Assembly (NCBI RefSeq): GCF_963678975.1
Contig: NC_089280.1
Location: forward strand, 19,397,863-19,461,862
DNA: 64,000 nucleotides
Direction of reading: 5' to 3'
Source: Dysidea avara
Lineage: Eukaryota > Porifera > Demospongiae > Dictyoceratida > Dysideidae
Both the position numbers and the translations under genes were made by a program. Below are positions 1 to 64,000 of the stretch, piece after piece. The notes beneath the pieces were generated by a model that saw only the letters and a list, made by a program, of their open reading frames with translations, was not told the DNA's origin and did no database searches. Each line of letters opens with the position of its first letter. Positions within the stretch are counted from its first letter, which is position 1.

Positions 1-239
1 TGCACATGCATGGTGGATGACATCATTGTTTTGGCTGGTAACTTGCTACATTTGATGTAAAACAGGTATATCTGGCGAACATAATGTATACAAGGAAACA
101 GTTCTGACCAAGTAAAATTTATTAATATTTTGGTCCCTTATATAATGTAATTCACTGCCATAGTAGCTATAGTGTCTTCAGATCTATTTACTGATGTAAG
201 AGCTCAGAAGAAAGGAGAAATATTTTAATGGCATTTGAG

Positions 240-1135
240 GAAAATATTGACCCTGGAAAAGGCCCATGACAAAGCCTGTGAGTTGGATAGTGACAATGAT
301 ACCATCAACCTTGCACGAATGCTTGGGAAAGGTAAACCTTTTTGGGGGGTTTCCAGTGGGTTGATCTTCTTACCCCTTACTGCTACAGGCCAATATTTAG
401 AAGGGATTTGGTGACCTCAGACAAACTGCCCTCTGTTAAAATTTACTAGTACCTTACACTAAAAATTGAGGTACTATAACAGAGCAATCAAATATTTGAT
501 ATTACAGTCAGTTATTCTCAATTTTAATTAAAACAATTCAACAAAAATTGCTGAAATATCACCATATTAAAGTATTTAGCCATTCAAGTGCAAAAATTTT
601 TCTATAGAGTATTTCCCCACACTTGCTAGCTTTTGCATGCTTCCCATGAAAAATGTGTTTCAGAAACATATGCTATACACCGAACAGAAAAGGGTCCTGC
701 TAAGAATCCTGGTTATGGGCCTGTGCTAGCCTTAGTAAACATGATACTTGAAAGTCCAACCTTAAGGACTAATGTGAAGAAACAAATGCTATCCATTGCC
801 CTGCTATACATATTAAAATTCAGGCTGTGATGTTTCGGATTGTTTCCAGCTTTGTTGGATATAGTAAGAAGAAAGCATGGAATACCTGAAAATGCACTGC
901 CAGAGCTCACAACTGCACTGTTAATAATATTTTATTATACACCAAATGAGCCAACGGAACATGTTGCACACATTATTCAGAGGTTTGTCATCCTGCTGTA
1001 TGACAGGACCAGCGGATTATGGTTCATATAGGTCAGCTTCTGTCCATATCCAGCCTCAGTTGGTGGTTCAGGAACTGCTAACAGTGGCCGCCTTCATATA
1101 TGGCCTCCCTGACTCTCTGTGTGTGGCCTTGATTG
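240..1135 (+). pseudogene. Decayed multi-exon gene remnant of unknown function
   Basis: Three stretches of coding-like sequence can be joined. Positions 240-331 read LEKAHDKACELDSDNDTINL and end at a GGTAAAC donor. Positions 664-1030 follow a TTTCAG acceptor and the splice phases fit (one base plus two). This second stretch contains an in-frame TGA at 828-830 and then continues in the same frame with HGIPENALPELTTALLIIFY and FVILLYDRTSGLW. Positions 1042-1135 continue in another frame (HIQPQLVVQELLTVAAFIYG) up to a GGTAAG donor. The premature stop and frame change suggest a pseudogene. The LLYDRTSG stretch resembles widespread uncharacterised proteins of cnidarians and sponges that are often linked to transposons; this is from memory and no function is assigned. 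Confidence 0.45.
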
Positions 1136-1267
1136 GTAAGATCTGTAGCTTCCTTTGTGAAAAATTTTTTTGTCAGGTTTTGTCAATGTGGTCTACCCAA
1201 GTCTGCTATGTACAAGAAGGATGCACAACATTGTGTTTGATCACAAACTACACAAACTGAAGTCTGA

Positions 1268-1366
1268 AGATAACAGTCTTTGAGCAGGCTGTAGGACCAG
1301 GTGTCCTACAGACCTTCAGCACTTGTGCTGTAAAGCGTTACTAAATAAATAAATAAATAAAAAACA
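1268..1366 (+). repeat. Candidate non-LTR retroelement 3' tail ending in (AAAT)n
   Basis: A short stretch with a small stem-like sequence (TGTAGGACCAGGTGTCCTAC) is followed by about five AAAT units at 1342-1361. Simple repeats of this kind commonly terminate LINE or SINE 3' ends. No coding part is visible next to it, so the family is not identified. Confidence 0.35.
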
Positions 1367-1773
1367 TAATAGCCAAGTGTACACGTGTACCTAGTTAAAT
1401 TTTTGTAAACTAGCTACTGAGTTCATGTATTAACCGCAGAGTCTATATATGTAGGTCATTACAAATTATAGAATAATTTGACTTCAGTACGTAATAATAC
1501 AAGGTTCAATACTACTTATAGTATTATTCATAATACTCATAGTATTACTCTAATGGTTGTCTTTTCATGGTTTTGGTGGTATATCTTAAAGTGGGTGGGG
1601 CTTCCATTGGCCTTATAAACTAGATAGCTTTGTTTATCACTGAATCTATGTACATATGCATGCAGTGGTTTTCTTATAATCTAACCCACTACAGCAATGT
1701 TTACCTTGACCATATGTACAGTACATGTAAATAATACAGGACATTATATAGGGGATGGTTGAATAGATATGCA

Positions 1774-2015
1774 TCCAGATTTGCAAAAAGGTACCTTTTC
1801 ACAAATTTTACATGCCAGCAAACAAAATGATGTGCCACTTGATTCCTTGTACTGATTAACTTCTTCTCAGCTTCAAAATGCAGCAGGATACTTTAACTGC
1901 ACTCATGGAAAACTTCGGGCAATTATATGCAATAATAGAAAAGTTATGAAGCTTCAAAGTTCAAAAAAAGGTCAAATTTTGTGTGTGAAAAAGGTATGTT
2001 TTGCAAATTTGGTCA
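1774..2015. repeat. Imperfect inverted-repeat MITE-like element
   Basis: The left end (CCAGATTTGCAAAAAGGTAC) and the reverse complement of the right end (TGACCAAATTTGCAAAACAT) are related, and both continue into a TACCTTTT(T)CAC segment. The termini resemble those at 2609-3252, 33916-34165 and 44202-44448, which share TGTGACC-like starts and a TTTGCGAAAA core. These could be one MITE superfamily. No target duplication is evident. Confidence 0.4.
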
Positions 2016-2490
2016 AATATTTCCTTGGATGTATAGTATATGTTCTTACTGTTAATATTTTTAAAATATACGAGAGCATCTACATGATTGCTTAACATTA
2101 AATGAGAGTTCACAAGTCTAATAATGTAATCACTCATAGTTATACTGTCGCAACAGTGTTCTCAGTAGAAATACTATACACAAAGTGCATTTTGGCATCT
2201 CTGTTATACCAAAATAGGTAAATTAGTGTAATTCTATATCATATGGTAGAGAGTTCATGTTCAATTTGTCATTTTCTTTGGTTATTGCATAATTAAACAT
2301 AATTTTTTTGTTAGTGCGGTTGAGTGGGCAGGACTTATCAAAGGGTGTGTGGTCTGCATTGGTCCAATATCCATATTTGTTAGTAAGGTGATCCTCTACC
2401 TCTGTGCCAAATTTGGTGCTTTTATCACTAAATGCACAATTGTTATGTATTTTTCAGTTAATCCACCAAATCTGTAATTCCATTAAAAAA

Positions 2491-2566
2491 GATCAAGATA
2501 CTCTAATAGAGCAATCAGAAATTCTAATAGAACAGTCACTGAATATTGTTCTAATAAAGCAGTCAC
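2491..2566 (+). repeat. Spaced array of the CTCTAATAGAGCAGTCA motif (three copies)
   Basis: GATCAAGATA is followed by CTCTAATAGAGCAATCA, then TTCTAATAGAACAGTCAC at 2522, then TTCTAATAAAGCAGTCAC at 2549. The spacing is 21 and 27 bases. The core CTCTA-A-TAGAG is a near-palindrome. The same motif recurs through the window and is discussed in the findings. Confidence 0.7.
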
Positions 2567-2608
2567 ATACATAAATACAGCAACCAGCTAAAAGAATAGA
2601 AAACTATT

Positions 2609-3252
2609 TGTGATCGGATCTGCGAAAAGGGACATAATCGCACAAGCCTAAATTTACAGTATAAAGTATTGAATACATTGGGTGAAATACTTGCGTATTA
2701 TTGAAAAACTTCTGCTATTTTGTTACCCCTGTTTCTTAGTGAAGGAAGGGACTAACAATAAAACCCAGGATATCGTCGTATTCACCTGCTCAAGAGGAGG
2801 TGGAAAATCTTTGTTTCGTTGCAGTAGACCCAAGAATACGTAAGTTATGAGCGTTTGTTTACATCATGTCGAAGCGATCATACGCGATTGGTTTTTCTTC
2901 ACGGATTTAGCCTTTGTGTGCAGTGAAGAAGGATGAATAAAGGACAAACTTACCCAGTAATTGATTCCCCTGTTCATGGCAAACATGATGGTGAAATGTT
3001 TAGCTCCGTACCTCAATCTGTCAGTAAGTTACAACCATTTTTGTAAGTGCCTGTAATGTATTTTCTCTATACTTGCTGTACAAATTAATTTTTCTGTTGT
3101 TGCTACTTTGTAGGGCTGTAATTCCCAATGTTATTGGCGTATGAAGCTGAAACTGTGCCAGTGGATACACTTGGCTAAGTAGATTATAAATATTTAATAA
3201 CCAGGAATTCAAAAATATGCGATTATGTCCTGTTTTCGCAGATCCGGTCACA
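2609..3252. mobile_element. Non-autonomous element with about 34-bp terminal inverted repeats
   Basis: The left arm at 2609-2642 begins TGTGATCGGATCTGCGAAAA and the right arm at 3218-3252 is its near-perfect reverse complement, with two or three differences. The 640-bp interior has no convincing reading frame. The terminal sequence resembles those at 33916-34165 and 44202-44448. A target duplication could not be defined with confidence. Confidence 0.65.
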
Positions 3253-3994
3253 TTTGAAAAACATCAATGTAAACAGTCTAATACTGGCATTATTGGCCAT
3301 AGATGGTGGCATAACTCTGGGCATTTCTCAAAAGCATAATAGATAAAATAATTTTTAAGCACTGCTCAAGAAGCATAATGCTCAACTTTCAGAGCATAAG
3401 CTCCAAGCTAACTACTTTTGATAGTTGGGAAAACTTGATGATGGTCAGTCAAGAACTATGATGGTTGGACAAATGCTAGGCATGAGGCTGAAAGAGATGC
3501 ATGGTAGTGCATCAATAATCCTAATCGTACAGTAAGTGGTACTCTATAGTAGGGTCCATGGAGGGTTTGGGCATTCCTGCCCAAAAATACCATCCAAAAA
3601 CCAGCCTTAGTTTTCCTTCATAACATGTACAGCTGGCAGTATTGGTTAGGCATGAACAAGCCCAAAAATTCCTTCAGCGTGACCTCCCAACCCTTCCTAC
3701 AAGCTTCCATGGAATTGTAAAAAATTACTCTTTATAACTGAGCTTTCTGCTAGCTAAGTGACTGACTAATTATGTAACTGATGCCTCCATCCAAGTGTAA
3801 AGTTAATATTAAAGAGGTTGATGTTTGATGTTGCTTTGACCCGAAACGTTCCATTTCAATAACTGCAGCAGCTACAGTGCTTTTGTCTCCTTTGTGTCCT
3901 ATCTGTTTCTTCACTACCACATAGGTATTAATTCGCAGTAATATTTGATGGCCTCAGTACAGCTGGCTGTCATGAGATTTATCTATAATTCTGT
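3253..3994. other. Intergenic, nothing recognised
   Basis: AT-rich non-coding sequence with no long reading frame, RNA gene or clear element end. Confidence 0.5.
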
Positions 3995-4225
3995 AGTGGC
4001 TGGATTGATTGCAGAGGTGTTTCTCGTGCTGCTCTTCATTTGTAATGCTGTGTACCAGTTATATAACGAAGCAGAACAACTGATTCACTTATTACTGATT
4101 TATAGTCAGGGCACATGTTTAGTCACAATTTCTAGAGTGACTGGATTGATTGCAGAGGTATTTCTCATACTTTTCTTCTTTTGTAATGGGTGGAACAAAG
4201 CTGAAAACAAAGCAGAATGGCCACA
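3995..4225 (+). repeat. Two diverged copies of an unit with 141-bp period
   Basis: TGGATTGATTGCAGAGG occurs at 4001 and again at 4142, each followed by a similar T-rich stretch and an AA-rich segment ending near AGCAGAA. A related segment (GGCTGAAAACAAAG) is seen at about 52465 and in reverse near 5575. The 139-residue open frame here is explained by the repeat; it is hydrophobic but has no splice support or homology that I recognise. Confidence 0.5.
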
Positions 4226-4630
4226 TCACTTTCCAGTACCTTGTAGTCAAGCACGTGTGTTAAGTATTTTTATAATATGTCTGGCCAGCACCATTCTTTC
4301 CTTTGATGTGGTATGTGTTGGTTCACCAGTCAATAAATTATATTACAAAAAAGTGAACAATTAAATATAAGGAAAAAGTAGAAAACTTATATTGAGTAGG
4401 GATCATAATACTTGCATGCTTACTTAACCTTGCATTTGGCAACTCTAATAAAATAAATCATGTTTATCAGCAGGCTGGCTAGTACAAGTATTAGGGAAGA
4501 GGTAGTTGTCAGGTCTGTAATAATTGTTTTAAAAACTGTTGGAATAAGTTAGATTTTTACCGATTTGTTTACTACTTACATAATAAAATGCTCACCCTAC
4601 TCATTGATTACTTTACATGCGCATAATTAC

Positions 4631-5243
4631 CAGGGCTGGGGGGGACCAGGCATTTTCCCTGGGTTCTACTTTGTAGGGGGACCCAAGAGGACTTCCAGGG
4701 GCTTCATAGCTACACAACAGCTATATCCACACATACAATAAACATACAGCAGTGCAAATATTCCCTCAAGACTCGAGGACACAGGAAACCTCAGTAAGAG
4801 ATACCATCTATCAGCCAGCAAATTCGTAGCATATATTTCCAGGAGCAACATGCTCTTATAAGGCGCTTATAATGAACACTGTAACAATGTGACTTTTTCC
4901 ACCAAATAGATTGAGGTACTCTAATAGAACAGTCACCCTAATACAGCAATCAGGAAAATATTCGGTTACATTAGCTACTCTAACAAGCTATTAAATTCAG
5001 CCTCACATTTAATTTTGGAGAGTATGGTGTTTAAAACTTTCCTGAGTGGTAGCTCTGTAGCTATTTGGCAGAAGGTTTGCTATACAATTGAAGCTTGAGA
5101 TACCCTAATAAAGTAGTCACTTTAATTATAACAGTCAGATGAACATTAAAAATTATACTGTGATAAACTATCAAAATCACTATCATATTCAATCTAAGAG
5201 GGTATAATTTTCCCCAGACCCCTAAATTCTTTTGACAGCCCTG
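4631..5243. mobile_element. hAT-like non-autonomous element
   Basis: The left end starts CAGGGCTGGGG and the right end finishes GACAGCCCTG. Flanks are ATAATTAC on the left and ATTAATTAC on the right, an 8-bp target duplication that has gained one base. The interior holds degenerate copies of the CTCTAATAGAGCAGTCA motif at about 4911-4954 and 5097-5137. No transposase is present. Confidence 0.6.
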
Positions 5244-5354
5244 ATTAATTACACAAGTATGTAGAATGAAAATTAGAAATTTTAAGCTGGATTAGGGATC
5301 AAAGAAAGAAAACAAAGTAGTGAAACAAGGAATAGCTAAAAAGTAGTGAAGCAA

Positions 5355-5421
5355 TTGTCTATACCTGCAGATATACTAGTAGGGATTAAATGTCCATTAG
5401 TATATCTGCAGGTATAGACAA
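5355..5421. repeat. Long hairpin (foldback MITE core)
   Basis: The arms 5355-5380 and 5396-5421 are 26-bp inverted repeats with one mismatch, separated by 15 bases. Weaker pairing extends outward to about 5317 and 5455, for example ATAGCTAAA on the left and TTTAGCTAT on the right. This is a foldback element rather than a gene. Confidence 0.75.
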
Positions 5422-5455
5422 CCTCTCTTGTTGCACTACATTTTAGCTATTCTCT

Positions 5456-7240
5456 TGCCACTGAACCTGCGCATACCACACCAAAACAAAAAATGGTTCC
5501 AGACATGCATTAAATGTATTTTGCATCTGAACGCACCCCCAACAATTAACTACCGAAAATTGAAGTGGCCATTATGCTTTGTTTTCAGCTACATTCCACC
5601 TGTTACACAGTGTTACAAACAAAGTACAGTATGAGAAGCGTCTCTGCAATCAATTCAAGCCCATGGCCTTATCCATTGTTGAGTCATGCATAGCTGGAGG
5701 CATTAGTTAGTCAGTTGGTCTGTCATCAGCATAAAATAGATTTTTTTTTAATTCATAGAAATTTGTTGGAAGGGTTTGGGGTTGCTCTGAAGACATTTAT
5801 GGGCTTGGCTATGCCTAACCAATACTGCCAAGCTGTTATAAAGCAAAGGTGAGGCTGATACTGTTGGGAAAGAAAGCATAATTCATAATTGCAAGGCATG
5901 ATCAAATAGACCACCACATTGCATACACTCACACTACTACCGCCTTGAACTTTATAGCAGTTAGCCGTACACTGTGCAGTCATCACAGAGCTCTAGGACT
6001 TATGTAACATATCACAGACACACACAATTAAACCCACACACACATATCCACACAACACGATAAGCTATACCTTGTGGTTCCATGAATATGTCACTATCAA
6101 CTGAATTATATGGAGAGTAATTTTTCCTTTTTGGCAAGGTTGCATACATCTAAGGAACATCAACACCATCTATCTAACTATTAACTAAACACTATTAAAT
6201 AATTAAACTTTGCTAAAGCATGACATGTGAACACTGACATATGTGACTGGCTAAGCAAAAACTGACTGGTTTGCAACACAACTGATACAAGGATAATGGC
6301 ACAAAACGATAGCTACTTCCACTATTTACTTCCACTACTTGATCGTCACTACTTATTTCTAAAGTTTTATTCTCCATATTTACCGTAGCTTCTTTTCTGG
6401 TAGTTTGTACAAGCCACTGGTGATGGCAGTGACGATCTGATGACTGTGCATGGCTATTGATCAGTCAAGTGGGTTGGCACAGATACAAAACAGTCTGTGA
6501 TTGTGTAGCATTGTATTTAGCTCAATTTAATCACACCTGTGGATCTCTTATGAGACCGTATATATGCTGGCTGCTGGCTTGCCATTGTCTTCTCTGTCAT
6601 GCCTCCTTTGGGCCCTCCACCCTTTTGAGGTATAGCGAATCCAATCAAATGATGGGACACAAGGTGAGAATTTTGTATACAGTATGGTTAGATAGGTAGT
6701 ATATACTATTATATATTATAGCTCTATGCAAGGTGAAAAAGTCTGTGGCAAATTAGAGTCACTCAACTTTACGCCATTATCTCTACAAACTTTAAAAGTA
6801 AAGACTAGTTGAGTTTTTGCTCAGTGGGTCACATATTTGGCAAGGAAGTAGGTGTGGAAGAAAACATTACCCTCTACAATACCCTCTACAATACTTTTAC
6901 TTGTATATAGCTATAGGTAAACAAGTAGTACTAGGAAGATAGAGTTGTGGCTATTATATATTGAGCTCAACATAACAATGTGTACATACTCCAAGTCTTT
7001 GAATAACTGGATTATCAGATTGCATCCTCCTCTCAGAACAAGCTTCCTTGACCTTTTGAGTATCAGGTGTCTATCACAAACATGAAATGCAAATAAACAG
7101 CAGGAGCATGATTATATATTCATCAGGGGCATATCCAGAGAGGTTTCCATGGGTAGGAAACTCATCTGGATTTCACATTTTCGGAACACTAAGTAACTGA
7201 GACTTCAAGATTTCCAAATTAGGAATCCTTAAATTTTTAC
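5456..7240. other. Long non-coding stretch, nothing recognised
   Basis: AT-rich sequence with short open frames that lack splice signals or recognisable composition. A segment near 5575 resembles, in reverse, the repeat at 3995-4225. No RNA gene seen. Confidence 0.45.
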
Positions 7241-7262
7241 TTCAAGTGATGATCTTCACACC

Positions 7263-7268
7263 TTTTAT
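7263..7268 (-). promoter_or_regulatory. Candidate polyadenylation signal of the kinase gene
   Basis: On the minus strand an AATAAA hexamer lies just beyond the CA-repeat tract that follows the kinase stop codon. It is the first such signal after the stop and would place the whole repeat in the 3' UTR. Confidence 0.4.
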
Positions 7269-7274
7269 TGTAAT

Positions 7275-7524
<250 letters not shown>

Positions 7525-7686
7525 CTACCGTCTATTCACCTGCATTGCAATCTGATTTTGATTTTCCATTGCTTTAGGAGCACTATTAAATTTTTCCTGA
7601 CATTGTTCTTTAAGCTGCCGTATTTCATTTCTCATTATTTGGAGTTGACCTTCATAATCTTTACGTTCTTTCTTACATGTACTAAG
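7525..7686 (-). CDS. Kinase gene, exon 3: coiled-coil C-terminus
   Basis: After an AAAG acceptor the exon starts in phase 0 and reads LSTCKKERKDYEGQLQIMRN, continuing as a charged heptad-rich helix to MQVNRR and a TAG at 7525-7527. Phase and composition fit exon 2, which ends in phase 0 inside a similar coiled coil. An alternative is a donor CAG/GTGAAT at 7540, which would leave the gene open further downstream; no further exon was found, so a terminal exon is preferred. The following minus-strand sequence is a long CA repeat and then a polyadenylation signal. Confidence 0.6.
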   Translation of the reverse strand, partial: LSTCKKERKDYEGQLQIMRNEIRQLKEQCQEKFNSAPKAMENQNQIAMQVNRR

Positions 7687-9489
7687 CTTTAACAATAAAA
7701 CACACATATTAGATAATACAAATATAATTATGAGAATTTGTTTTAATATGTGCAAAGACAAGTAAGTGATCAGTGTGATGATATGAATAAACATAAAAAA
7801 TTAATAGAGTACTATTCAACCTTATTATATATATACTTATATATATATATATATAGTGTAAATTTTTACATTATAGCAGAAACCAAATTATGAATTTTGA
7901 AAGGTTAAATCCTTAAAAAAAGGACACATTTCCAAGATTTTGAAAGGCAGAACTTTATTATACAGCAATTTACGGTATACATGTAAATCTCTCGAACATG
8001 ATGTGACAAACTTAATCCACCACGTAAGCCATTTTAGAGTCACCAGCAAGGGGAGTTGAGGTATAAGCATGTTATATCACTAGCAACTCTTATCTCAATT
8101 AGTGGTATAGTAGAAAATATATTATAGCCATTCTCAATCTTTGCATTTACTGGATCACAAGTAAAGTATTTATATTTAAAGATTAACAGATTTCAGAATC
8201 AATTTACTTTTGCATCAAAAGGGACTCCTCAAACTAAAAGCCCATTAAACTCACCCATTATGCTGTGTGTACATACCATAATTTGCTTTATGGTTGCAAA
8301 ATAAATTTGGTAAGCAAAAATCACACAAAAAAGTCTTAATTTTTGAGTATATAGGGTGGCTACTAGCTAGGCTACTAGCCATGTGCCAGAACTTTGTTTA
8401 ATTTGAGGTTCAAAGATTCCAGACATTGGCTAACTGTGTGGTTCACACATCAAGCATCAAAGAATGTGGCTTTTTTTACCACTGTAGACTGCAAAAAATA
8501 GATCGGTCATGTATATAAACATTTTACTCAGTGTTAATCATACAAAAATACTCTTATATACAAAACTTTTTACCATCAACATGAATTTGATACAAACACA
8601 AAGCTGTGCTTCAATTTACCTCCAGCTTTGGAAGGTTACACACAAAATTTGATTGATATCATTTCATGAATTCCTGAGATATAAGTCCACAAAGTTCGTG
8701 TTAGTTTTTAGTTTTTGTATGAGTTAAATTCAAATGTGTGAAGTGTTCACTTTGAAATATGGCACAGGGTTAAAGACAAATTTTAGTAGTAACCGTGATT
8801 GAAATCCAGTATAATATACACATTGATAGAGTTACCGCTGTACATGAATAATAATATTATTGATGGATTGATGTAAAAAAATTGTTCTTGCAAACGCAGA
8901 GTAAATTGCATGTGAGAAGAAGTTGAAAATTAGTCTGTAGATTGGTTAATCATTGTACAACAGTCCAAGAACACAGTGGTTGGACTTTTGTGTGTCCCAA
9001 TTTATGGGGCTCATATATAAGTGCAACAAGGCACAAAGGAACATAACACTCAAACTATAGCTGTGTTTTAACCATTGTGAAATTCCTTTGCATGCACAAT
9101 CCTTTACGTAATTGCCTGGTTATGTTAGCAGTTAATTTATGAGTAGCCATATAAATTGTCTCCTACAGTAGAGAGAGATCTCAAAATGGCTACTGAGTTC
9201 ACAGTTACAATAGTATTATTGTAAGAGCTGTTCAGACTCTTTAATTAAGCACACAAGTACTTTGACTCATTATGGCTTGCTTTTAAGAACCAGTATCGTA
9301 TATTGAGTAGCTTGAAGATGATGATGCAACAAACCACTGAGTATGCGCATGCTCTATATGGACTTGATGTTTAAAGTTAATCGGACAATGGTTGGAACCA
9401 CTAGTATTACGCTCCTTGACGTTTATAAGTTCAAGCTTAAGGTTACGGAATATTACAAAATGCATGGGCAGAACATATTACAAAACCTG
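7687..9489. other. Kinase intron 2, proximal part, nothing recognised
   Basis: Lies in the 4.9-kb intron between exons 3 and 2. It contains AT-rich simple sequence, such as TA runs near 7824-7856. The remainder is unremarkable. Confidence 0.45.
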
Positions 9490-9496
9490 CTTTAAA

Positions 9497-10097
9497 TAGG
9501 GATGTCAAAATCCTGCAAAATTACGGAATTTCTTCTCCCGTAAATTTCATTTAAAAGTAGCACAATGAATTGTGCGTCTTGCAGACAGTTTAGACACTAG
9601 ATTTTTTCGTTTCATAGTAATGAACTGGTCAAAGTAGTGCTCTTCTGGTGAGTTTCCTCGTGATTAGAGTAGCTAGGTGCGTGTATAAGCCCCAATGTTA
9701 GATCCCTGCCTAAAAAATGTATGGAAGATGACAGCAGGCTAGTTTTGTCGATCGCCATGCACAACAGTGTTTCAGTTAATCAATAGGTTGGTTTTCAGTC
9801 AGTGCAAGATGCAACTTGAACACCTGTATTAGTTTCCTGTCAATGCTACGCAATTGATAATACAAAGTGACATAATCACCCATACGTCACTTGTTTTTGT
9901 TTTGTGCCATGGCTACCAATGGTGCTCAATAGAGAAGTCTGGAGAACCACCTATTTGTTTATTTAACAATTACTGGCTACCACAAAAGTAAATGTGGCAA
10001 ACCTATATATCAATTTGCAACATTTTTCAAACTCTACAAGATGCTGTGACTAAAACATGCATTTGTTAAACTTTTAAAAATCCGTTTGACATCCCTA
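9497..10097. mobile_element. MITE with TAGGGATGTCAAA termini and 7-bp flanking repeats
   Basis: The left end TAGGGATGTCAAA and the right end TTTGACATCCCTA are perfect 13-bp inverted repeats. CTTTAAA flanks both sides (9490-9496 and 10098-10104). The terminal sequence and flank length suggest a hAT-type non-autonomous element; only 7 of the usual 8 bases match. It lies in the kinase intron. Confidence 0.75.
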
Positions 10098-10316
10098 CTT
10101 TAAACCAAGCAGAAATAAATAATTTCAACAGCTGTGTTGTGGTAGCAATACAACTAATTGTGCTTGTTTGTTTTAACTGTAGAACAAAGACTGTTCTTGA
10201 GTGTGTGGTCCACAATAGAGCGATGTTTTATAAAAACGCGCCACCAAAAACCAGACAAACAGATTACTGAATCCTTATAATTTCAACACAAGTAACTAAA
10301 CAACTAGAATATCTAG

Positions 10317-10458
10317 GTCCTGTGGAAGCGATTTTTTAAGTTACTGGTCATATAGATGTTTTATTGAACTTTTAGTAGATTTTTCGAGTAAACCAAGCAT
10401 TTTGAGGCTTGTATCTCTGTCACTGGGAAGAAACACGCCAAAAACGCTTCCACAGGAC
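10317..10458. repeat. Short element with 14-bp inverted termini
   Basis: GTCCTGTGGAAGCG at 10317-10330 is perfectly inverted at 10445-10458. The interior is 114 bp. No target duplication is clear. The element lies within the kinase intron. Confidence 0.6.
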
Positions 10459-12541
10459 GTAATAATTTCAATATACAGTATCTCTATGCCCCGGAAATGC
10501 CAATAGAGCCTACAGCTTTTGCTGTATTTGGCGGCAGAAAAACATGGTAGTGACAGCTGGAGCTGAGTGATGTATGGGTTGGCTTACTTGTCTTGCTACA
10601 ACAACTTGTAGTGTTCTACCTACCTCTAACTACACTGTAGCTGCATAAAAACAGTAAATATGAAGGGCTTCACCTTCATTTTAAACTTTTCACACTGCTA
10701 GACTGGTTTTATGGGCTTCTCAAAAAGTATCAATAGGCATTCAAAATTTTGAATGATAGCCTGTGACTATACCGTAACCTTAAAGTAATGATTCATATCT
10801 TTAGTGATAGTGATTTTTGAGGACTCAAGTACCTTTTGGAGCAACCCTGAAAGAAATTGAAGGAATACACAGCTATGGAGTTATAATGTAACACCAAGAC
10901 ACACATGTAACAACTGAATGATCAAGATAGTAAAATCAATTTGTTGTCATGCGTATGGGGTGAACCACTTGGGGAGAATGTTAACAAATTGATGTTGTAC
11001 TACTTCTAAATAAACCAAGTACCATGCAGCAAGCTGAAAATACATCATGATATAATTATTCAGTTTTGTTTTGTTGTATAACACTTTCAGAGTTATCAAG
11101 TAATAAGTTATTGTAATCTTATATTTACTAATTCATATAATTCTGTAATTACATTGCAGTACACTGCAAAGGAACAAAGCGCTTAAAACCACTAATAATA
11201 CACAGAAGTATCTTCTTATATTTTGTTTATAGTATTTTCTTATACAAATTATCTTGGAAAAGCCTTTTAATTTTTGTTTGTGTTAGTAAGGGACACACCC
11301 CCCTTTGACTTGAAGGATTTCTTTTTCCTCAGTGGGAGATCTATGTGGGATTTTGTGGTTTCGACAGTTAGCTTAGAGGTAGTCTTTATTATTGCAATAT
11401 GGATATTTATAGTAAAACCACTGTATTTCAGTGGCATGCAATTGCATTTAATTAACATCCACTGTAGCTACAACTCTCAACAACACTTTACCTTTCACCT
11501 TCCACTGCATTAAACATTAAAAATGATCAAAATACTCTAATAGAGCAGTCAAGTAACTACTGTAACAGAGGCAATAGCTTACAGTCACAATGTTTTCAAG
11601 TTTGATTATTAAATAGCTTAAAGCATTGGATTACTGCAATTTTAACTAAAAATAGCCTAAAATTCAATCTCAAAGCTTCTAACCCTCAAAAATCAAAAAT
11701 TTCTGGAGATCTGTGGTTTTATTTTACATAATATTGAGAACATTACTTTTAAAAGTCTTATTGTTCCTGGTAGCCTAGGATGCCAGCTACATAGTTTTCA
11801 GCTGTTTGACACCCACACAGCTTACTAATAAAAGCTTTCTCATCAAACTCTAGGAATCACACCAATGATTTGGACATGATCCTGGAATCAGGAATCAAAA
11901 GATCATTAGTAATTCGTTGTGTTTCTCTGTATTTCTATGCTTGTATCCTTATTGTAATGATAGTTGTACCAGGAATCACTTAGAATCACAGGAATCCTGT
12001 GTGGAATCACAGAATTGGTAGGATTCCGAATCACGTCAATCAAAATCCCTGTAGCTGAAGACCCCTCAGTCCTAATAAACTCACTGCACCCATATTTCAA
12101 ATCGGCACAAATTAACCACCTTAAATCAAAGCATGGAAATGTATTACAGGCTCTATGCAGCCTTCTTTTCTTGCACACAGGTTGCTTTTAGCGTACAAAG
12201 TTTGCTCACATGGGTGCAGAAAGACAAACATAACATACTGCGCATAAACAACACACATGCACATTTTTGGAAAACAAGTTCAACGTGCCCACAGCCGGCC
12301 TGCAGTCAGCTGTAGGAACGTGCACAGTTAAAAATTAGCCTGTAGATAAATTAACCATTGTAGAAATGCTTTTTTTCAGTTTAAAATAGATCTGAGCAAA
12401 GGCCATGGAGTTGAAAAATCAAACAAGCGCTTGATCAAGATACTATATAGAACAACAGTACACATAGACTAAATGATGGTCACATATGAAACTTTTAAAA
12501 GCTAATATTTTCTTTTGAAAGTATTACAATTAAAACTTTAC
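10459..12541. other. Kinase intron 2, distal part
   Basis: Mostly unremarkable non-coding sequence. One copy of the recurrent motif lies at 11524-11575 (ATGATCAAAATACTCTAATA followed by GAGCAGTCA and a decayed second unit). The 60 to 90-residue open frames at 11.3-12.3 kb overlap on both strands and have no coding support. Confidence 0.5.
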
Positions 12542-12715
12542 CATAGTTTCCTTGTTTTTTAGTGCTTCTTTTGCCTTGCACAGGTCACTTTGGTAGCTGT
12601 CAGCTTGTTGTTTTGCCATTTGATGAAGGTGTTTATAATGATCAATGCTTTTATTAGCAGCAGCAAGCTTATCATCAAGTCTGTCAAGTTCTTTGGTAAG
12701 CCTTTCCTTTTCTCC
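12542..12715 (-). CDS. Kinase gene, exon 2: coiled coil
   Basis: Exactly 58 codons, phase 0 at both ends, bounded by an ATGTTAG acceptor and an ATG/GTAAAG donor. It begins GEKERLTKELDRLDDKLAAA and continues as a lysine- and glutamate-rich heptad helix (HQMAKQQADSYQSDLCKAKE). It joins in frame to the kinase exon, whose coding part ends DYEPLL just before a GTGAGA donor. The coiled coil probably drives self-association or partner binding next to the kinase domain. The exon is too short to stand out as an open frame and rests on splice and phase agreement. Confidence 0.75.
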
Positions 12716-12841
12716 CTAACATGTTAAGTTAAAGTAACAAAATTTGACAGGGATGAATTCCATACAAGCAAATAATATATCCACACTTTACACACAGGCC
12801 CTATTTGTGTACAGTTCTGAGATTTACATAACAGTATTAGC

Positions 12842-13147
12842 CAGGGGCGGTGGAGCGGGTCAAAGAGTGAGGGGGCCAGGCTAGATGTAAGTTGAAGACC
12901 AAAAAAAACAAAAACAAAGGTCACAGTCTGCTAGCTGACAATAGCTGCTCCACCAATTATATCTCCTTATTTATGACTACACATACGTATAGCTAGTAAT
13001 TTGCTACACTGAATACTGTGACTGCTGTATTAGAGTATCCAGATCCTGACTGTTCTATTAGAGTATCTCGATCTTTTCTTGCAAACAGTGTCCCAAAAAA
13101 GTGGGGGGGCCATGGCCCCCCTGGCTCCCCCGTCTCCACCACCTATG
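12842..13147. mobile_element. hAT-like MITE with perfect 8-bp target duplication
   Basis: The 306-bp element starts CAGGGGCGGTGGAG and ends CTCCACCACCTATG. GTATTAGC occurs immediately on both sides (12834-12841 and 13148-13155), a perfect 8-bp target duplication typical of hAT transposition. Near the right end (13018-13074) it carries two copies of the recurrent CTCTAATAGAGCAGTCA motif in reverse orientation. It lies in the first intron of the kinase gene. Confidence 0.85.
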
Positions 13148-13659
13148 GTATTAGCAACAAAGAAACTGTTGTGATATTTCTTTACATGTCACACATAGTA
13201 TGCTTTGAAGTTTTGCTACCAATGAATAAATAATAATAATATGTATCCACAAGTGGGTCTCTAAATGAATTAGAAATTGGCCAGGTTCATCTTGCTATTC
13301 CAGTCACAGCAACATGATTTAGTGAGCATTACTAATTTGATCAGGGAACTGCCATAACTACGGAAATAATGCCAGTAATAGAACATATTCATTATTCAGA
13401 AACCTTCACTAGAACTGTGAAACAGAAATTAATTTGGCAGGACAAAGGGATCAAGTTTATATAATAATTATAACCAGCTACTGGCAGTTCTTACCTTTAG
13501 CTACAAATATGTCATTCTAATTACATGTCATTCCAATTACATGTATTCGTGTCTTTTACAATTGTGCATAGCACACCTACGTATATCACTCATGATTGCT
13601 AAGTAACACAAATACATACAGGACATTATATATACGTATATATGTAACTATTATCTCAC

Positions 13660-14571
13660 CAGTAATGGCTCATAATCAAGCAAGATAGACTGTATTTTGG
13701 ATACCTTCAAATCTGGTTGCATCTCTCTTATGGCCTTGCAAATATCATTGACAGATGGTCTACGTTTAGGTAAATCTTGTAAGCACAGCAAAATAAGCTC
13801 TTTTAATTGGACAGACACTTGAATATTTGCTAAATAATGTTCTCGTCGCTCTACTTCAGTAAGTACCAACTTTTTCCCTGTAACTTCGTCAAGATATGTT
13901 TCATCTTTAGGAACAGGCCATATATGGCTCATTGTGTGTATTGTTACACACCCAAAGGAGAACACATCAACTGGTTTACCATAACGTGGGTTAACTGAGA
14001 GTGCTTCAGGTGGCATAAAAATTACTGTCCCTGGAGCTTGGGTAGCTGACTTTGCATGGTTCGGATCAATTACCTTAGCTACACCAAGATCAGCAATTTT
14101 AGCTACCAGCTGTTTGTTTAGTAAAACATTATTAGAGGAGAGGTCTCGGTGTATGATATCTTGAGCATGGAGATATTGTAAACCAAGGGAAACATCATGT
14201 AATATAGACATCTTGATCTGAAACGAAACAGTAGTTGGTTCATGGCTCTGTAAATACTGCTTTAAGCGACAATCCATTTTCTCCATCACAAGCCATGGTA
14301 GTTTGGTACTTTTTCTGGGATGGTAAATACCTTGGAAATGTACTATATTGGGATGGCACAACACGCTACATTGAGCACATTCTTGAAGAAATTTTTGCTT
14401 GAGTGTGGTAAATCCTTTAGGGCTGGAAAAGTCTACTAGTGCATGATGTATTTCCTTAGCAGCACAAAGTACAGACACTTCAAGTACACGACCATAAGCT
14501 CCCTGGCCTATCACTCTCTCAGTGCAAGTCACATTATCCAACTGTAATAACTTTATGTCTTCCATAGTCAT
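13660..14571 (-). CDS. TKL-like protein kinase, exon 1: kinase domain
   Basis: This 304-codon exon starts at ATG 14571 and ends at a TTACTG/GTGAGA donor. It holds a complete eukaryotic kinase domain: glycine loop GQGAYGRV at residues 22-29, lysine K39 in AAKEI, helix-C glutamate E64, catalytic HRDLSSNNVLL with D143, a DLG magnesium motif at 161-163 in place of DFG, and PPE in place of APE. The catalytic residues are present, so it should be active. The SSNN loop and overall pattern fit tyrosine-kinase-like or receptor-interacting-type kinases, which are expanded in sponges; the exact subfamily is uncertain. No signal peptide or membrane segment is seen, so it is probably cytoplasmic. With exons 2 and 3 the protein is about 415 residues with a coiled-coil tail. 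A CATTACAG acceptor just upstream of the ATG suggests an untranslated 5' exon. Confidence 0.9.
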
Positions 14572-14971
14572 TTCAAATTAACCTGTAATGTTACGTACAT
14601 TACAATCATGCCTTTTGAGAAAAGGCATAGAAGGTTTGCATACATGTATCATACAATTTTAAAAGTGCAACAGTTTATGTCAAGTGAGTATGTACATTGT
14701 ACATGTAACAGGACACATGATAGTGTGTGTCGTGCAGCCAAGTACAATGCCCAACAGACAAATGTGTGTTTACAGAAACCAAGAAAATGCTGTTTTCATG
14801 CATCTGTAGCTCGATAGTGCCTGAAAGTAAATCAACCAGTTTGCTATGAAACCTCCCTTGGAGTAGGGTATCTCCTATTCCAAATTTGAGTCAAATATTC
14901 CCAACCAACACGGAGGAGATATGTTCCTTCAAACTTCATTGTATTTTCTTCATATTTCTATTCTTATGTAT

Positions 14972-16815
14972 CAGGGCCAGAGGAAGCACTTCTAAAGTGG
15001 TCAGGCCAAGGGGTAGGCAGTATGAAATTTTATTTTATTTTAAATGCTTTTTAATGCAGGGTAAGCCTGCATTAATGGCCTGTGGGCAACATGTACCCAC
15101 AAAAAAATACTGAGCACTTTGCTGTGTGAATACAATAGGGGATCTGGAGGTATGCTTCACTAGGAAAATTTTTAAAATTGCATGCTCTGAGATTAAATCT
15201 GGGACTATTTTCAGCTGTAGATTTCCTAGCAAATTATTGACTATAACACGTGTGTGTTAAACTCACTGCATGTTGCCATAATGTGTCCACATTAAAACAC
15301 ATGTAAATACAGTACTGTTCCCTTTTGTTATAGCTACTATACAAATGCAGCATGAGTCTAACATTTGAAACTGATAGCTACATATCTTAATCGGTGAAGA
15401 ACTTCCAAAGAACTCGCAATGAATGTAAGAGGTCGTCTTTCTTCCCAACTTCAAAGGGCGGTTGATTTGAATGGTGAATCTGGTACATCTTCCTGGTTAC
15501 TGGCCCTGCCATTACAGGAGCAGGGCTTCCATCTTAACGAACAAGAGTTCTGGGATGCTGTCCATCTGCGCTATGGATGGAAGTTGCTGAATGTTCCCAG
15601 TCACGTCACTATGTCTGTGGGGCTCCGTTTACCATCGACCATGCCATGGTCTGTCAACATGGGGGCTTAACCATTTTGCAACACAATGACTTGCGTGACA
15701 TCACGGCAGGTTTATTGTCAAGGATGTGTTCAGATGTTGCTACTGAGCCTCCCTTATAGCCTCTCAGTGGTGAAGTAATCACTCCCAAGTCTGCCAACCA
15801 ACAGATGATGCCAGGGCGGATATTCATGCACGCTGTTTTTGGGGATGGAGACAAAGTGCTTTTCTTGACGTAAGGGTGTTCCACCCTAATGCACCAAGTT
15901 ACCGTAACTCCAGCATACCATCTGTATATCATCGTCATGAATTACAGAAGAAGCAAGAGTATGGCAAACGTGTCCAGGAGGTGGAACAGGCTTCCTTTAC
16001 CCCTTTAGTATTTTCCACAACCGGTGGAATGGGAAGAGAAGCACTAACATTCTATCGTCGTCTGGCCGACATGCTTTCTCGCCACAGCTCAACATCTTAT
16101 AGTGGCACTCTGGCATGGATTCGCTGCACATTGTCCTTTCCATTGCTTCGTTCTGCTACAATGTGTATCCGGGGGACACTATCCATCCTTCATCGTCCCA
16201 ACAATGCTTCCCCGGAGATGGGCCATATTGCTGGCCCTAGGGACTTTTAGTTGTCCCCCTTTCAGTTGTCCAGCACACTTGCACCTTGGTACTGGGGGTG
16301 GTAGGCAAGGGCAGTACATCTAGCCCAGGAAAAAATAGCTATATAACTAAATTTTAATGTGATGAAGTCACAACTCATTGCATGAATAGCTAACTATGCA
16401 CTAAGTTATATGTTTAATCTTACCCTATCATGCTATGCTGCAGTGCTCATATATTCATCCAATTATGTACACTTCCATGCAAAGCTATATATATTTCGTA
16501 TTTGCTTCATAAAGCGGTTGACAAATAAATCAGTAAATACGTGAGTGCTCTATTAGGGTGACTGTTCTACTAGAGTGTTTCGATCTTTCCCATGATTGAT
16601 TGTCACAGGGAAGGATTTAACAGCATGATGTAAGTACTCTACTGACATTATATCACACAATGTTTGCATGATGTTCTAGGCATCTATCATTCCCAAAAAC
16701 ATGCTAGCATAATCGGCCAGTGCCTATCAGTGACTCGGATATATATTTTTAAAATTAATGCTGAAAAAGTGGTCAGGCTATGGCCTGACTGGCTGGACCG
16801 CTTCCTCTGGCCCTG
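14972..16815. mobile_element. hAT-like element with CAGGGCCAGAGGAAGC termini
   Basis: The left end begins CAGGGCCAGAGGAAGC and the right end is its reverse complement, both followed by similar TCAGGCCA-rich sequence. The flanks TGTAT and CGTAT differ by one base, consistent with a 5-bp target duplication. The interior contains a decayed LINE fragment (15419-16250) and, near the right end at 16545-16588, two copies of the recurrent motif. No hAT transposase remains. Confidence 0.65.
15419..16250 (+). pseudogene. Decayed LINE fragment, C-terminal zinc-finger and nuclease-like region
   Basis: Three frames together give ordered blocks: SSWLLALPLQEQGFHLNEQE (15.49 kb), then CGAPFTIDHAMVCQHGG with a CCHC-like pattern, then HNDLRDITAGLL, FHPNAPSYRNSSIPSVYHRH and STTGGMGREALTFYRRLADM. 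This order is known to me from the C-terminal part of non-LTR retrotransposon polyproteins that are common in cnidarians and sponges. At least two frameshifts and internal stops show it is dead. A second fragment of the same family lies at 21500-22068. Confidence 0.65.
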
Positions 16816-17681
16816 CGTATTCTTAATTCTTTTCTTTTAGCACACTTTAGAAAAATGGCAATAACTTAGACATGCTTTAGTTTATTGACTTCAAATTTAG
16901 AAGGCAGCATGAACATAATGCAGCACATTTACAGTGCAATTTGTGTACAGAACAAATTAAGAACAAGGGAGTTGCAGGATTCTGAAAATTGCAAAAGTAA
17001 TTTGTTGTCACACCTACAGGGTAATTTGCTTGTTGAAAATTAGTATATACATGAAGTAATTATCGTAGTGCAAACCTTTTGTGGTTTGAAAGCACTGAGA
17101 GTATTAGCTAAGGAGATATAAAGCAAAAACCAAACATGTGAAACAAGCACAATCGAAATACTCTAATAGAACAGTCACTGTGACAAGTAAAAATAACATG
17201 CGTCTAGATGGTAAAGCTGAGGATGTAATCATAAAAGGATCAGTGGGATAGAAGCACTTGACCTTCAGATATTCAAGTGTACCAATAGTCACTGGGCTGC
17301 CATAATGAGACCTTGCTCCACACAAACAGGTCACAGCTGACCTGAGTAAAGAAAAGCTGGTGGAGCATCTAATTCAAGGCAACATTGCTATAACTCTGGT
17401 TTCTCTGAACAACAAGCAGGGATGTCAACTGCTTGTAAGCAGTTGTGGCCACACTGCCCATTGCCCCAAAAGTAGAGAACACTAATGGGGTGAAGGAGCC
17501 TATTTCAATACGCTGTTCATACATTCACTGTTTGTCATGCTCAAACCTTTGATCTATACAGAAGTATCTGCTGTGGTGCATTAACTAGGAGCAGTCAGAT
17601 TAAAGACTCCTACATCAAAGAAAGCCCTCTGATGATGATTTCCCCAGAATCCTTGCATACTAATGCCTCATCCTCCACATT
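16816..17681. other. Intergenic with one motif copy
   Basis: Non-coding sequence. One copy of the recurrent motif lies at 17152-17178 (AATCGAAATA then CTCTAATAGAACAGTCAC). Nothing else is recognised. Confidence 0.5.
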
Positions 17682-18175
17682 GGCCTGTCACGGAAATATC
17701 GGTCCGGGTAAATTCGGTCCGGCCGGACCGATTTTGGATACCATGCAAAACTGGTTAGGCTGGACCAAATTTGGTTAGCCAAGTTTAGTCCAGCCGGGCC
17801 ATTTTTGGGATCTAAAATTGATCCGGCCTGACTAAAATTGGTCCGGCCCAAACTAGGTTGGCCACATGCACTGGACCCCCGACCGCTTGGACCAACTATA
17901 GTTTTGGTTAGTCCGCGGGTGTACCCGGCATTGTGTGGACAGGTCTGTGAAACGGCTACTCTAGGAATCACTACCACTCGTGTTACATCTCACTATTAAT
18001 CTCCCATTACAAGTACATGAAACCTTACAACCACAATCATTACCTATATGTGTCAATTCAAGTACAGGAGATCATGTGTAGTGCATGCATAAGTCTGTGT
18101 GTACTATCAGTGTTACAGGTCGGTCCATGCTAAGTTTTTTTGTGACGGATCACTGCAGCCGACTTAGCCTGGAAA
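17682..18175 (-). repeat. GGTCCGG-rich repeat element, copy 1
   Basis: It starts GGCCTGTCACGGAAAT at 17682 and contains many short palindromic units such as GGTCCGGCCGGACC separated by T-rich spacers. Its far part near 18147-18174 is the reverse complement of the copy at 21205-21484 (TAAGTCGGCTGCAGTG followed by CCGTCACAAA). The open frame on the minus strand is a by-product of the repeats. The two copies are in opposite orientation 3 kb apart. Confidence 0.6.
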
Positions 18176-18507
18176 CTATATAATGAGTAGCGTAGTTTCG
18201 TTTCCCGACTAATGCATATTACAGTAGTACAGAAACTATTCTAGCTATATGTCGTAGCTATATATGCAGCGATGAACACACACCACACAGTCGCAAAATT
18301 AATGCTGTTTTAATTTAAAGCAGTGTGCATGAGATGATAAAAGTCCTGCATTCTTCTTCTCCATGTCAATAGCTAGCTGTCCGAGTGGGAAGTAGAGGTT
18401 TTCTTCCGGCATACATCAACTCAAATGCATGGTCAATACTGCATGGACTCATGGTGTGCAATGTTGCATGCAAAAACACAGGTATCAAGATATTCTTTTA
18501 TGACTAT

Positions 18508-18543
18508 ATATTCATAGCTAATTTTTGTTTATTGCATCTAATT

Positions 18544-18584
<41 letters not shown>

Positions 18585-18665
18585 GGTTGGGTGGGTGGGT
18601 GTACAGGCTTCTAAGCCTCAACCCAAATCACATCATAAGCACATCATAATCATAATCACATCATT
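18508..18665 (+). mobile_element. 5'-truncated LINE, 3' UTR only
   Basis: This segment matches the 3' UTR of the LINE at 22566-23515: ATTTTTGTTTATTGCATCTA, then ACAGGCTT(C/G)TAAGCCTCAA and an ATCATA-type tail. A TA run (18549-18578) has expanded inside it. Only the extreme 3' end was inserted. Confidence 0.75.
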
Positions 18666-18964
18666 CTTCCTAAGTACGTTTTTATATGCTCAATAAACTT
18701 CACAAGCATCATCGGCTCTGCAGTGTTTGATTGAATCTTTCATCCAGCCTGTTAGTGTTGATTATGACAAACAACTATAGCAACATGGCGGAAATCACTG
18801 ATGGTGGACAATATATAAAATTTATCAGTCATTAAAACATGTCTTATCTTCAACTTCTGCAAATAGCTCAGAATTTAATTTGTTAATTCTGACCCTTGGT
18901 CAGTTCTTTATTAATCTGGGAATACCCATGCGCACATTGTCATAAACAGCTACACATATCATCT

Positions 18965-20082
18965 CAGGGACTGATCCAGAGGGGGTGGATGGGGTGGCTA
19001 GCCACCCACCATGCATGGCCTTGCAGCCACTCAGATTTGCATTATTTAATAATGCCAAATATTACTGATCATGAACACTCTTTCGTTATAATCAATATAA
19101 ACTAAATCCCTCCATTGCATCAGATTCCAATGCTAGCTGGCTATAACCTTACAGTAGATGGTAGCAGTATAGCTACATGCATTTATCTATGATCATGGGC
19201 AGTATTAACTATCACCAGGTAGAGGACTTCTTGAAGGAAATAATATTATGGGGTCTGCTTTAGGATTGAGTCAATTTTACTTTTATGTCTGCAGCAATTC
19301 ACCCTAAGATGTGGAATAATGTGACTGCCCCAAACTTTTAAGTTGGCTAAGTATAGTGAAAAACATACTGAGAATATTATAGCTGTAACCTTTAAGGTGA
19401 TGTTTCTTCTTGTGGGGCATGTCATTAGTAGGAGATGATAGTTCACATTTAGTTATTCAATGGAGTAAATCTAAACTATCATCTCCTACATATCACATAT
19501 GACAGAGGAATGTGCATGCAGTATGTGCACAGGAGTTACAGATGTATTACACTTTGTCTTAACCATACATTACATTAGGCCAGGCAAACTTGATTACTAG
19601 TTTCTCATCCACAAAAATCAGTTCAGATTTCCATGTGGGTGGGAGATCATTTTTCATTATTCATTAGTAAAGAAAATACTCCAAATCAAGCTGTCTGTTA
19701 TATAACTAAAACCTTTTAAGAACTATTACTTACGTATTAGCTACCACCTTTTCTGAGGTGCAAGTGACATTTGCTGTGCTGTAAAATGATAACCAGCCTT
19801 CCTAACATCAAAATACGTGTGCACGTGATTGATAACAGCAATAATGAAATTAGAGGCAGTGGGGTAGGGATGTGGGTGGGGATGAGAAACAATTAATCAA
19901 GTTTGCCCGGCCTTATTATGTTCACAAGGGCATGCTATTAGCTATGTGCTGCACTGTACTAGCTATAGATGATAATATTGTCAGCCCTTCCTCCCTGATG
20001 TAACTACCAAGACATTCAATACTCTCATCTTAAAATCTGGGCCAGCCACCTATACCTTGGTTTATTTCTGGATCAGTGTCTG
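18965..20082. mobile_element. hAT-like element with ACTGATCCAGA termini, copy 1
   Basis: The left end reads CAGGGACTGATCCAGA and the right end is CTGGATCAGTGTCTG reversed, each followed by GGTGGCT(A/G)GCC-like sequence. CATCT flanks both ends, a candidate 5-bp target duplication. The interior is non-coding and is repeated in part at 20083-21015 and 63719-64000. Confidence 0.65.
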
Positions 20083-21015
20083 CATCTCCTACTGGTATAT
20101 GTGCACAGGTGAAAATTAATAAAATTTTAAAGTTTGTTAAGTAGTGAAAAGCATACAGGGAATTATTATCATTATTATTATTGTTACTGAGCAGACAGCA
20201 CAGCTGATATGCTCAGGAAAAAAAGCAATCATAAAATGAATTTAGCTACGTAGTTACAAAGATTACAGTTATTGAGTTCCATACAATGTTTGCAGTTCCG
20301 CTGAAAAAGAGTCAATATTGTTGCTCTCAATGATGGAAGATGGTAAGTTGTTCCAATCCTTAATTGATCTGGGGAAAAAGCTCTGTTGGTATGAATAGGT
20401 AGATGAATTTGGTAGAATAAAACGATGTGGGTAATATAGTCTGGTGGATCTTGTCATTGAAATAAAATGAGGAGGAATTGACAGTGAATAATCTTGATGT
20501 ATAATTTTAAAAAGTGCTTGTAATCTGGATATTTTACGTCTCAGCTGAAGGCTTGGCCAAGAAAGATGCTGTAACATAGCTGTGACTGAGCTGAATCGAT
20601 TGAATATTATAGCTATAACTTTAAAGGAAATGTTTATACCATTAGGAACATGTGATCAGTAGGAGATGATATAGTTCACATTAAGCTATTTAATGGAGCA
20701 AACCTAGCTAAGCTATCATCTCCTAGTGACTCCTACATATCACATACAAGAGAGGAATGTGTAGTATGTACACATGCAGGTGTTACAGATGTATTGTTCT
20801 AACCATTAGTGTTAACTCATGATCAGACATTATATGTGCATAAGAGCACAGTGCACATGCTACTGTGCATGTGCATGCGCTTCACTGTACAAGCCAAACA
20901 ATAACAGTATCAGCTCTTCCCTGATGTAAATAATAAGACATTCAGGACTCTCAACTTAAAATCTGGGCTAGGCTGGGTAGCCACCCACCTTTATTTATTT
21001 CTGGATCAGTGCCTG
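20083..21015. mobile_element. Same hAT-like family, partial copy 2 carrying a LINE
   Basis: From about 20105 the sequence parallels 19330 onward (AGTGAAAAGCATACAGGGAA, AGTAGGAGATGATA, ACAGATGTATT) and it ends with the same CTGGATCAGTGCCTG terminus at 21015. The left terminus is missing. A LINE is inserted at 20165-20604. A motif copy follows directly outside at 21032-21062. Confidence 0.6.
20165..20604 (-). mobile_element. 5'-truncated CR1/L2-like LINE insertion
   Basis: The minus-strand frame 20269-20577 ends in a typical LINE reverse-transcriptase C-terminus: LRRKISRLQALFKIIHQDYS, then YQQSFFPRSIKDWNNLPSSI and a stop. The 3' UTR contains ATCAGCTGTGCTGTCT and ends in a TAATAATGATAA-type tail at 20165. 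GAAT occurs at both boundaries and the interrupted sequence matches uninterrupted copies at 19370 and 63905. The LINE at 57826-58049 shares the 3' UTR sequence, so both belong to one family. Confidence 0.75.
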
Positions 21016-21204
21016 GTGATGAATGTTATAGGTGACTGCTCTATTAGAGTATCTCGATCTTAAGCACCTCCAATGTAGCTATATAGCTGATCCCATGCAT
21101 GCAATGATCCGTGCCCTTGTTGGATAACCTTTTAAGCACAAATCCATGTAGTGATAATGCCTGCAATGCTCATTATTCGCGTTCAAGATTGACAAATGAG
21201 AATA

Positions 21205-21484
21205 GCTATAGCTAAGTCGGCTGCAGTGTTCCGTCACAAACAACTTATAGCTATGCATCATTGGCTGCATGCGTTAGTGGCCCACCCGGACCCACTTTGG
21301 TCGACCAATATTGGTCTGAGTGGCCAGAAGTACATGTGGCCAACTAGGTTTGGGCCGGACCAATTTTGGTCAGGTCGGACCAATTTCGGATGCTAAAAAT
21401 GGTCCGGGCGGACTAAATTTGGTTGACTGAAAATGGTCCGGCCGGACCGATTTTTGCCCCGGACCAAAATTTTCGTTACAGGCC
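21205..21484 (+). repeat. GGTCCGG-rich repeat element, copy 2
   Basis: Repeated GGTCCG(G/C)-type palindromes between 21290 and 21460, ending ATTTTCGTTACAGGCC at 21484, the reverse complement of the start of copy 1 at 17682. No coding capacity. Confidence 0.6.
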
Positions 21485-21499
21485 ATGGCATAATGAAAA

Positions 21500-22068
21500 G
21501 ACTAACCAGATAGGGGTTGCAACACTGACTCAATCACCACATCATGACAAACTCCAGACAATGCAGCCGTGGTGAAGTCCCACAGTTCATTATGATGTAA
21601 TGTAGGGAACCACCAGGGTGTACAATTCATTTCATGATCTACAGTAAAGCCATGTCCACATACACACACTTGGCAGGCAAGCCACTGGGCAACCATCCAT
21701 ATTGTAAACACAAAGCACCTTTATGGAGTGCAAAACCATGTTCTTCAATTGGAAGCACAAATAACCAAGATGGGGCACCTTTCTTACTAGATACAGAAAC
21801 AATATGATGCAAATTGGCTGGCATAAGTTGTGTAAATTCTGATTGCCTAGAAACCAACCACTGGAGTTTTAAAGACATAACATTAGCCTTAGCTTGACGC
21901 TGACACTAACCACTGTTACCCTGAAGCCAGTCTGCTCTCCTGGACTAGGGATAAGAAACCTGAAGAGTCAAAGTCAAAATTAGTATTGGCAAAAGGATTA
22001 CACAACCTGAGCCCACCCATCCATGCTGGAAGAGCAAACAGATCTCTTTCTAAGTCACTGGCACATCT
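21500..22068 (-). pseudogene. Decayed LINE fragment, same family as 15419-16250
   Basis: Read from 22068 down: DLFALPAWMGGLRLCNPFAN, a stretch with SSKKGAPSWLFVLPIEEHGF and LHKGALCLQYGWLPSGLPAK, then CVCGHGFTVDHEMNC and HNELWDFTTAALSGVCHDV. Several frameshifts break it. The GGL(R/G)L block lies downstream of the reverse transcriptase in this family, and the CVCG...H...C block is its zinc-finger-like region. Confidence 0.7.
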
Positions 22069-22192
22069 ACCAGTAACAGTTGGGGAAACTTACTAAGGTA
22101 GTGTTTAGGTGAGTGTTCTATTAGGATTTTGGCAAAAGCATAGGTGATCTCTATTATGAACCCCTACCATGGTTTATGATAAGTTGAAACAC

Positions 22193-22265
22193 AGCTTGGT
22201 GGAAAAATCCCTACATTGGCATGCTATAACAATAATTCCCAAAGTAGGGATTTTCCCACCGAGCT
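22193..22265. repeat. Hairpin (foldback MITE)
   Basis: Arms 22193-22219 and 22239-22265 are 27-bp inverted repeats with about four mismatches (AGCTTGGTGGAAAAATCCCT against the reverse complement of the right arm). The loop is 19 bp. Confidence 0.7.
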
Positions 22266-22398
22266 ATACTGTAATACCATCATTCATCTCTTGAAACAGT
22301 CTTGTTTCACTACTTTTTGTCACTTGGATCCCTACTTCATTTTAAAAATAATTTTAATATACTAATTTGGTTATATGTTATAGCATACAGCTACACAT

Positions 22399-22440
22399 GT
22401 GACTTCTATTAGAGTGACTGCTGTATGATAGTATCTCGAG
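22399..22440 (-). repeat. Recurrent motif, two copies
   Basis: In reverse orientation TTCTATTAGAGTGACTGCTG is followed by a decayed unit ending GTATCTCGAG. It lies just upstream of the LINE at 22566. Confidence 0.55.
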
Positions 22441-22565
22441 TCAGCCTTTCACCTACTGGGGGAGTGTTTTTGCTAGCGTTATGAATACAGCTAGACCAAT
22501 AATAAGGGTGTGTGGTCACCGTGTCCAAGTAAATAGATTGTTGAGAGGTGTGGTCTCTGTACTCA

Positions 22566-23515
22566 ATCATTAGTCATGTGTTTTTATTTGCAGACGATGC
22601 CAAGCTTATACGAACTATTTCTACATTGTACAATTTCAAACTGATCTAACCAAATGGTGTGATGCGTGGCAACTGAATCTAAATGTTACTAAATGTAAAG
22701 TGATTCACTTTGGTCAAGCCACACATAGCTTTGGAGGCTACTATCTTAATGGTGTCTCATTGGACTCAGTTAATTGTCATAAGGACTTGGGCATTATATT
22801 TGATGCGAATGTAAAGTTCCACCAACACACTTCTGAAGTAGCTATGAAGGCGAACAGGATATTGGCTTGTATGAAAAGAAGCTTTATCGATTTGAACAAA
22901 TTTGTACTGTCACTATTGTACAAATCAATGGTTCAACCAATATTAGAATACGGAAAAGTAATTCGGGGACCCCATTATGTATTGGGTCAACGTAAACTTG
23001 AGGGTGTGCAACAACGTGCTACAAAACTAGTACCATCTTTAAGAGACAAGTCTTACATAGATCGACTGACATCAATGAATTTACTATCTCTTTTGTACAG
23101 GCATAGATGTGGTGACTTAATATTTCTTTTCAAGATGTTGAATGGTTACTTCAATCTAGATTACTCCAACTTTTTCACTCTTTCCCACAACACACAAACT
23201 AGAGGTCATGCATATAAATTACTTAAGCCCCCTGCCCACCATTCATGTCGGGTCAACTACTTTGGTACTAGAGTAATTAATGACTGGAATAATCTTACAA
23301 GTGATGTTGTAGGAAATTCTTCATTAAATAATTTTAAATCTTCTATAGATAATTACTTTTATGACTTTAGATTTATGTTAATGTAATAATTATATTCATA
23401 GTTAATTTTTGTTTATTGCATCTAATTTATGTATGTGTATGTATGTAATTGAATGGATGTACAGGCTTGTAAGCCTCAACCCAAATCACATCATAATCAT
23501 AATTATTAATCAACC
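22566..23515 (+). mobile_element. CR1/L2-like LINE, reverse transcriptase C-terminus and 3' UTR
   Basis: FLFADDAKL at 22581-22607 is the reverse-transcriptase catalytic box. A frameshift near 22625 leads into LTKWCDAWQLNLNVTKCKVI and the 228-residue frame 22700-23386 with KDLGIIFDANVKFHQH, KSMVQPILEYG, VQQRATKLV, TRGHAYKL and INDWNNL, the usual order at the end of CR1/L2-type polymerases. A 3' UTR with ACAGGCTTGTAAGCCTCAAC and an ATCATAATCATAATTATTA tail follows. The 5' half is missing, so the copy is inactive. Confidence 0.85.
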
Positions 23516-26500
23516 AAGAACGTGGTCTCTAACCTATCATGAAGTTACAAGTATCTACCAAATGTAAGCATTTCAAATAACTGTTGATAGGGAAAATTAA
23601 TGCCTTGATATGGTTTCATTGCATGAAGAAGACGACCAGCCTGATTGAAGATATATAAAAGGAAAGACAAGGTGCATAGGGAACACATCCCATTGGTTTG
23701 TTATTGTGACATAAAATGGTGGCTATATGCTGCTTCATTTGGCCTCCAGCTTTGTGATCGTGGTCAGGTGGGCAGATGGAAATTCGAGTGTGGGCAATTT
23801 AAAAAAAAATTCTATATCCAACTGCCTGTAAGTGTTTTCATGCTTTAATGCTGTATTTGATGTTAGATGAACAATTATATTATTCTGTAAAGGTGATTTT
23901 CATTGTGTAAGATGCTTCTAGAATGATTTTTAAAAATGGCATTCTGGGTGGCACCCATCATTTTTTGGGGATCCCTACTTAAACAGTACTACTGTACTGT
24001 TTGATAGATATACATGTAAACAAGTGAATTATTTATCACAGAGAGCTTAATTACTGGCTAAGACATTGCTGCTACCAATCCCATTGTGCAGTAGACTAGT
24101 GCTGGTTTCAAGCTGACCTGCATAAAAATGCATTTAAACTTAGCAATATTAGTCTAGCCACACGTACATAAGTAGCTAGCCTTCTGAGGCTGTTATCTAA
24201 CTGCTGAAACTTTGCTATCTCCTCTGTATAGACTATACTATTATTAGTGATGCTTTATGAGATCAATTGTGGGATTTAGCTTTATAAAAGTTAAGCTATA
24301 GAAATAAAGTTACATACGTACCTACTAGACACCTGGCACTATAACAAGGCGCTCAATATGGATTGAGTCATTAAAATTTAATTTCTATAAGGTATTCATG
24401 ACTGTAGCGTATTCATGGTCATTATAGGAAGTACACTTCACACAAGTTTCCCATACTTTATATTAGTTAGATCACAAGTTGTCTGATATATGTGACTGAA
24501 TTTGACAAAACCTTGCTTCTATGCACAAAGCCTCATTAGTGATCATTGTGTAGTAATTTCACAGTGCCTAAAGCTGTGACAAAAAATTTGCACCAAATAT
24601 TTATCTATTTATTAGCTATCACTGTGTGGGTTTTTTATGCCCAAAACAAGCCTTGTTTGGGCAGTTTTTTTGTGTGTGGGTAATAATTGCAAATCAACAC
24701 CTGTGTGGCAGCAGAGAAGGAAACAGGACACAAAGGAGGGCAAAGGTATAGAAAAGTTGTACTATTCAGCAGCTAAGTTTGAAGCAGTATGTGTAGCTGC
24801 TCTGGTCTAGTAAACCCATAGGCAGATACTGCATTGTCCTCAGTGCAACTAGGGCACTTGAAGATAAGGATAAACCTGGTACAAAGAAGAAAATAAAACA
24901 AGATTGAAAACAGCACTGTGCATGCAAAACTATGAGTTGGAGTGGGTGTTTGGACTTTTTAAAGTGAATATATGTTTGTGCATTATTAATCATTGATTTC
25001 ATGATTAGTTTTGTGGCTTAAAAGTGATATTGATGCTATAGTGAATAGTGATAATAAGCCTCTCTCGAATTTTTAAACCGCTTGAATGGGAAACTACATT
25101 CTCATTTGGAGTGGCTTAACCTCTAACCTTTACAGTAACAAATGCACTTTCTTCAATAATGAATAATGAAAAATTATTTACCTACAACACACATGAAACT
25201 TCTAATTTTGTAGATGAGATACACACGCTGGCCTGATCCTATAGCAACATCCATGCATTCTTTATTCTTATTCTACATTTCATCAGCATAGGTGATACAC
25301 CCATCTCAAAGCATCACTTGTAATTCAAGATTGGCATTATTGATCCTTGCATGGGAGGGCTGCTGGTGTGTACCAAAGCTTTAAGACCACAAAATTACTA
25401 TGATTTTTATTTTAATTTCTGGCCAGAGAAATGCACGAGAAATTGGTTTGAACTAAAAGCAGCAACCACAGAAAACTTGATTGATCGTGCTATATGTGTC
25501 TCATTACCCTGGCTACTCTTCCAGCCTCAGTTGTACAAGTCAAGGAGTTGCAGAATAAACACTTGCAACTACACACCCGTGTTTCTTACATCTATTTTAT
25601 GAAATCCAACACGTTTTGTACAGCCTTGCTTTCAATGCACTGTATACAATAAACAAAGTAGCAAGTTAATTCTTAAATAATGAGTACTGACTTTGTTTGG
25701 TGCTAAAACTGCTTCACTATGTGCATCAGCTGGTGAGAAAATTGTTATGCACTACAGGAACGGTACGTAGATAGTCAGGTGACCTTTCAGCTTTTTATGC
25801 ATATCAATTAATTCCTTTCTAAAATGTAAACCACAGTACGTGGTGTTAACTAAACACAAATTCTCTCTAGTGTACTATGCTGGCTTGCACCCCTATTGTT
25901 TCTACTATGCAAACTGCAGCAACTACAATGCATGCATTGTAGACTCCAGGCATATATATACATACAAGTATGCAATCTTTACAACTTTCTTTCTTGAGTA
26001 AAAGCGACGTTTGTCTTGACTTAGAGGGTTATATAAAAAACTATAAGAAAAGCATACAAAAAGAGTCAAAGAAGAGAAACCATTTTCTCTCTTGACCTTA
26101 ACTGACATGCATGCTTCCTGTGCATTAGACATGCACCATTTGCAAGTAACAGTTACATTATTGTTACTTCCTTGAATAAATGGAGCATATGTTATTACAT
26201 ATTGTATGGTTGCTGTTTAAAACATGTATTAAAAGGGCTGCTGAGCAGCATTCTTAGAAACAACCACCATGATTTTGAAAGCATTTCCTGGAGCTTTTGC
26301 TAGTCCCTGGTCAGATGTGTTCTCATGTAGTAGGTACTTACATAGCTACTTGACAGTTAGTTTGCACAGATTGCAGACTATATAATCACAATGATACACT
26401 GTGATTTAATTGTTTGTATTTCACCAACAACTGAATGGGTAAACAGTCTAACCATCTAGCAAAATTTAATATATAACTACCGGTAAGTCCTCCATGTTTG

Positions 26501-26723
26501 GCTATTAAAAATAATAACTGGTCATAAATAGTTACGTAGCTTTGCTTTTAAATTAGCTACATCTATGGAGATAAAATAAGCCTTAAATAGCTACTGCATA
26601 CCTCACTACTCAGCTAATGAGATACATAGCTAGCTATACATGCAGAAATTGACATTCCCTCAACTATTGATAAATTTACTTTACCTTTCCACCAGTTTCC
26701 CACAGTGATCAATCAGTTAAAAG
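23516..26723. other. Non-coding stretch of 3.2 kb, nothing recognised
   Basis: AT-rich sequence with open frames up to about 80 residues that show no recognisable family, signal peptide or consistent splice sites. No element ends were clear. Confidence 0.45.
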
Positions 26724-28020
26724 CAGTAGCATAGCCAAGGGTGGGCCTGGGTGGGCACGTGCTCATCCAAATTTCCCTGGGACAGCAGCGCCTGCTCGCT
26801 AATAATATTATGAACAGAAACAAGTAGTGCGTACCTTGGCAGTACCATAGTTTCATTGTAAATCAAGTTCAATGATTACATCACATGATCCATTTAATTT
26901 ACAGGGGCTAAAAAAGGGGCTAGTTGTGGCCAAACAGCTAGTTGTAAATGACTTTTGGCTAGTTGTAAAAGTCAGACTAAATAGCAAGCTGCACCACAGA
27001 AAAGAAATTACATACATGTGCTGCGCATGTTTACAGGGATTTGACTAAAAGTACCTCAAAATCCAATCTTGAGATTGCCATTTTCAAAAAATTTCCACTT
27101 GTGGTCTACTACTTAAAAATTCTAAATTATAGTTATGGTCATTTTCACAGTCCACTATTGATATAATATAATTGCCTTAAAATTGTATAAAACAATAGTT
27201 TGATCTAAAGAAATGGCTTGTACGTCACTGTAAGTTTGTTTGCTATTACCTAGTTCCAGGTCTCAGTCACAATCTTGCCACAATTATGTGTTTCAACTAG
27301 GTAAATATGCTTGCACACTCCCCTGAATTGCCTTCAATCATTCCCTTCACTGACATTTTGCTACACAACAATTGTTTCAATATAGAATACTTCCCCCTCG
27401 GTCTCAGGTTTGGCTAGTTGTAAAAAAAAAGGTTTTTTAGCCACTGCGATCCAAGTAGCTTCAGTGTTTTCTATTTAATGCACAGCATCACGTGATCCAA
27501 ACTTTAGGCAGGGGAAGGAAAGCACAAGGAAGGAGGGAATCCACATCTGGAATACTGAGTTGTGAGGAGCAGCACGGATTCTGTTGTTGACAAGGTTATA
27601 AGTGACCTGAGTGATAAATGAAAAATTAAATTCCTCCGTGTTAGACAAGTCAAGCTGAAAGATTCAGTGGTGACTGAATTAAGCCATACAACTATCTTAA
27701 GAGTCAGGCTGGAGTAGAATGAGTTGTGTACAAGTGCAGATGAGCTAAAAGAGAACAAGACAAGGAGGTGTAATAAGTTAGTTTTCATTTCTAGCTTCTA
27801 TATCATTTATGCATTAGACTAGTGAAATAAGCTGCAGGAACAGCAGCGTAGCATATTATTAGCTAGCTAGATACATTTATGCACTTTTGAAACAATTTTT
27901 AAACCAAATGTATGTAGAGTCCACTAAGGATGGACTTGCATTTTGTGCTGGTTAGTTGCATGGGGTGAAATGTGTGGGTGAGTGTGCCCACCCTTCCCTG
28001 AAGGGCTGGCTACGCCACTG
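26724..28020. mobile_element. hAT-like non-autonomous element with perfect 8-bp target duplication
   Basis: The 1.3-kb element starts CAGTAGCATAGCCA and ends TGGCTACGCCACTG, imperfect inverted termini of the common CAGTGGCGTAGCCA type, both followed by GGGTGGGC-rich sequence. GTTAAAAG is present directly on both sides (26716-26723 and 28021-28028). Inside, 26902-27446 has its own inverted ends (CAGGGGCTAAAAAA and TTTTTTAGCCACTG), possibly a nested element. No transposase remains. Confidence 0.85.
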
Positions 28021-28028
28021 GTTAAAAG

Positions 28029-28428
28029 GCATTATGGAGCCAATCTTTCATAGTTCCACTATATAACAGAAGACTTTTACACAGCACCATACATGAGAAT
28101 AATGACCATTCTATGCAAGTGCTCAGACATGATGAGGGTGAAGAGGATGGGAAACTAGCTACATCCTCCAGCCTTCTAAAATTGAAGTTATATTTATATC
28201 CACATTTTACTGCCTGCTTGGATAAACTTTACGTGGTGCAAAACAATAACCAGTCAGCATCAAAATATGTGGACACGTGGTTAATAACAAGCAATAAGAA
28301 GAGTGGTGCAGGCAGGGACTAGTTAAACAAGTTTAGACTCATAGTATATTTTCTGTTTCAATTGTAATGGAAAATTTCGGGTTTTCGCTTAGTCACATGT
28401 ATGCTAGCATATATGGCTTCTAAAATAA
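28029..28428. other. Intergenic, nothing recognised
   Basis: Non-coding AT-rich sequence with no supported gene. Confidence 0.5.
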
Positions 28429-28451
28429 CAGCAGCAGCAGCAGCAGCAGCA
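28429..28451 (+). repeat. (CAG)n microsatellite, about 8 units
   Basis: Pure CAG repeat followed by an A-run. No supported coding frame covers it. Confidence 0.9.
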
Positions 28452-28698
28452 AAAACACCCGAATTCTAGACGACCTGTGTGGGGGAAGAATTCCCTCCCA
28501 CACAGAATGACTGGTATATACGAGACTGACAGAAAACACCTTTGTATGCACGCAACAGCATACAATCCACATAATATTTTAATAGCAGGTAAGATAACAT
28601 ACAAATCTCACTGTAATTGACGAAGAGTCTTGATCCGTTACACGAGATCACACGAGTACTTGATCGCAACAAGGGAATTTTTCAACACGTGATGTGCC

Positions 28699-28706
28699 TG
28701 ACGTCA
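28699..28706. promoter_or_regulatory. CRE-like site
   Basis: A perfect TGACGTCA palindrome lies in a locally GC-richer, CpG-containing stretch (28670-29250) 480 bp upstream of the candidate first exon at 29179. An eight-base palindrome can occur by chance. Confidence 0.3.
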
Positions 28707-29178
28707 TAGTCGCGGTTTTAAGCCAGACCATGTTACTCTGGTACAAACCAGGAAAGAGGAAATAGGAAACAAAACCGACGAGAAATAGAGAAAAAGGTGA
28801 ACCATTGCTGCAGAACACCCTACATTTGTAATTGAAGAGAAAAATTCTACTTAATATGCGTTTAATTCGCAACCAAGCGGTCTGATTGATTGCATCTGAT
28901 CGTTATTTTGTCTGATCTTTATATTTTATTGTTACTAAAAATTTAATCGTGATTTGACACAAGTATACATGATGCTAGACAGACTGCAGACCCTTATAAT
29001 TAATCTCTAATCTCGGCCCGCGTCAGACTACAGCGCAGCCTGCCGGACTATCTAGTGTTAGGCATTCCAGTATCCGAGATTTTTTAATAAAAAAATTCTC
29101 CGTATATTCCCCAATAGAACCCTGGCACAAAATAACAACTCGTGTTTAACTTGGGATTGCTCCGTCGTACGAGCTCCA

Positions 29179-29260
29179 ATGAGGATGAAAATCGCTGTGG
29201 GGTTTGTCCACACGCTGATCATCATGAAAATCTTAGTTTTATCGTGCGCGTTACATATAA
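29179..29260 (+). CDS. Candidate first exon encoding a signal peptide
   Basis: ATG at 29179 opens a 27-codon frame, MRMKIAVGFVHTLIIMKILV and seven more residues, that ends at a perfect GTAAGT donor (29261). The composition is that of a secretory signal peptide or signal anchor. The upstream 150 bp is richer in CpG than the surroundings, as expected for a promoter. No matching second exon (phase 1) was found in the following 1.7 kb, so the gene is incomplete or the exon is spurious. Confidence 0.35.
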
Positions 29261-30983
29261 GTAAGTTTTGTGTTGTTTTGTAATCTTTTCAAGCCATGCA
29301 ATGTATGTAGAATACTTTAAAACTTTTAAAAACGTACTGTCGGGTGGAAGGTAGTCACTGGTACTTACTTTAAAGTGTGTAGTTACTTCGCTCTGGTTAG
29401 CGATTTTCAGCTCCAGAGCAATTTTCTGATGGCTGTGTCATCAGCTCAAAAGTATAAACTACTTCAAAGTCGGCATAACAATGCCATAATTGAAACTACA
29501 ACTCCACCTTAAGTATTGTTGCATCATTGTGGTACCTCCACTTTAGTTGTTTACCTTTATAAGTTGTTAACTTGACGTTTTTACTTAGCCACTTGCCTAT
29601 GGGTGTACATCATTGTATTGAGAAGTGTGCAGTGGGTGAAACATATTTGCTCACCACAAAGCATACAAAGATCACTGAGATCTGATACGATCTGAAGTTA
29701 CTCTCATTACATGTACAAACTTGCAGCTAGAAGCAACTGCAGTTTCAAGACAGTCCAGATTGCTAGATGGCTTCCTGATTCAATTGTGCCATTTTCCCCT
29801 TTAAAATGTATGGAGAGCCCTGGAGAAAAAATGTACCTTTTTTCAGTTTTTAAGCACTGTGCATGCCAAAGTAGCTAATTCCAACCCAACAAACTATATA
29901 TTTCTGAGATCAGCAATCAATACTCTATCTAGTGAGCATATAAAAAGCCCAAATTTAAAAATCAGGCTGGAATGCCTACTAGTGTATCGATCGCCGCAGG
30001 CACGGCGTTCAGAGATGCATTGACTACTCTACTAGAGTGTTTTGTACACTTCATTTAAAGCTGTGCATGTGACTGGTAATTGTATGATGCCTCAGGATGG
30101 TGGATATTGCAGGTCACCCTTGCGGGATCAGTGGCTTAAATTGAAGTGACTGCTCTATTAGAGTAGTCAGTAAATGCACTATATACAACAACAAGTACAG
30201 TATCAACATCTCAATTGACATTATAATGTTTACTCCTATAGGCTGCATGCCTAGCATAGCATAGCTACATGCATGCCTATGAGACAAAAATCCATTAAGG
30301 TGATTTGTCACTATATTATAGCTATCCCTCTGTCCCTCAGTAAACAAGTGATTAAATCAGTACAGTTGTTCAATAGGAGAGTTTGAAAATCACAAAAGTG
30401 CATTGTCAGGATAAGATATAGAGGTTTGTGAAGCTTCCAGAAGGCTGCATGGCTTGATATGGTGTCTCCAATTATTGGTATCATCAACTAGTATCACCAA
30501 CTGTATGGAAGATCATCTTATTGACAGCTGATATCATAGGCTGCTTGGTTGCATGGTAAGTTCTATGATATTTACATGAATTTGAACTATACATATTAAA
30601 TAGCTCATCCTTTAATTTAATTCTACCATCTGCTACTATAATCTGCAATGATTACACCAAAGAGATATCTATTATGTATGAAACTATGCCAAAACAGCCA
30701 AGCTGTATAAAGGGGTGTGGCCCAAAAAAACAGGGTGAACAAAGATCTGAAATCCAAGGTGGTGGTCAAGAAATGGCTGTGATGGTAGGTTAATAAAAAA
30801 AATTACAATTTAGGTGAATTTGTGTGATTTCACTAGGATCTGGCTCTAAATTCACTAGAATTAATAATTTTTGCCATTAACCTACCATCACAACCATTTC
30901 TTAGCTGAAACCTTGGAATTTGCATCCTTTTTCACCCTAGCTTTTTTGGAGGCAGCACCCTTTTTTCAGCTTGCAATTGACCG
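29261..30983. other. Non-coding stretch with two motif copies
   Basis: The recurrent motif occurs at 30019-30044 (TTGACTACTCTACTAGAGTG) and 30145-30170 (GTGACTGCTCTATTAGAGTA), both in reverse orientation. A 30-bp inverted similarity lies at 30770-30910 (CAAGAAATGGCTGTGATGGT and its reverse complement). No gene is supported. Confidence 0.5.
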
Positions 30984-32775
30984 TTTTGGTATGGATATCA
31001 CTTCCTTTTGTATTTGTATACTCCAAAGCTGACCTGTGTCTGGCTTTGGAGCTTCCTTTGCTTGTCTCTACAGAAACCAGGAAGAGATTAAGAGCTGAAT
31101 TTTTGTTTGCTATCTTTCAGTTCACCTACTTTGCTTAGAATTATGCAATTATTTTAAAATTAATACTGTATCAAATTATTACATGAACTCTCTCCTACAG
31201 GTTGACTTGTTTGTAACTGAACTCTCTATAGGTGAGTTGTTGTAGCTGAACTCTATACAGGATGAATTGTTTGTAGCTGATCATGAACTCTCTATATAAT
31301 GGTAAAGACTTGTTTGTGACAATAGTGACGCAGGCAGGGGATCTGAAACACATATAACTGAAATTAACAATAAGTGATTGTACGTAAAACACGAGACTTT
31401 AGACAGTGTAGAGCAATACATATATAATTCAGCTGCATTAGAAGTCACCCTGACAACAACAAGATATTCTAATATAGCAACTACGTAGCTCTATAAAATA
31501 GTCAGGCATGTGAAATTATACTAATCAGTCACTATCCCAGTAGGGACCTGCAAAGAAGGATACTGAAAGCCTGTGTAACAAGGAGACCGAAACATGATAC
31601 TAAAACTCTGTTGAATACAGAAAAAAAATGAATAATGAGCTTCCTGCCCTCATTGGTTTAGGTTAACGTTTCTGATCCGAAGTATAAAGTTAACAATAAT
31701 TCCAAACAAAGAGAGGACTTGTGTGGTAAGTGTCAGTGCAGGCTGACTTACTGGTGTGTGCCTGTGTGGAGTATATATATATATATATACTAAGCTTGTG
31801 TACATAGCATACTCCATGCATGCAGGGGGGCTGGAGGCATGCTCCCTCAGGAATTTTTTAGTGAATAACAAGTGAAGCATACTGATTTACTGTGGTTTGA
31901 TCAGATACATATGCATTATGTAGGCTTACCAAATATGCTGGCATAATTTAGGACAGATATTAAGATTTTTAATTAAAGTGTGTAATGCACTTACCAAAAT
32001 AAGCAAACAATGAACACATTATTAACTGTCCACATATCACATACACATGTAATGTGTTTGTTGACATCATTCAAATGTTACAGAAATAAGATATTTTTAG
32101 TAACTAATAGTCTAAGAGCAGTCACTTATTGTGTATATAGTGAACATGCTGATATACCTAATAAAACAATCAGCTCTCTGTGATTTGGAAAGTGCTTTAA
32201 GCACAATTGGCTCAAGCCTAGCATTTTGCTATGCAAAAAGAGTCTATAGAATTTAAAGTCGTCCATGCAGGGATTATCTGATAGGTGCTAACCATAGAGT
32301 TTATAGTGAAGAGCAATATTTTCAAGTTACTAGTTTAGCCATCTACACTGTATTATTGCAGTCAAATATATAATACCCATACAGTGTGTGTACGCTGATA
32401 TGTATGAGGCTGCCTGTAGATGTATGCATGCAACTATAATGAATTACATTATATGTAATATGTACATTATATGTAATGAATTTTGTGTGTAGTATAGTGT
32501 GTCTGTGTACATATGACAATGTACTCTATACACTATACGTGTGTGTGGATATCATACAGCTGTCGATGTTCCAGTATTTCACTGTACATGGGTAGATTAT
32601 GTGGTTGTTGTTTTACCGTACAGTAGTTAAGAATCAAACCAATGAACTTCAATCAATTTTTGTTTGCAAATAAAGTACAGAAACAAAATAGCCTAGTGTG
32701 TGTGCATGTAATGATAACAAAAACAAAATAATCTTTAAGCCTAGTGCATGGTTATCAGTCTATCACTGGTAAAGT

Positions 32776-33399
32776 TCATAAGCTCTCATGAATATCTACT
32801 TTGATATAGTTGATGGTGTATTGCTCGTTGGTATTCTCCCTGTATACTTCAAGCCACAGACCTTGACAAGGTGAGATAGAGCTGGTGTACCCAATTGGAG
32901 AAATCAAACCACTATCAATAGCAGTGAAGCATGATCCCCAACGTCGACGTGGCTTAATACTTATGACAAATTCCTCTGGTAGAATGGTTGAAGTATGAGT
33001 AACACCAGAAAATGTGCGGCTTGATGTGAAGGTGTCTCCCATTGTTGCCTGTATTCCACGACAACGATCTCGAACTCCTTCCTCTCTCATTTCAAATCCT
33101 ATTCCTCTACGTCCATCAGATAGAAAGAACTTTGGGTCACTGTCTCGATTCCTCACTCCACTTTCTAATCCTATAGTAATGACTGCCACAACATCAGCAC
33201 TACTTTGCAGGATATTGGCTGGTACAAGTGGTAACTTGAAAAGACGACCATTCGTTGTACCAGCAGTAGTGTAACGGAGTTCTGTTGTTGTAACTGAATC
33301 AGGAGTGACAGTAAAATCTGCTTCGGCACGTATATCATTTGGAGTATACAGCCTGAAGAAGGGTATGTATGAAATCTTTGTTTCACTAGTCCTTATCAG
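32776..33399 (-). CDS. Secreted protein gene A, exon 2
   Basis: After a CCTTTCAG acceptor the exon starts in phase 0 with LIRTSETKISYIPFFRLYTP and runs 207 codons to TGA at 32776. Recognisable blocks are DPKFFLSDGRRGIGFEM, then PEEFVISIKPRRRWGSCF, then CQGLWLEVYRENTNEQYTIN before the stop. The pattern suggests a beta-sandwich extracellular domain; it resembles uncharacterised secreted proteins I associate with sponges, possibly lectin-like, but no family name can be given. Joined to exon 1 it makes a 227-residue protein with a signal peptide. The copy in unit B differs at one residue. Confidence 0.85.
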   Translation of the reverse strand: MIRTSETKISYIPFFRLYTPNDIRAEADFTVTPDSVTTTELRYTTAGTTNGRLFKLPLVPANILQSSADVVAVITIGLESGVRNRDSDPKFFLSDGRRGIGFEMREEGVRDRCRGIQATMGDTFTSSRTFSGVTHTSTILPEEFVISIKPRRRWGSCFTAIDSGLISPIGYTSSISPCQGLWLEVYRENTNEQYTINYIKVDIHESL

Positions 33400-33457
33400 C
33401 TGAAAGGAAGATTATATATTTATCTACATAACTCTATGCATCAGGTTGGCTCCTTAC

Positions 33458-33517
33458 CTCAGACTGAGCTTGAAGGAAAGAGCACACTATTAGCATGGTC
33501 ACTATCATCATCTTCAT
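33458..33517 (-). CDS. Secreted protein gene A, exon 1 (signal peptide)
   Basis: Twenty codons from ATG 33517, with a short basic N-terminus, a hydrophobic core MMIVTMLIVCSFL and a likely cleavage near QAQS, ending in a GAG/GTAAGG donor. The 58-bp intron (33400-33457) has canonical GT and AG and keeps phase 0. The same exon is identical in unit B. Confidence 0.85.
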
Positions 33518-33570
33518 TGTTTCTCTTGAATCACTAAGAAATGCTGTGTGAGTCTACTAGATGTAATTCT

Positions 33571-33580
33571 GTCTTTTATA
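33571..33580 (-). promoter_or_regulatory. TATA box of gene A
   Basis: TATAAAAGAC on the minus strand lies about 55 bp upstream of the ATG, the right distance for a short 5' UTR. It is conserved in unit B. Confidence 0.6.
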
Positions 33581-33915
33581 CTCCACATTGTGTTGTAAAC
33601 AGGATGATGAACATCCTGAATCTTTATGAATATACCTAAGCTCAGGGTGGTTCCAGACACTTCAGTGACTGGTTTCCAACTCCCCTCAATGCAAATTTTA
33701 TGATGTGAAGCATAATAATTAATAGCAAACCTCTACATACTGTAGAAAAGTTGCAGTGATATTGTTAGCTGTATACAAATATAAAGTGCAAGAGGAACCA
33801 CAAAGTAATACGTATATGGACTGTGTTCCAGAGAGGTCTGGGGGCGGACCCTAAACATTCTGTAAGATTTGATAACAGCTTATTATATGTTCAGTAGAGA
33901 CATGGAAGATCATGC

Positions 33916-34165
33916 TGTGACCAAATTTGCGAAAAGGGGTCTTCCACACACATCCAATTTGTTAACTTTGATGGTTCATAACTTCAGGTTGGAAAATGCT
34001 AACGACATGAAATTTAGTCAGCAGTGAGCAACAATATACGTAGCTTAACAGGTGGAGAAAATTTTAAGCTTGTATATTATGCTTACTGAAATTTAAGTTA
34101 TGGTCCTTCAAGTTCTTACAATTGGATGTGTGTGGAAGACACCTTTTTTTTTGCAAATCCAGTCA
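33916..34165. mobile_element. MITE with long inverted termini (unit A copy)
   Basis: The left end TGTGACCAAATTTGCGAAAA continues into CTTCCACACACATCCAATT; the right end is the reverse complement with a few differences, giving arms of about 45 bp. The same element is at 44202-44448 in unit B, so it predates the duplication. Termini resemble the 2609-3252 element. Confidence 0.65.
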
Positions 34166-37100
34166 TCTATAGTACTAAATAGTTATATAATGCAGCTATT
34201 CCCACAATCTATAAGAAAAGCCAAATCCCTATACAATTTAACATGTACATATCGGTGAATGAAAATGAATTCAAAATGATTTAGCGAATAAAAGTGAAGA
34301 TGTCCACATGTGATCAACAAGCAATCTACTGTAGATTAGTGGAAGTACATCGACCTCATCCTTGTATTCTTACAGTTAGGATGAAGAAATACTTCATCAT
34401 GAATGAAGCATTGAGCTTGCTGCTATTTTTAGTGAGTTTCCTGCAATACTGCAATCGTACCAACCATTTTTGGTAGATTCAAATGACTTCAGTTGCTTGA
34501 ATGTAGTGAATATTGTAATAGTATACCATAATGGCAACCAAATGTTCTAGTAATTATTGCTCTACTAGAGTAGTGGGATGCATGATTCAAAAGACACTTG
34601 CTTTACAAAACCTCAGAAATGCCCTTAGATCTGCCCTAGAGTTACGAATAGCAAGCAATAAACCAATCAAAAGTTTCAAAATTTATTGGGACGTGTGATC
34701 ATGATTTAGTTGTGGGTTAACGATTTCTCCATTACAGAAACTAATTCTTTGTATGAGGACTAATCATGACATTTTGTTTCGTGTTGTTTGACACTGAATT
34801 ATGTGTCGGTTGCTTGGATGGACTACATCAAATCCTTAGACAGTATTGCTAACAGTTAGTTGGTAACTGTACAAGTTGTCAAGTCATGCCACCTCTCCCC
34901 ACACAAACAAGCCACATGTGTCGTTTGCAATTTATGGTATATAAGAAAATTATACTATTGAGAGCGGAACTTTAGTTCCAAATCCTTAAAATACTGCCTT
35001 AACAAAGGCTAATAATGAAAACACTGCACTCAAGGGGTACTGCATAAGAAGCTATAGTACTATTAGCTAAAGTCACCGGTAAAATTTATCTAATCAGAAA
35101 CAGCCAACCTGAGGGTGGTAATGATAATGTAATACTTGACAATTAAGTGAACATGTGTGATAACATCATCTGGAGTATCTGAATGCTGGGAATGTTTTTA
35201 AAAAACAACACTTGCATGGAGTAATAATCGAATATAAGAAATATAAGAATAACCTTACAGACATAGAACATGTACTCAAAGTATGAAATAATTAGCATTT
35301 TTGCCATTTTACTGCATGGAGTTTGTCAACTATATCAACTATAAGGATTATTTTATTCATTCAAGTTAAAATCAACATGGACCAAATTGCATACATGCAT
35401 ATACATATGTATTGGAATTATTCTAGTACAAATTTTTCAGCTGTATATTTACCCAATATACACTATAATATAGTTACGTACCGTATTGCTGTTGAACATA
35501 ACAAATTAATTCACCAGTTACCAGATGCTATAGTACATATACAAATCTGTACTGTGGAGTGGATACCTTAGCATGGCATGTCTCAACCATGGAATGTCTT
35601 GATTATGTATCAGGGTGTCCTGATTTTGAAGTCAGTTTATGTACCAAGAGACACTGTGGTACCTAACTATGTAACTTCATGTAAGTGTCAACAGGATCAT
35701 TGTTTGCATGATTCTTATTACTATAATATTATAGCTGTTAATAACAGTTTGTAAATGTTTCAAAGCCTTATGCATTAGCACCTGTATGGGTATGTCCCTG
35801 CAATGAAGTTTGTATATGACAAAAGGAACAAACCACAAATGCAGTTATTTAAACTAATAAACTGATCTAGCATTAGATGTGTACAGCTAATTACATGCTA
35901 AGCTATAATATATTAAAATACTTCTCAAATATACATTATAATATAAAACATGCCACAATCATCTTCAGTTTACATGCTAATGTGTTCTTACATAACTATA
36001 TATACAGCCTGTACATGCTGATGACTGTGCCAAATGGTGAAACTCTCATCTCTTCTGGCCAGTTTAGATTGACTATCAAGCACATATGTACTACATACTG
36101 TATATTAGTATAGATATACAATAAACAAACTGTATCATTACTTTTAACCCTATATAGCTATACATACGTACGTAGTATGGATCTATTTTAGAGAGGATGT
36201 AGTCACAGCCACGGCTGAGTGACTGTAGTACCCTAGTGCACTCTCTTGAGCCGCAATGCTACTATCTCTGACAACCAGTGACTTAATAATATATGGTTAA
36301 CAGCATGAAAGAAAAAACAGGGGAATATTTTACTGATCTAGCAATGCATTTTAATGATTTTGTACTGCTTATACAAGTTTTGATTTATCTGGTCTTTGTA
36401 TCTAGGTGCTGTTTCATATAAAGTAGCTATGTAAGTGGTTTTTAGGGTGAACAGGGTTTCCATTATTCTAAAGTTTTTCTCTATATAAGTTATAAAAAGT
36501 AACTAATTTAAACTAGCAGGATAAACAGAAATTACTTGACTGTCTTTCATGTTAGGGTTTGCATGTTACAAGTTTGTGAAAACCTATTAAGGAAGGAAAA
36601 GACTTGTCAGATTCACTGCAACATTTTGCTACTATACAGCTGCAATGAATGCATAACTAACTTCATAGACTTCTTTTCAATCATGCCCGTTATATGTACT
36701 ATAATACGTACATGACTGTTGCTAAGGCACAAATAAGGACTAAAGCTTGAGTGAAAAGCTTTTACTTTTACCGCTCCAGCCTATAGCTGTATAACCAGGA
36801 CATATTGTTGAATGTTTGAACAAGGATACAGTGTAACAGCCCGTTGGTTGATGCTGTTGTTTTCCTGACAATGTTAGAGGAATTTTATAAAGGTTTTTTT
36901 TAGCAATTTATGTACTATTGATATTATGTACATCAAAAATAGTGAAACATAAAAAATAGTGAAACATAAATTTGGCTTTGCTTTTAGTAGTAAAAGTATA
37001 CAAAGTTAAGGAATTACTAGTGGATTTTAAGTGCCCAAGGTGAAACCAACTAATAAGCATTTAAAAGCACATATAATGATCCAACAGATAATTTTTAAAT

Positions 37101-37467
37101 AATCAGTTAATCACAAAAATATGTCCATACCTTTCACAGCTGGAAACTTATGCAACTCAGTGTGCATGACTGTTGGATAGTTTTAAATGTTTTGGATGTG
37201 TATAACAGTTCAGTAACATGGGATTCTGCAAACTACTTGTATATTTCAATCATGGTCATGCATAGAGTATCATTTCTGAAAGAGTGCTACACAAGTTTGA
37301 AGGATAATGTCTTTTTTTCATTCTAAGATTTGCTTCTTATTACACTTCAACAATCATGGACATATCCAGGATTCTATTAAGGTGGTTTCCAGATTTCAGG
37401 GGTCTAGTGAGTTACGTGTATAGATATAGGAGTCTGGGGGCCCAGTCCCCAACTGCTGACAGACATA
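34166..37467. other. Unit A interior, no gene recognised
   Basis: This stretch is colinear with 44449-48290 of unit B. Short open frames conserved in part between units, for example at 34294-34476 and 35877-36113, are disrupted by indels between the copies and do not look coding. A motif copy (TGCTCTACTAGAGTAGTGGG) lies at 34558 and in unit B at 44839. Confidence 0.5.
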
Positions 37468-38006
37468 TACATACCCTTCTTCAGGCTGTATACTCCAAAT
37501 GATATGCGTGCTGAAGCAGTCACTCCTGATTCAGTTACAACAATCGCACTGACCTATACTACTGTTGGTACAACTAATGATCATCTTTTCAAGTTACCGT
37601 TTGTATCAGCCAATGTGTTAGAGAATAATGCTGACATTGTGGCAGTCATTATACTATAGGATTAGAGAGTGCAGTGAGAAATATGGACAGTGATCCAAAG
37701 TTCTTTCTATCTGATGGACAGGATAGAATAGTTTTTAAAATAAATAAAGGAGTTCGAGATCATTGCCATGGAATACAGGCAATAATGGGAGATACATTAC
37801 ATCAAGCAGAACAATTCCTGGTGTTACCAACACTTCAACCATTCTACCGGAAGAATTCGTCATAATTATTAAGCCACATCGACATTGGGGATCATGCTTC
37901 ACTGCCATTATGTAATAGTGGCTTGATTTCTCCAATTGGGTACACCCGCTCTATCCTAACTATAGACACTGTCAACTATATTAAGGTGGATCTTCATAAG
38001 AACTGA
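37468..38006 (+). pseudogene. Decayed copy of the secreted protein gene, unit A
   Basis: Starts within exon 2 at YIPFFRLYTPNDMRAEA and can be followed through frameshifts (NADIVAVII, then SDPKFFLSDGQDRI, then TLQPFYRKNSS) to VNYIKVDLHKN and a TGA. Several stops and frameshifts break it. Compared with unit B a deletion of about 190 bp has removed exon 1, the intron and the first codons of exon 2. It is head-to-head with gene A, 4 kb away. Confidence 0.85.
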
Positions 38007-38288
38007 TGAACTTTTAGAGCAGTACTAGTTTTGAAAACCATGGACTAGAGCTTTGTTGTATATGCACACACCAGGCTATATAATTTATATATTTTGTTTG
38101 TTGTAAGACACAATTGCAATAGATTTCAGCAATATAATTATAATGATCAGTAAATGTATGTTTTACACAGTCAAGTCACAGCTTTATCATAACTTTACTT
38201 AATGAGATTACAATATAAAATGCTAACTATAAAAAGAATCAAATTGTTGAAACTATAGTGATACTGTATATACGTAGAAAGACCAGTT

Positions 38289-38351
38289 CTATTTCTCCTC
38301 ACTATGGTAAGCAATGATGATGGCACAAAGGACTGCAAAGACGAGTCTCAT
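38289..38351 (-). CDS. Short signal-peptide-like frame, unit A
   Basis: A 20-codon frame, MRLVFAVLCAIIIAYH plus four residues, has the make-up of a signal peptide. It is kept in unit B (49244-49306) with one conservative change (R to K). An A/GTGAGG donor inside it could make it the first exon of a minus-strand secreted-protein gene, but no downstream exon was found. It may be the relic of another family member. Confidence 0.3.
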   Translation of the reverse strand: MRLVFAVLCAIIIAYHSEEK

Positions 38352-39249
38352 TCAAATGCATGATAACAATTCTGCATATCGATCAACTCCAAGGTAGCTT
38401 GTCTGTCAGATGTTATAAACATCTCAATGACAAGACCTCACATTTAAGTGTCTCATCATCAAAAACAACAGGTACAAGAGAGGTCACAATAAAGAAAAAA
38501 GTTTGCATGTGAAGTACATGCATGTGTATTGTGTTTCTAATAAACTTAACACTTTAAGTGACCTTGAGGCTTGTATGAGACATTTGAGTTACAAACTGAC
38601 ATTGTCCTTCACTTACTGTATTAGAGTTTACAGAATAAGACTGCATATGTAGCATGTATCAAAATGCTCTCATAATGTTACTATGGAAATATTAACACAC
38701 ATGGGGATTATTTTGCTCTTCCCCAAGTGACACTAGAACCTGCTGTCAAGCAAAACTGCATGCCCATTGAGTCAGGAACCATAACTGTTGTCTTAATTTG
38801 TAAAGTACTGAACACCAGATAATGGCACATATCAAATGATGGCATGTTACATTTCAGCATGAACAAAGCTGCTGCATCATCACACTATAGTGATGCTATA
38901 CTGCTTATGTACTTCTGGTATATCCTGTCTTTGTATCTATATTAGTCTTACTATTAATTGGTGAATACTTTTTGTTACCACTCCAAGGATGCAGGTACAC
39001 TGTATAGGTTACTAGGTTACCATATTTCCATCATTCCATAGTCTTCCTCTCTAAGGTATAAACTAATAATTTATAATAGCAACATAAACAGAGGCTGTCC
39101 TTGGCTTCAAGTTTAAGGTTTATATGTTTATGAAAATGTAATAGGAAGGTATTTTCATGGTAAGGTCCCTTTCTATTTTCCATAGCTCATATAGCAAACT
39201 TTAGACAGACACTAATGCATTAATAGTACTACTAGTTAACAAAGGAACT

Positions 39250-39575
39250 TCATACTTATTCTTATTAGTACTTTACAGTGTCCAGCACTGAAGGTTTGAC
39301 AGCAACATGTACTGCAGCCTTTGGATTATCCTAACCTAACAGGAACTGGAGCCTTTTGTAATGATTACTTAACTTAACTAACAATAAGGTGAAACAGAAA
39401 AGGGCCAAAGAAAGGAAAAAAATCCCTCCTACCCCAGGATTCGAACTGCAGGCCACCCAATGTCTAGTCGAGCGCCACACTCAGTCTCCTCCAGGAGGGA
39501 TGGATTTTCTTCCTTTAAACCTAAGTATTTATTCTTACTAGTACTTTACAGTGTCCAGCACTGAAGGTTTGATAT
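39250..39575 (-). mobile_element. tRNA-Ser-derived SINE insertion present only in unit A
   Basis: Unit B lacks these 325 bases at the matching site (about 50162). On the minus strand, 39500-39423 contains TGAGTGTGGCGCTCGACTAG, then GCAGTTCGAATCC, aligning with box A, the AGA anticodon loop and box B of a tRNA-Ser, with complementary TCCCTCC and GGAGGGA ends. The tRNA-unrelated body follows. A 45-bp segment (TTTACAGTGTCCAGCACTGA core) occurs at both 39257-39301 and 39529-39573, so the insert may be a partial dimer. T-arm pairing is poor, so it is not a functional tRNA. Confidence 0.65.
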
Positions 39576-40479
39576 TACTAGCCACTAATTAAGTATTCCA
39601 GCTCTTTTGCAATCAAATTTAATTATGTGGCTGCACATTCATCAAAGATAAGAAAACATTTTGGCATCATCTTTATATTAGTACAATGAATCTGGAACAA
39701 CATTTATGGACAGGTGTAGATATTTCACTGATTATAATATGTAGGTAGTAGCTGTTACAGCTACCATATTTCATATAGTAGTAATTGTGAACTGCTAAAT
39801 GTAGTACATTAGATCTGGTGTAATATTGCCTACTCACATTGTACATGTTTTAAGTGTTATAGGTAGTTACTGTTAATAATATGCTCATTATGCATCCACA
39901 ACTAGTTCAGATATATTATATAATATGATTTGCATGGTAAGTATTATACATATAAAGCAGTAGGGCATTGTGAATGCAGTATCCAACTTATCATTAAGTA
40001 TCAATGTAGGCATACTATTGTATCCTCGTACATCAAGTTATTACTTTAAATTTATGGATTAGGAACTACAGATTCACTTAAACAGATTAACTGAAACCTG
40101 TATGTAAGAGCAACCCCAACTTGAAAATTTAATTTTCCCATGTAGCCACACAAAGGAAACATGTGACTTGTTGTTATGGGGTGAGTTACAGTGACTCGAC
40201 CACTTGTGCAGCTATCAACCACATAATTGTCATACAAATCAGCCTAGTGTATGCATATATATAATATTCACAAATATGCTTTTGACACACAGTATTGAGT
40301 CATCATGATTATTTACCATACAGTAATGTTTGCATGTACTGTATATGGTATACCCTTTCATGTTGTCAACCATTGTCAGCACTATATCTGACTGGATAGC
40401 AACTCTAATCTAAATGCATACAGTATATTCAACAGTGGTACATATAATTAATTTTGGTACATTGTACATTAAAAGTTAA

Positions 40480-41110
40480 GACAATTGTCTTATATACCAA
40501 CTCCTAATATAAACCTATTACTGAAAGTCAAGATGAACTGTTGCCAATGTTTTTCTTAAATAGAAAACATTGGGTGACTGTATATGTCTCATGGGAGGCT
40601 GTTCCAATCATTGACCACTCTTTGAGAAAAGCTATATTTCCTGGTGTTGAAATGACTATACTGTTTATATCCAATATTTCTTGTAGATGTACAGTTATTG
40701 ATGGCAAAGAAATTCTCAAAGGGACATCCACTTATGCCTCGAATTATCTTGGGGGTAACTTCGTGAATTTACGTATTCTCGTGTTTCTCCCTATAGAGTC
40801 CGCGATTGTTGTCAGAAAGAAGTTGCACACAACGCTTAGCTTGTTCCCCGTGCTTTTCTACGCTGATAGAATTGAAGACAAGTTAGAGAACAATTTGTAT
40901 GGATCGTTATCATGTCCATTCTACGTCTTCCATATAACAAACTTAGTAGATTAACGGTGCTCAACCTTTCACTATATGGGTCATTCTTGAGTTGCACAAC
41001 TGGTCGTGTTGCTCGTCTCTGTACCTGCTCTAACAGACGTATATCAACCAACTGGTAAGGGTTCCAAATCACTGAGGCATAGTATAGGTGAGGACGGATT
41101 AAATACAATG
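40480..41110 (-). mobile_element. LINE reverse-transcriptase fragment at the end of unit A
   Basis: From 41110 down the minus strand reads LYLIRPHLYYASVIWNPYQL, LLEQVQRRATR, YSERLSTVNLLSLLYGRRRM, and after an insertion SQRVVNDWNSLP, the usual CR1/L2 C-terminal order. Positions 40764-40909 hold about 145 bp that unit B lacks and that interrupts the LINE. The far side of the LINE (40933-41110) is not duplicated. Confidence 0.75.
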
Positions 41111-41300
41111 TTTGAAGCATGGTATAATTGATTGCACATCATTTGAGTATGACTATGATTGTCATTATGCATACATATAATATGGCCTGGTCTAGTATGG
41201 ATTTCACCACACTCTTACAATCTGTTCAAAATTATCATGCAAACGACTAAGTACGGTGGAACCTCAGTTATCCAAAATCTTGGAAACCTCCTGCAGTCGC
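41111..41300. other. Junction between duplication units
   Basis: About 190 bases of non-coding sequence separate the LINE from the start of unit B. They have no counterpart before unit A or after unit B. Confidence 0.5.
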
Positions 41301-42556
41301 TGCATGGTATGGATATCACTTCCTTTTGTAATTGCATACTCCAAAGCTGACCTGTGTCCAGCTTTGGAGCTTCTTTTGGTTGTCTTTCTTTACTGCAGAA
41401 AAGAGAAAGAGATCAAGGGCTGAATTTTTGTTTGCTATCTTTTCAATTCATATGCAATTATTTTAAAATTAATACTGTATGAAATTATCACATGAACTTT
41501 CTCCTACAGGTTGGCTTGTTTGTAGCTGAATTCTCTACAAGGTGACTTGTTTGTAGCTGAACTCTATACAGGATGAATTGTTTGTAGCTGAACCCATAGG
41601 TGGTGGAAAGGGGGGAGGGGCTAGAGGGCTGAAGCCCCCTCAGTCTGTTGAGGGGGGATTTAGCCCCCCCCTCCCCCTTCAGAATGATATCACGCTGAAA
41701 TTATCCTTCAGAAAAAAATGAATAACAAGCTGCCTACCCTCATTGGTTTAGGTTAACTTTTCTGATCTGAAGCATATTATAGTTAACAATAAGTCCAAAC
41801 AAAGAGAGGACTTGTGCAGTAAGTAGGCAGGCAGATGTACTAGTGTGTGCCTGTGTGGAGTATATATGTACACTCAGCTTGTGTATATAGCATACTCCAT
41901 GCATGCAGGGGGGCTGGAGGCATGCTCCCTCAGGAATTTTAGTGAATAAAAAGTGAAGCATACTGATTTACTGTGGTTTGATCAGATACATACTGTATGC
42001 ATTGTGTAGGTTTGCACCAAATATGTCAGCATAATTTAGGACAAATTTTAAGATTTTTAATTAAAGTGTGCAATACATGCACCAAAAATAAGCAAACAAT
42101 GGACACATTATTAACTGTCCACATATCACATTGAACAGATGTAATGTGTTTGTTGACATCATTCAAGTGTTACAGAAATAAGATACTCTTAGTAACTATA
42201 ATAGCATTCGCTTATTCTAAAACACTATATAGTGAGAACATGCTGATATACCTAATAAGACAATCAGCTCTTTGTGATTTGGAAAGTGTTTTGAGCACAA
42301 TTGGCTCAAGCCTAGCATTTTGCTGTGCAAAAAGAGTCTATAGAATTTAAAGTCGTCCATGCAGGGATTATCTGATAGGTGCTAACCATAGAGTTTATAG
42401 TAGTGAAGAGCAATATTTTCAAGTTACTAGTTTAGCCATCTACACTGTATTATTGCAGCCAAATATATAATACCCATACAGTGTGTGTATGCTGATATGT
42501 ATGAGGCTGCCTGTAGGTGTATGCATGCAACTATGTAATGAATTTTGTGTGTAGTA

Positions 42557-42765
42557 CCATATAGCCTAAATATTTCGAGGGGCAAATATTTCGAGGTTGT
42601 GAGCAATGTTGCTAAAAATAAAATTTTTGAGGATTTTCAAACACTTCCACAATGTATTAGACTATATGAAGGTCTAAATATTTCTAGGCTAAAATTTTCA
42701 CTGATAACCCCCAAAACCGTGAAATCAGCAAAAATTTTCCTCCTCGAAATATTTTGGCTATACGG
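42557..42765. mobile_element. TA-flanked MITE present only in unit B
   Basis: The 209-bp element starts CCATATAGCCTAAATATTTC and ends with its near-perfect reverse complement (CTCGAAATATTTTGGCTATA then CGG). TA flanks each side, and unit A has a single TA at the matching site (32493-32494). This is a clean insertion with an empty-site control, typical of Tc1/mariner-type MITEs. Confidence 0.9.
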
Positions 42766-43070
42766 TATAGTGTGTGTGTGGCTGTCTGTGTGCATATGAC
42801 AATGTACAGTACTCTATACACTATACAATGCCATGTGTGTGGATATTTGTACAGCTGATGATGTTCCAGTATTTCACTGTACATGGGTAGATTATGTGGT
42901 TGTTGTTTTACCGTACAGTAGTTAAGAATCAAACCAATGAAATTCAATCAATTTTTGTTTGCAAATAAAGTACAGAAACAAAATAGCCTAGTGTGTGTGC
43001 ATGTAATGATAACAAAAACAAAATAATCTTTAAGCCTAGTGCATGGTTATCAGTCTATCACTGGTAAAGT

Positions 43071-43694
43071 TCATAAGCTCTCATGAATATCCACTTTGAT
43101 ATAGTTGATGGTGTATTGCTCGTTGGTATTCTCCCTGTATACTTCAAGCCACAGACCTTGACAAGGTGAGATAGAGCTGGTGTACCCAATTGGAGAAATC
43201 AAACCACTATCAATAGCAGTGAAGCATGATCCCCAACGTCGACTTGGCTTAATACTTATGACAAATTCCTCTGGTAGAATGGTTGAAGTGTGAGTAACAC
43301 CAGAAAATGTGCGGCTTGATGTGAAGGTGTCTCCCATTGTTGCCTGTATTCCACGACAACGATCTCGAACTCCTTCCTCTCTCATTTCAAATCCTATTCC
43401 TCTACGTCCATCAGATAGAAAGAACTTTGGGTCACTGTCTCGATTCCTCACTCCACTTTCTAATCCTATAGTAATGACTGCCACAACATCAGCACTACTT
43501 TGCAGGATATTGGCTGGTACAAGTGGTAACTTGAAAAGGCGACCATTCGTTGTACCAGCAGTAGTGTAACGGAGTTCTGTTGTTGTAACTGAATCAGGAG
43601 TGACAGTGAAATCTGCTTCGGCACGTATATCATTTGGAGTGTACAGCCTGAAGAAGGGTATGTATGAAATCTTTGTTTCACTAGTCCTTATCAG
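43071..43694 (-). CDS. Secreted protein gene B, exon 2
   Basis: Same 207-codon exon as in gene A. Six bases differ, of which one changes an amino acid (KPRRRW to KPSRRW); five are synonymous. Splice sites and stop are identical, so the product is a 227-residue secreted protein of the same unknown family. Confidence 0.85.
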   Translation of the reverse strand: MIRTSETKISYIPFFRLYTPNDIRAEADFTVTPDSVTTTELRYTTAGTTNGRLFKLPLVPANILQSSADVVAVITIGLESGVRNRDSDPKFFLSDGRRGIGFEMREEGVRDRCRGIQATMGDTFTSSRTFSGVTHTSTILPEEFVISIKPSRRWGSCFTAIDSGLISPIGYTSSISPCQGLWLEVYRENTNEQYTINYIKVDIHESL

Positions 43695-43752
43695 CTGAAA
43701 GGAAGATTATATATTTATCTACATAACTCTATGCATCAGGTTGGCTCCTTAC

Positions 43753-43812
43753 CTCAGACTGAGCTTGAAGGAAAGAGCACACTATTAGCATGGTCACTAT
43801 CATCATCTTCAT
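43753..43812 (-). CDS. Secreted protein gene B, exon 1 (signal peptide)
   Basis: Identical to exon 1 of gene A, from ATG 43812 to the GAG/GTAAGG donor. The intron 43695-43752 is also identical to that of gene A. Confidence 0.85.
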
Positions 43813-43865
43813 TGTTTCTCTTGAATCACTAAGAAATGCTGTGTGAGTCTACTAGATGTAACTCT

Positions 43866-43875
43866 GTCTTTTATA
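43866..43875 (-). promoter_or_regulatory. TATA box of gene B
   Basis: TATAAAAGAC on the minus strand, at the same distance from the ATG as in gene A. Confidence 0.6.
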
Positions 43876-44201
43876 CTCCACATTGTGTTGTAAACAGGAT
43901 GATGAACATCCTGAATCTTTATACCCAAGCTCATGGGTGGTTCCAGACACTTCAGTAACTGGTTTCCAACTCCCCTGAATGCAACTTTTATCACGTGAAG
44001 CATACTAATAGCAAACCTCTACATACTGTAGAAAAATTACAGTGATATTGTAAGCTGAATACAAATATAAAGTGTAAGAGGAACTGCAAAATGATATGTA
44101 TATGGAGTGTATTTCAGAAAGGTCTGGGGGTGGACCCTAAAGACATTGTAAGATTAGATCACAGCTCATTATATGTTCAGTAGAGACATGGAAGATCATA
44201 C

Positions 44202-44448
44202 TGTGACCAAATTTGTGAAAGGGGGTCTTCCACACACATCCAATTTATTAACTTTGATGATTCATAACTTCAGGTTGGAAAATGCTAACAACATGAAATT
44301 TAGTCAGCAGTGAGCAAAAATATAGTTTAAAATGGTGGAGAAATTTTAAGCTTGTATACATGACTGTTTACTGAAATTTAAGTTACGGTCCTTCAAGTTC
44401 ATAAAATTGGATGCATGTGGAAGACACCTTTTCACAAATTCGGTCACC
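44202..44448. mobile_element. MITE with long inverted termini (unit B copy)
   Basis: Orthologous to 33916-34165. The right end here (GAATTCGGTCACC region reversed) is closer to the left terminus than in unit A, supporting TGTGACC as the true end. Confidence 0.65.
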
Positions 44449-47400
44449 TATAGTACTAGCTAGCTATATAATGCAGCTATTCCCACAATCTATAAGAAAA
44501 GCCAAATCCCTATACAATTTAACATGTACATGTTGGTGAATGAAGATGAATTCCAAAACGATTTTGCAAATAAAAGTGAAGATGTCCACATGTGATCAAC
44601 AAGCAATCTACTGTAGATCAGTGGAAGTATGTCAACCTCATCCTTATCTTCTCACAGTTAGGATGAAGAAATACTTCATCATGAATAAAGCATTGAGTTT
44701 GCTGCTATTTTTAGTGAGTTTCCTGCAAATACTGCCAGTTGTACCAACCAATTTTTGCAGATTCAAATGACTTCAATTGCTTGAATGTAGTGAATATTGT
44801 AATAGTATACCATAATGGCAACCAAATGTTCTGGTAATTATTGCTCTACTAGAGTAGTGGGATGCATGATTCAAAAGACAGTTGTTTTACATAACCTCAG
44901 AAATACCCTTAGATCTGCCCTAGAGCTAGGAATAACAAACAATGAAACCAATCAAAAGTCTTAAAAATTATTGGGACGTGTGATCATGATTTAGTTGTGG
45001 GTTAACAATTTCTCCATTACAGAAACTAATTCTTTGTATGAGGACTAATCATGACATTTTGTTCCATGTTGTTTGACACTGAATTATGTATCAGTTGCTT
45101 CGATGGACTACATCAAACCCTTACCCTTAGACAGTATAGCTAACAGTTAGTTGGTAACTGTACAAGTTGTCAAGTCATGCCACCTCCCAAGCCAAATGTG
45201 TCCTTTGCAATATATGGTATATGAGAAAATCATATTATCAATGAGAGCGGAACTTTTAGTTACAAATCCTTAAAATACTGCTTTGACAAAGGCTAATAAT
45301 GAAAACACTGCACTCAAGGGGTACTGCATAAGAAGCTATAGTACTATTAGCTAAAGTTACCGGTAAAAATTATCTAATCAGAAACAGCCAACCTGAGGGT
45401 GGTAATGACAATGTAATACTTGACAATTAAATGAACATGTGTGATGATATCATCCGGAGTATCTGAGTGCTGGGAATATGAAAAAATGACAACACTTGCA
45501 TGGAGTAATAATATAATTAATTGACATGTTACATGGAGTTTAACTAGTTAAACTAGGTTAATGTTGCAGTCAAGCATGCATGAGTGTATTATGATAGTGA
45601 CTAACCCGAAGCTCCGCCAGACTAGGGGGAAGATTAGGCAGGCACACACATGAGAAGGGTTGGCAATAATTGGAGAATAACATTGCGCATGCATTACAAG
45701 AAAAAGGAGCTTGGAGAGGTGTTAGAATGCATGGTGCTACATGGCATAATAAGAATAACCCTACAAACATGTCACATATACTGTACTCGTAGCATGAAAT
45801 AAATGCCATTTTACTGTATTGAGTTCGTCAATTATAAGGATTATTTTATTCATTCAAGTTAAAATCAACATGGACCAAATTGCATACATGCATATGTATA
45901 GTATGGATTATTCTAGTACAAACTTTTCAGCTGTATATTTACCCAATATACACTATAATATACGTACTGTATTGCTGTTGAACATAACAAATTAACTCAC
46001 CAGTTACCAGATGCTATAGTACACTGTACTGTGGAATGGATACCTTAGAACTAGCTATGGCATGCCTTGATTGTGTCCTGAATTTGAAGTCAGTTTATGT
46101 ACCAAGAGATACTTTGAAACTACACATAAGTGTCAACACGATCCATTGTTTGCATGATTCTTATTACACATAGCTGTTAATAACAGTTTGTAAATAGTCT
46201 TGTGCATTAGCACCTGTATGGGTATGTCCCTGCAATGAAGTTTGTATATTACAAAGGAACAAGCCACAAATGCAGTTATTAAAGCTAATAAACTGATCTA
46301 GCATTAGATGTGCACAGCTAATTACATGCTAAGCTATACTACATTAAAATACTTCTCATATATACATTATAATATAAAACATGCCACAATCATCTTCAGT
46401 TTACATGCTAATGTGTTCTTACATAACCATATATACAGCCTGTACATGATGACTGTGCCAAATGGTGAAACTCATCTCGTCCAGGCAGTTTGGATTGACT
46501 ATCAAGCACATACATATGTAATAAATACTATAATGTTATATATATATGCAATACACAAACCGTATCATTGCTTTTAGCCCTATATACATACTGTAGTATG
46601 AATCTATTTTAGAGGGGAGGTAGAGCAGTCAGTATAGTACACTAGTGTACTCTCTCAACTGCAATGCTACTATCTCTGGTAACCAAATGACTTATATTGT
46701 TAAACAAATCATTGAATACATAAGTAACATAATCTTCAACACTTTAACTCCTTCCTTTTTGCTTACAAACTCAACAAACCATTTAATACACTTGCCTGTC
46801 TAACCTGTGTGGAGTAGGTTCCCATTACAAAATGTTTTAAAGAAAAAATGTAAACTGTATATATCTCACAAGAAACCTGCAAGTATAGGCCACAAGCCTG
46901 CATAAATGGTAGAGAGTGTGAACTTGATTATTGAATGCAGACAAGTCCAAGTGGCATCTTGAGACCCAAACAGCTTGAAATCACATACATGTGCATATGA
47001 TATATATGCAAGCACAAATATGCATATCTGTATACGTGGATGACCATTAAACATATATGGACTTTGCTGCTGATGTGTAATTCCAAAATTCTATTCACTG
47101 TAGTCATTCTCTATAATGTGTATTGTAGTGATTTGCAATGCTCTATACAAATTTTTAGACATGTATATATGAAAGTGGCAGGATCCACAACACTGAGTCT
47201 TCATTGTGTTTCTTGCTTTGATGAATATATGCATATCATGTGTACACATTGTAATGAGTTTCAGTTTCACAGCATAAAAAACAGCAACAAAAAAAACAGG
47301 GGAACATTTACTCATCTAGCAATGCATTTTAATGATTTTGTACTGTTTACACAAGTTTCAATTTATCTGGTCTTTGTATCTAGGTGTTTTTCTGTTGCTG

Positions 47401-48290
47401 CTCCATTTAAAGTAGCTACATAGCTATGTAGGTGGTTTTTAGGGTGAACAGGGTTTCCATCATTCTAAAGTACTAGTGTTTCTCTGTATAAGCTTTAATA
47501 ATTAACTAATTTAAACTAGCAGGATCAACAGAAATTACCGGAATATCCTTCATGTTAGGGTTTGTATGTTGTAAGTGTTTGAAAACCTACTAAGGAATGA
47601 AAAGACTTGTCAGATTCACTGCAACATTTTGCTACTACAGCTACAATGAATGCATAGCTAACTGCATAGACTTCTTTCCTGTAATATGTACTATAACACG
47701 TACATGATTGTCACTAAGGCACAAATAAGCACTAAAGCTAGAGAGAAAACTTTACTTTTATACCCTAGCCTATAGGTGTTCAGCCAGGACATATTGTTGA
47801 ATGTTTGAACAAGGAACAGCTTAACAGTCTGTGGCTGATACTGTTCTATTAATAAATAATTTTTATTACCAAGCAATTTATGTACCAGTGATATTACCAT
47901 TATTATGCACATCAAGAATAGTAAAACATAAATTTGGCTTTGCCTTTAGTAGTAAAATTATACATCATCAAGGGCCAACCACCGGTGGATTTTAAATGCC
48001 CAAGGTAAAACCACCTATTAAACATTTCAAAAGTATGTACAATGATCCAAAAGAGTAATTTCTAACTAATTACAGAAGTGTATCGGATAGTTTAAAATGT
48101 TTCGGGTGCTTACACTTCAATAATGAAGGGTATGTCAAGGATTCTTTAAGGTATTTTCCGGATTTCAGGGGTGTAGTGAGTCACATGTGTAGATGTAGAA
48201 GTCCGGGGTCCCAGCCCCCAGCTGCTGTCAAATTTTGAGCTTTAAAATCTACACATTTTCATGGATTTTATAACTATTTAAAAAAATAAT
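44449..48290. other. Unit B interior, no gene recognised
   Basis: Colinear with 34166-37467 of unit A with many small indels. Open frames up to 127 residues, for example 47040-47423, are not conserved in unit A. Confidence 0.5.
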
Positions 48291-48997
48291 ATGTTTGATT
48301 GTACTACTATTAGTTAGCTCTTTGCTTCAAGCTCATGCAGTCAGAGGTAAGACTGACATCATCATTCTAATATATATATACTCATGTAGGTTATTTACAC
48401 AAAATCATTTTTCCAGCTGATCAGGACCGGTCAAACAAAGACATCATACATACCCTTCTTCAGGCTATATACTCCAAATGATATACATGCTGGAGCAGAA
48501 TTTAACTGTCACTTCTGATTCAATTACAACAACCGCACTGACCTACACTACTGCTGGTACAAATGGTCATCTTTTCAAGTTACTGCTTGTACCAGCCAAT
48601 GTGTCAGAGAATAATGCTGACATTGTGGCAGTCATCACTATAGAATTAGAGAATACAGTGAGAAATGTAGACAGTGACCAAAATTCTTTCTATCCGATGG
48701 AGAGGATGGAATAGGATTTGAAATGAGAGAGCAAGGAGTTCGAGATTGTTGCCAAGGAATACACGTAACAATGGGAGGTATGTTTACATCAAGCAGAACA
48801 ATTCCTGGTGTTACCCACACTTCGACCATTCTACCAGAAGAATTTAATTTGTCATAAATATTAAGCCACATCGATGTTGGGGATCATGCTACACTGCTAT
48901 TAATAGTGGCTTGATTTCTCCAATTGAAGTACACAGGGAGGGTGGCAGTGAATGATACACCATCAACTATATCAAAGTGGATCTTCATAAGAACTGA
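48291..48997 (+). pseudogene. Decayed copy of the secreted protein gene, unit B
   Basis: Keeps the gene structure: a decayed exon 1 ending LQAHAV-like sequence at a GAG/GTAAGA donor (48345), a 71-bp intron ending TTTTTCCAG, and exon 2 from 48417 starting LIRTGQTKTSYIPFFRLYTP. Frameshifts and stops follow, but long blocks remain (FFLSDGEDGIGFEMREQGVR, then TIPGVTHTSTILPEEF) before TINYIKVDLHKN and a TGA. It is less decayed than the unit A copy. Confidence 0.85.
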
Positions 48998-49243
48998 TAA
49001 ACTTTTAGAGAAGTACTAGTTTTGATAACCATGGACTAGGATCAATGAGTTTTTTTGTCATTATTCTATACATACACCAAGGTAGGCTATATTTTTTGTT
49101 TGCTGTAAGACACAATTGCAATACATTTCAGTAATATAATAATGATCAGTAAAATTACTTTACTTAATGAGATTACAATATAAAACAATAAAAAGAATCA
49201 AATTGTTGAAACTATAGTGATACTGTATATAGAAAGACCAGTT

Positions 49244-49306
49244 CTATTTCTCCTCACTATGGTAAGCAATGATGATGGCACAAAGGACTGCAAAGACGAG
49301 TTTCAT
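49244..49306 (-). CDS. Short signal-peptide-like frame, unit B
   Basis: Counterpart of 38289-38351, one residue different. The same doubts apply. Confidence 0.3.
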   Translation of the reverse strand: MKLVFAVLCAIIIAYHSEEK

Positions 49307-51090
49307 TCAAATACATGATAGCAATTCTGCATATTGATCAACTCCAAGGCAGCTTGTCAGTCAGATGCTATAAACATCTCAATGACGAGGCCTCACATCC
49401 AAGCATCTCATCATAAAAAACAACAAGTACAGGAAAGGTCACAATATTGAGAAAAGCTTGCATGCAAAATCCATGCATGTGTATTGTGTTTCCAATAAAC
49501 TTAACACTTTAAGTGGCCTTGAGGCTTGTATGAGACATTTGAGTTACATACTGACATTGTCCTTCACTTACTGTACTAGAGTTTATAGAATAAGGCTACA
49601 TATGTAGCATGTATCAAGATGTTCTCATAATGTTACTATGGCAATATTTATAAACATGGATTATTGTGCTCTTCCCCAAGTGACACCAGAACCTGCTGTC
49701 AAGCAAAACTGCATGCCCATTGTGTCAGGAACCATAACTATTATCTTAATTTGTAAAGTGGCATGTTACATTTCAGCATGAACAAAGCTGCTGCATCATC
49801 ACACTATAGTGATGCTATACTATACTGCTTACACAATTCTGGTATATCCTGTCTTTGTATCTATTTAGTCTTAATATTAATATTGGTGGGTACTTTCTGT
49901 TACCACTCAAGTGTGCAGGTACACTGTATAGGCTATTAGGTTACCATGTTTCCATCATTCCATAGTCTTCCTCTATAAGGTAGCTATAAACTAATAATTT
50001 ACAATAGAAGCATAAACAGAGGCTGTCCTTGGCTTCAAGTTTAAGGTTTATATGTTTATGAAAATGTAATAAGGAAGGTATTTTGGTCCCTTTCTATTTT
50101 CCATAGCTCATATAGCAAACTTTAGACAGACACTAATGCACCACTAGTTAAGCAAGGGAACTTTATATTACTAGCTGCTAATTAAGTATTCCAGCTTTTT
50201 TTGCTATCAAAATTAATTATGTGACTGCACATTCATCAAAGATAGGAAAACATTTTGGCATCATCTTTATATTAGTGCAATGAATCCGGAACAACATTTG
50301 TGGGCAGGTGTAGAAATTCCACTGATTATAATATGTAGGTAGTAGCTGTTACAGCTACCATATTTCATATAGCTAGTAGTAATTGTAAGCTGCTAAATGT
50401 AGTACATTAGATCTGGTGTAATATTACCTACTCACATTGTACATGTTTTAAGTGTTATAGGTAGTTACTGTTAATAATGTGCTCATTATGCATCCACAAC
50501 TAGTGCGGTTATATTATATAATTTGCATGATAGGTATATATATGCTATACTTATAAAGCAGTAGGGCATTGTGAATGCAGTATGCAACTTATCATTAAGT
50601 ATTAATGTTTGTATGCTACTGTGTCCTAGTACATCCAGTTATTATACTTTTATGGATTAGGAACTACAGAAACAGATTAACTGAAACCTGTACGTAAGAG
50701 CAACCCCAACTTGAAAATTTAATCTTCCCATGTAGCCACACAAAGGAAACATGTGACTTGTTGTTATGGGTTGAGTTATGGTGACTCAACCACTTGTGCA
50801 GCTATCAACTAATTGTCATACAAAACAGCCTAGTGTACACATATATATATTATTATTATATAATATTCACAAATATGTTTTTGACACACAGTATATTGAG
50901 TCATCATGATTATTTGCCATGCAGGTAATGTTTGCATGTACTGTATATGGTATAACCTTTCATATTGTCAACCATTGTCAGCACTATATATTATAAGTTC
51001 TGACTGGATAGCAACTCTGATCTAAATGCGTATAGTATATTCAACAGTGATAGGTATAATTTTTGGTACATTGTATATTAATGGTTAAGA
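49307..51090. other. Unit B distal part, no gene recognised
   Basis: Colinear with 38352-40480 of unit A, non-coding. The empty site for the unit A SINE is at about 50162. Confidence 0.55.
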
Positions 51091-51395
51091 CAATTGTCTT
51101 ATATACCAACTCCTAATATAAACCTATTACCAAAAGTCAAGACGAAACCGTTGCCAATTTTTTTTCTAAATAGAAAAACATTGGATGACTGTATACATGT
51201 CTTGGGAGGCTGGCCAATCATTGACCACTCTTTGAGAAAAGCTACTGTAACATTTCCTGGTGTTGAGATGACTATATACTGTTTACATCCATTGTTTCTT
51301 GTAGATATAACATTGATGACAAAGAAATTCTCAAAGGGACATCCACTTATGCCTTGAACTATCTTATACACCATTATCATGTCCATTCTGCATCT
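51091..51395 (-). mobile_element. LINE reverse-transcriptase fragment at the end of unit B
   Basis: Minus-strand blocks RMDMIMVYKIVQGISGCPFE and a decayed TRGH-like and VVNDW-like region match the unit A LINE without its 145-bp interruption. Similarity stops at 51395, which marks the end of the duplication inside this LINE. Confidence 0.75.
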
Positions 51396-51423
51396 TCCTT
51401 GGTATTATTTACAGTAACTTAAT

Positions 51424-51929
51424 GGAGCGGGAGAAGGTGCAGAAGATAACAGACATTTTGAATGGAGTGGAAAGAAGTGATATTCATTGCTGAAACAAAC
51501 TGGAAGCCGGTTTGTTTTGTTAACCCAGAGCTCATGCAGTGAATTTCAGGAAGATGTTCTATATTTGCCTTGCCAAGCAAAGGGTAAGAAACTAAACCTG
51601 CTTTGTTTGTGCCTGCCCTTCACAAAATTCTGTAATTACAGAATGAGAATGACAAAACTGTCTTAGGCCACCATCGTTTAGTTGCAACAGTTGAGAATTT
51701 TTATGGCGTAATAGAGCATGTGCATTCAACTGAAAATGGACATGTAGACTACAAGAAAATACTTACAGAGGTATGGAAGTATAGTGAATTACGTATGCTA
51801 TCATATTCTCAAGCATCACAAAAATTTATAGCCATTAGTCATAAGACCTGGACATTGTGGAGATGGGTGGTTAATTATATAGCAATATTATATAATACTG
51901 AACAGGTAATCAAGTTCCCAAGTTTGTAA
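51424..51929 (+). pseudogene. Exons of a decayed gene of unknown function
   Basis: MEREKVQKITDILNGVERSD at 51424 runs into a frameshift, after which SLLKQTGSRFVLLTQSSCSE and QEDVLYLPCQAKG lead to a GTAAGA donor (51584). A TAATTACAG acceptor at 51641 opens NENDKTVLGHHRLVATVENF, continuing to HVDYKKILTEVWKYSELRML. The splice phases of the two exons do not agree, which with the frameshift suggests a pseudogene. I do not recognise the family. Confidence 0.45.
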
Positions 51930-52912
51930 TAATGCCAAGCTGTAGTGAAGGACAAATCAGGCTGGATTTTAGCTGATATTTTTGCAAGAGACCAAACCTT
52001 TGTGCTATCAATTTATGGAGCCCGCCTATCAATTTTCTGATATATTAGTTTGGGAAAAAGATTTATAGAACAGTCATTTGTTCTAATAGAGCAGTCAGTA
52101 AGTGATCTTAGAAGAAATCTGTAGGGGCATGCCTCCAGACCCCCTAGCTATGTGTGTATTTTCACACGGTACTTCGCTTTACAACTACCTGGAACAGACC
52201 CCCTGATTTCTTCACTGTTCAACGTTGCTTGGTATCTTAATTTGGCATACCGCAGTACTTATAATGCGAACATCATGGTCCTACTTGAGTCTTCTTTTAT
52301 GTATCTTTGCTGACAGTGGAAGATGTTGATTTGTGGTAGCTATAGCTTCACGTAATGGCTTCCCTACACGTGTAACAGAAGTTATCTGTATTTTCTGTTA
52401 CTGTAGTGACTGGAATGGTTCCAGAGGAGCTTAATTCCCATGCAATGCTGTGTAACTGGCTGAACATGGCTGAAAACAAAGTGTAGTGGCCTAATTATTG
52501 TTGGGGGTACGTTCAGATGAATACATGAAGTATGGCACCTGTTTCAGTTAACTGTGACTATTTGACTTACTCTGTTTGTGCAGACTACCCACTGAGTGAA
52601 ACTCAACTATCCTTTGTTTAAAATGAAATGCATTGAAATAAGTTAGACTATGCCACAAAAATTATTATAATTATTCACCTATTAAATTGCTTCAGCAAAC
52701 AGTTCAATATACATCATCACATTCTGTGTACTCAATTGTACCATTAAGTAAACATATACACGTTTGTATATATCTATATTGTTCTAACCTTCTTGGTGAA
52801 TAGTTGGATTTCTTAGTGAATCAGTGAATTTTTTCATAGTCTGTTGTATATTCTGATGAGTTAAGATGTGTCATGCACATGGATTATTAACAGATAACGT
52901 TTGTTTATTTAG
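51930..52912. other. Non-coding, one motif array
   Basis: The recurrent motif is present at 52067-52104 (AGAACAGTCATTTGTTCTAA then TAGAGCAGTCAG). Other sequence may be the intron between the exons at 51.6 kb and the PHD-like exons. Confidence 0.45.
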
Positions 52913-53153
52913 AATCACTTGATTACTATTGTCATTCTTGTGGAATGATTAGTTTGGATGATGATATGACTGACATGGTGAGGTCTAGTTATGCAAACAA
53001 ATTTGTATTTGTGTGTGGATTCCATAGGTCAGGTGCAATAGTTGCTCATCAGGGGTATGGTACCATGAATGGTGTCTACGAAGACATGTGGTTACACCAG
53101 GCAAGATGAAAGTGGATATAACTTTTCTAGGTCTTGCTGTTCATCAAAATTGA
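52913..53153 (+). CDS. PHD-like zinc finger in two exons with a 50-bp intron
   Basis: Exon a (52913-52977) follows TATTTAG and reads SLDYYCHSCGMISLDDDMTD; exon b (53028-53153) follows a TCCATAG acceptor and reads VRCNSCSSGVWYHEWCLRRH, ending in TGA. Joining them through a GTGAGG...CATAG intron gives C-x2-C, C-x2-C, H-x2-C with an aromatic YH before the histidine, the first six ligands of a C4HC3 PHD finger that in chromatin proteins reads histone tails. The last C-x2-C pair is missing, so the finger is truncated or the gene decayed. It could be the C-terminus of the gene at 51424-51929. Confidence 0.55.
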
Positions 53154-53618
53154 TCAAATAGAGCTGTGCCTTTGTAACTTATGTATTGGAGTATACTTAG
53201 CTACATGTGTAACACAGCATACCTGATTCCAAACACTATATGTTTGCACTAATAGCTGTATGAGGTGACATAATATGTAACTGCATGTTACATCTGCATG
53301 CATGGGATATATAATGTGAGAGTGAAACTATAAGTATGTGTACCATGTAAACTGGACATTAAAGATATAATGTTGGGACACGAGTTACAATGCACCAAAC
53401 CTTATGTGCTGATAAACATTTCATAGCTGGTGGAACATGCATATACAGTGTTTGTGCTGGACAAATGCTATAGAAAAACATACATGCAGGCTGGACTGTA
53501 CATGCGCCCATCAATATCAGCTGAACGAAACGAGATGAACCTGCTAGCTACTACAAATGCTGTAGTATGCAGAGGGCAAAACTGAGAAAGACAGTATACA
53601 CCTTATCCAGGCCAGCTG

Positions 53619-54466
53619 CAGGGGCGGATCCAGGGGGGGAGGCTTTGGGGGCTGAAGCCCCCCCCCCCCCCCTTCATATTTAGGCTTTACTTGATCAATA
53701 TGCTGAGTATTATAATGAAATTTTGTCTTAGCATAATTATATGATCACTAATAATACAAATACTCATAAAACCACCTTATAAACATTTTCCAAGGTATTA
53801 TCAGTGGATTTATGCTAAAGTTTATGCAACAAGGACCCGGATCAGCATTGGAGGCGTACAAGATCGAGATACTCTAATAGAGCAGTCAGCTAACTACTCT
53901 AATAGAACATTCACTGGAAACATGTAGTTGGTTCTGTTATGGAATTTTTCCAAATCTGCCTGCACCTATAGCTACATACAATGAAGTGCATTGGTCTGCA
54001 TGTTTAAAGGGCTTCATTCATCTACTTGTGTAGTTAATATGTATGGCAATACTTAATTCAGGTACACAATTACCATTGAAAATGCTCTCAAATTCAATCT
54101 TGTATTGTTCAAATTTCAAAATTTTCTACTTTCAACATTATTATTCTAACATGCATCTATTCTTGGTTGTCCGTACCTACCCAAACTTTTCCATTAGCAA
54201 AATGCTTCAGAGAGCCATACCTATAATCTAAAGGCAGTATATAAAATATCTACAGGCAGAAAATATTAGGGATTTTATGTGGAAATGTCTCCAAATTGCA
54301 GTATTTTAGCATCAATTTTTCAAAATTTTCCTGGGGGGGCATGCCCCCAGACCCCCCTAGTTCCAGCATGCTTCGCATGCTGGGAAGTGTGCTTCACACA
54401 CCTCTACCCAAGAGATTAGTACCTTGACTTAGCCCCCCCCTTTTATAAATCCTAGATCCGCCCCTG
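53619..54466. mobile_element. hAT-like element with CAGGGGCGGATC termini
   Basis: The left end CAGGGGCGGATCCAGG and right end CCTAGATCCGCCCCTG are 16-bp inverted repeats with one mismatch. AGCTG flanks both ends, a candidate 5-bp target duplication. Poly-G and poly-C runs follow each terminus. The interior is non-coding and has two motif copies at 53859-53916 (GATCGAGATA then CTCTAATAGAGCAGTCAG). Confidence 0.75.
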
Positions 54467-54780
54467 AGCTGCAACTTGGGCACGCTGCAAACACGCAAAG
54501 GAACCTTACAGGAGAGATCTGCAATGTAGCTAGAATGTGTCTTTATCCATGTCCCTTCAGCTAGTAAATATATTATTATTATTATGATTAAAGTACTTTG
54601 TAAAGGCAGAGCCTGTATACCAGAAGGCCTTATAAAATTTATACAGTAACATCACATAGCAAGGGGGTAAAAGAAGCCTGTTATTCCTCCCTGAAAGCAG
54701 CTATGATATGCACTTGAATCATAGCGGCGGTACGCTGAATGGACCAGAATCCAGTTGATGTTCATAAAATGCGCAGCTCT

Positions 54781-54900
54781 TACGGTAGTTCACAAACTGC
54801 GCAACAATTTATAAATTGTTGCGCATTTTATGAATTCACAAAATGCGCAGCGCAATTTATAAACTGCGCAAATTCACAAATTGCGCCTAACACTACCGTA
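54781..54900. repeat. Palindromic MITE with TACGGTAGT ends
   Basis: A 120-bp element with TACGGTAGT at the left and ACTACCGTA at the right. It contains a perfect 26-bp palindrome at 54799-54824 (GCGCAACAATTTA and its reverse complement) and further TTGCGCA-type units. It abuts the left 35-bp inverted repeat at 54902. Confidence 0.75.
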
Positions 54901-54901
54901 C

Positions 54902-54936
54902 CATAGATCGTATATTCTTCGTACCCGGGATTGGAA
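54902..54936. repeat. Left 35-bp inverted repeat of the two-gene segment
   Basis: Begins CATAGATCGTATATTC and ends GGGATTGGAA. It is perfectly inverted at 57676-57710. The interval encloses two convergent genes. Confidence 0.9.
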
Positions 54937-55514
54937 ACTTCAATAGCTTGCGTAGCACAATCCTCACCCCGGTTGTGTTTAACACCTTAACGTGCTAACC
55001 AAAGTGTCACGATTAATATCCGTGAATATACGTATGGCGCCATTTAGTCGCGGAACCATGCCATTTCTTCATGGAGTTTGAGCTGTCTTACAGTGATCTT
55101 TACGGTAATATGTCGTTGTTATCGAGTTGAAATGTGTTCATAATGATATTACTATACTTTAAAAGTCGGATTTTCGCCGTGGCGAAAGAGTCATGAGTGC
55201 TTCTTTTTTTGGAATAGAGTGTGTACCCAATGCTCGCCATTAGAGGCATGTAGAATCATGAAAATATATCCGCTAGTGTATCTTACATTGTTGTGCGTCC
55301 CTGTACCATTAAAAAGACCGAAACATGCCGAATTCTTGTTTTAGGTCTCTATTTTGTAGTTTTACAGCATGTGGTTTGTGTACCCTTTACTGCAATTGTG
55401 TTGTGCTTTACAAAGATTTTTATAAACAGTATTTTAGTGCACAGCCTGATTTATATACTTTAATGCTTTTTTTTTGCTTTTAAACAGAAATGTTTATTCC
55501 TGGAGCTCAAGAAG

Positions 55515-56291
55515 ATGGGTCGTAGGTTTCATCTTGTGCAGCGGAAGAATTATTCCAGGAAGAAGGCTAAACCATCAACTAAGCCATCAAAGAATCCAGC
55601 TGCTATACCTGCAGGTACTACTAAGGAGTCCGTATTAGCTACACAGCCTTCTGCTGGCTGTATTGATGAAACTGGAAGTAGCGTTCTGACACCTTTGGAT
55701 GACAATGTCGATGAAACCAGCAGAGACTGGAATACAGCCACAAGCACTGTTGAGTTGCCTCCCAGGAAGAAAGCTAAACTAGTAGAAAGTCCAGTTGCTA
55801 TACCTGCAGGTACCACTTATGAGTCTGTAAGTTCTATACAGCCTTCCATTGGAAGTAGCGTTCCGGCACCTTTGGTGAATGACGATGTTATTGCTGAAAG
55901 CAGTATAGACCGGAACACAGCCACAAGCACTGTTGATTTGCCCCCAAATGATCAAACAGGGAGTGCCGATGATGTTGAAATACCTTTGGCCACGGATGAT
56001 CTTGATGATGGCAGCAGAACAAAACAGAATACTAGTACAAGTAGGGTGGAGATGTCTTTTGGTAATCTTAATGAAAAAGCCACCTGCACAGCTTTATTGA
56101 GTGATGCTGAACATACTGTGAATGGTGGTACATTGACAACTGAAGTATCCACTCAGACAGATCTTGTAGACATTTGTGCAACTGAACTTGAGTCATCTAC
56201 CAGTGGTGTGTTCACAGCTGAAGCTTCAACTCAAACAGAACCTGTTGACATTATTGAAAGCACAGGTGGAGGTCGTCATTATTCTGATTAA
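55515..56291 (+). CDS. Nuclear-type low-complexity protein with internal repeats (258 aa)
   Basis: ATG at 55515, TAA at 56289-56291, single exon, with an AATAAA at the stop. The N-terminus is basic (FHLVQRKNYSRKKAKP) and PPRKKAKL at about residue 82 is a good nuclear localisation signal. Two imperfect repeats share AIPAGTT-ESV, QPS-G and NTATSTV-LPP. The C-terminal half carries two TQT motifs (VSTQTD and ASTQTE) of the kind bound by dynein light chain LC8. Codon use looks coding and the internal repeat argues for selection on protein. No family recognised. It converges with the minus-strand gene ending at 56453, both inside the 35-bp inverted repeats. Confidence 0.7.
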   Translation: MGRRFHLVQRKNYSRKKAKPSTKPSKNPAAIPAGTTKESVLATQPSAGCIDETGSSVLTPLDDNVDETSRDWNTATSTVELPPRKKAKLVESPVAIPAGTTYESVSSIQPSIGSSVPAPLVNDDVIAESSIDRNTATSTVDLPPNDQTGSADDVEIPLATDDLDDGSRTKQNTSTSRVEMSFGNLNEKATCTALLSDAEHTVNGGTLTTEVSTQTDLVDICATELESSTSGVFTAEASTQTEPVDIIESTGGGRHYSD

Positions 56292-56400
56292 ATAAAAGAC
56301 GCCGTCATTATTCTGATTAAATACACTGTACATGCAGAACACTTTACTTTAAAAAATTATTATTGTTGTAAATATTTCATGGTTGCTTTCATTTTCAACA

Positions 56401-56460
56401 CATTATTGAATTACATTAAAATTTACATCTCATTATTGAATTACATTAAAATTTACATCT
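56401..56460 (+). repeat. Perfect 30-bp tandem duplication
   Basis: CATTATTGAATTACATTAAA plus ten bases occurs twice without a mismatch, overlapping the stop codon end of the minus-strand gene. A similar short duplication (CGTCATTATTCTGATTAAAT) is at 56273 and 56303. Confidence 0.95.
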
Positions 56461-57416
56461 CATCTGTAAAAAGTTTACTTCGCAAAGGTTTAGATTTGTC
56501 TGTTCCCTTTTTTGATGACTGTTTGTACATCTCCATCATTGACTTAGCGAAAGAGAATCCGCGGATCACGATCCATTTGTCAATGATCTTAGTTAGGCAT
56601 TTGTCAGATTTACTTTGGTCAACCAATCCCACAGCCAATTGCCAGTCAAACAGTAGGTCCTCATCACTTAAAATAGAAGTTGCGATCTTCTTCTTAAATG
56701 TTTCATTCATATCTCTAGTTTTGTCAGCTCGAAGGTATTTTCTAGTAGCCATTTCTATGTCACGAAAACATTGATATGCTAGATCAGTAATCCTTGTAAG
56801 CCCACCTCGGTTAAGAACATTGATCCACATTCGTGTAGGGTCAAATCCAGATTGCCCCTGCTTGTCAACTAACTTCTCAAGTATGGGAACAAGGGTGGCA
56901 TTATTGCGGTCCTTCTTCAGGTGATGTATGACGTATCCACCAACATAACGTATAACATTTTCATCTTGGTGAGTGAGCTCACTTGCATTATCATCATCAG
57001 TCGGCTCTGTGACTGGTACGGTGAAAGATCTCTTTATGATAGATTCAAAAACTTGATCCGTAATATGTTGGTACAAAAGAGGTGTGGCCTGCACCTTAAC
57101 TTGCATTAAAAAACGCTTCCATTTGTCATTGAATGGGAGTGAGCTTGTAAGCTGATGATATCCAATCCACAACTTTTCTTTGTCTACTCTGGTAGTAGCA
57201 TGCTTGCTCTTGTCCACAATTGCCATCAAGGAAGTGACTAACCACCGACAAAAGCCTTTGGCAGGCTCAATTGGCTGAACAAAAAACACCACCAGACACC
57301 TCGCAGCTTCAAGACATTCCCGTGCTTCAGCAGTTGGTATGGAAAATAATGGGTCTTTCATAATATTGGAAATAGCATTGTGCACTTCACTGTGACTGGC
57401 AGCAATCAAGGGGTTA
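56453..57416 (-). CDS. Transposon-associated protein of unknown function, main exon
   Basis: A TATTATTTTAG acceptor opens a frame of about 320 codons to TAA at 56453. Blocks include HSEVHNAISNIMKDPLFSIP, then DENVIRYVGGYVIHHLKKD, then MWINVLNRGGLTRITDLAYQ, then DKWIVIRGFSFAKSMMEMYK and a basic tail SKPLRSKLF. The RYV-GYV, NRGGL and W-IRGFS pattern belongs to a family I remember as common and transposon-associated in sponges and cnidarians but without a described function. The frame is intact. An upstream exon is likely (57568-57675), although the phases do not agree in my reading. Confidence 0.65.
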
Positions 57417-57567
57417 CTAAAATAATAATAACAAAAAAATAACAATTACACACAGCTCTAGATACAGTGCAAAACACAAATGTGGACGTACTGTGTCGGC
57501 TCCTGTACACACGAACTGGTAAAGGGGCCAAAAGCCACAGAACGTGCCATAGAAACTCGAGTCTTAC

Positions 57568-57675
57568 CTCCACACGTGCACTAAGATACAATCGATTGTG
57601 GTAAGAAACTAGTAAGGCTGCTTCGTGGTCCGAGTTGTGGTCGGGGTGCGGAGTAAAGTGTGAAAAGCTGGTAGA
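57568..57675 (-). CDS. Possible upstream exon of the 56453-57416 gene
   Basis: The minus strand reads ESTSFSHFTPHPDHNSDHEA and LLVSYHNRLYLSARVE and ends at a GAG/GTAAGA donor; the intron to the next exon would be 151 bp. No ATG was found before the inverted repeat, and the donor phase (0) conflicts with the acceptor phase (2) of the next exon, so the model is tentative. Confidence 0.35.
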
Positions 57676-57710
57676 TTCCAATCCCGGGTACGAAGAATAT
57701 ACGATCTATG
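57676..57710. repeat. Right 35-bp inverted repeat of the two-gene segment
   Basis: Perfect reverse complement of 54902-54936. It lies 20 bp before the start codon of the HIRAN-like gene, between that gene and the minus-strand exon, so it could also act as a shared promoter. Flanking bases show no clear target duplication. Confidence 0.9.
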
Positions 57711-57729
57711 CACGTGTGTACCCGTGGTT

Positions 57730-58361
57730 ATGGTGATGTTCGAATTTACCGTCTGTTCTGCTATTCAAGGACACCATGTGTATAAAGTTATTTGGGAGAA
57801 TCCAATCATTGGAGAAGAGTTAAAATAGTCAGTTCCACTGTATCGTATCAGAAAAGCTTCTTTCCGAATACTTTGAGAGAATGGAACACTTTACCTAACA
57901 ACTTTATTGAAGAGCAATCCACAGAAATTTTTACCAACCACCTTGTCATCACACAATAAATAATTTTATGTATGCATGTATATGTTAAATGTTTTTTTAT
58001 CAGCTGTGCTGTCTCGACCCAGTATATAATCATAATCATAAATCATAAAAAATGTCAGCGCGAAATAGGAAATTCACATGACCCTCTCGCTGTGGCTGTC
58101 GTGAAACAAATGGATGGGCTCGACACAATTGTTGGACACGTTTCCCGAAGAATATCTGCCTCTTGCAATGCTTTTATCCGGCGACGTGGTATTATTCAAT
58201 GCACCGTTACTGGTAGTAGAAGGTACAACATTGATTTGATCCAAGGTGGACTTGAAGTGCCTTGTAAGTTGCGATTCATGATCAGTTCATCCCAGGAATT
58301 TGTAAAAAGACTGAAATTTCGGTTTGTGCCGCACTATCCACATCTACCATGTTTTCTTTAG
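57730..58361 (+). pseudogene. HIRAN-like domain gene split by a LINE
   Basis: ATG 57730 opens MVMFEFTVCSAIQGHHVYKV and WENPIIGEELK up to 57825, where a LINE begins with an immediate stop. From 58050 the frame resumes with KCQREIGNSHDPLAVAVVKQ, then VGHVSRRISASCNAFIRRRG and SRRYNIDLIQGGLEVPC, ending at a TAG (58359-58361). The two halves together match the HIRAN-like pattern of a widespread transposon-linked protein family. HIRAN domains bind DNA ends. Without the LINE the reading frame is continuous, so the insertion is what broke it. It is followed 38 bp later by a Ulp1-like frame that in related proteins is part of the same gene. Confidence 0.75.
57826..58049 (+). mobile_element. 5'-truncated CR1/L2-like LINE inside the HIRAN-like gene
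   Basis: The plus strand reads SYQKSFFPNTLREWNTLPNN and a stop, the usual LINE C-terminus, then a 3' UTR with ATCAGCTGTGCTGTCT and an ATCATAATCATAAATCATA tail. The UTR matches the LINE at 20165-20604. The A-rich target makes the exact target duplication ambiguous. The ends are sharp: coding sequence stops and resumes directly at its borders. Confidence 0.85.
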
Positions 58362-58399
58362 AGAAGTCAACATCATCTATGGTTGAAAAAGAATAGGCT

Positions 58400-59131
58400 A
58401 TGGCTGTAGAAATTAAGATGGAAGAAAGTTGTAAGGGCTACTGTAACAGTGGATCTGAGTCTCCAATACCCTGCTCAACTATCAATGATGATGAGAAACG
58501 TTGTATTGTTCGTGATGAGGAAAGCCAGACCAACATAGCCTCAACCCAATCTGTGGTTCATAATAACATTGTGGTAGAAGAAGTTGTTTGTTCTCCACCT
58601 AAAAAGCGACTGAAGAAATTCAATGAAGAAGCTATTATTATGGGAGAGAAGCTAACAGATGTTGAGATAAATTTAGCACAAAGGATTCTGAAGTTACAAT
58701 TTTCAAATCTCAATGGACTTCATTCAACATTATTTCAATGCAAGCCATGCACTGCAGATGACCAGATAAACGATAATAAACTTCAAATAGTCTTCTGCAA
58801 AGATCGAAGCCACTGGATACTTGCCACAACCATTGGATGTGAGAGTGGTGAAGTAAAGGTTTATGACTCTATTTTTAGCTCCCTAGATAAGGAATCACTG
58901 CGCACTGTTATGAAACTGTTTTCTTCTGGAAACACTAAGCCAAGGGTAAGGTTAAGTCCTTCACAGAAGCAGAAAGGCTCAAATGACTGTGGAGTTTTTG
59001 CTATTGGCATTGCTGTTGCAGTTGCTTTTGGATTAAATCCAAGTAAACTTCACTTCCGACAGGAAGGAATGAGAGTCCACTTAGTAAAATGTTTCACCAG
59101 TGAATCGTTTTTGCTGTTTCCTGTGGTATAG
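58400..59131 (+). CDS. Ulp1-like (C48) cysteine protease
   Basis: 243 codons from ATG 58400 to TAG. The N-terminal 75 residues are acidic with a nuclear localisation signal PPKKRLKK (about 66-73). The protease core has H138-W139 in DRSHWILATT, D156 in VKVYDSIF, Q191 and C197 in QKGSNDCGVFAI, giving the complete His-Asp-Gln-Cys set of the Ulp1/SENP fold that removes SUMO or related tags. MRVHLVKCF near the C-terminus is typical of the transposon-encoded branch. The frame is intact although the HIRAN-like part just upstream is broken. In related sequences I recall HIRAN and Ulp1 parts being one protein, so this may be an amputated second half. Confidence 0.8.
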   Translation: MAVEIKMEESCKGYCNSGSESPIPCSTINDDEKRCIVRDEESQTNIASTQSVVHNNIVVEEVVCSPPKKRLKKFNEEAIIMGEKLTDVEINLAQRILKLQFSNLNGLHSTLFQCKPCTADDQINDNKLQIVFCKDRSHWILATTIGCESGEVKVYDSIFSSLDKESLRTVMKLFSSGNTKPRVRLSPSQKQKGSNDCGVFAIGIAVAVAFGLNPSKLHFRQEGMRVHLVKCFTSESFLLFPVV

Positions 59132-59286
59132 ATGACACGTATAGGTGCATGCAGTTATAATGTTATACTGCATGTAGCTATGTGTACAGGTGCTCTTTAG
59201 TGTGTTTGATTTATAGTTATTATGATCAGTGCTGCATAATATAACAAAATGTTTAGTCCATTAAACCAAAATTGCAATGAATTAAA

Positions 59287-60658
59287 CTAGGTAGACTGCT
59301 TTAAGTACTTTATAATAAAGTTGAATCCATTTTGAATAATCGTAGGATTACTTTTGAAATGCTTGTGCAAAGAAATCATCCACTTTGCTCCTAATGGTTT
59401 CATAATAGTTAATCTGAGATCAACTGGCTCTTTAGGATCCACTCCTTGGAATTGACAACAAATTTTGGTTGAATACCACTCTTGAAATTGCTTATGCAAG
59501 AAGTCTTTTGCTGGCTTATTGACACTTATGTCCAACGGCTGTAACCTATCTGTGCAGTTAGCAGGAATAAGTACCACATACACGTTATGTGCATCAATGT
59601 GTGTCAGCAGTGCCTCTGTACACTGTGCTTTAAAATTATCGAACAGCAGCAGTGCAGGATGATTTGATGGTAGCTTCATCTCCTTCCTCTTCATACTAAT
59701 GTAAGGTAAAATGATTTCATCAATGTAGTCTTGCATAGTGGTCTCATTGCACCAGTGAGTACTTGAATAAGTTACATGCCAGTCATCGGGAAAATTGACT
59801 TGTGGAAGACAACGAGGCGTTTTACCTTCATACACTAACTGGGGTGGTAAAAAATCGCCTTCCATCGTGCCAGCAAAACAAGCAGTGATCTGCCTTTTGT
59901 CGTCTTTACCGGCCAAGTCTACTCTTTTACTCCCTTCAACTTCCATCGTCCATGATGCTGGCGGAACATAGTTTATAGCTGTCTGGTCCCAGTTAATGAT
60001 CAGTGCAGGTGGAATGTCTTCTAAATCAACAAGTTGTTTGATGTCCAATAAAAACTGTTCTTTGACTGTTCAGGTGCAACCTTGTTCTTACTGCAAGCCT
60101 TACGTTTCACCATCCCCATGCGGCTCAACAAACTTTGGGCCCAGCCTTTGGTTATTTCAATCCCTCCAAATCCACCATCCTCTTTGAGTAAATTGGCATC
60201 CTTGCTTTTAACAATACCTTCTGCTGATGCCATTACCACTGCAGTATTAACAGCAGTTCCACGCATACGAAGGTACTTAATGTAGTCTCGGACCTGCTTG
60301 TCCAACTCGTTGCCTAGCAGAAGTGGTCTGCCCTGCTTATTTTTGCGAGGCAACTCTTTAAGTTCCTTTCTCTTGTCTTGAGGGAGATCTTTTACAAAAT
60401 CATTGTAATCATTCTTCAGTCGCCTAACTGTGGGTTCTGTCAACCGAAGTGCAGGAAATCGATGAGCGTAGTATCGCAACGTGTCAGTTGTTCCAATGAC
60501 AGCAGCTTTTTTCACAACGTTGCGCGTCTGTTAAGTATAAATACGGCCCCTTTTCATTTCGTGACGCTTCACACTTAGTGATGGCCTTTGCGACAGCAGC
60601 GTTGGCAGCTGTAATAGCATCTGTTGGCACTTCATCCGATAGTGGACCACGTGGATCT
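59287..60658 (-). pseudogene. Pogo/Tigger-like DDE transposase, main part
   Basis: From 60658 down the frame reads DPRGPLSDEVPTDAITAANA, then a frameshift in an A-run near 60510, then KKAAVIGTTDTLRYYAHRFP, LTEPTVRRLKNDY and a second frameshift near 60062, then IPPALIINWDQTAINYVPP to a TGA at 59287. The catalytic acidic residues are NWDQT, LLFDNFKAQ and LQPLDISVNKP, a DDD triad of the DDE_1 (pogo/Tc1-mariner) superfamily. These enzymes cut and paste DNA into TA sites. The triad is intact, but two frameshifts and a LINE insertion in the N-terminal part inactivate the gene. Confidence 0.85.
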
Positions 60659-60994
60659 GGTAAAATCGCCGCAGACAATGAAGCTGTTAATGTTACGGGA
60701 CGTATCAGCAGAAATGCTCATCGCTTGTTTGTTCCACAGCTACGGACTAATTATGGGAAAAGAAGCCTATATTACAGAGGTACTATATTGTGGAACGCTC
60801 TGCCAGCTGCTTTGTATCACGCATCAACTTTATTTCAATTCAGGAGTAGCTATTTAGAACAATATAATTGTAGTTAATATTAATTTGTAAATGTATGTAG
60901 TTTTATACATGTATGCTGTATACAGGGCGTAGCTGAAAAACAGCTTTGCTGATGCTACCTTCCCTGTTTAAATAAATTTAAAAAAAAAAAAAAA
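60659..60994 (+). mobile_element. LINE 3' fragment inserted in the pogo-like transposase
   Basis: The plus strand encodes RISRNAHRLFVPQLRTNYGK, then YYRGTILWNALPAALYHAST and a stop, a LINE C-terminus, with a 3' UTR ending AATAAATTTAAAAAA and a poly(A) of about 15. ATCT is present on both sides (60655-60658 and 60995-60998). Removing the insert joins the transposase N-terminus in frame. The poly(A) tail marks a different and probably young LINE family. Confidence 0.85.
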
Positions 60995-61054
60995 ATCTAC
61001 TTGATCATTACTTCTCGACTTCTTGATGACTTTATAGTACTGCAAAATTGACAT
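60995..61054 (-). pseudogene. N-terminal piece of the pogo-like transposase
   Basis: ATG at 61054 opens MSILQYYKVIKKSRSNDQVD, typical of the start of this transposase group; it is cut off from the remainder by the LINE at 60659-60994. Confidence 0.7.
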
Positions 61055-61358
61055 TCTTAGCTTGAAAGTCAGTGAGTCCTTTCACACTTCGATCACAGCC
61101 GCATAACCCGCACACAACACAAAAATTTATACAAATAGGGGCGCTTATTCAGTAAAAGTTTGACGAATTTAATATTGACGACACCAAAAATTCGTCAAAT
61201 TCGTCAAATTTTCCTTTCGTCAAAATTTCCTGTCGTACGGTAAGTGCACATCATAAATAAATAATTTTAGTTGACCATGGGGCGCTTATCTAGGCGAGAA
61301 GAGGGAGAGGACTGCAGAATTGAACGGCGCGTAAATTCATAGTTACCGAGGCACAAAC
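61055..61358. other. Promoter region of the TRAF-like gene
   Basis: Contains repeated ATTCGTCAAATT units (61188-61210) and CpG-containing sequence. No TATA box is clear. Part may be the end of the pogo-like element, whose terminal repeats were not located. Confidence 0.35.
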
Positions 61359-62846
61359 ATGGCAATTGTTCTTTGTACTGGTGGTTTCGAGTACCAGTTT
61401 GTCAGCTCACCTCCAGACAGAGTCGTGTGCAAAATATGTCACCTTCCCAGTAGAGACCCTTACCTCACAATGTGTTGTGGACATGTGTTTTGTAAGTCTT
61501 GTCTTGACGGTATGAAGGAAGCTAAAAGCATTGTCAATAACATCTGTCCGGTGTGTCGTGGTGAAGACTTCGTTACATTTCCCAACAAGCAAATAGACAG
61601 AGAAGTTAAAAGTCTTCACGTGTACTGTACAAACGGAGGGAAAGGTTGTGAGTGGCAAGGTGAAGTTAACTACATTGACAATCATCTTATGAAGGATGGA
61701 GGTTGTGAGTATGAAGATTTGCTATGTATTAGTGGGTGTGGTGGAATAATACAACGACGAGATTTAACCAAACATGTTGAGACTGAGTGTCCATGTCGTA
61801 AGGTGGACTGCCCATACTGTCAACTTAGAGGAGAACATCAGTTTATAGAGGGGAAACATAAGGAAGAGTGTGATGAATATCCACTGGCTTGTCCTAATAA
61901 GTGTGAGGAGGCTATATGTATTCCTCGTAAAGACATGAGCAAGCATAGGAGCGGATGTCCACTGGAAGTGATCAATTGTGAGTATCATACTATGGGATGT
62001 GAGGTGAGAATGACACGTCAAGCACAAAAGGAACACAACAGGGAGAAGATGGAGTATCACTTACAGTTAACCAAGTATAAGCTGGATGAAACCAGGGGTG
62101 AGTTGAGCAAAACTAAACACGAAACCAAACTAGAGTTGGATGCGACTAATGTCAAGCTGAATGAAGCACTGAAAGAACTAACAAGGACTAAAGGGGAACT
62201 GTCTGATGTCAAGAGCCAGTTTGCTAATAGAATCACTACTCTTGAACTGCTCCTGCATCAAAGTAATGTTAGTGCAAGTAATTTTGCAAGTGATGCTAGT
62301 GCAAGTAATTTGGTGCCAGCTAAACCTGCTCCAATGACATGGTCTAGGCAATTACATTCAGCCACCCAAGCATCATTGCGTGGAAACCAAATTATTCCAG
62401 TGACTTTTAAGATGACGGGCGTTGCAAAGAAGTTGAAAACTCAGAGAGACTGGTATAGTAACCCTTTTTATACTGACATCACGGGATACAGGATACGGCT
62501 ATGTGTTGATGTTGGCGGTCATGGTAATCATGGAGGCACTCATTGTTCAATGTTTTTACGTTTGATGCGAGGTCGACATGATAATGACCTGAGTTGGCCA
62601 TTAAAAATTGAGCTTCAGGTAACCTTGTTAAATCAGATTAGTGATGATCAACACCATTCACAAAGATTTCCCTTCATTGATTATGTTCATGACAGAAATG
62701 TAACTCATAGAGTATTTCATAATGACATGGCTGAAGCTTGTCTTGGCCACAGTAGTTTTGTTTCCCACCAAGACCTCAGTAAGATTACTGCCACTTGTCA
62801 GTTCCTTAAGGATGACTGTATTTTTGTTAGAGTGTGTTCACCATAA
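61359..62846 (+). CDS. TRAF-like RING/zinc-finger/MATH protein (495 aa)
   Basis: Single-exon gene from ATG 61359 to TAA. The N-terminal RING is C24-x2-C27, C39, H42-x2-C45-x2-C48, C63-x2-C66, so the protein is probably a ubiquitin ligase. TRAF-type zinc fingers follow (about 89-225) with repeated C/H pairs such as GCEWQGEVNYIDNHL and HVETECPCRKVDCPYCQ. A coiled coil (about 226-300) precedes a serine-alanine linker with a direct repeat (SASNFASDASASN). A MATH/TRAF-C domain from about 350 to the end contains FYTDITGYRIRLCVDVGG, FLRLMRGRHDNDLSWPLKIE and DDCIFVRVC. Such proteins relay receptor and innate immune signals as trimers in the cytoplasm. All parts are intact, and TRAF-like families are large in sponges. 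Confidence 0.95.
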   Translation: MAIVLCTGGFEYQFVSSPPDRVVCKICHLPSRDPYLTMCCGHVFCKSCLDGMKEAKSIVNNICPVCRGEDFVTFPNKQIDREVKSLHVYCTNGGKGCEWQGEVNYIDNHLMKDGGCEYEDLLCISGCGGIIQRRDLTKHVETECPCRKVDCPYCQLRGEHQFIEGKHKEECDEYPLACPNKCEEAICIPRKDMSKHRSGCPLEVINCEYHTMGCEVRMTRQAQKEHNREKMEYHLQLTKYKLDETRGELSKTKHETKLELDATNVKLNEALKELTRTKGELSDVKSQFANRITTLELLLHQSNVSASNFASDASASNLVPAKPAPMTWSRQLHSATQASLRGNQIIPVTFKMTGVAKKLKTQRDWYSNPFYTDITGYRIRLCVDVGGHGNHGGTHCSMFLRLMRGRHDNDLSWPLKIELQVTLLNQISDDQHHSQRFPFIDYVHDRNVTHRVFHNDMAEACLGHSSFVSHQDLSKITATCQFLKDDCIFVRVCSP

Positions 62847-63718
62847 TGTTATTGTACATGCAGACAGAGCATTTTATGTACATTTTTTATTAAGTAAAGT
62901 ATCATTACTTGGTTGCACTTAACTAGACAAAACATATAAACCAAACTGTTGCCAAAATGGTTACAAAATCTGTTTAGGGCAGCTGGGAGTATGGTTTGAA
63001 GATTCATTTGATTCCTTTTTGTTTATATGCATGAACCACTATTTGAAAATTTATAGATGGCCACCCACCATAAATCTCTTTTGTTAGTACCGTAATGTTA
63101 CCAAATTATTTGCATATATGAACTAAGTAGCTGCATATTTTCACAATACAACATTTCAATTTAATAAAAGAAAATCTTAATTGCATCACTCAAAAGCAAA
63201 CTATGTAAGTAGCTGCATTGCATGCTAATCATTTAAAAGTTGTTTATAGGTACTGAGTCAGCTGAAACCTTATAAAATAACCTGGAATCTACAAAAGTGA
63301 TGTCATGTGACAGGTCAACAGATAGAATAAAAGAACCTTTCGGAAAGGAATTCAGTCAGTCTAATAGTCAGTGGTAAGAGTGTAGTTTGAATAGTACTTT
63401 GAGTAAAAGGCTTTTGTTGTTGTTGCAGAATAGAGATTATAAGGATAGGACTCAGTACAGCCAGGCTGAAGATATGGGTCTGATATTTTTTTCTGCATTC
63501 TTCAACGTTTTAGTAACATGTTTCTGACTCCCTGTATTCACAGGCTTTAGCCTTCTCACAGGTCCCTATAAGCTAGTGAGATAGCATTCACAGACAGACA
63601 AATTGGACTAAATTGACTATTTTTTGTTACTGTTAAATTACTGGTATTACTGTCAATAAACATCAATATTCTTTATTCATTGAACAGGTCTTTAGAACAG
63701 TAGCTGGTAGCACTATGC
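62847..63718. other. 3' flank of the TRAF-like gene
   Basis: An AATAAA-type polyadenylation signal (TTTAATAAAAG) is at 63161-63171. Nothing else is recognised. Confidence 0.4.
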
Positions 63719-64000
63719 ATTAATGGATTATCTAAGATAATGGGCGGTATAGTTCTTGAAGGAAAATATGGGTCTGCTTTAGGGCTGAATCAAGTTTACT
63801 TTCATATACCGTGCATTATTTGCCAGCAAGTCGCCCTTGGCATATTGTTATACTGCATTAAGATAAGTTGAATTTTAAATTTGGCTATTCAGTGAAAACA
63901 TACAGGAAATGTTATACGTATAGTTATAACCTATAAGGTAATGTTTCTTAACTTTCTTCTTGTGGAGTATGTGGTTCACATTTACTTACCCAATAGAACA
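63719..64000. mobile_element. hAT-like family, partial copy 3, cut by the window edge
   Basis: Parallel to 19200-19470: GATAATGGGCGGTATAGTTC, TTGAAGGAAAATATGGGTCT, GCTTTAGGGCTGAATCAAGT and a later TAATGTTTCTTAACTTTCTT. It continues beyond the window. Confidence 0.6.

What the first reader, a model, noticed from the sequence alone, without database searches (positions are those of the whole stretch)
2491..53916. Recurrent motif CTCTAATAGAGCAGTCA in spaced arrays throughout the window
I find it at 2491, 4911, 5097, 11524, 13018, 16545, 17152, 21032, 22399, 30019, 30145, 34558/44839, 52067 and 53859, in both orientations and often as two or three copies 20 to 30 bases apart, frequently preceded by GATCGAGATA. 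The core CTCTA-A-TAGAG is a near-palindrome, as expected for a dimeric DNA-binding protein. Chance cannot explain so many matches of this length. It is not a standard repeat I can name.
Basis: seen in the sequence. Interest (0 to 1): 0.8.

Follow-up and report, generated by a model that had tools for sequence, protein, structure and literature searches.

The report
Shared 27-base module in sponge MITEs
A short DNA word scattered tens of thousands of times through this sponge-like genome sits, often in pairs, inside several otherwise different families of small jumping genes, as if they all carry the same docking site for one DNA-binding protein.

Summary
The window has 23 matches at up to 3 mismatches against 0.21 in shuffles. 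The window's own 550.8 Mb genome has 32,707 exact copies and 82,870 at up to 1 mismatch, with zero for the reversed pattern; the window is about average. The conserved unit is longer than reported: (A)AGATCGAGATA-CTCTAATAGARCAGTCA, with the last 17 bases often repeated after a spacer of 0 to 15 bases. In 21 elements whose ends could be drawn, the array lies inside short hAT-like MITEs with terminal inverted repeats and target-site duplications. They fall into six TIR types, one seen only once, some with 8-bp and some with 5-bp duplications. With the module masked, 32 of 36 family pairs show no match. Units stay conserved while spacers and bodies differ. Three bounded hAT elements with transposase genes lack the module, but none has the carriers' TIRs. 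The best reading is a binding-site array kept by selection on MITE spread, probably for a host protein; binding is inferred, not shown. The motif also occurs in DNA, probably from the sponge Lamellodysidea, found in a bacterial MAG.

The parts
53619..54466 (+). hAT-like MITE, family A (848 bp): TIR CAGGGGCGGATCCAGG / CAGGGGCGGATCTAGG, 5-bp target duplication AGCTG; carries the module
   Evidence: same family with other duplications in L028, L036, L057
53862..53913 (+). module in family A: GATCGAGATA lead-in, unit 53872-53888, spacer GCTAACTA, unit 53897-53913
12842..13147 (-). hAT-like MITE, family B (306 bp): TIR CAGGGGCGGTGGAGCG / CATAGGTGGTGGAGAC (11 of 16), 8-bp target duplication GTATTAGC
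   Evidence: second copy in L023 3423-3737 with a different duplication
13019..13073 (-). module in family B: lead-in plus units at 13047-13063 and 13019-13035, 28 bases apart
2491..2565 (+). three-unit array (2501, 2522, 2549) with lead-in; 89% match over about 98 bp to the T-type copy at L025 1225-1322; boundaries not found
4909..4952 (+). two units (4919, 4936) end to end
5093..5119 (+). single degenerate unit (5103); flank 81% identical to L022 6405-6554 over about 150 bp
11525..11551 (+). exact unit (11535) with degenerate lead-in; no boundaries found
16542..16585 (-). two units (16542, 16559) end to end; weak flank match to the T type
17151..17177 (+). single unit (17161) with degenerate lead-in
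21033..21059 (-). exact unit with GATCGAGATA lead-in; weak left-flank match to family A
22398..22441 (-). degenerate unit (22415) followed by CTCTAATAGAAGTCA
30021..30037 (-). unit with 2 mismatches
30147..30169 (.). overlapping units on both strands forming TGACTRCTCTAATAGAGCAGTCA, a near-palindrome
52081..52097 (+). unit with 1 mismatch, preceded by a degenerate stretch ending TAGAACAGTCA
34554..34570 (-). 3-mismatch match; counterpart at 44838-44854 in a duplicated segment; possibly chance

Best explanation
The motif is the repeated unit of a short internal module, (A)AGATCGAGATA-CTCTAATAGARCAGTCA-(spacer 0 to 15)-CTCTAATARARCAGTCA, carried by small non-autonomous TIR transposons (hAT-like MITEs) of several TIR types. 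Shown: copy number, arrays, placement inside 21 bounded elements, sharing across families whose other sequence is mostly unrelated, and presence of the motif in DNA probably from a second dysideid sponge. Inferred: the module is an array of binding sites for a sequence-specific DNA-binding protein. It is kept because it raises the chance that a MITE is mobilised or retained, for example by opening chromatin. The protein is more likely a host factor than any one transposase. Copies decay freely once inserted.
For: Genome counts with zero reversed-pattern controls. The same TIR recurs at independent loci with different target duplications: family A AGCTG, TCCAC, TGTTA, CTTGA; C TCCAG, TGATT, GTGCC, GAACC; B GTATTAGC, GGGAGTAA; T AAGGAGTG, ACTGCAGT, CTATTATG, TTTACCTG, CCCCATTG; G CTGTATGA and ATAGGGAG. 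With the module masked, 32 of 36 family pairs lose every BLAST match at E <= 1e-4 (low-complexity filter on), while all 36 match unmasked. Across B, B2, F and C (8 elements, 4 of them C) the module is 94% identical and the rest 71%. Units are nearly identical between families while spacers differ in length (0, 4, 8, 10, 11, 14, 15) and sequence, which points to selection on the units rather than copying of a block. Within young family A (4 copies) the module (97%) and the rest (96%) are equal, so single inserted copies show no constraint. Three bounded hAT elements with BED and hAT-dimerisation domains (L073, L075, L076) hold no module inside. By the strict unit pattern the module lies 59 to 291 bp from one end and 106 to 607 bp from the other, not at a fixed distance from a TIR.
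Against: No binding, expression or transposition data. Of 150 scored hAT matches I fetched wider stretches for 4; 3 were bounded and lack the module, one (L074) was not bounded and also shows no motif. None of the three has the TIR of a carrier family, so a matching autonomous partner with the module is not excluded. L065, an unbounded hAT fragment, has one weak motif match (15.1 bits) about 950 bp beyond its reading frame. Single TIR + TSD calls are weak: 30 of 89 clusters pass, but so do 21 of 100 random positions; I kept 21 of the 30, dropping 9 with odd duplications, lone unlike termini or misplaced ends, so the case rests on families that recur. F has one copy and the second R copy is a loose call. 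34 of 89 clusters match no bounded family, and 16 of the 22 labelled A do so only weakly (53 bits or less), probably through leftover module sequence. In the T family the contrast is weak (73% against 70%; 86% over the reference's units), because arrays of different layout align badly. In the B/B2/F/C alignment a poly-T tract is as conserved as the module. Without the filter, some families also share G-rich ends or poly-T. Of 6 TIR + TSD elements found in stretches not fetched for the motif (the window and L030-L041) only 2 carry it; in L022-L029, which were fetched for it, 10 of 10 do.
Confidence: 0.55

Rival explanations
1. Transposase-binding subterminal repeats: the array is the cis sequence that one or a few hAT-type transposases bind, as subterminal repeats are bound in plant hAT elements (recalled), so families with different TIRs use related transposases.
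For: Arrays sit inside hAT-like elements, nearer one end in families A, B, B2, C, F and R. hAT transposases are abundant: 1,875 first-look candidates, of which 150 were scored, all over the cut-off.
Against: Three bounded hATs with transposase genes lack it, though with other TIRs. Carriers have 5-bp and 8-bp duplications and unlike TIRs. The module is more central in the T and G types.
Confidence: 0.25
2. Mosaic hitch-hiking: the module arose once in one MITE and was passed to others by recombination or chimeric MITE formation, without function of its own.
For: The lead-in AAGATCGAGATA or a close variant precedes the first unit in every family label. Some families also share stretches beside the module, G-rich ends or a poly-T tract; A-R, B-F, B-R and T-Tp still match after masking.
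Against: Units are conserved while spacers inside the same module are not; copying of a block would carry spacers too.
Confidence: 0.15
3. The module is a tiny mobile element or insertion hot spot nested in the MITEs.
For: Inverted pairs of units exist (1,062); in L026 and L023 a lead-in or its complement stands on both sides.
Against: Unit number and spacers vary, and I noticed no duplication flanking the module by eye; no systematic test was made. The inverted form in L026 lies inside a MITE with TIR TAGGGACCCGCCGATT and duplication TCCATTAG.
Confidence: 0.03
4. Host-level regulatory elements conserved at their locus.
For: Between two aligned anchors, probably in one intron, the motif is present on the same strand in this genome (two copies) and in the Lamellodysidea-like MAG contig (one copy), although the nearby sequence is not alignable.
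Against: One locus only. From the density in 12 unbiased loci (25 hits in 120 kb) a 577-base interval holds a copy by chance about 1 time in 8. Young-family copies show no constraint.
Confidence: 0.07

Closest known systems
hAT MITEs (non-autonomous hAT elements)
   Same: Short, TIRs beginning CAG, TAGG or CATAGG, 8-bp duplications in families B, B2, F, T, Tp and G; the motif itself is in very high copy number.
   Different: Families A, C and R have 5-bp duplications; families with unlike ends share a conserved internal module.
Subterminal repeats of hAT and CACTA elements (recalled, not retrieved)
   Same: Short direct and inverted motifs repeated at irregular spacing inside a DNA transposon.
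   Different: Here shared across TIR types, on one side or central, and absent from the three bounded hATs with transposase genes examined.
Conserved central domains of SINEs (CORE, V, Nin and others; search listing only)
   Same: A short internal domain shared by families with different ends.
   Different: Carried by TIR DNA elements and made of tandem binding-site-like units.
Transposon-dispersed transcription-factor sites (recalled)
   Same: Repeats spread many copies of a near-identical site through a genome.
   Different: Here several families with unlike ends carry it; no factor is known.

Membership tests
hAT superfamily MITE | TIRs with hAT-like termini | tested here: met
   TIR pairs 11 to 16 of 16 matching in 21 elements kept from 30 candidate clusters; hAT-like termini judged from recalled consensus
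hAT superfamily MITE | 8-bp target-site duplication | tested here: inconclusive
   Met in B, B2, F, T, Tp and G; families A, C and R have 5 bp. hAT clades with 5-bp duplications are recalled, not checked
hAT superfamily MITE | Too short for a transposase gene | tested here: met
   306 to 912 bp, too short for the 640 to 691 aa frames of the hATs examined
hAT superfamily MITE | Autonomous partner with the same TIR | tested here: inconclusive
   hATs with TAGGGCTG, TAGAGCTG and TAGGCCTG ends found; only the first bases agree with the G type
Subterminal transposase-binding repeats | Present in the autonomous element | tested here: inconclusive
   0 of 3 bounded hATs carry it, but partners with the carriers' own TIRs were not found
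Subterminal transposase-binding repeats | Bound by the transposase | not testable with these tools
   needs binding assay
Single interspersed repeat with a longer consensus | All copies share flanking sequence | tested here: not met
   32 of 36 family pairs share nothing at E <= 1e-4 once the module is masked, filter on
Curated structured RNA | Rfam match in the window | tested here: not met
   0 matches at gathering thresholds

The most novel reading that the evidence does not exclude
Dysideid sponges have a genome-wide network of tens of thousands of near-identical, often tandem, sites for one host DNA-binding protein, seeded by many different DNA transposons that have each acquired or kept the same module because binding helps them spread; some inserted copies may now serve the host as regulatory or architectural sites.
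Probability: 0.3. Interest if true: 0.75.

Novelty: new variant of a known kind. Interest (0 to 1): 0.52.

Why it matters
MITEs are usually thought to need only sequences their transposase recognises. A module shared by families with different ends and different target-duplication lengths suggests a second cis requirement, probably met by the host, which can be tested with one pull-down. It also gives a handle for recognising mobile elements in this group of sponges, and a ready set of about 80,000 candidate sites (82,870 at up to one mismatch) for one factor.

Tried and rejected
Prokaryote and viral scans: 6 viral stretches and 15 genome stretches hold an exact 17-mer. No GATCGAGATA lead-in is seen beside them, so I read most as chance. 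Exceptions: two contigs of MAG SP12ARB1 (L010, L019); L018, with degenerate repeats beside the match; and L006, with a second match (22.6 bits) about 700 bases away in what looks like repeated viral sequence also seen in L004. L018 and L006 were not pursued. A scan for a degenerate 27-mer in viral contigs found nothing. Rfam: nothing. Literature: the exact 17-mer is in 0 papers of the held library; of six further strings one 13-mer was found once, in a Drosophila driver-line paper of which I saw the listing only. A search for shared internal motifs in hAT MITEs listed two papers that I did not open. A search for a Dysidea avara assembly paper found none. Helical phasing of units: distances of 17, 21, 25, 27, 28, 31 and 32 do not share one phase, so I dropped it. 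A transposase gene beside a module (L067) looked like an autonomous carrier, but the module there belongs to a separate 400-bp G-type MITE. A repeat with a minisatellite tail (L031, L044, L045, L048, L051, L054, L055, L059) carries the module but its ends were not found. An alignment of the Lamellodysidea interval gave no usable homology around the motif. Empty-site joining at the hAT in L076 gave no bounded outer element.
Full report
What the window is. The window is animal-like DNA: one open frame is a TRAF-type RING/MATH protein and another a protein kinase. It lies in a 550.8 Mb assembly of 108 contigs. A stretch of likely host DNA in a bacterial MAG from the sponge Lamellodysidea herbacea (SP12ARB1; paper PMC7313196, passages seen) aligns to this genome at 77% over 588 query bases and 85% over 123 bases, colinear on C12. 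I therefore take the window to be from a dysideid or related sponge; this is an inference. Reading that MAG contig as part host DNA rests on its G+C falling from about 55% to 35% and on that alignment.

The observation. 23 matches at up to 3 mismatches against 0.21 expected. Genome-wide there are 32,707 exact copies and 82,870 at up to one mismatch; the reversed pattern gives none in either search. The window's 4 exact and 10 up-to-one-mismatch copies are what the genome average predicts. In 12 stretches of 10 kb taken without regard to the motif (L030-L041) the weight matrix finds 25 hits above 14 bits; 4 of the 12 have none. In 8 stretches chosen because listed copies lay there (L022-L029) it finds 53.

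The unit. Aligned copies show a lead-in before the 17-mer and often a second 17-mer after it. The lead-in plus 17-mer, GATCGAGATACTCTAATAGARCAGTCA, occurs 18,122 times exactly. Direct pairs with up to 30 bases between units number 7,253 and inverted pairs 1,062. The near-palindrome is not better kept than the tail: among 20 window copies positions 15 to 17 are invariant while positions 9 and 11 vary, though positions 4, 8 and 10 inside it are invariant too.

The carriers. I looked for a target duplication plus an inverted repeat around each of 89 motif clusters from the window and 40 own-genome loci (L022-L061). 30 of 89 pass; so do 21 of 100 random positions, so a single call means little. 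I kept 21 of the 30. The 9 dropped are window 4919 and 5103, L026 4150, L028 3136 and 3674, L029 6321, L039 1676, L042 462 and L053 894; L053 is a family A copy with misplaced ends. What convinces is recurrence: the same TIR at several places with a different duplication each time. Families, labelled by me: A and C (CAGGGGCGGATCCAGG, 5-bp duplications), R (CAGGCCCGTAGCCAGG, 5 bp; its second copy L043 is a looser call), B and B2 (CATAGG-GGNGGA on one end, 8 bp), F (CAGGGTCGCCCACAGG, 8 bp, one copy), T and its palindromic form Tp (TAGG...ATT variants, 8 bp), and G (TAGGGCTGGGCGGTAT, 8 bp). In the window, family A is 53619-54466 and family B is 12842-13147; I found no recurring bounded element for the other window copies. 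Two G copies are 99.5% identical over 400 bp, so that family moved recently. A further repeat with a minisatellite tail also carries the module.

Mostly only the module is shared. With the module masked and the low-complexity filter on, 32 of 36 family pairs have no BLAST match at E <= 1e-4, while unmasked all 36 do; A-R, B-F, B-R and T-Tp keep one. Without the filter some pairs also share G-rich ends (A and C have the same TIR) or a poly-T tract. In an alignment of B, B2, F and C (8 elements, 4 of them C) the module is 94% identical and the rest 71%, with the poly-T tract as high as the module; in R (2 copies) 96% and 93%; in young family A (4 copies) 97% and 96%; in T (5 copies) 73% and 70%, where units of different arrays fall against each other. 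Within the module the units are nearly the same in all families but the spacers differ in length and sequence. That is the pattern of separate binding sites kept by selection during spread, with no sign of constraint on single copies afterwards.

Host factor or transposase. hAT transposases are abundant here: 1,875 first-look candidates, 150 scored. I fetched wider stretches for 4 of the 150. Three could be bounded by TIR and duplication: L073 1792-4127, L075 about 1660-4372 and L076 1913-4287. All three have BED and hAT-dimerisation domains and none holds a module; motif copies in L076 lie outside its hAT. L074 has a hAT gene and no motif but could not be bounded. Of the 8 shorter hAT loci that came, L067 has a module that proved to be a separate G MITE, L065 has one weak match (15.1 bits), and the other six have none above 14 bits. 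L031 6553-9251 is bounded, has a 607-residue frame without a Pfam hit and no module. The TIRs of these elements are not those of the carriers, so this is evidence against but not proof. Module position (59 to 291 bp from one end, 106 to 607 from the other) and the mix of 5- and 8-bp duplications also speak against one transposase. I put a host factor first and the transposase second.

A count without selection. By a stricter TIR + TSD rule, 6 elements appear in the window and L030-L041, and 2 carry the motif; in L022-L029, fetched because of the motif, 10 of 10 carry it. The numbers are too small to say whether module-bearing MITEs outnumber others.

A second species. The MAG holds three copies of a 16-base core at up to one mismatch in 2.9 Mb. 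One (L064) has the whole lead-in, AAGATTGATATA-CTCTAATAGGACAGTCA, but the search that would have tested whether that contig is sponge DNA did not complete. A second contig (L063) shares short repeats with this genome, best 88% over about 80 bases. The third copy lies between the two aligned anchors of L010, where this genome also has two copies on the same strand, although the sequence round them cannot be aligned. One locus is not enough to claim conservation.

How ordinary is it. MITEs are ordinary and so are subterminal repeats. My few searches showed no description of a module shared by MITE families of unlike ends in sponges, but they cover only an open-access library and most subscription papers are missing.

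Noticed in passing
window 32134-40219 and 42228-50809: Two copies of a long segment 10.1 to 11.0 kb apart, 83 to 99% identical in the pieces listed, with inverted copies inside; a local duplication.
   Followed up: no
window 58400-60515: Open frames with a weak Ulp1-type protease match (58400-59131) and a DDE_1 endonuclease match (59290-60069, minus strand), so another DNA transposon or its remains may lie here.
   Followed up: partly
window 7246-7692: Tandem array with register steps of 8 to 14 bases (repeat family D1) inside a 148-codon open frame.
   Followed up: no
L018, minus strand, about 4790-4861 (Psychrobacter MAG contig): An exact 17-mer followed by degenerate repeats containing ATAGAGCAGTCA and ATAGAGCGCTGA; probably unrelated.
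   Followed up: no
L031 and L044, L045, L048, L051, L054, L055, L059: A longer repeat with a minisatellite-like tail (GTAGAGAGWTCAGCTA...) downstream of a module whose 17-base units are joined end to end.
   Followed up: partly
MAG SP12ARB1 contigs C94, C106, C176 (L062-L064): A published bacterial MAG appears to contain sponge host DNA; contig JACOMT010000094.1 looks part bacterial and part sponge-like.
   Followed up: partly
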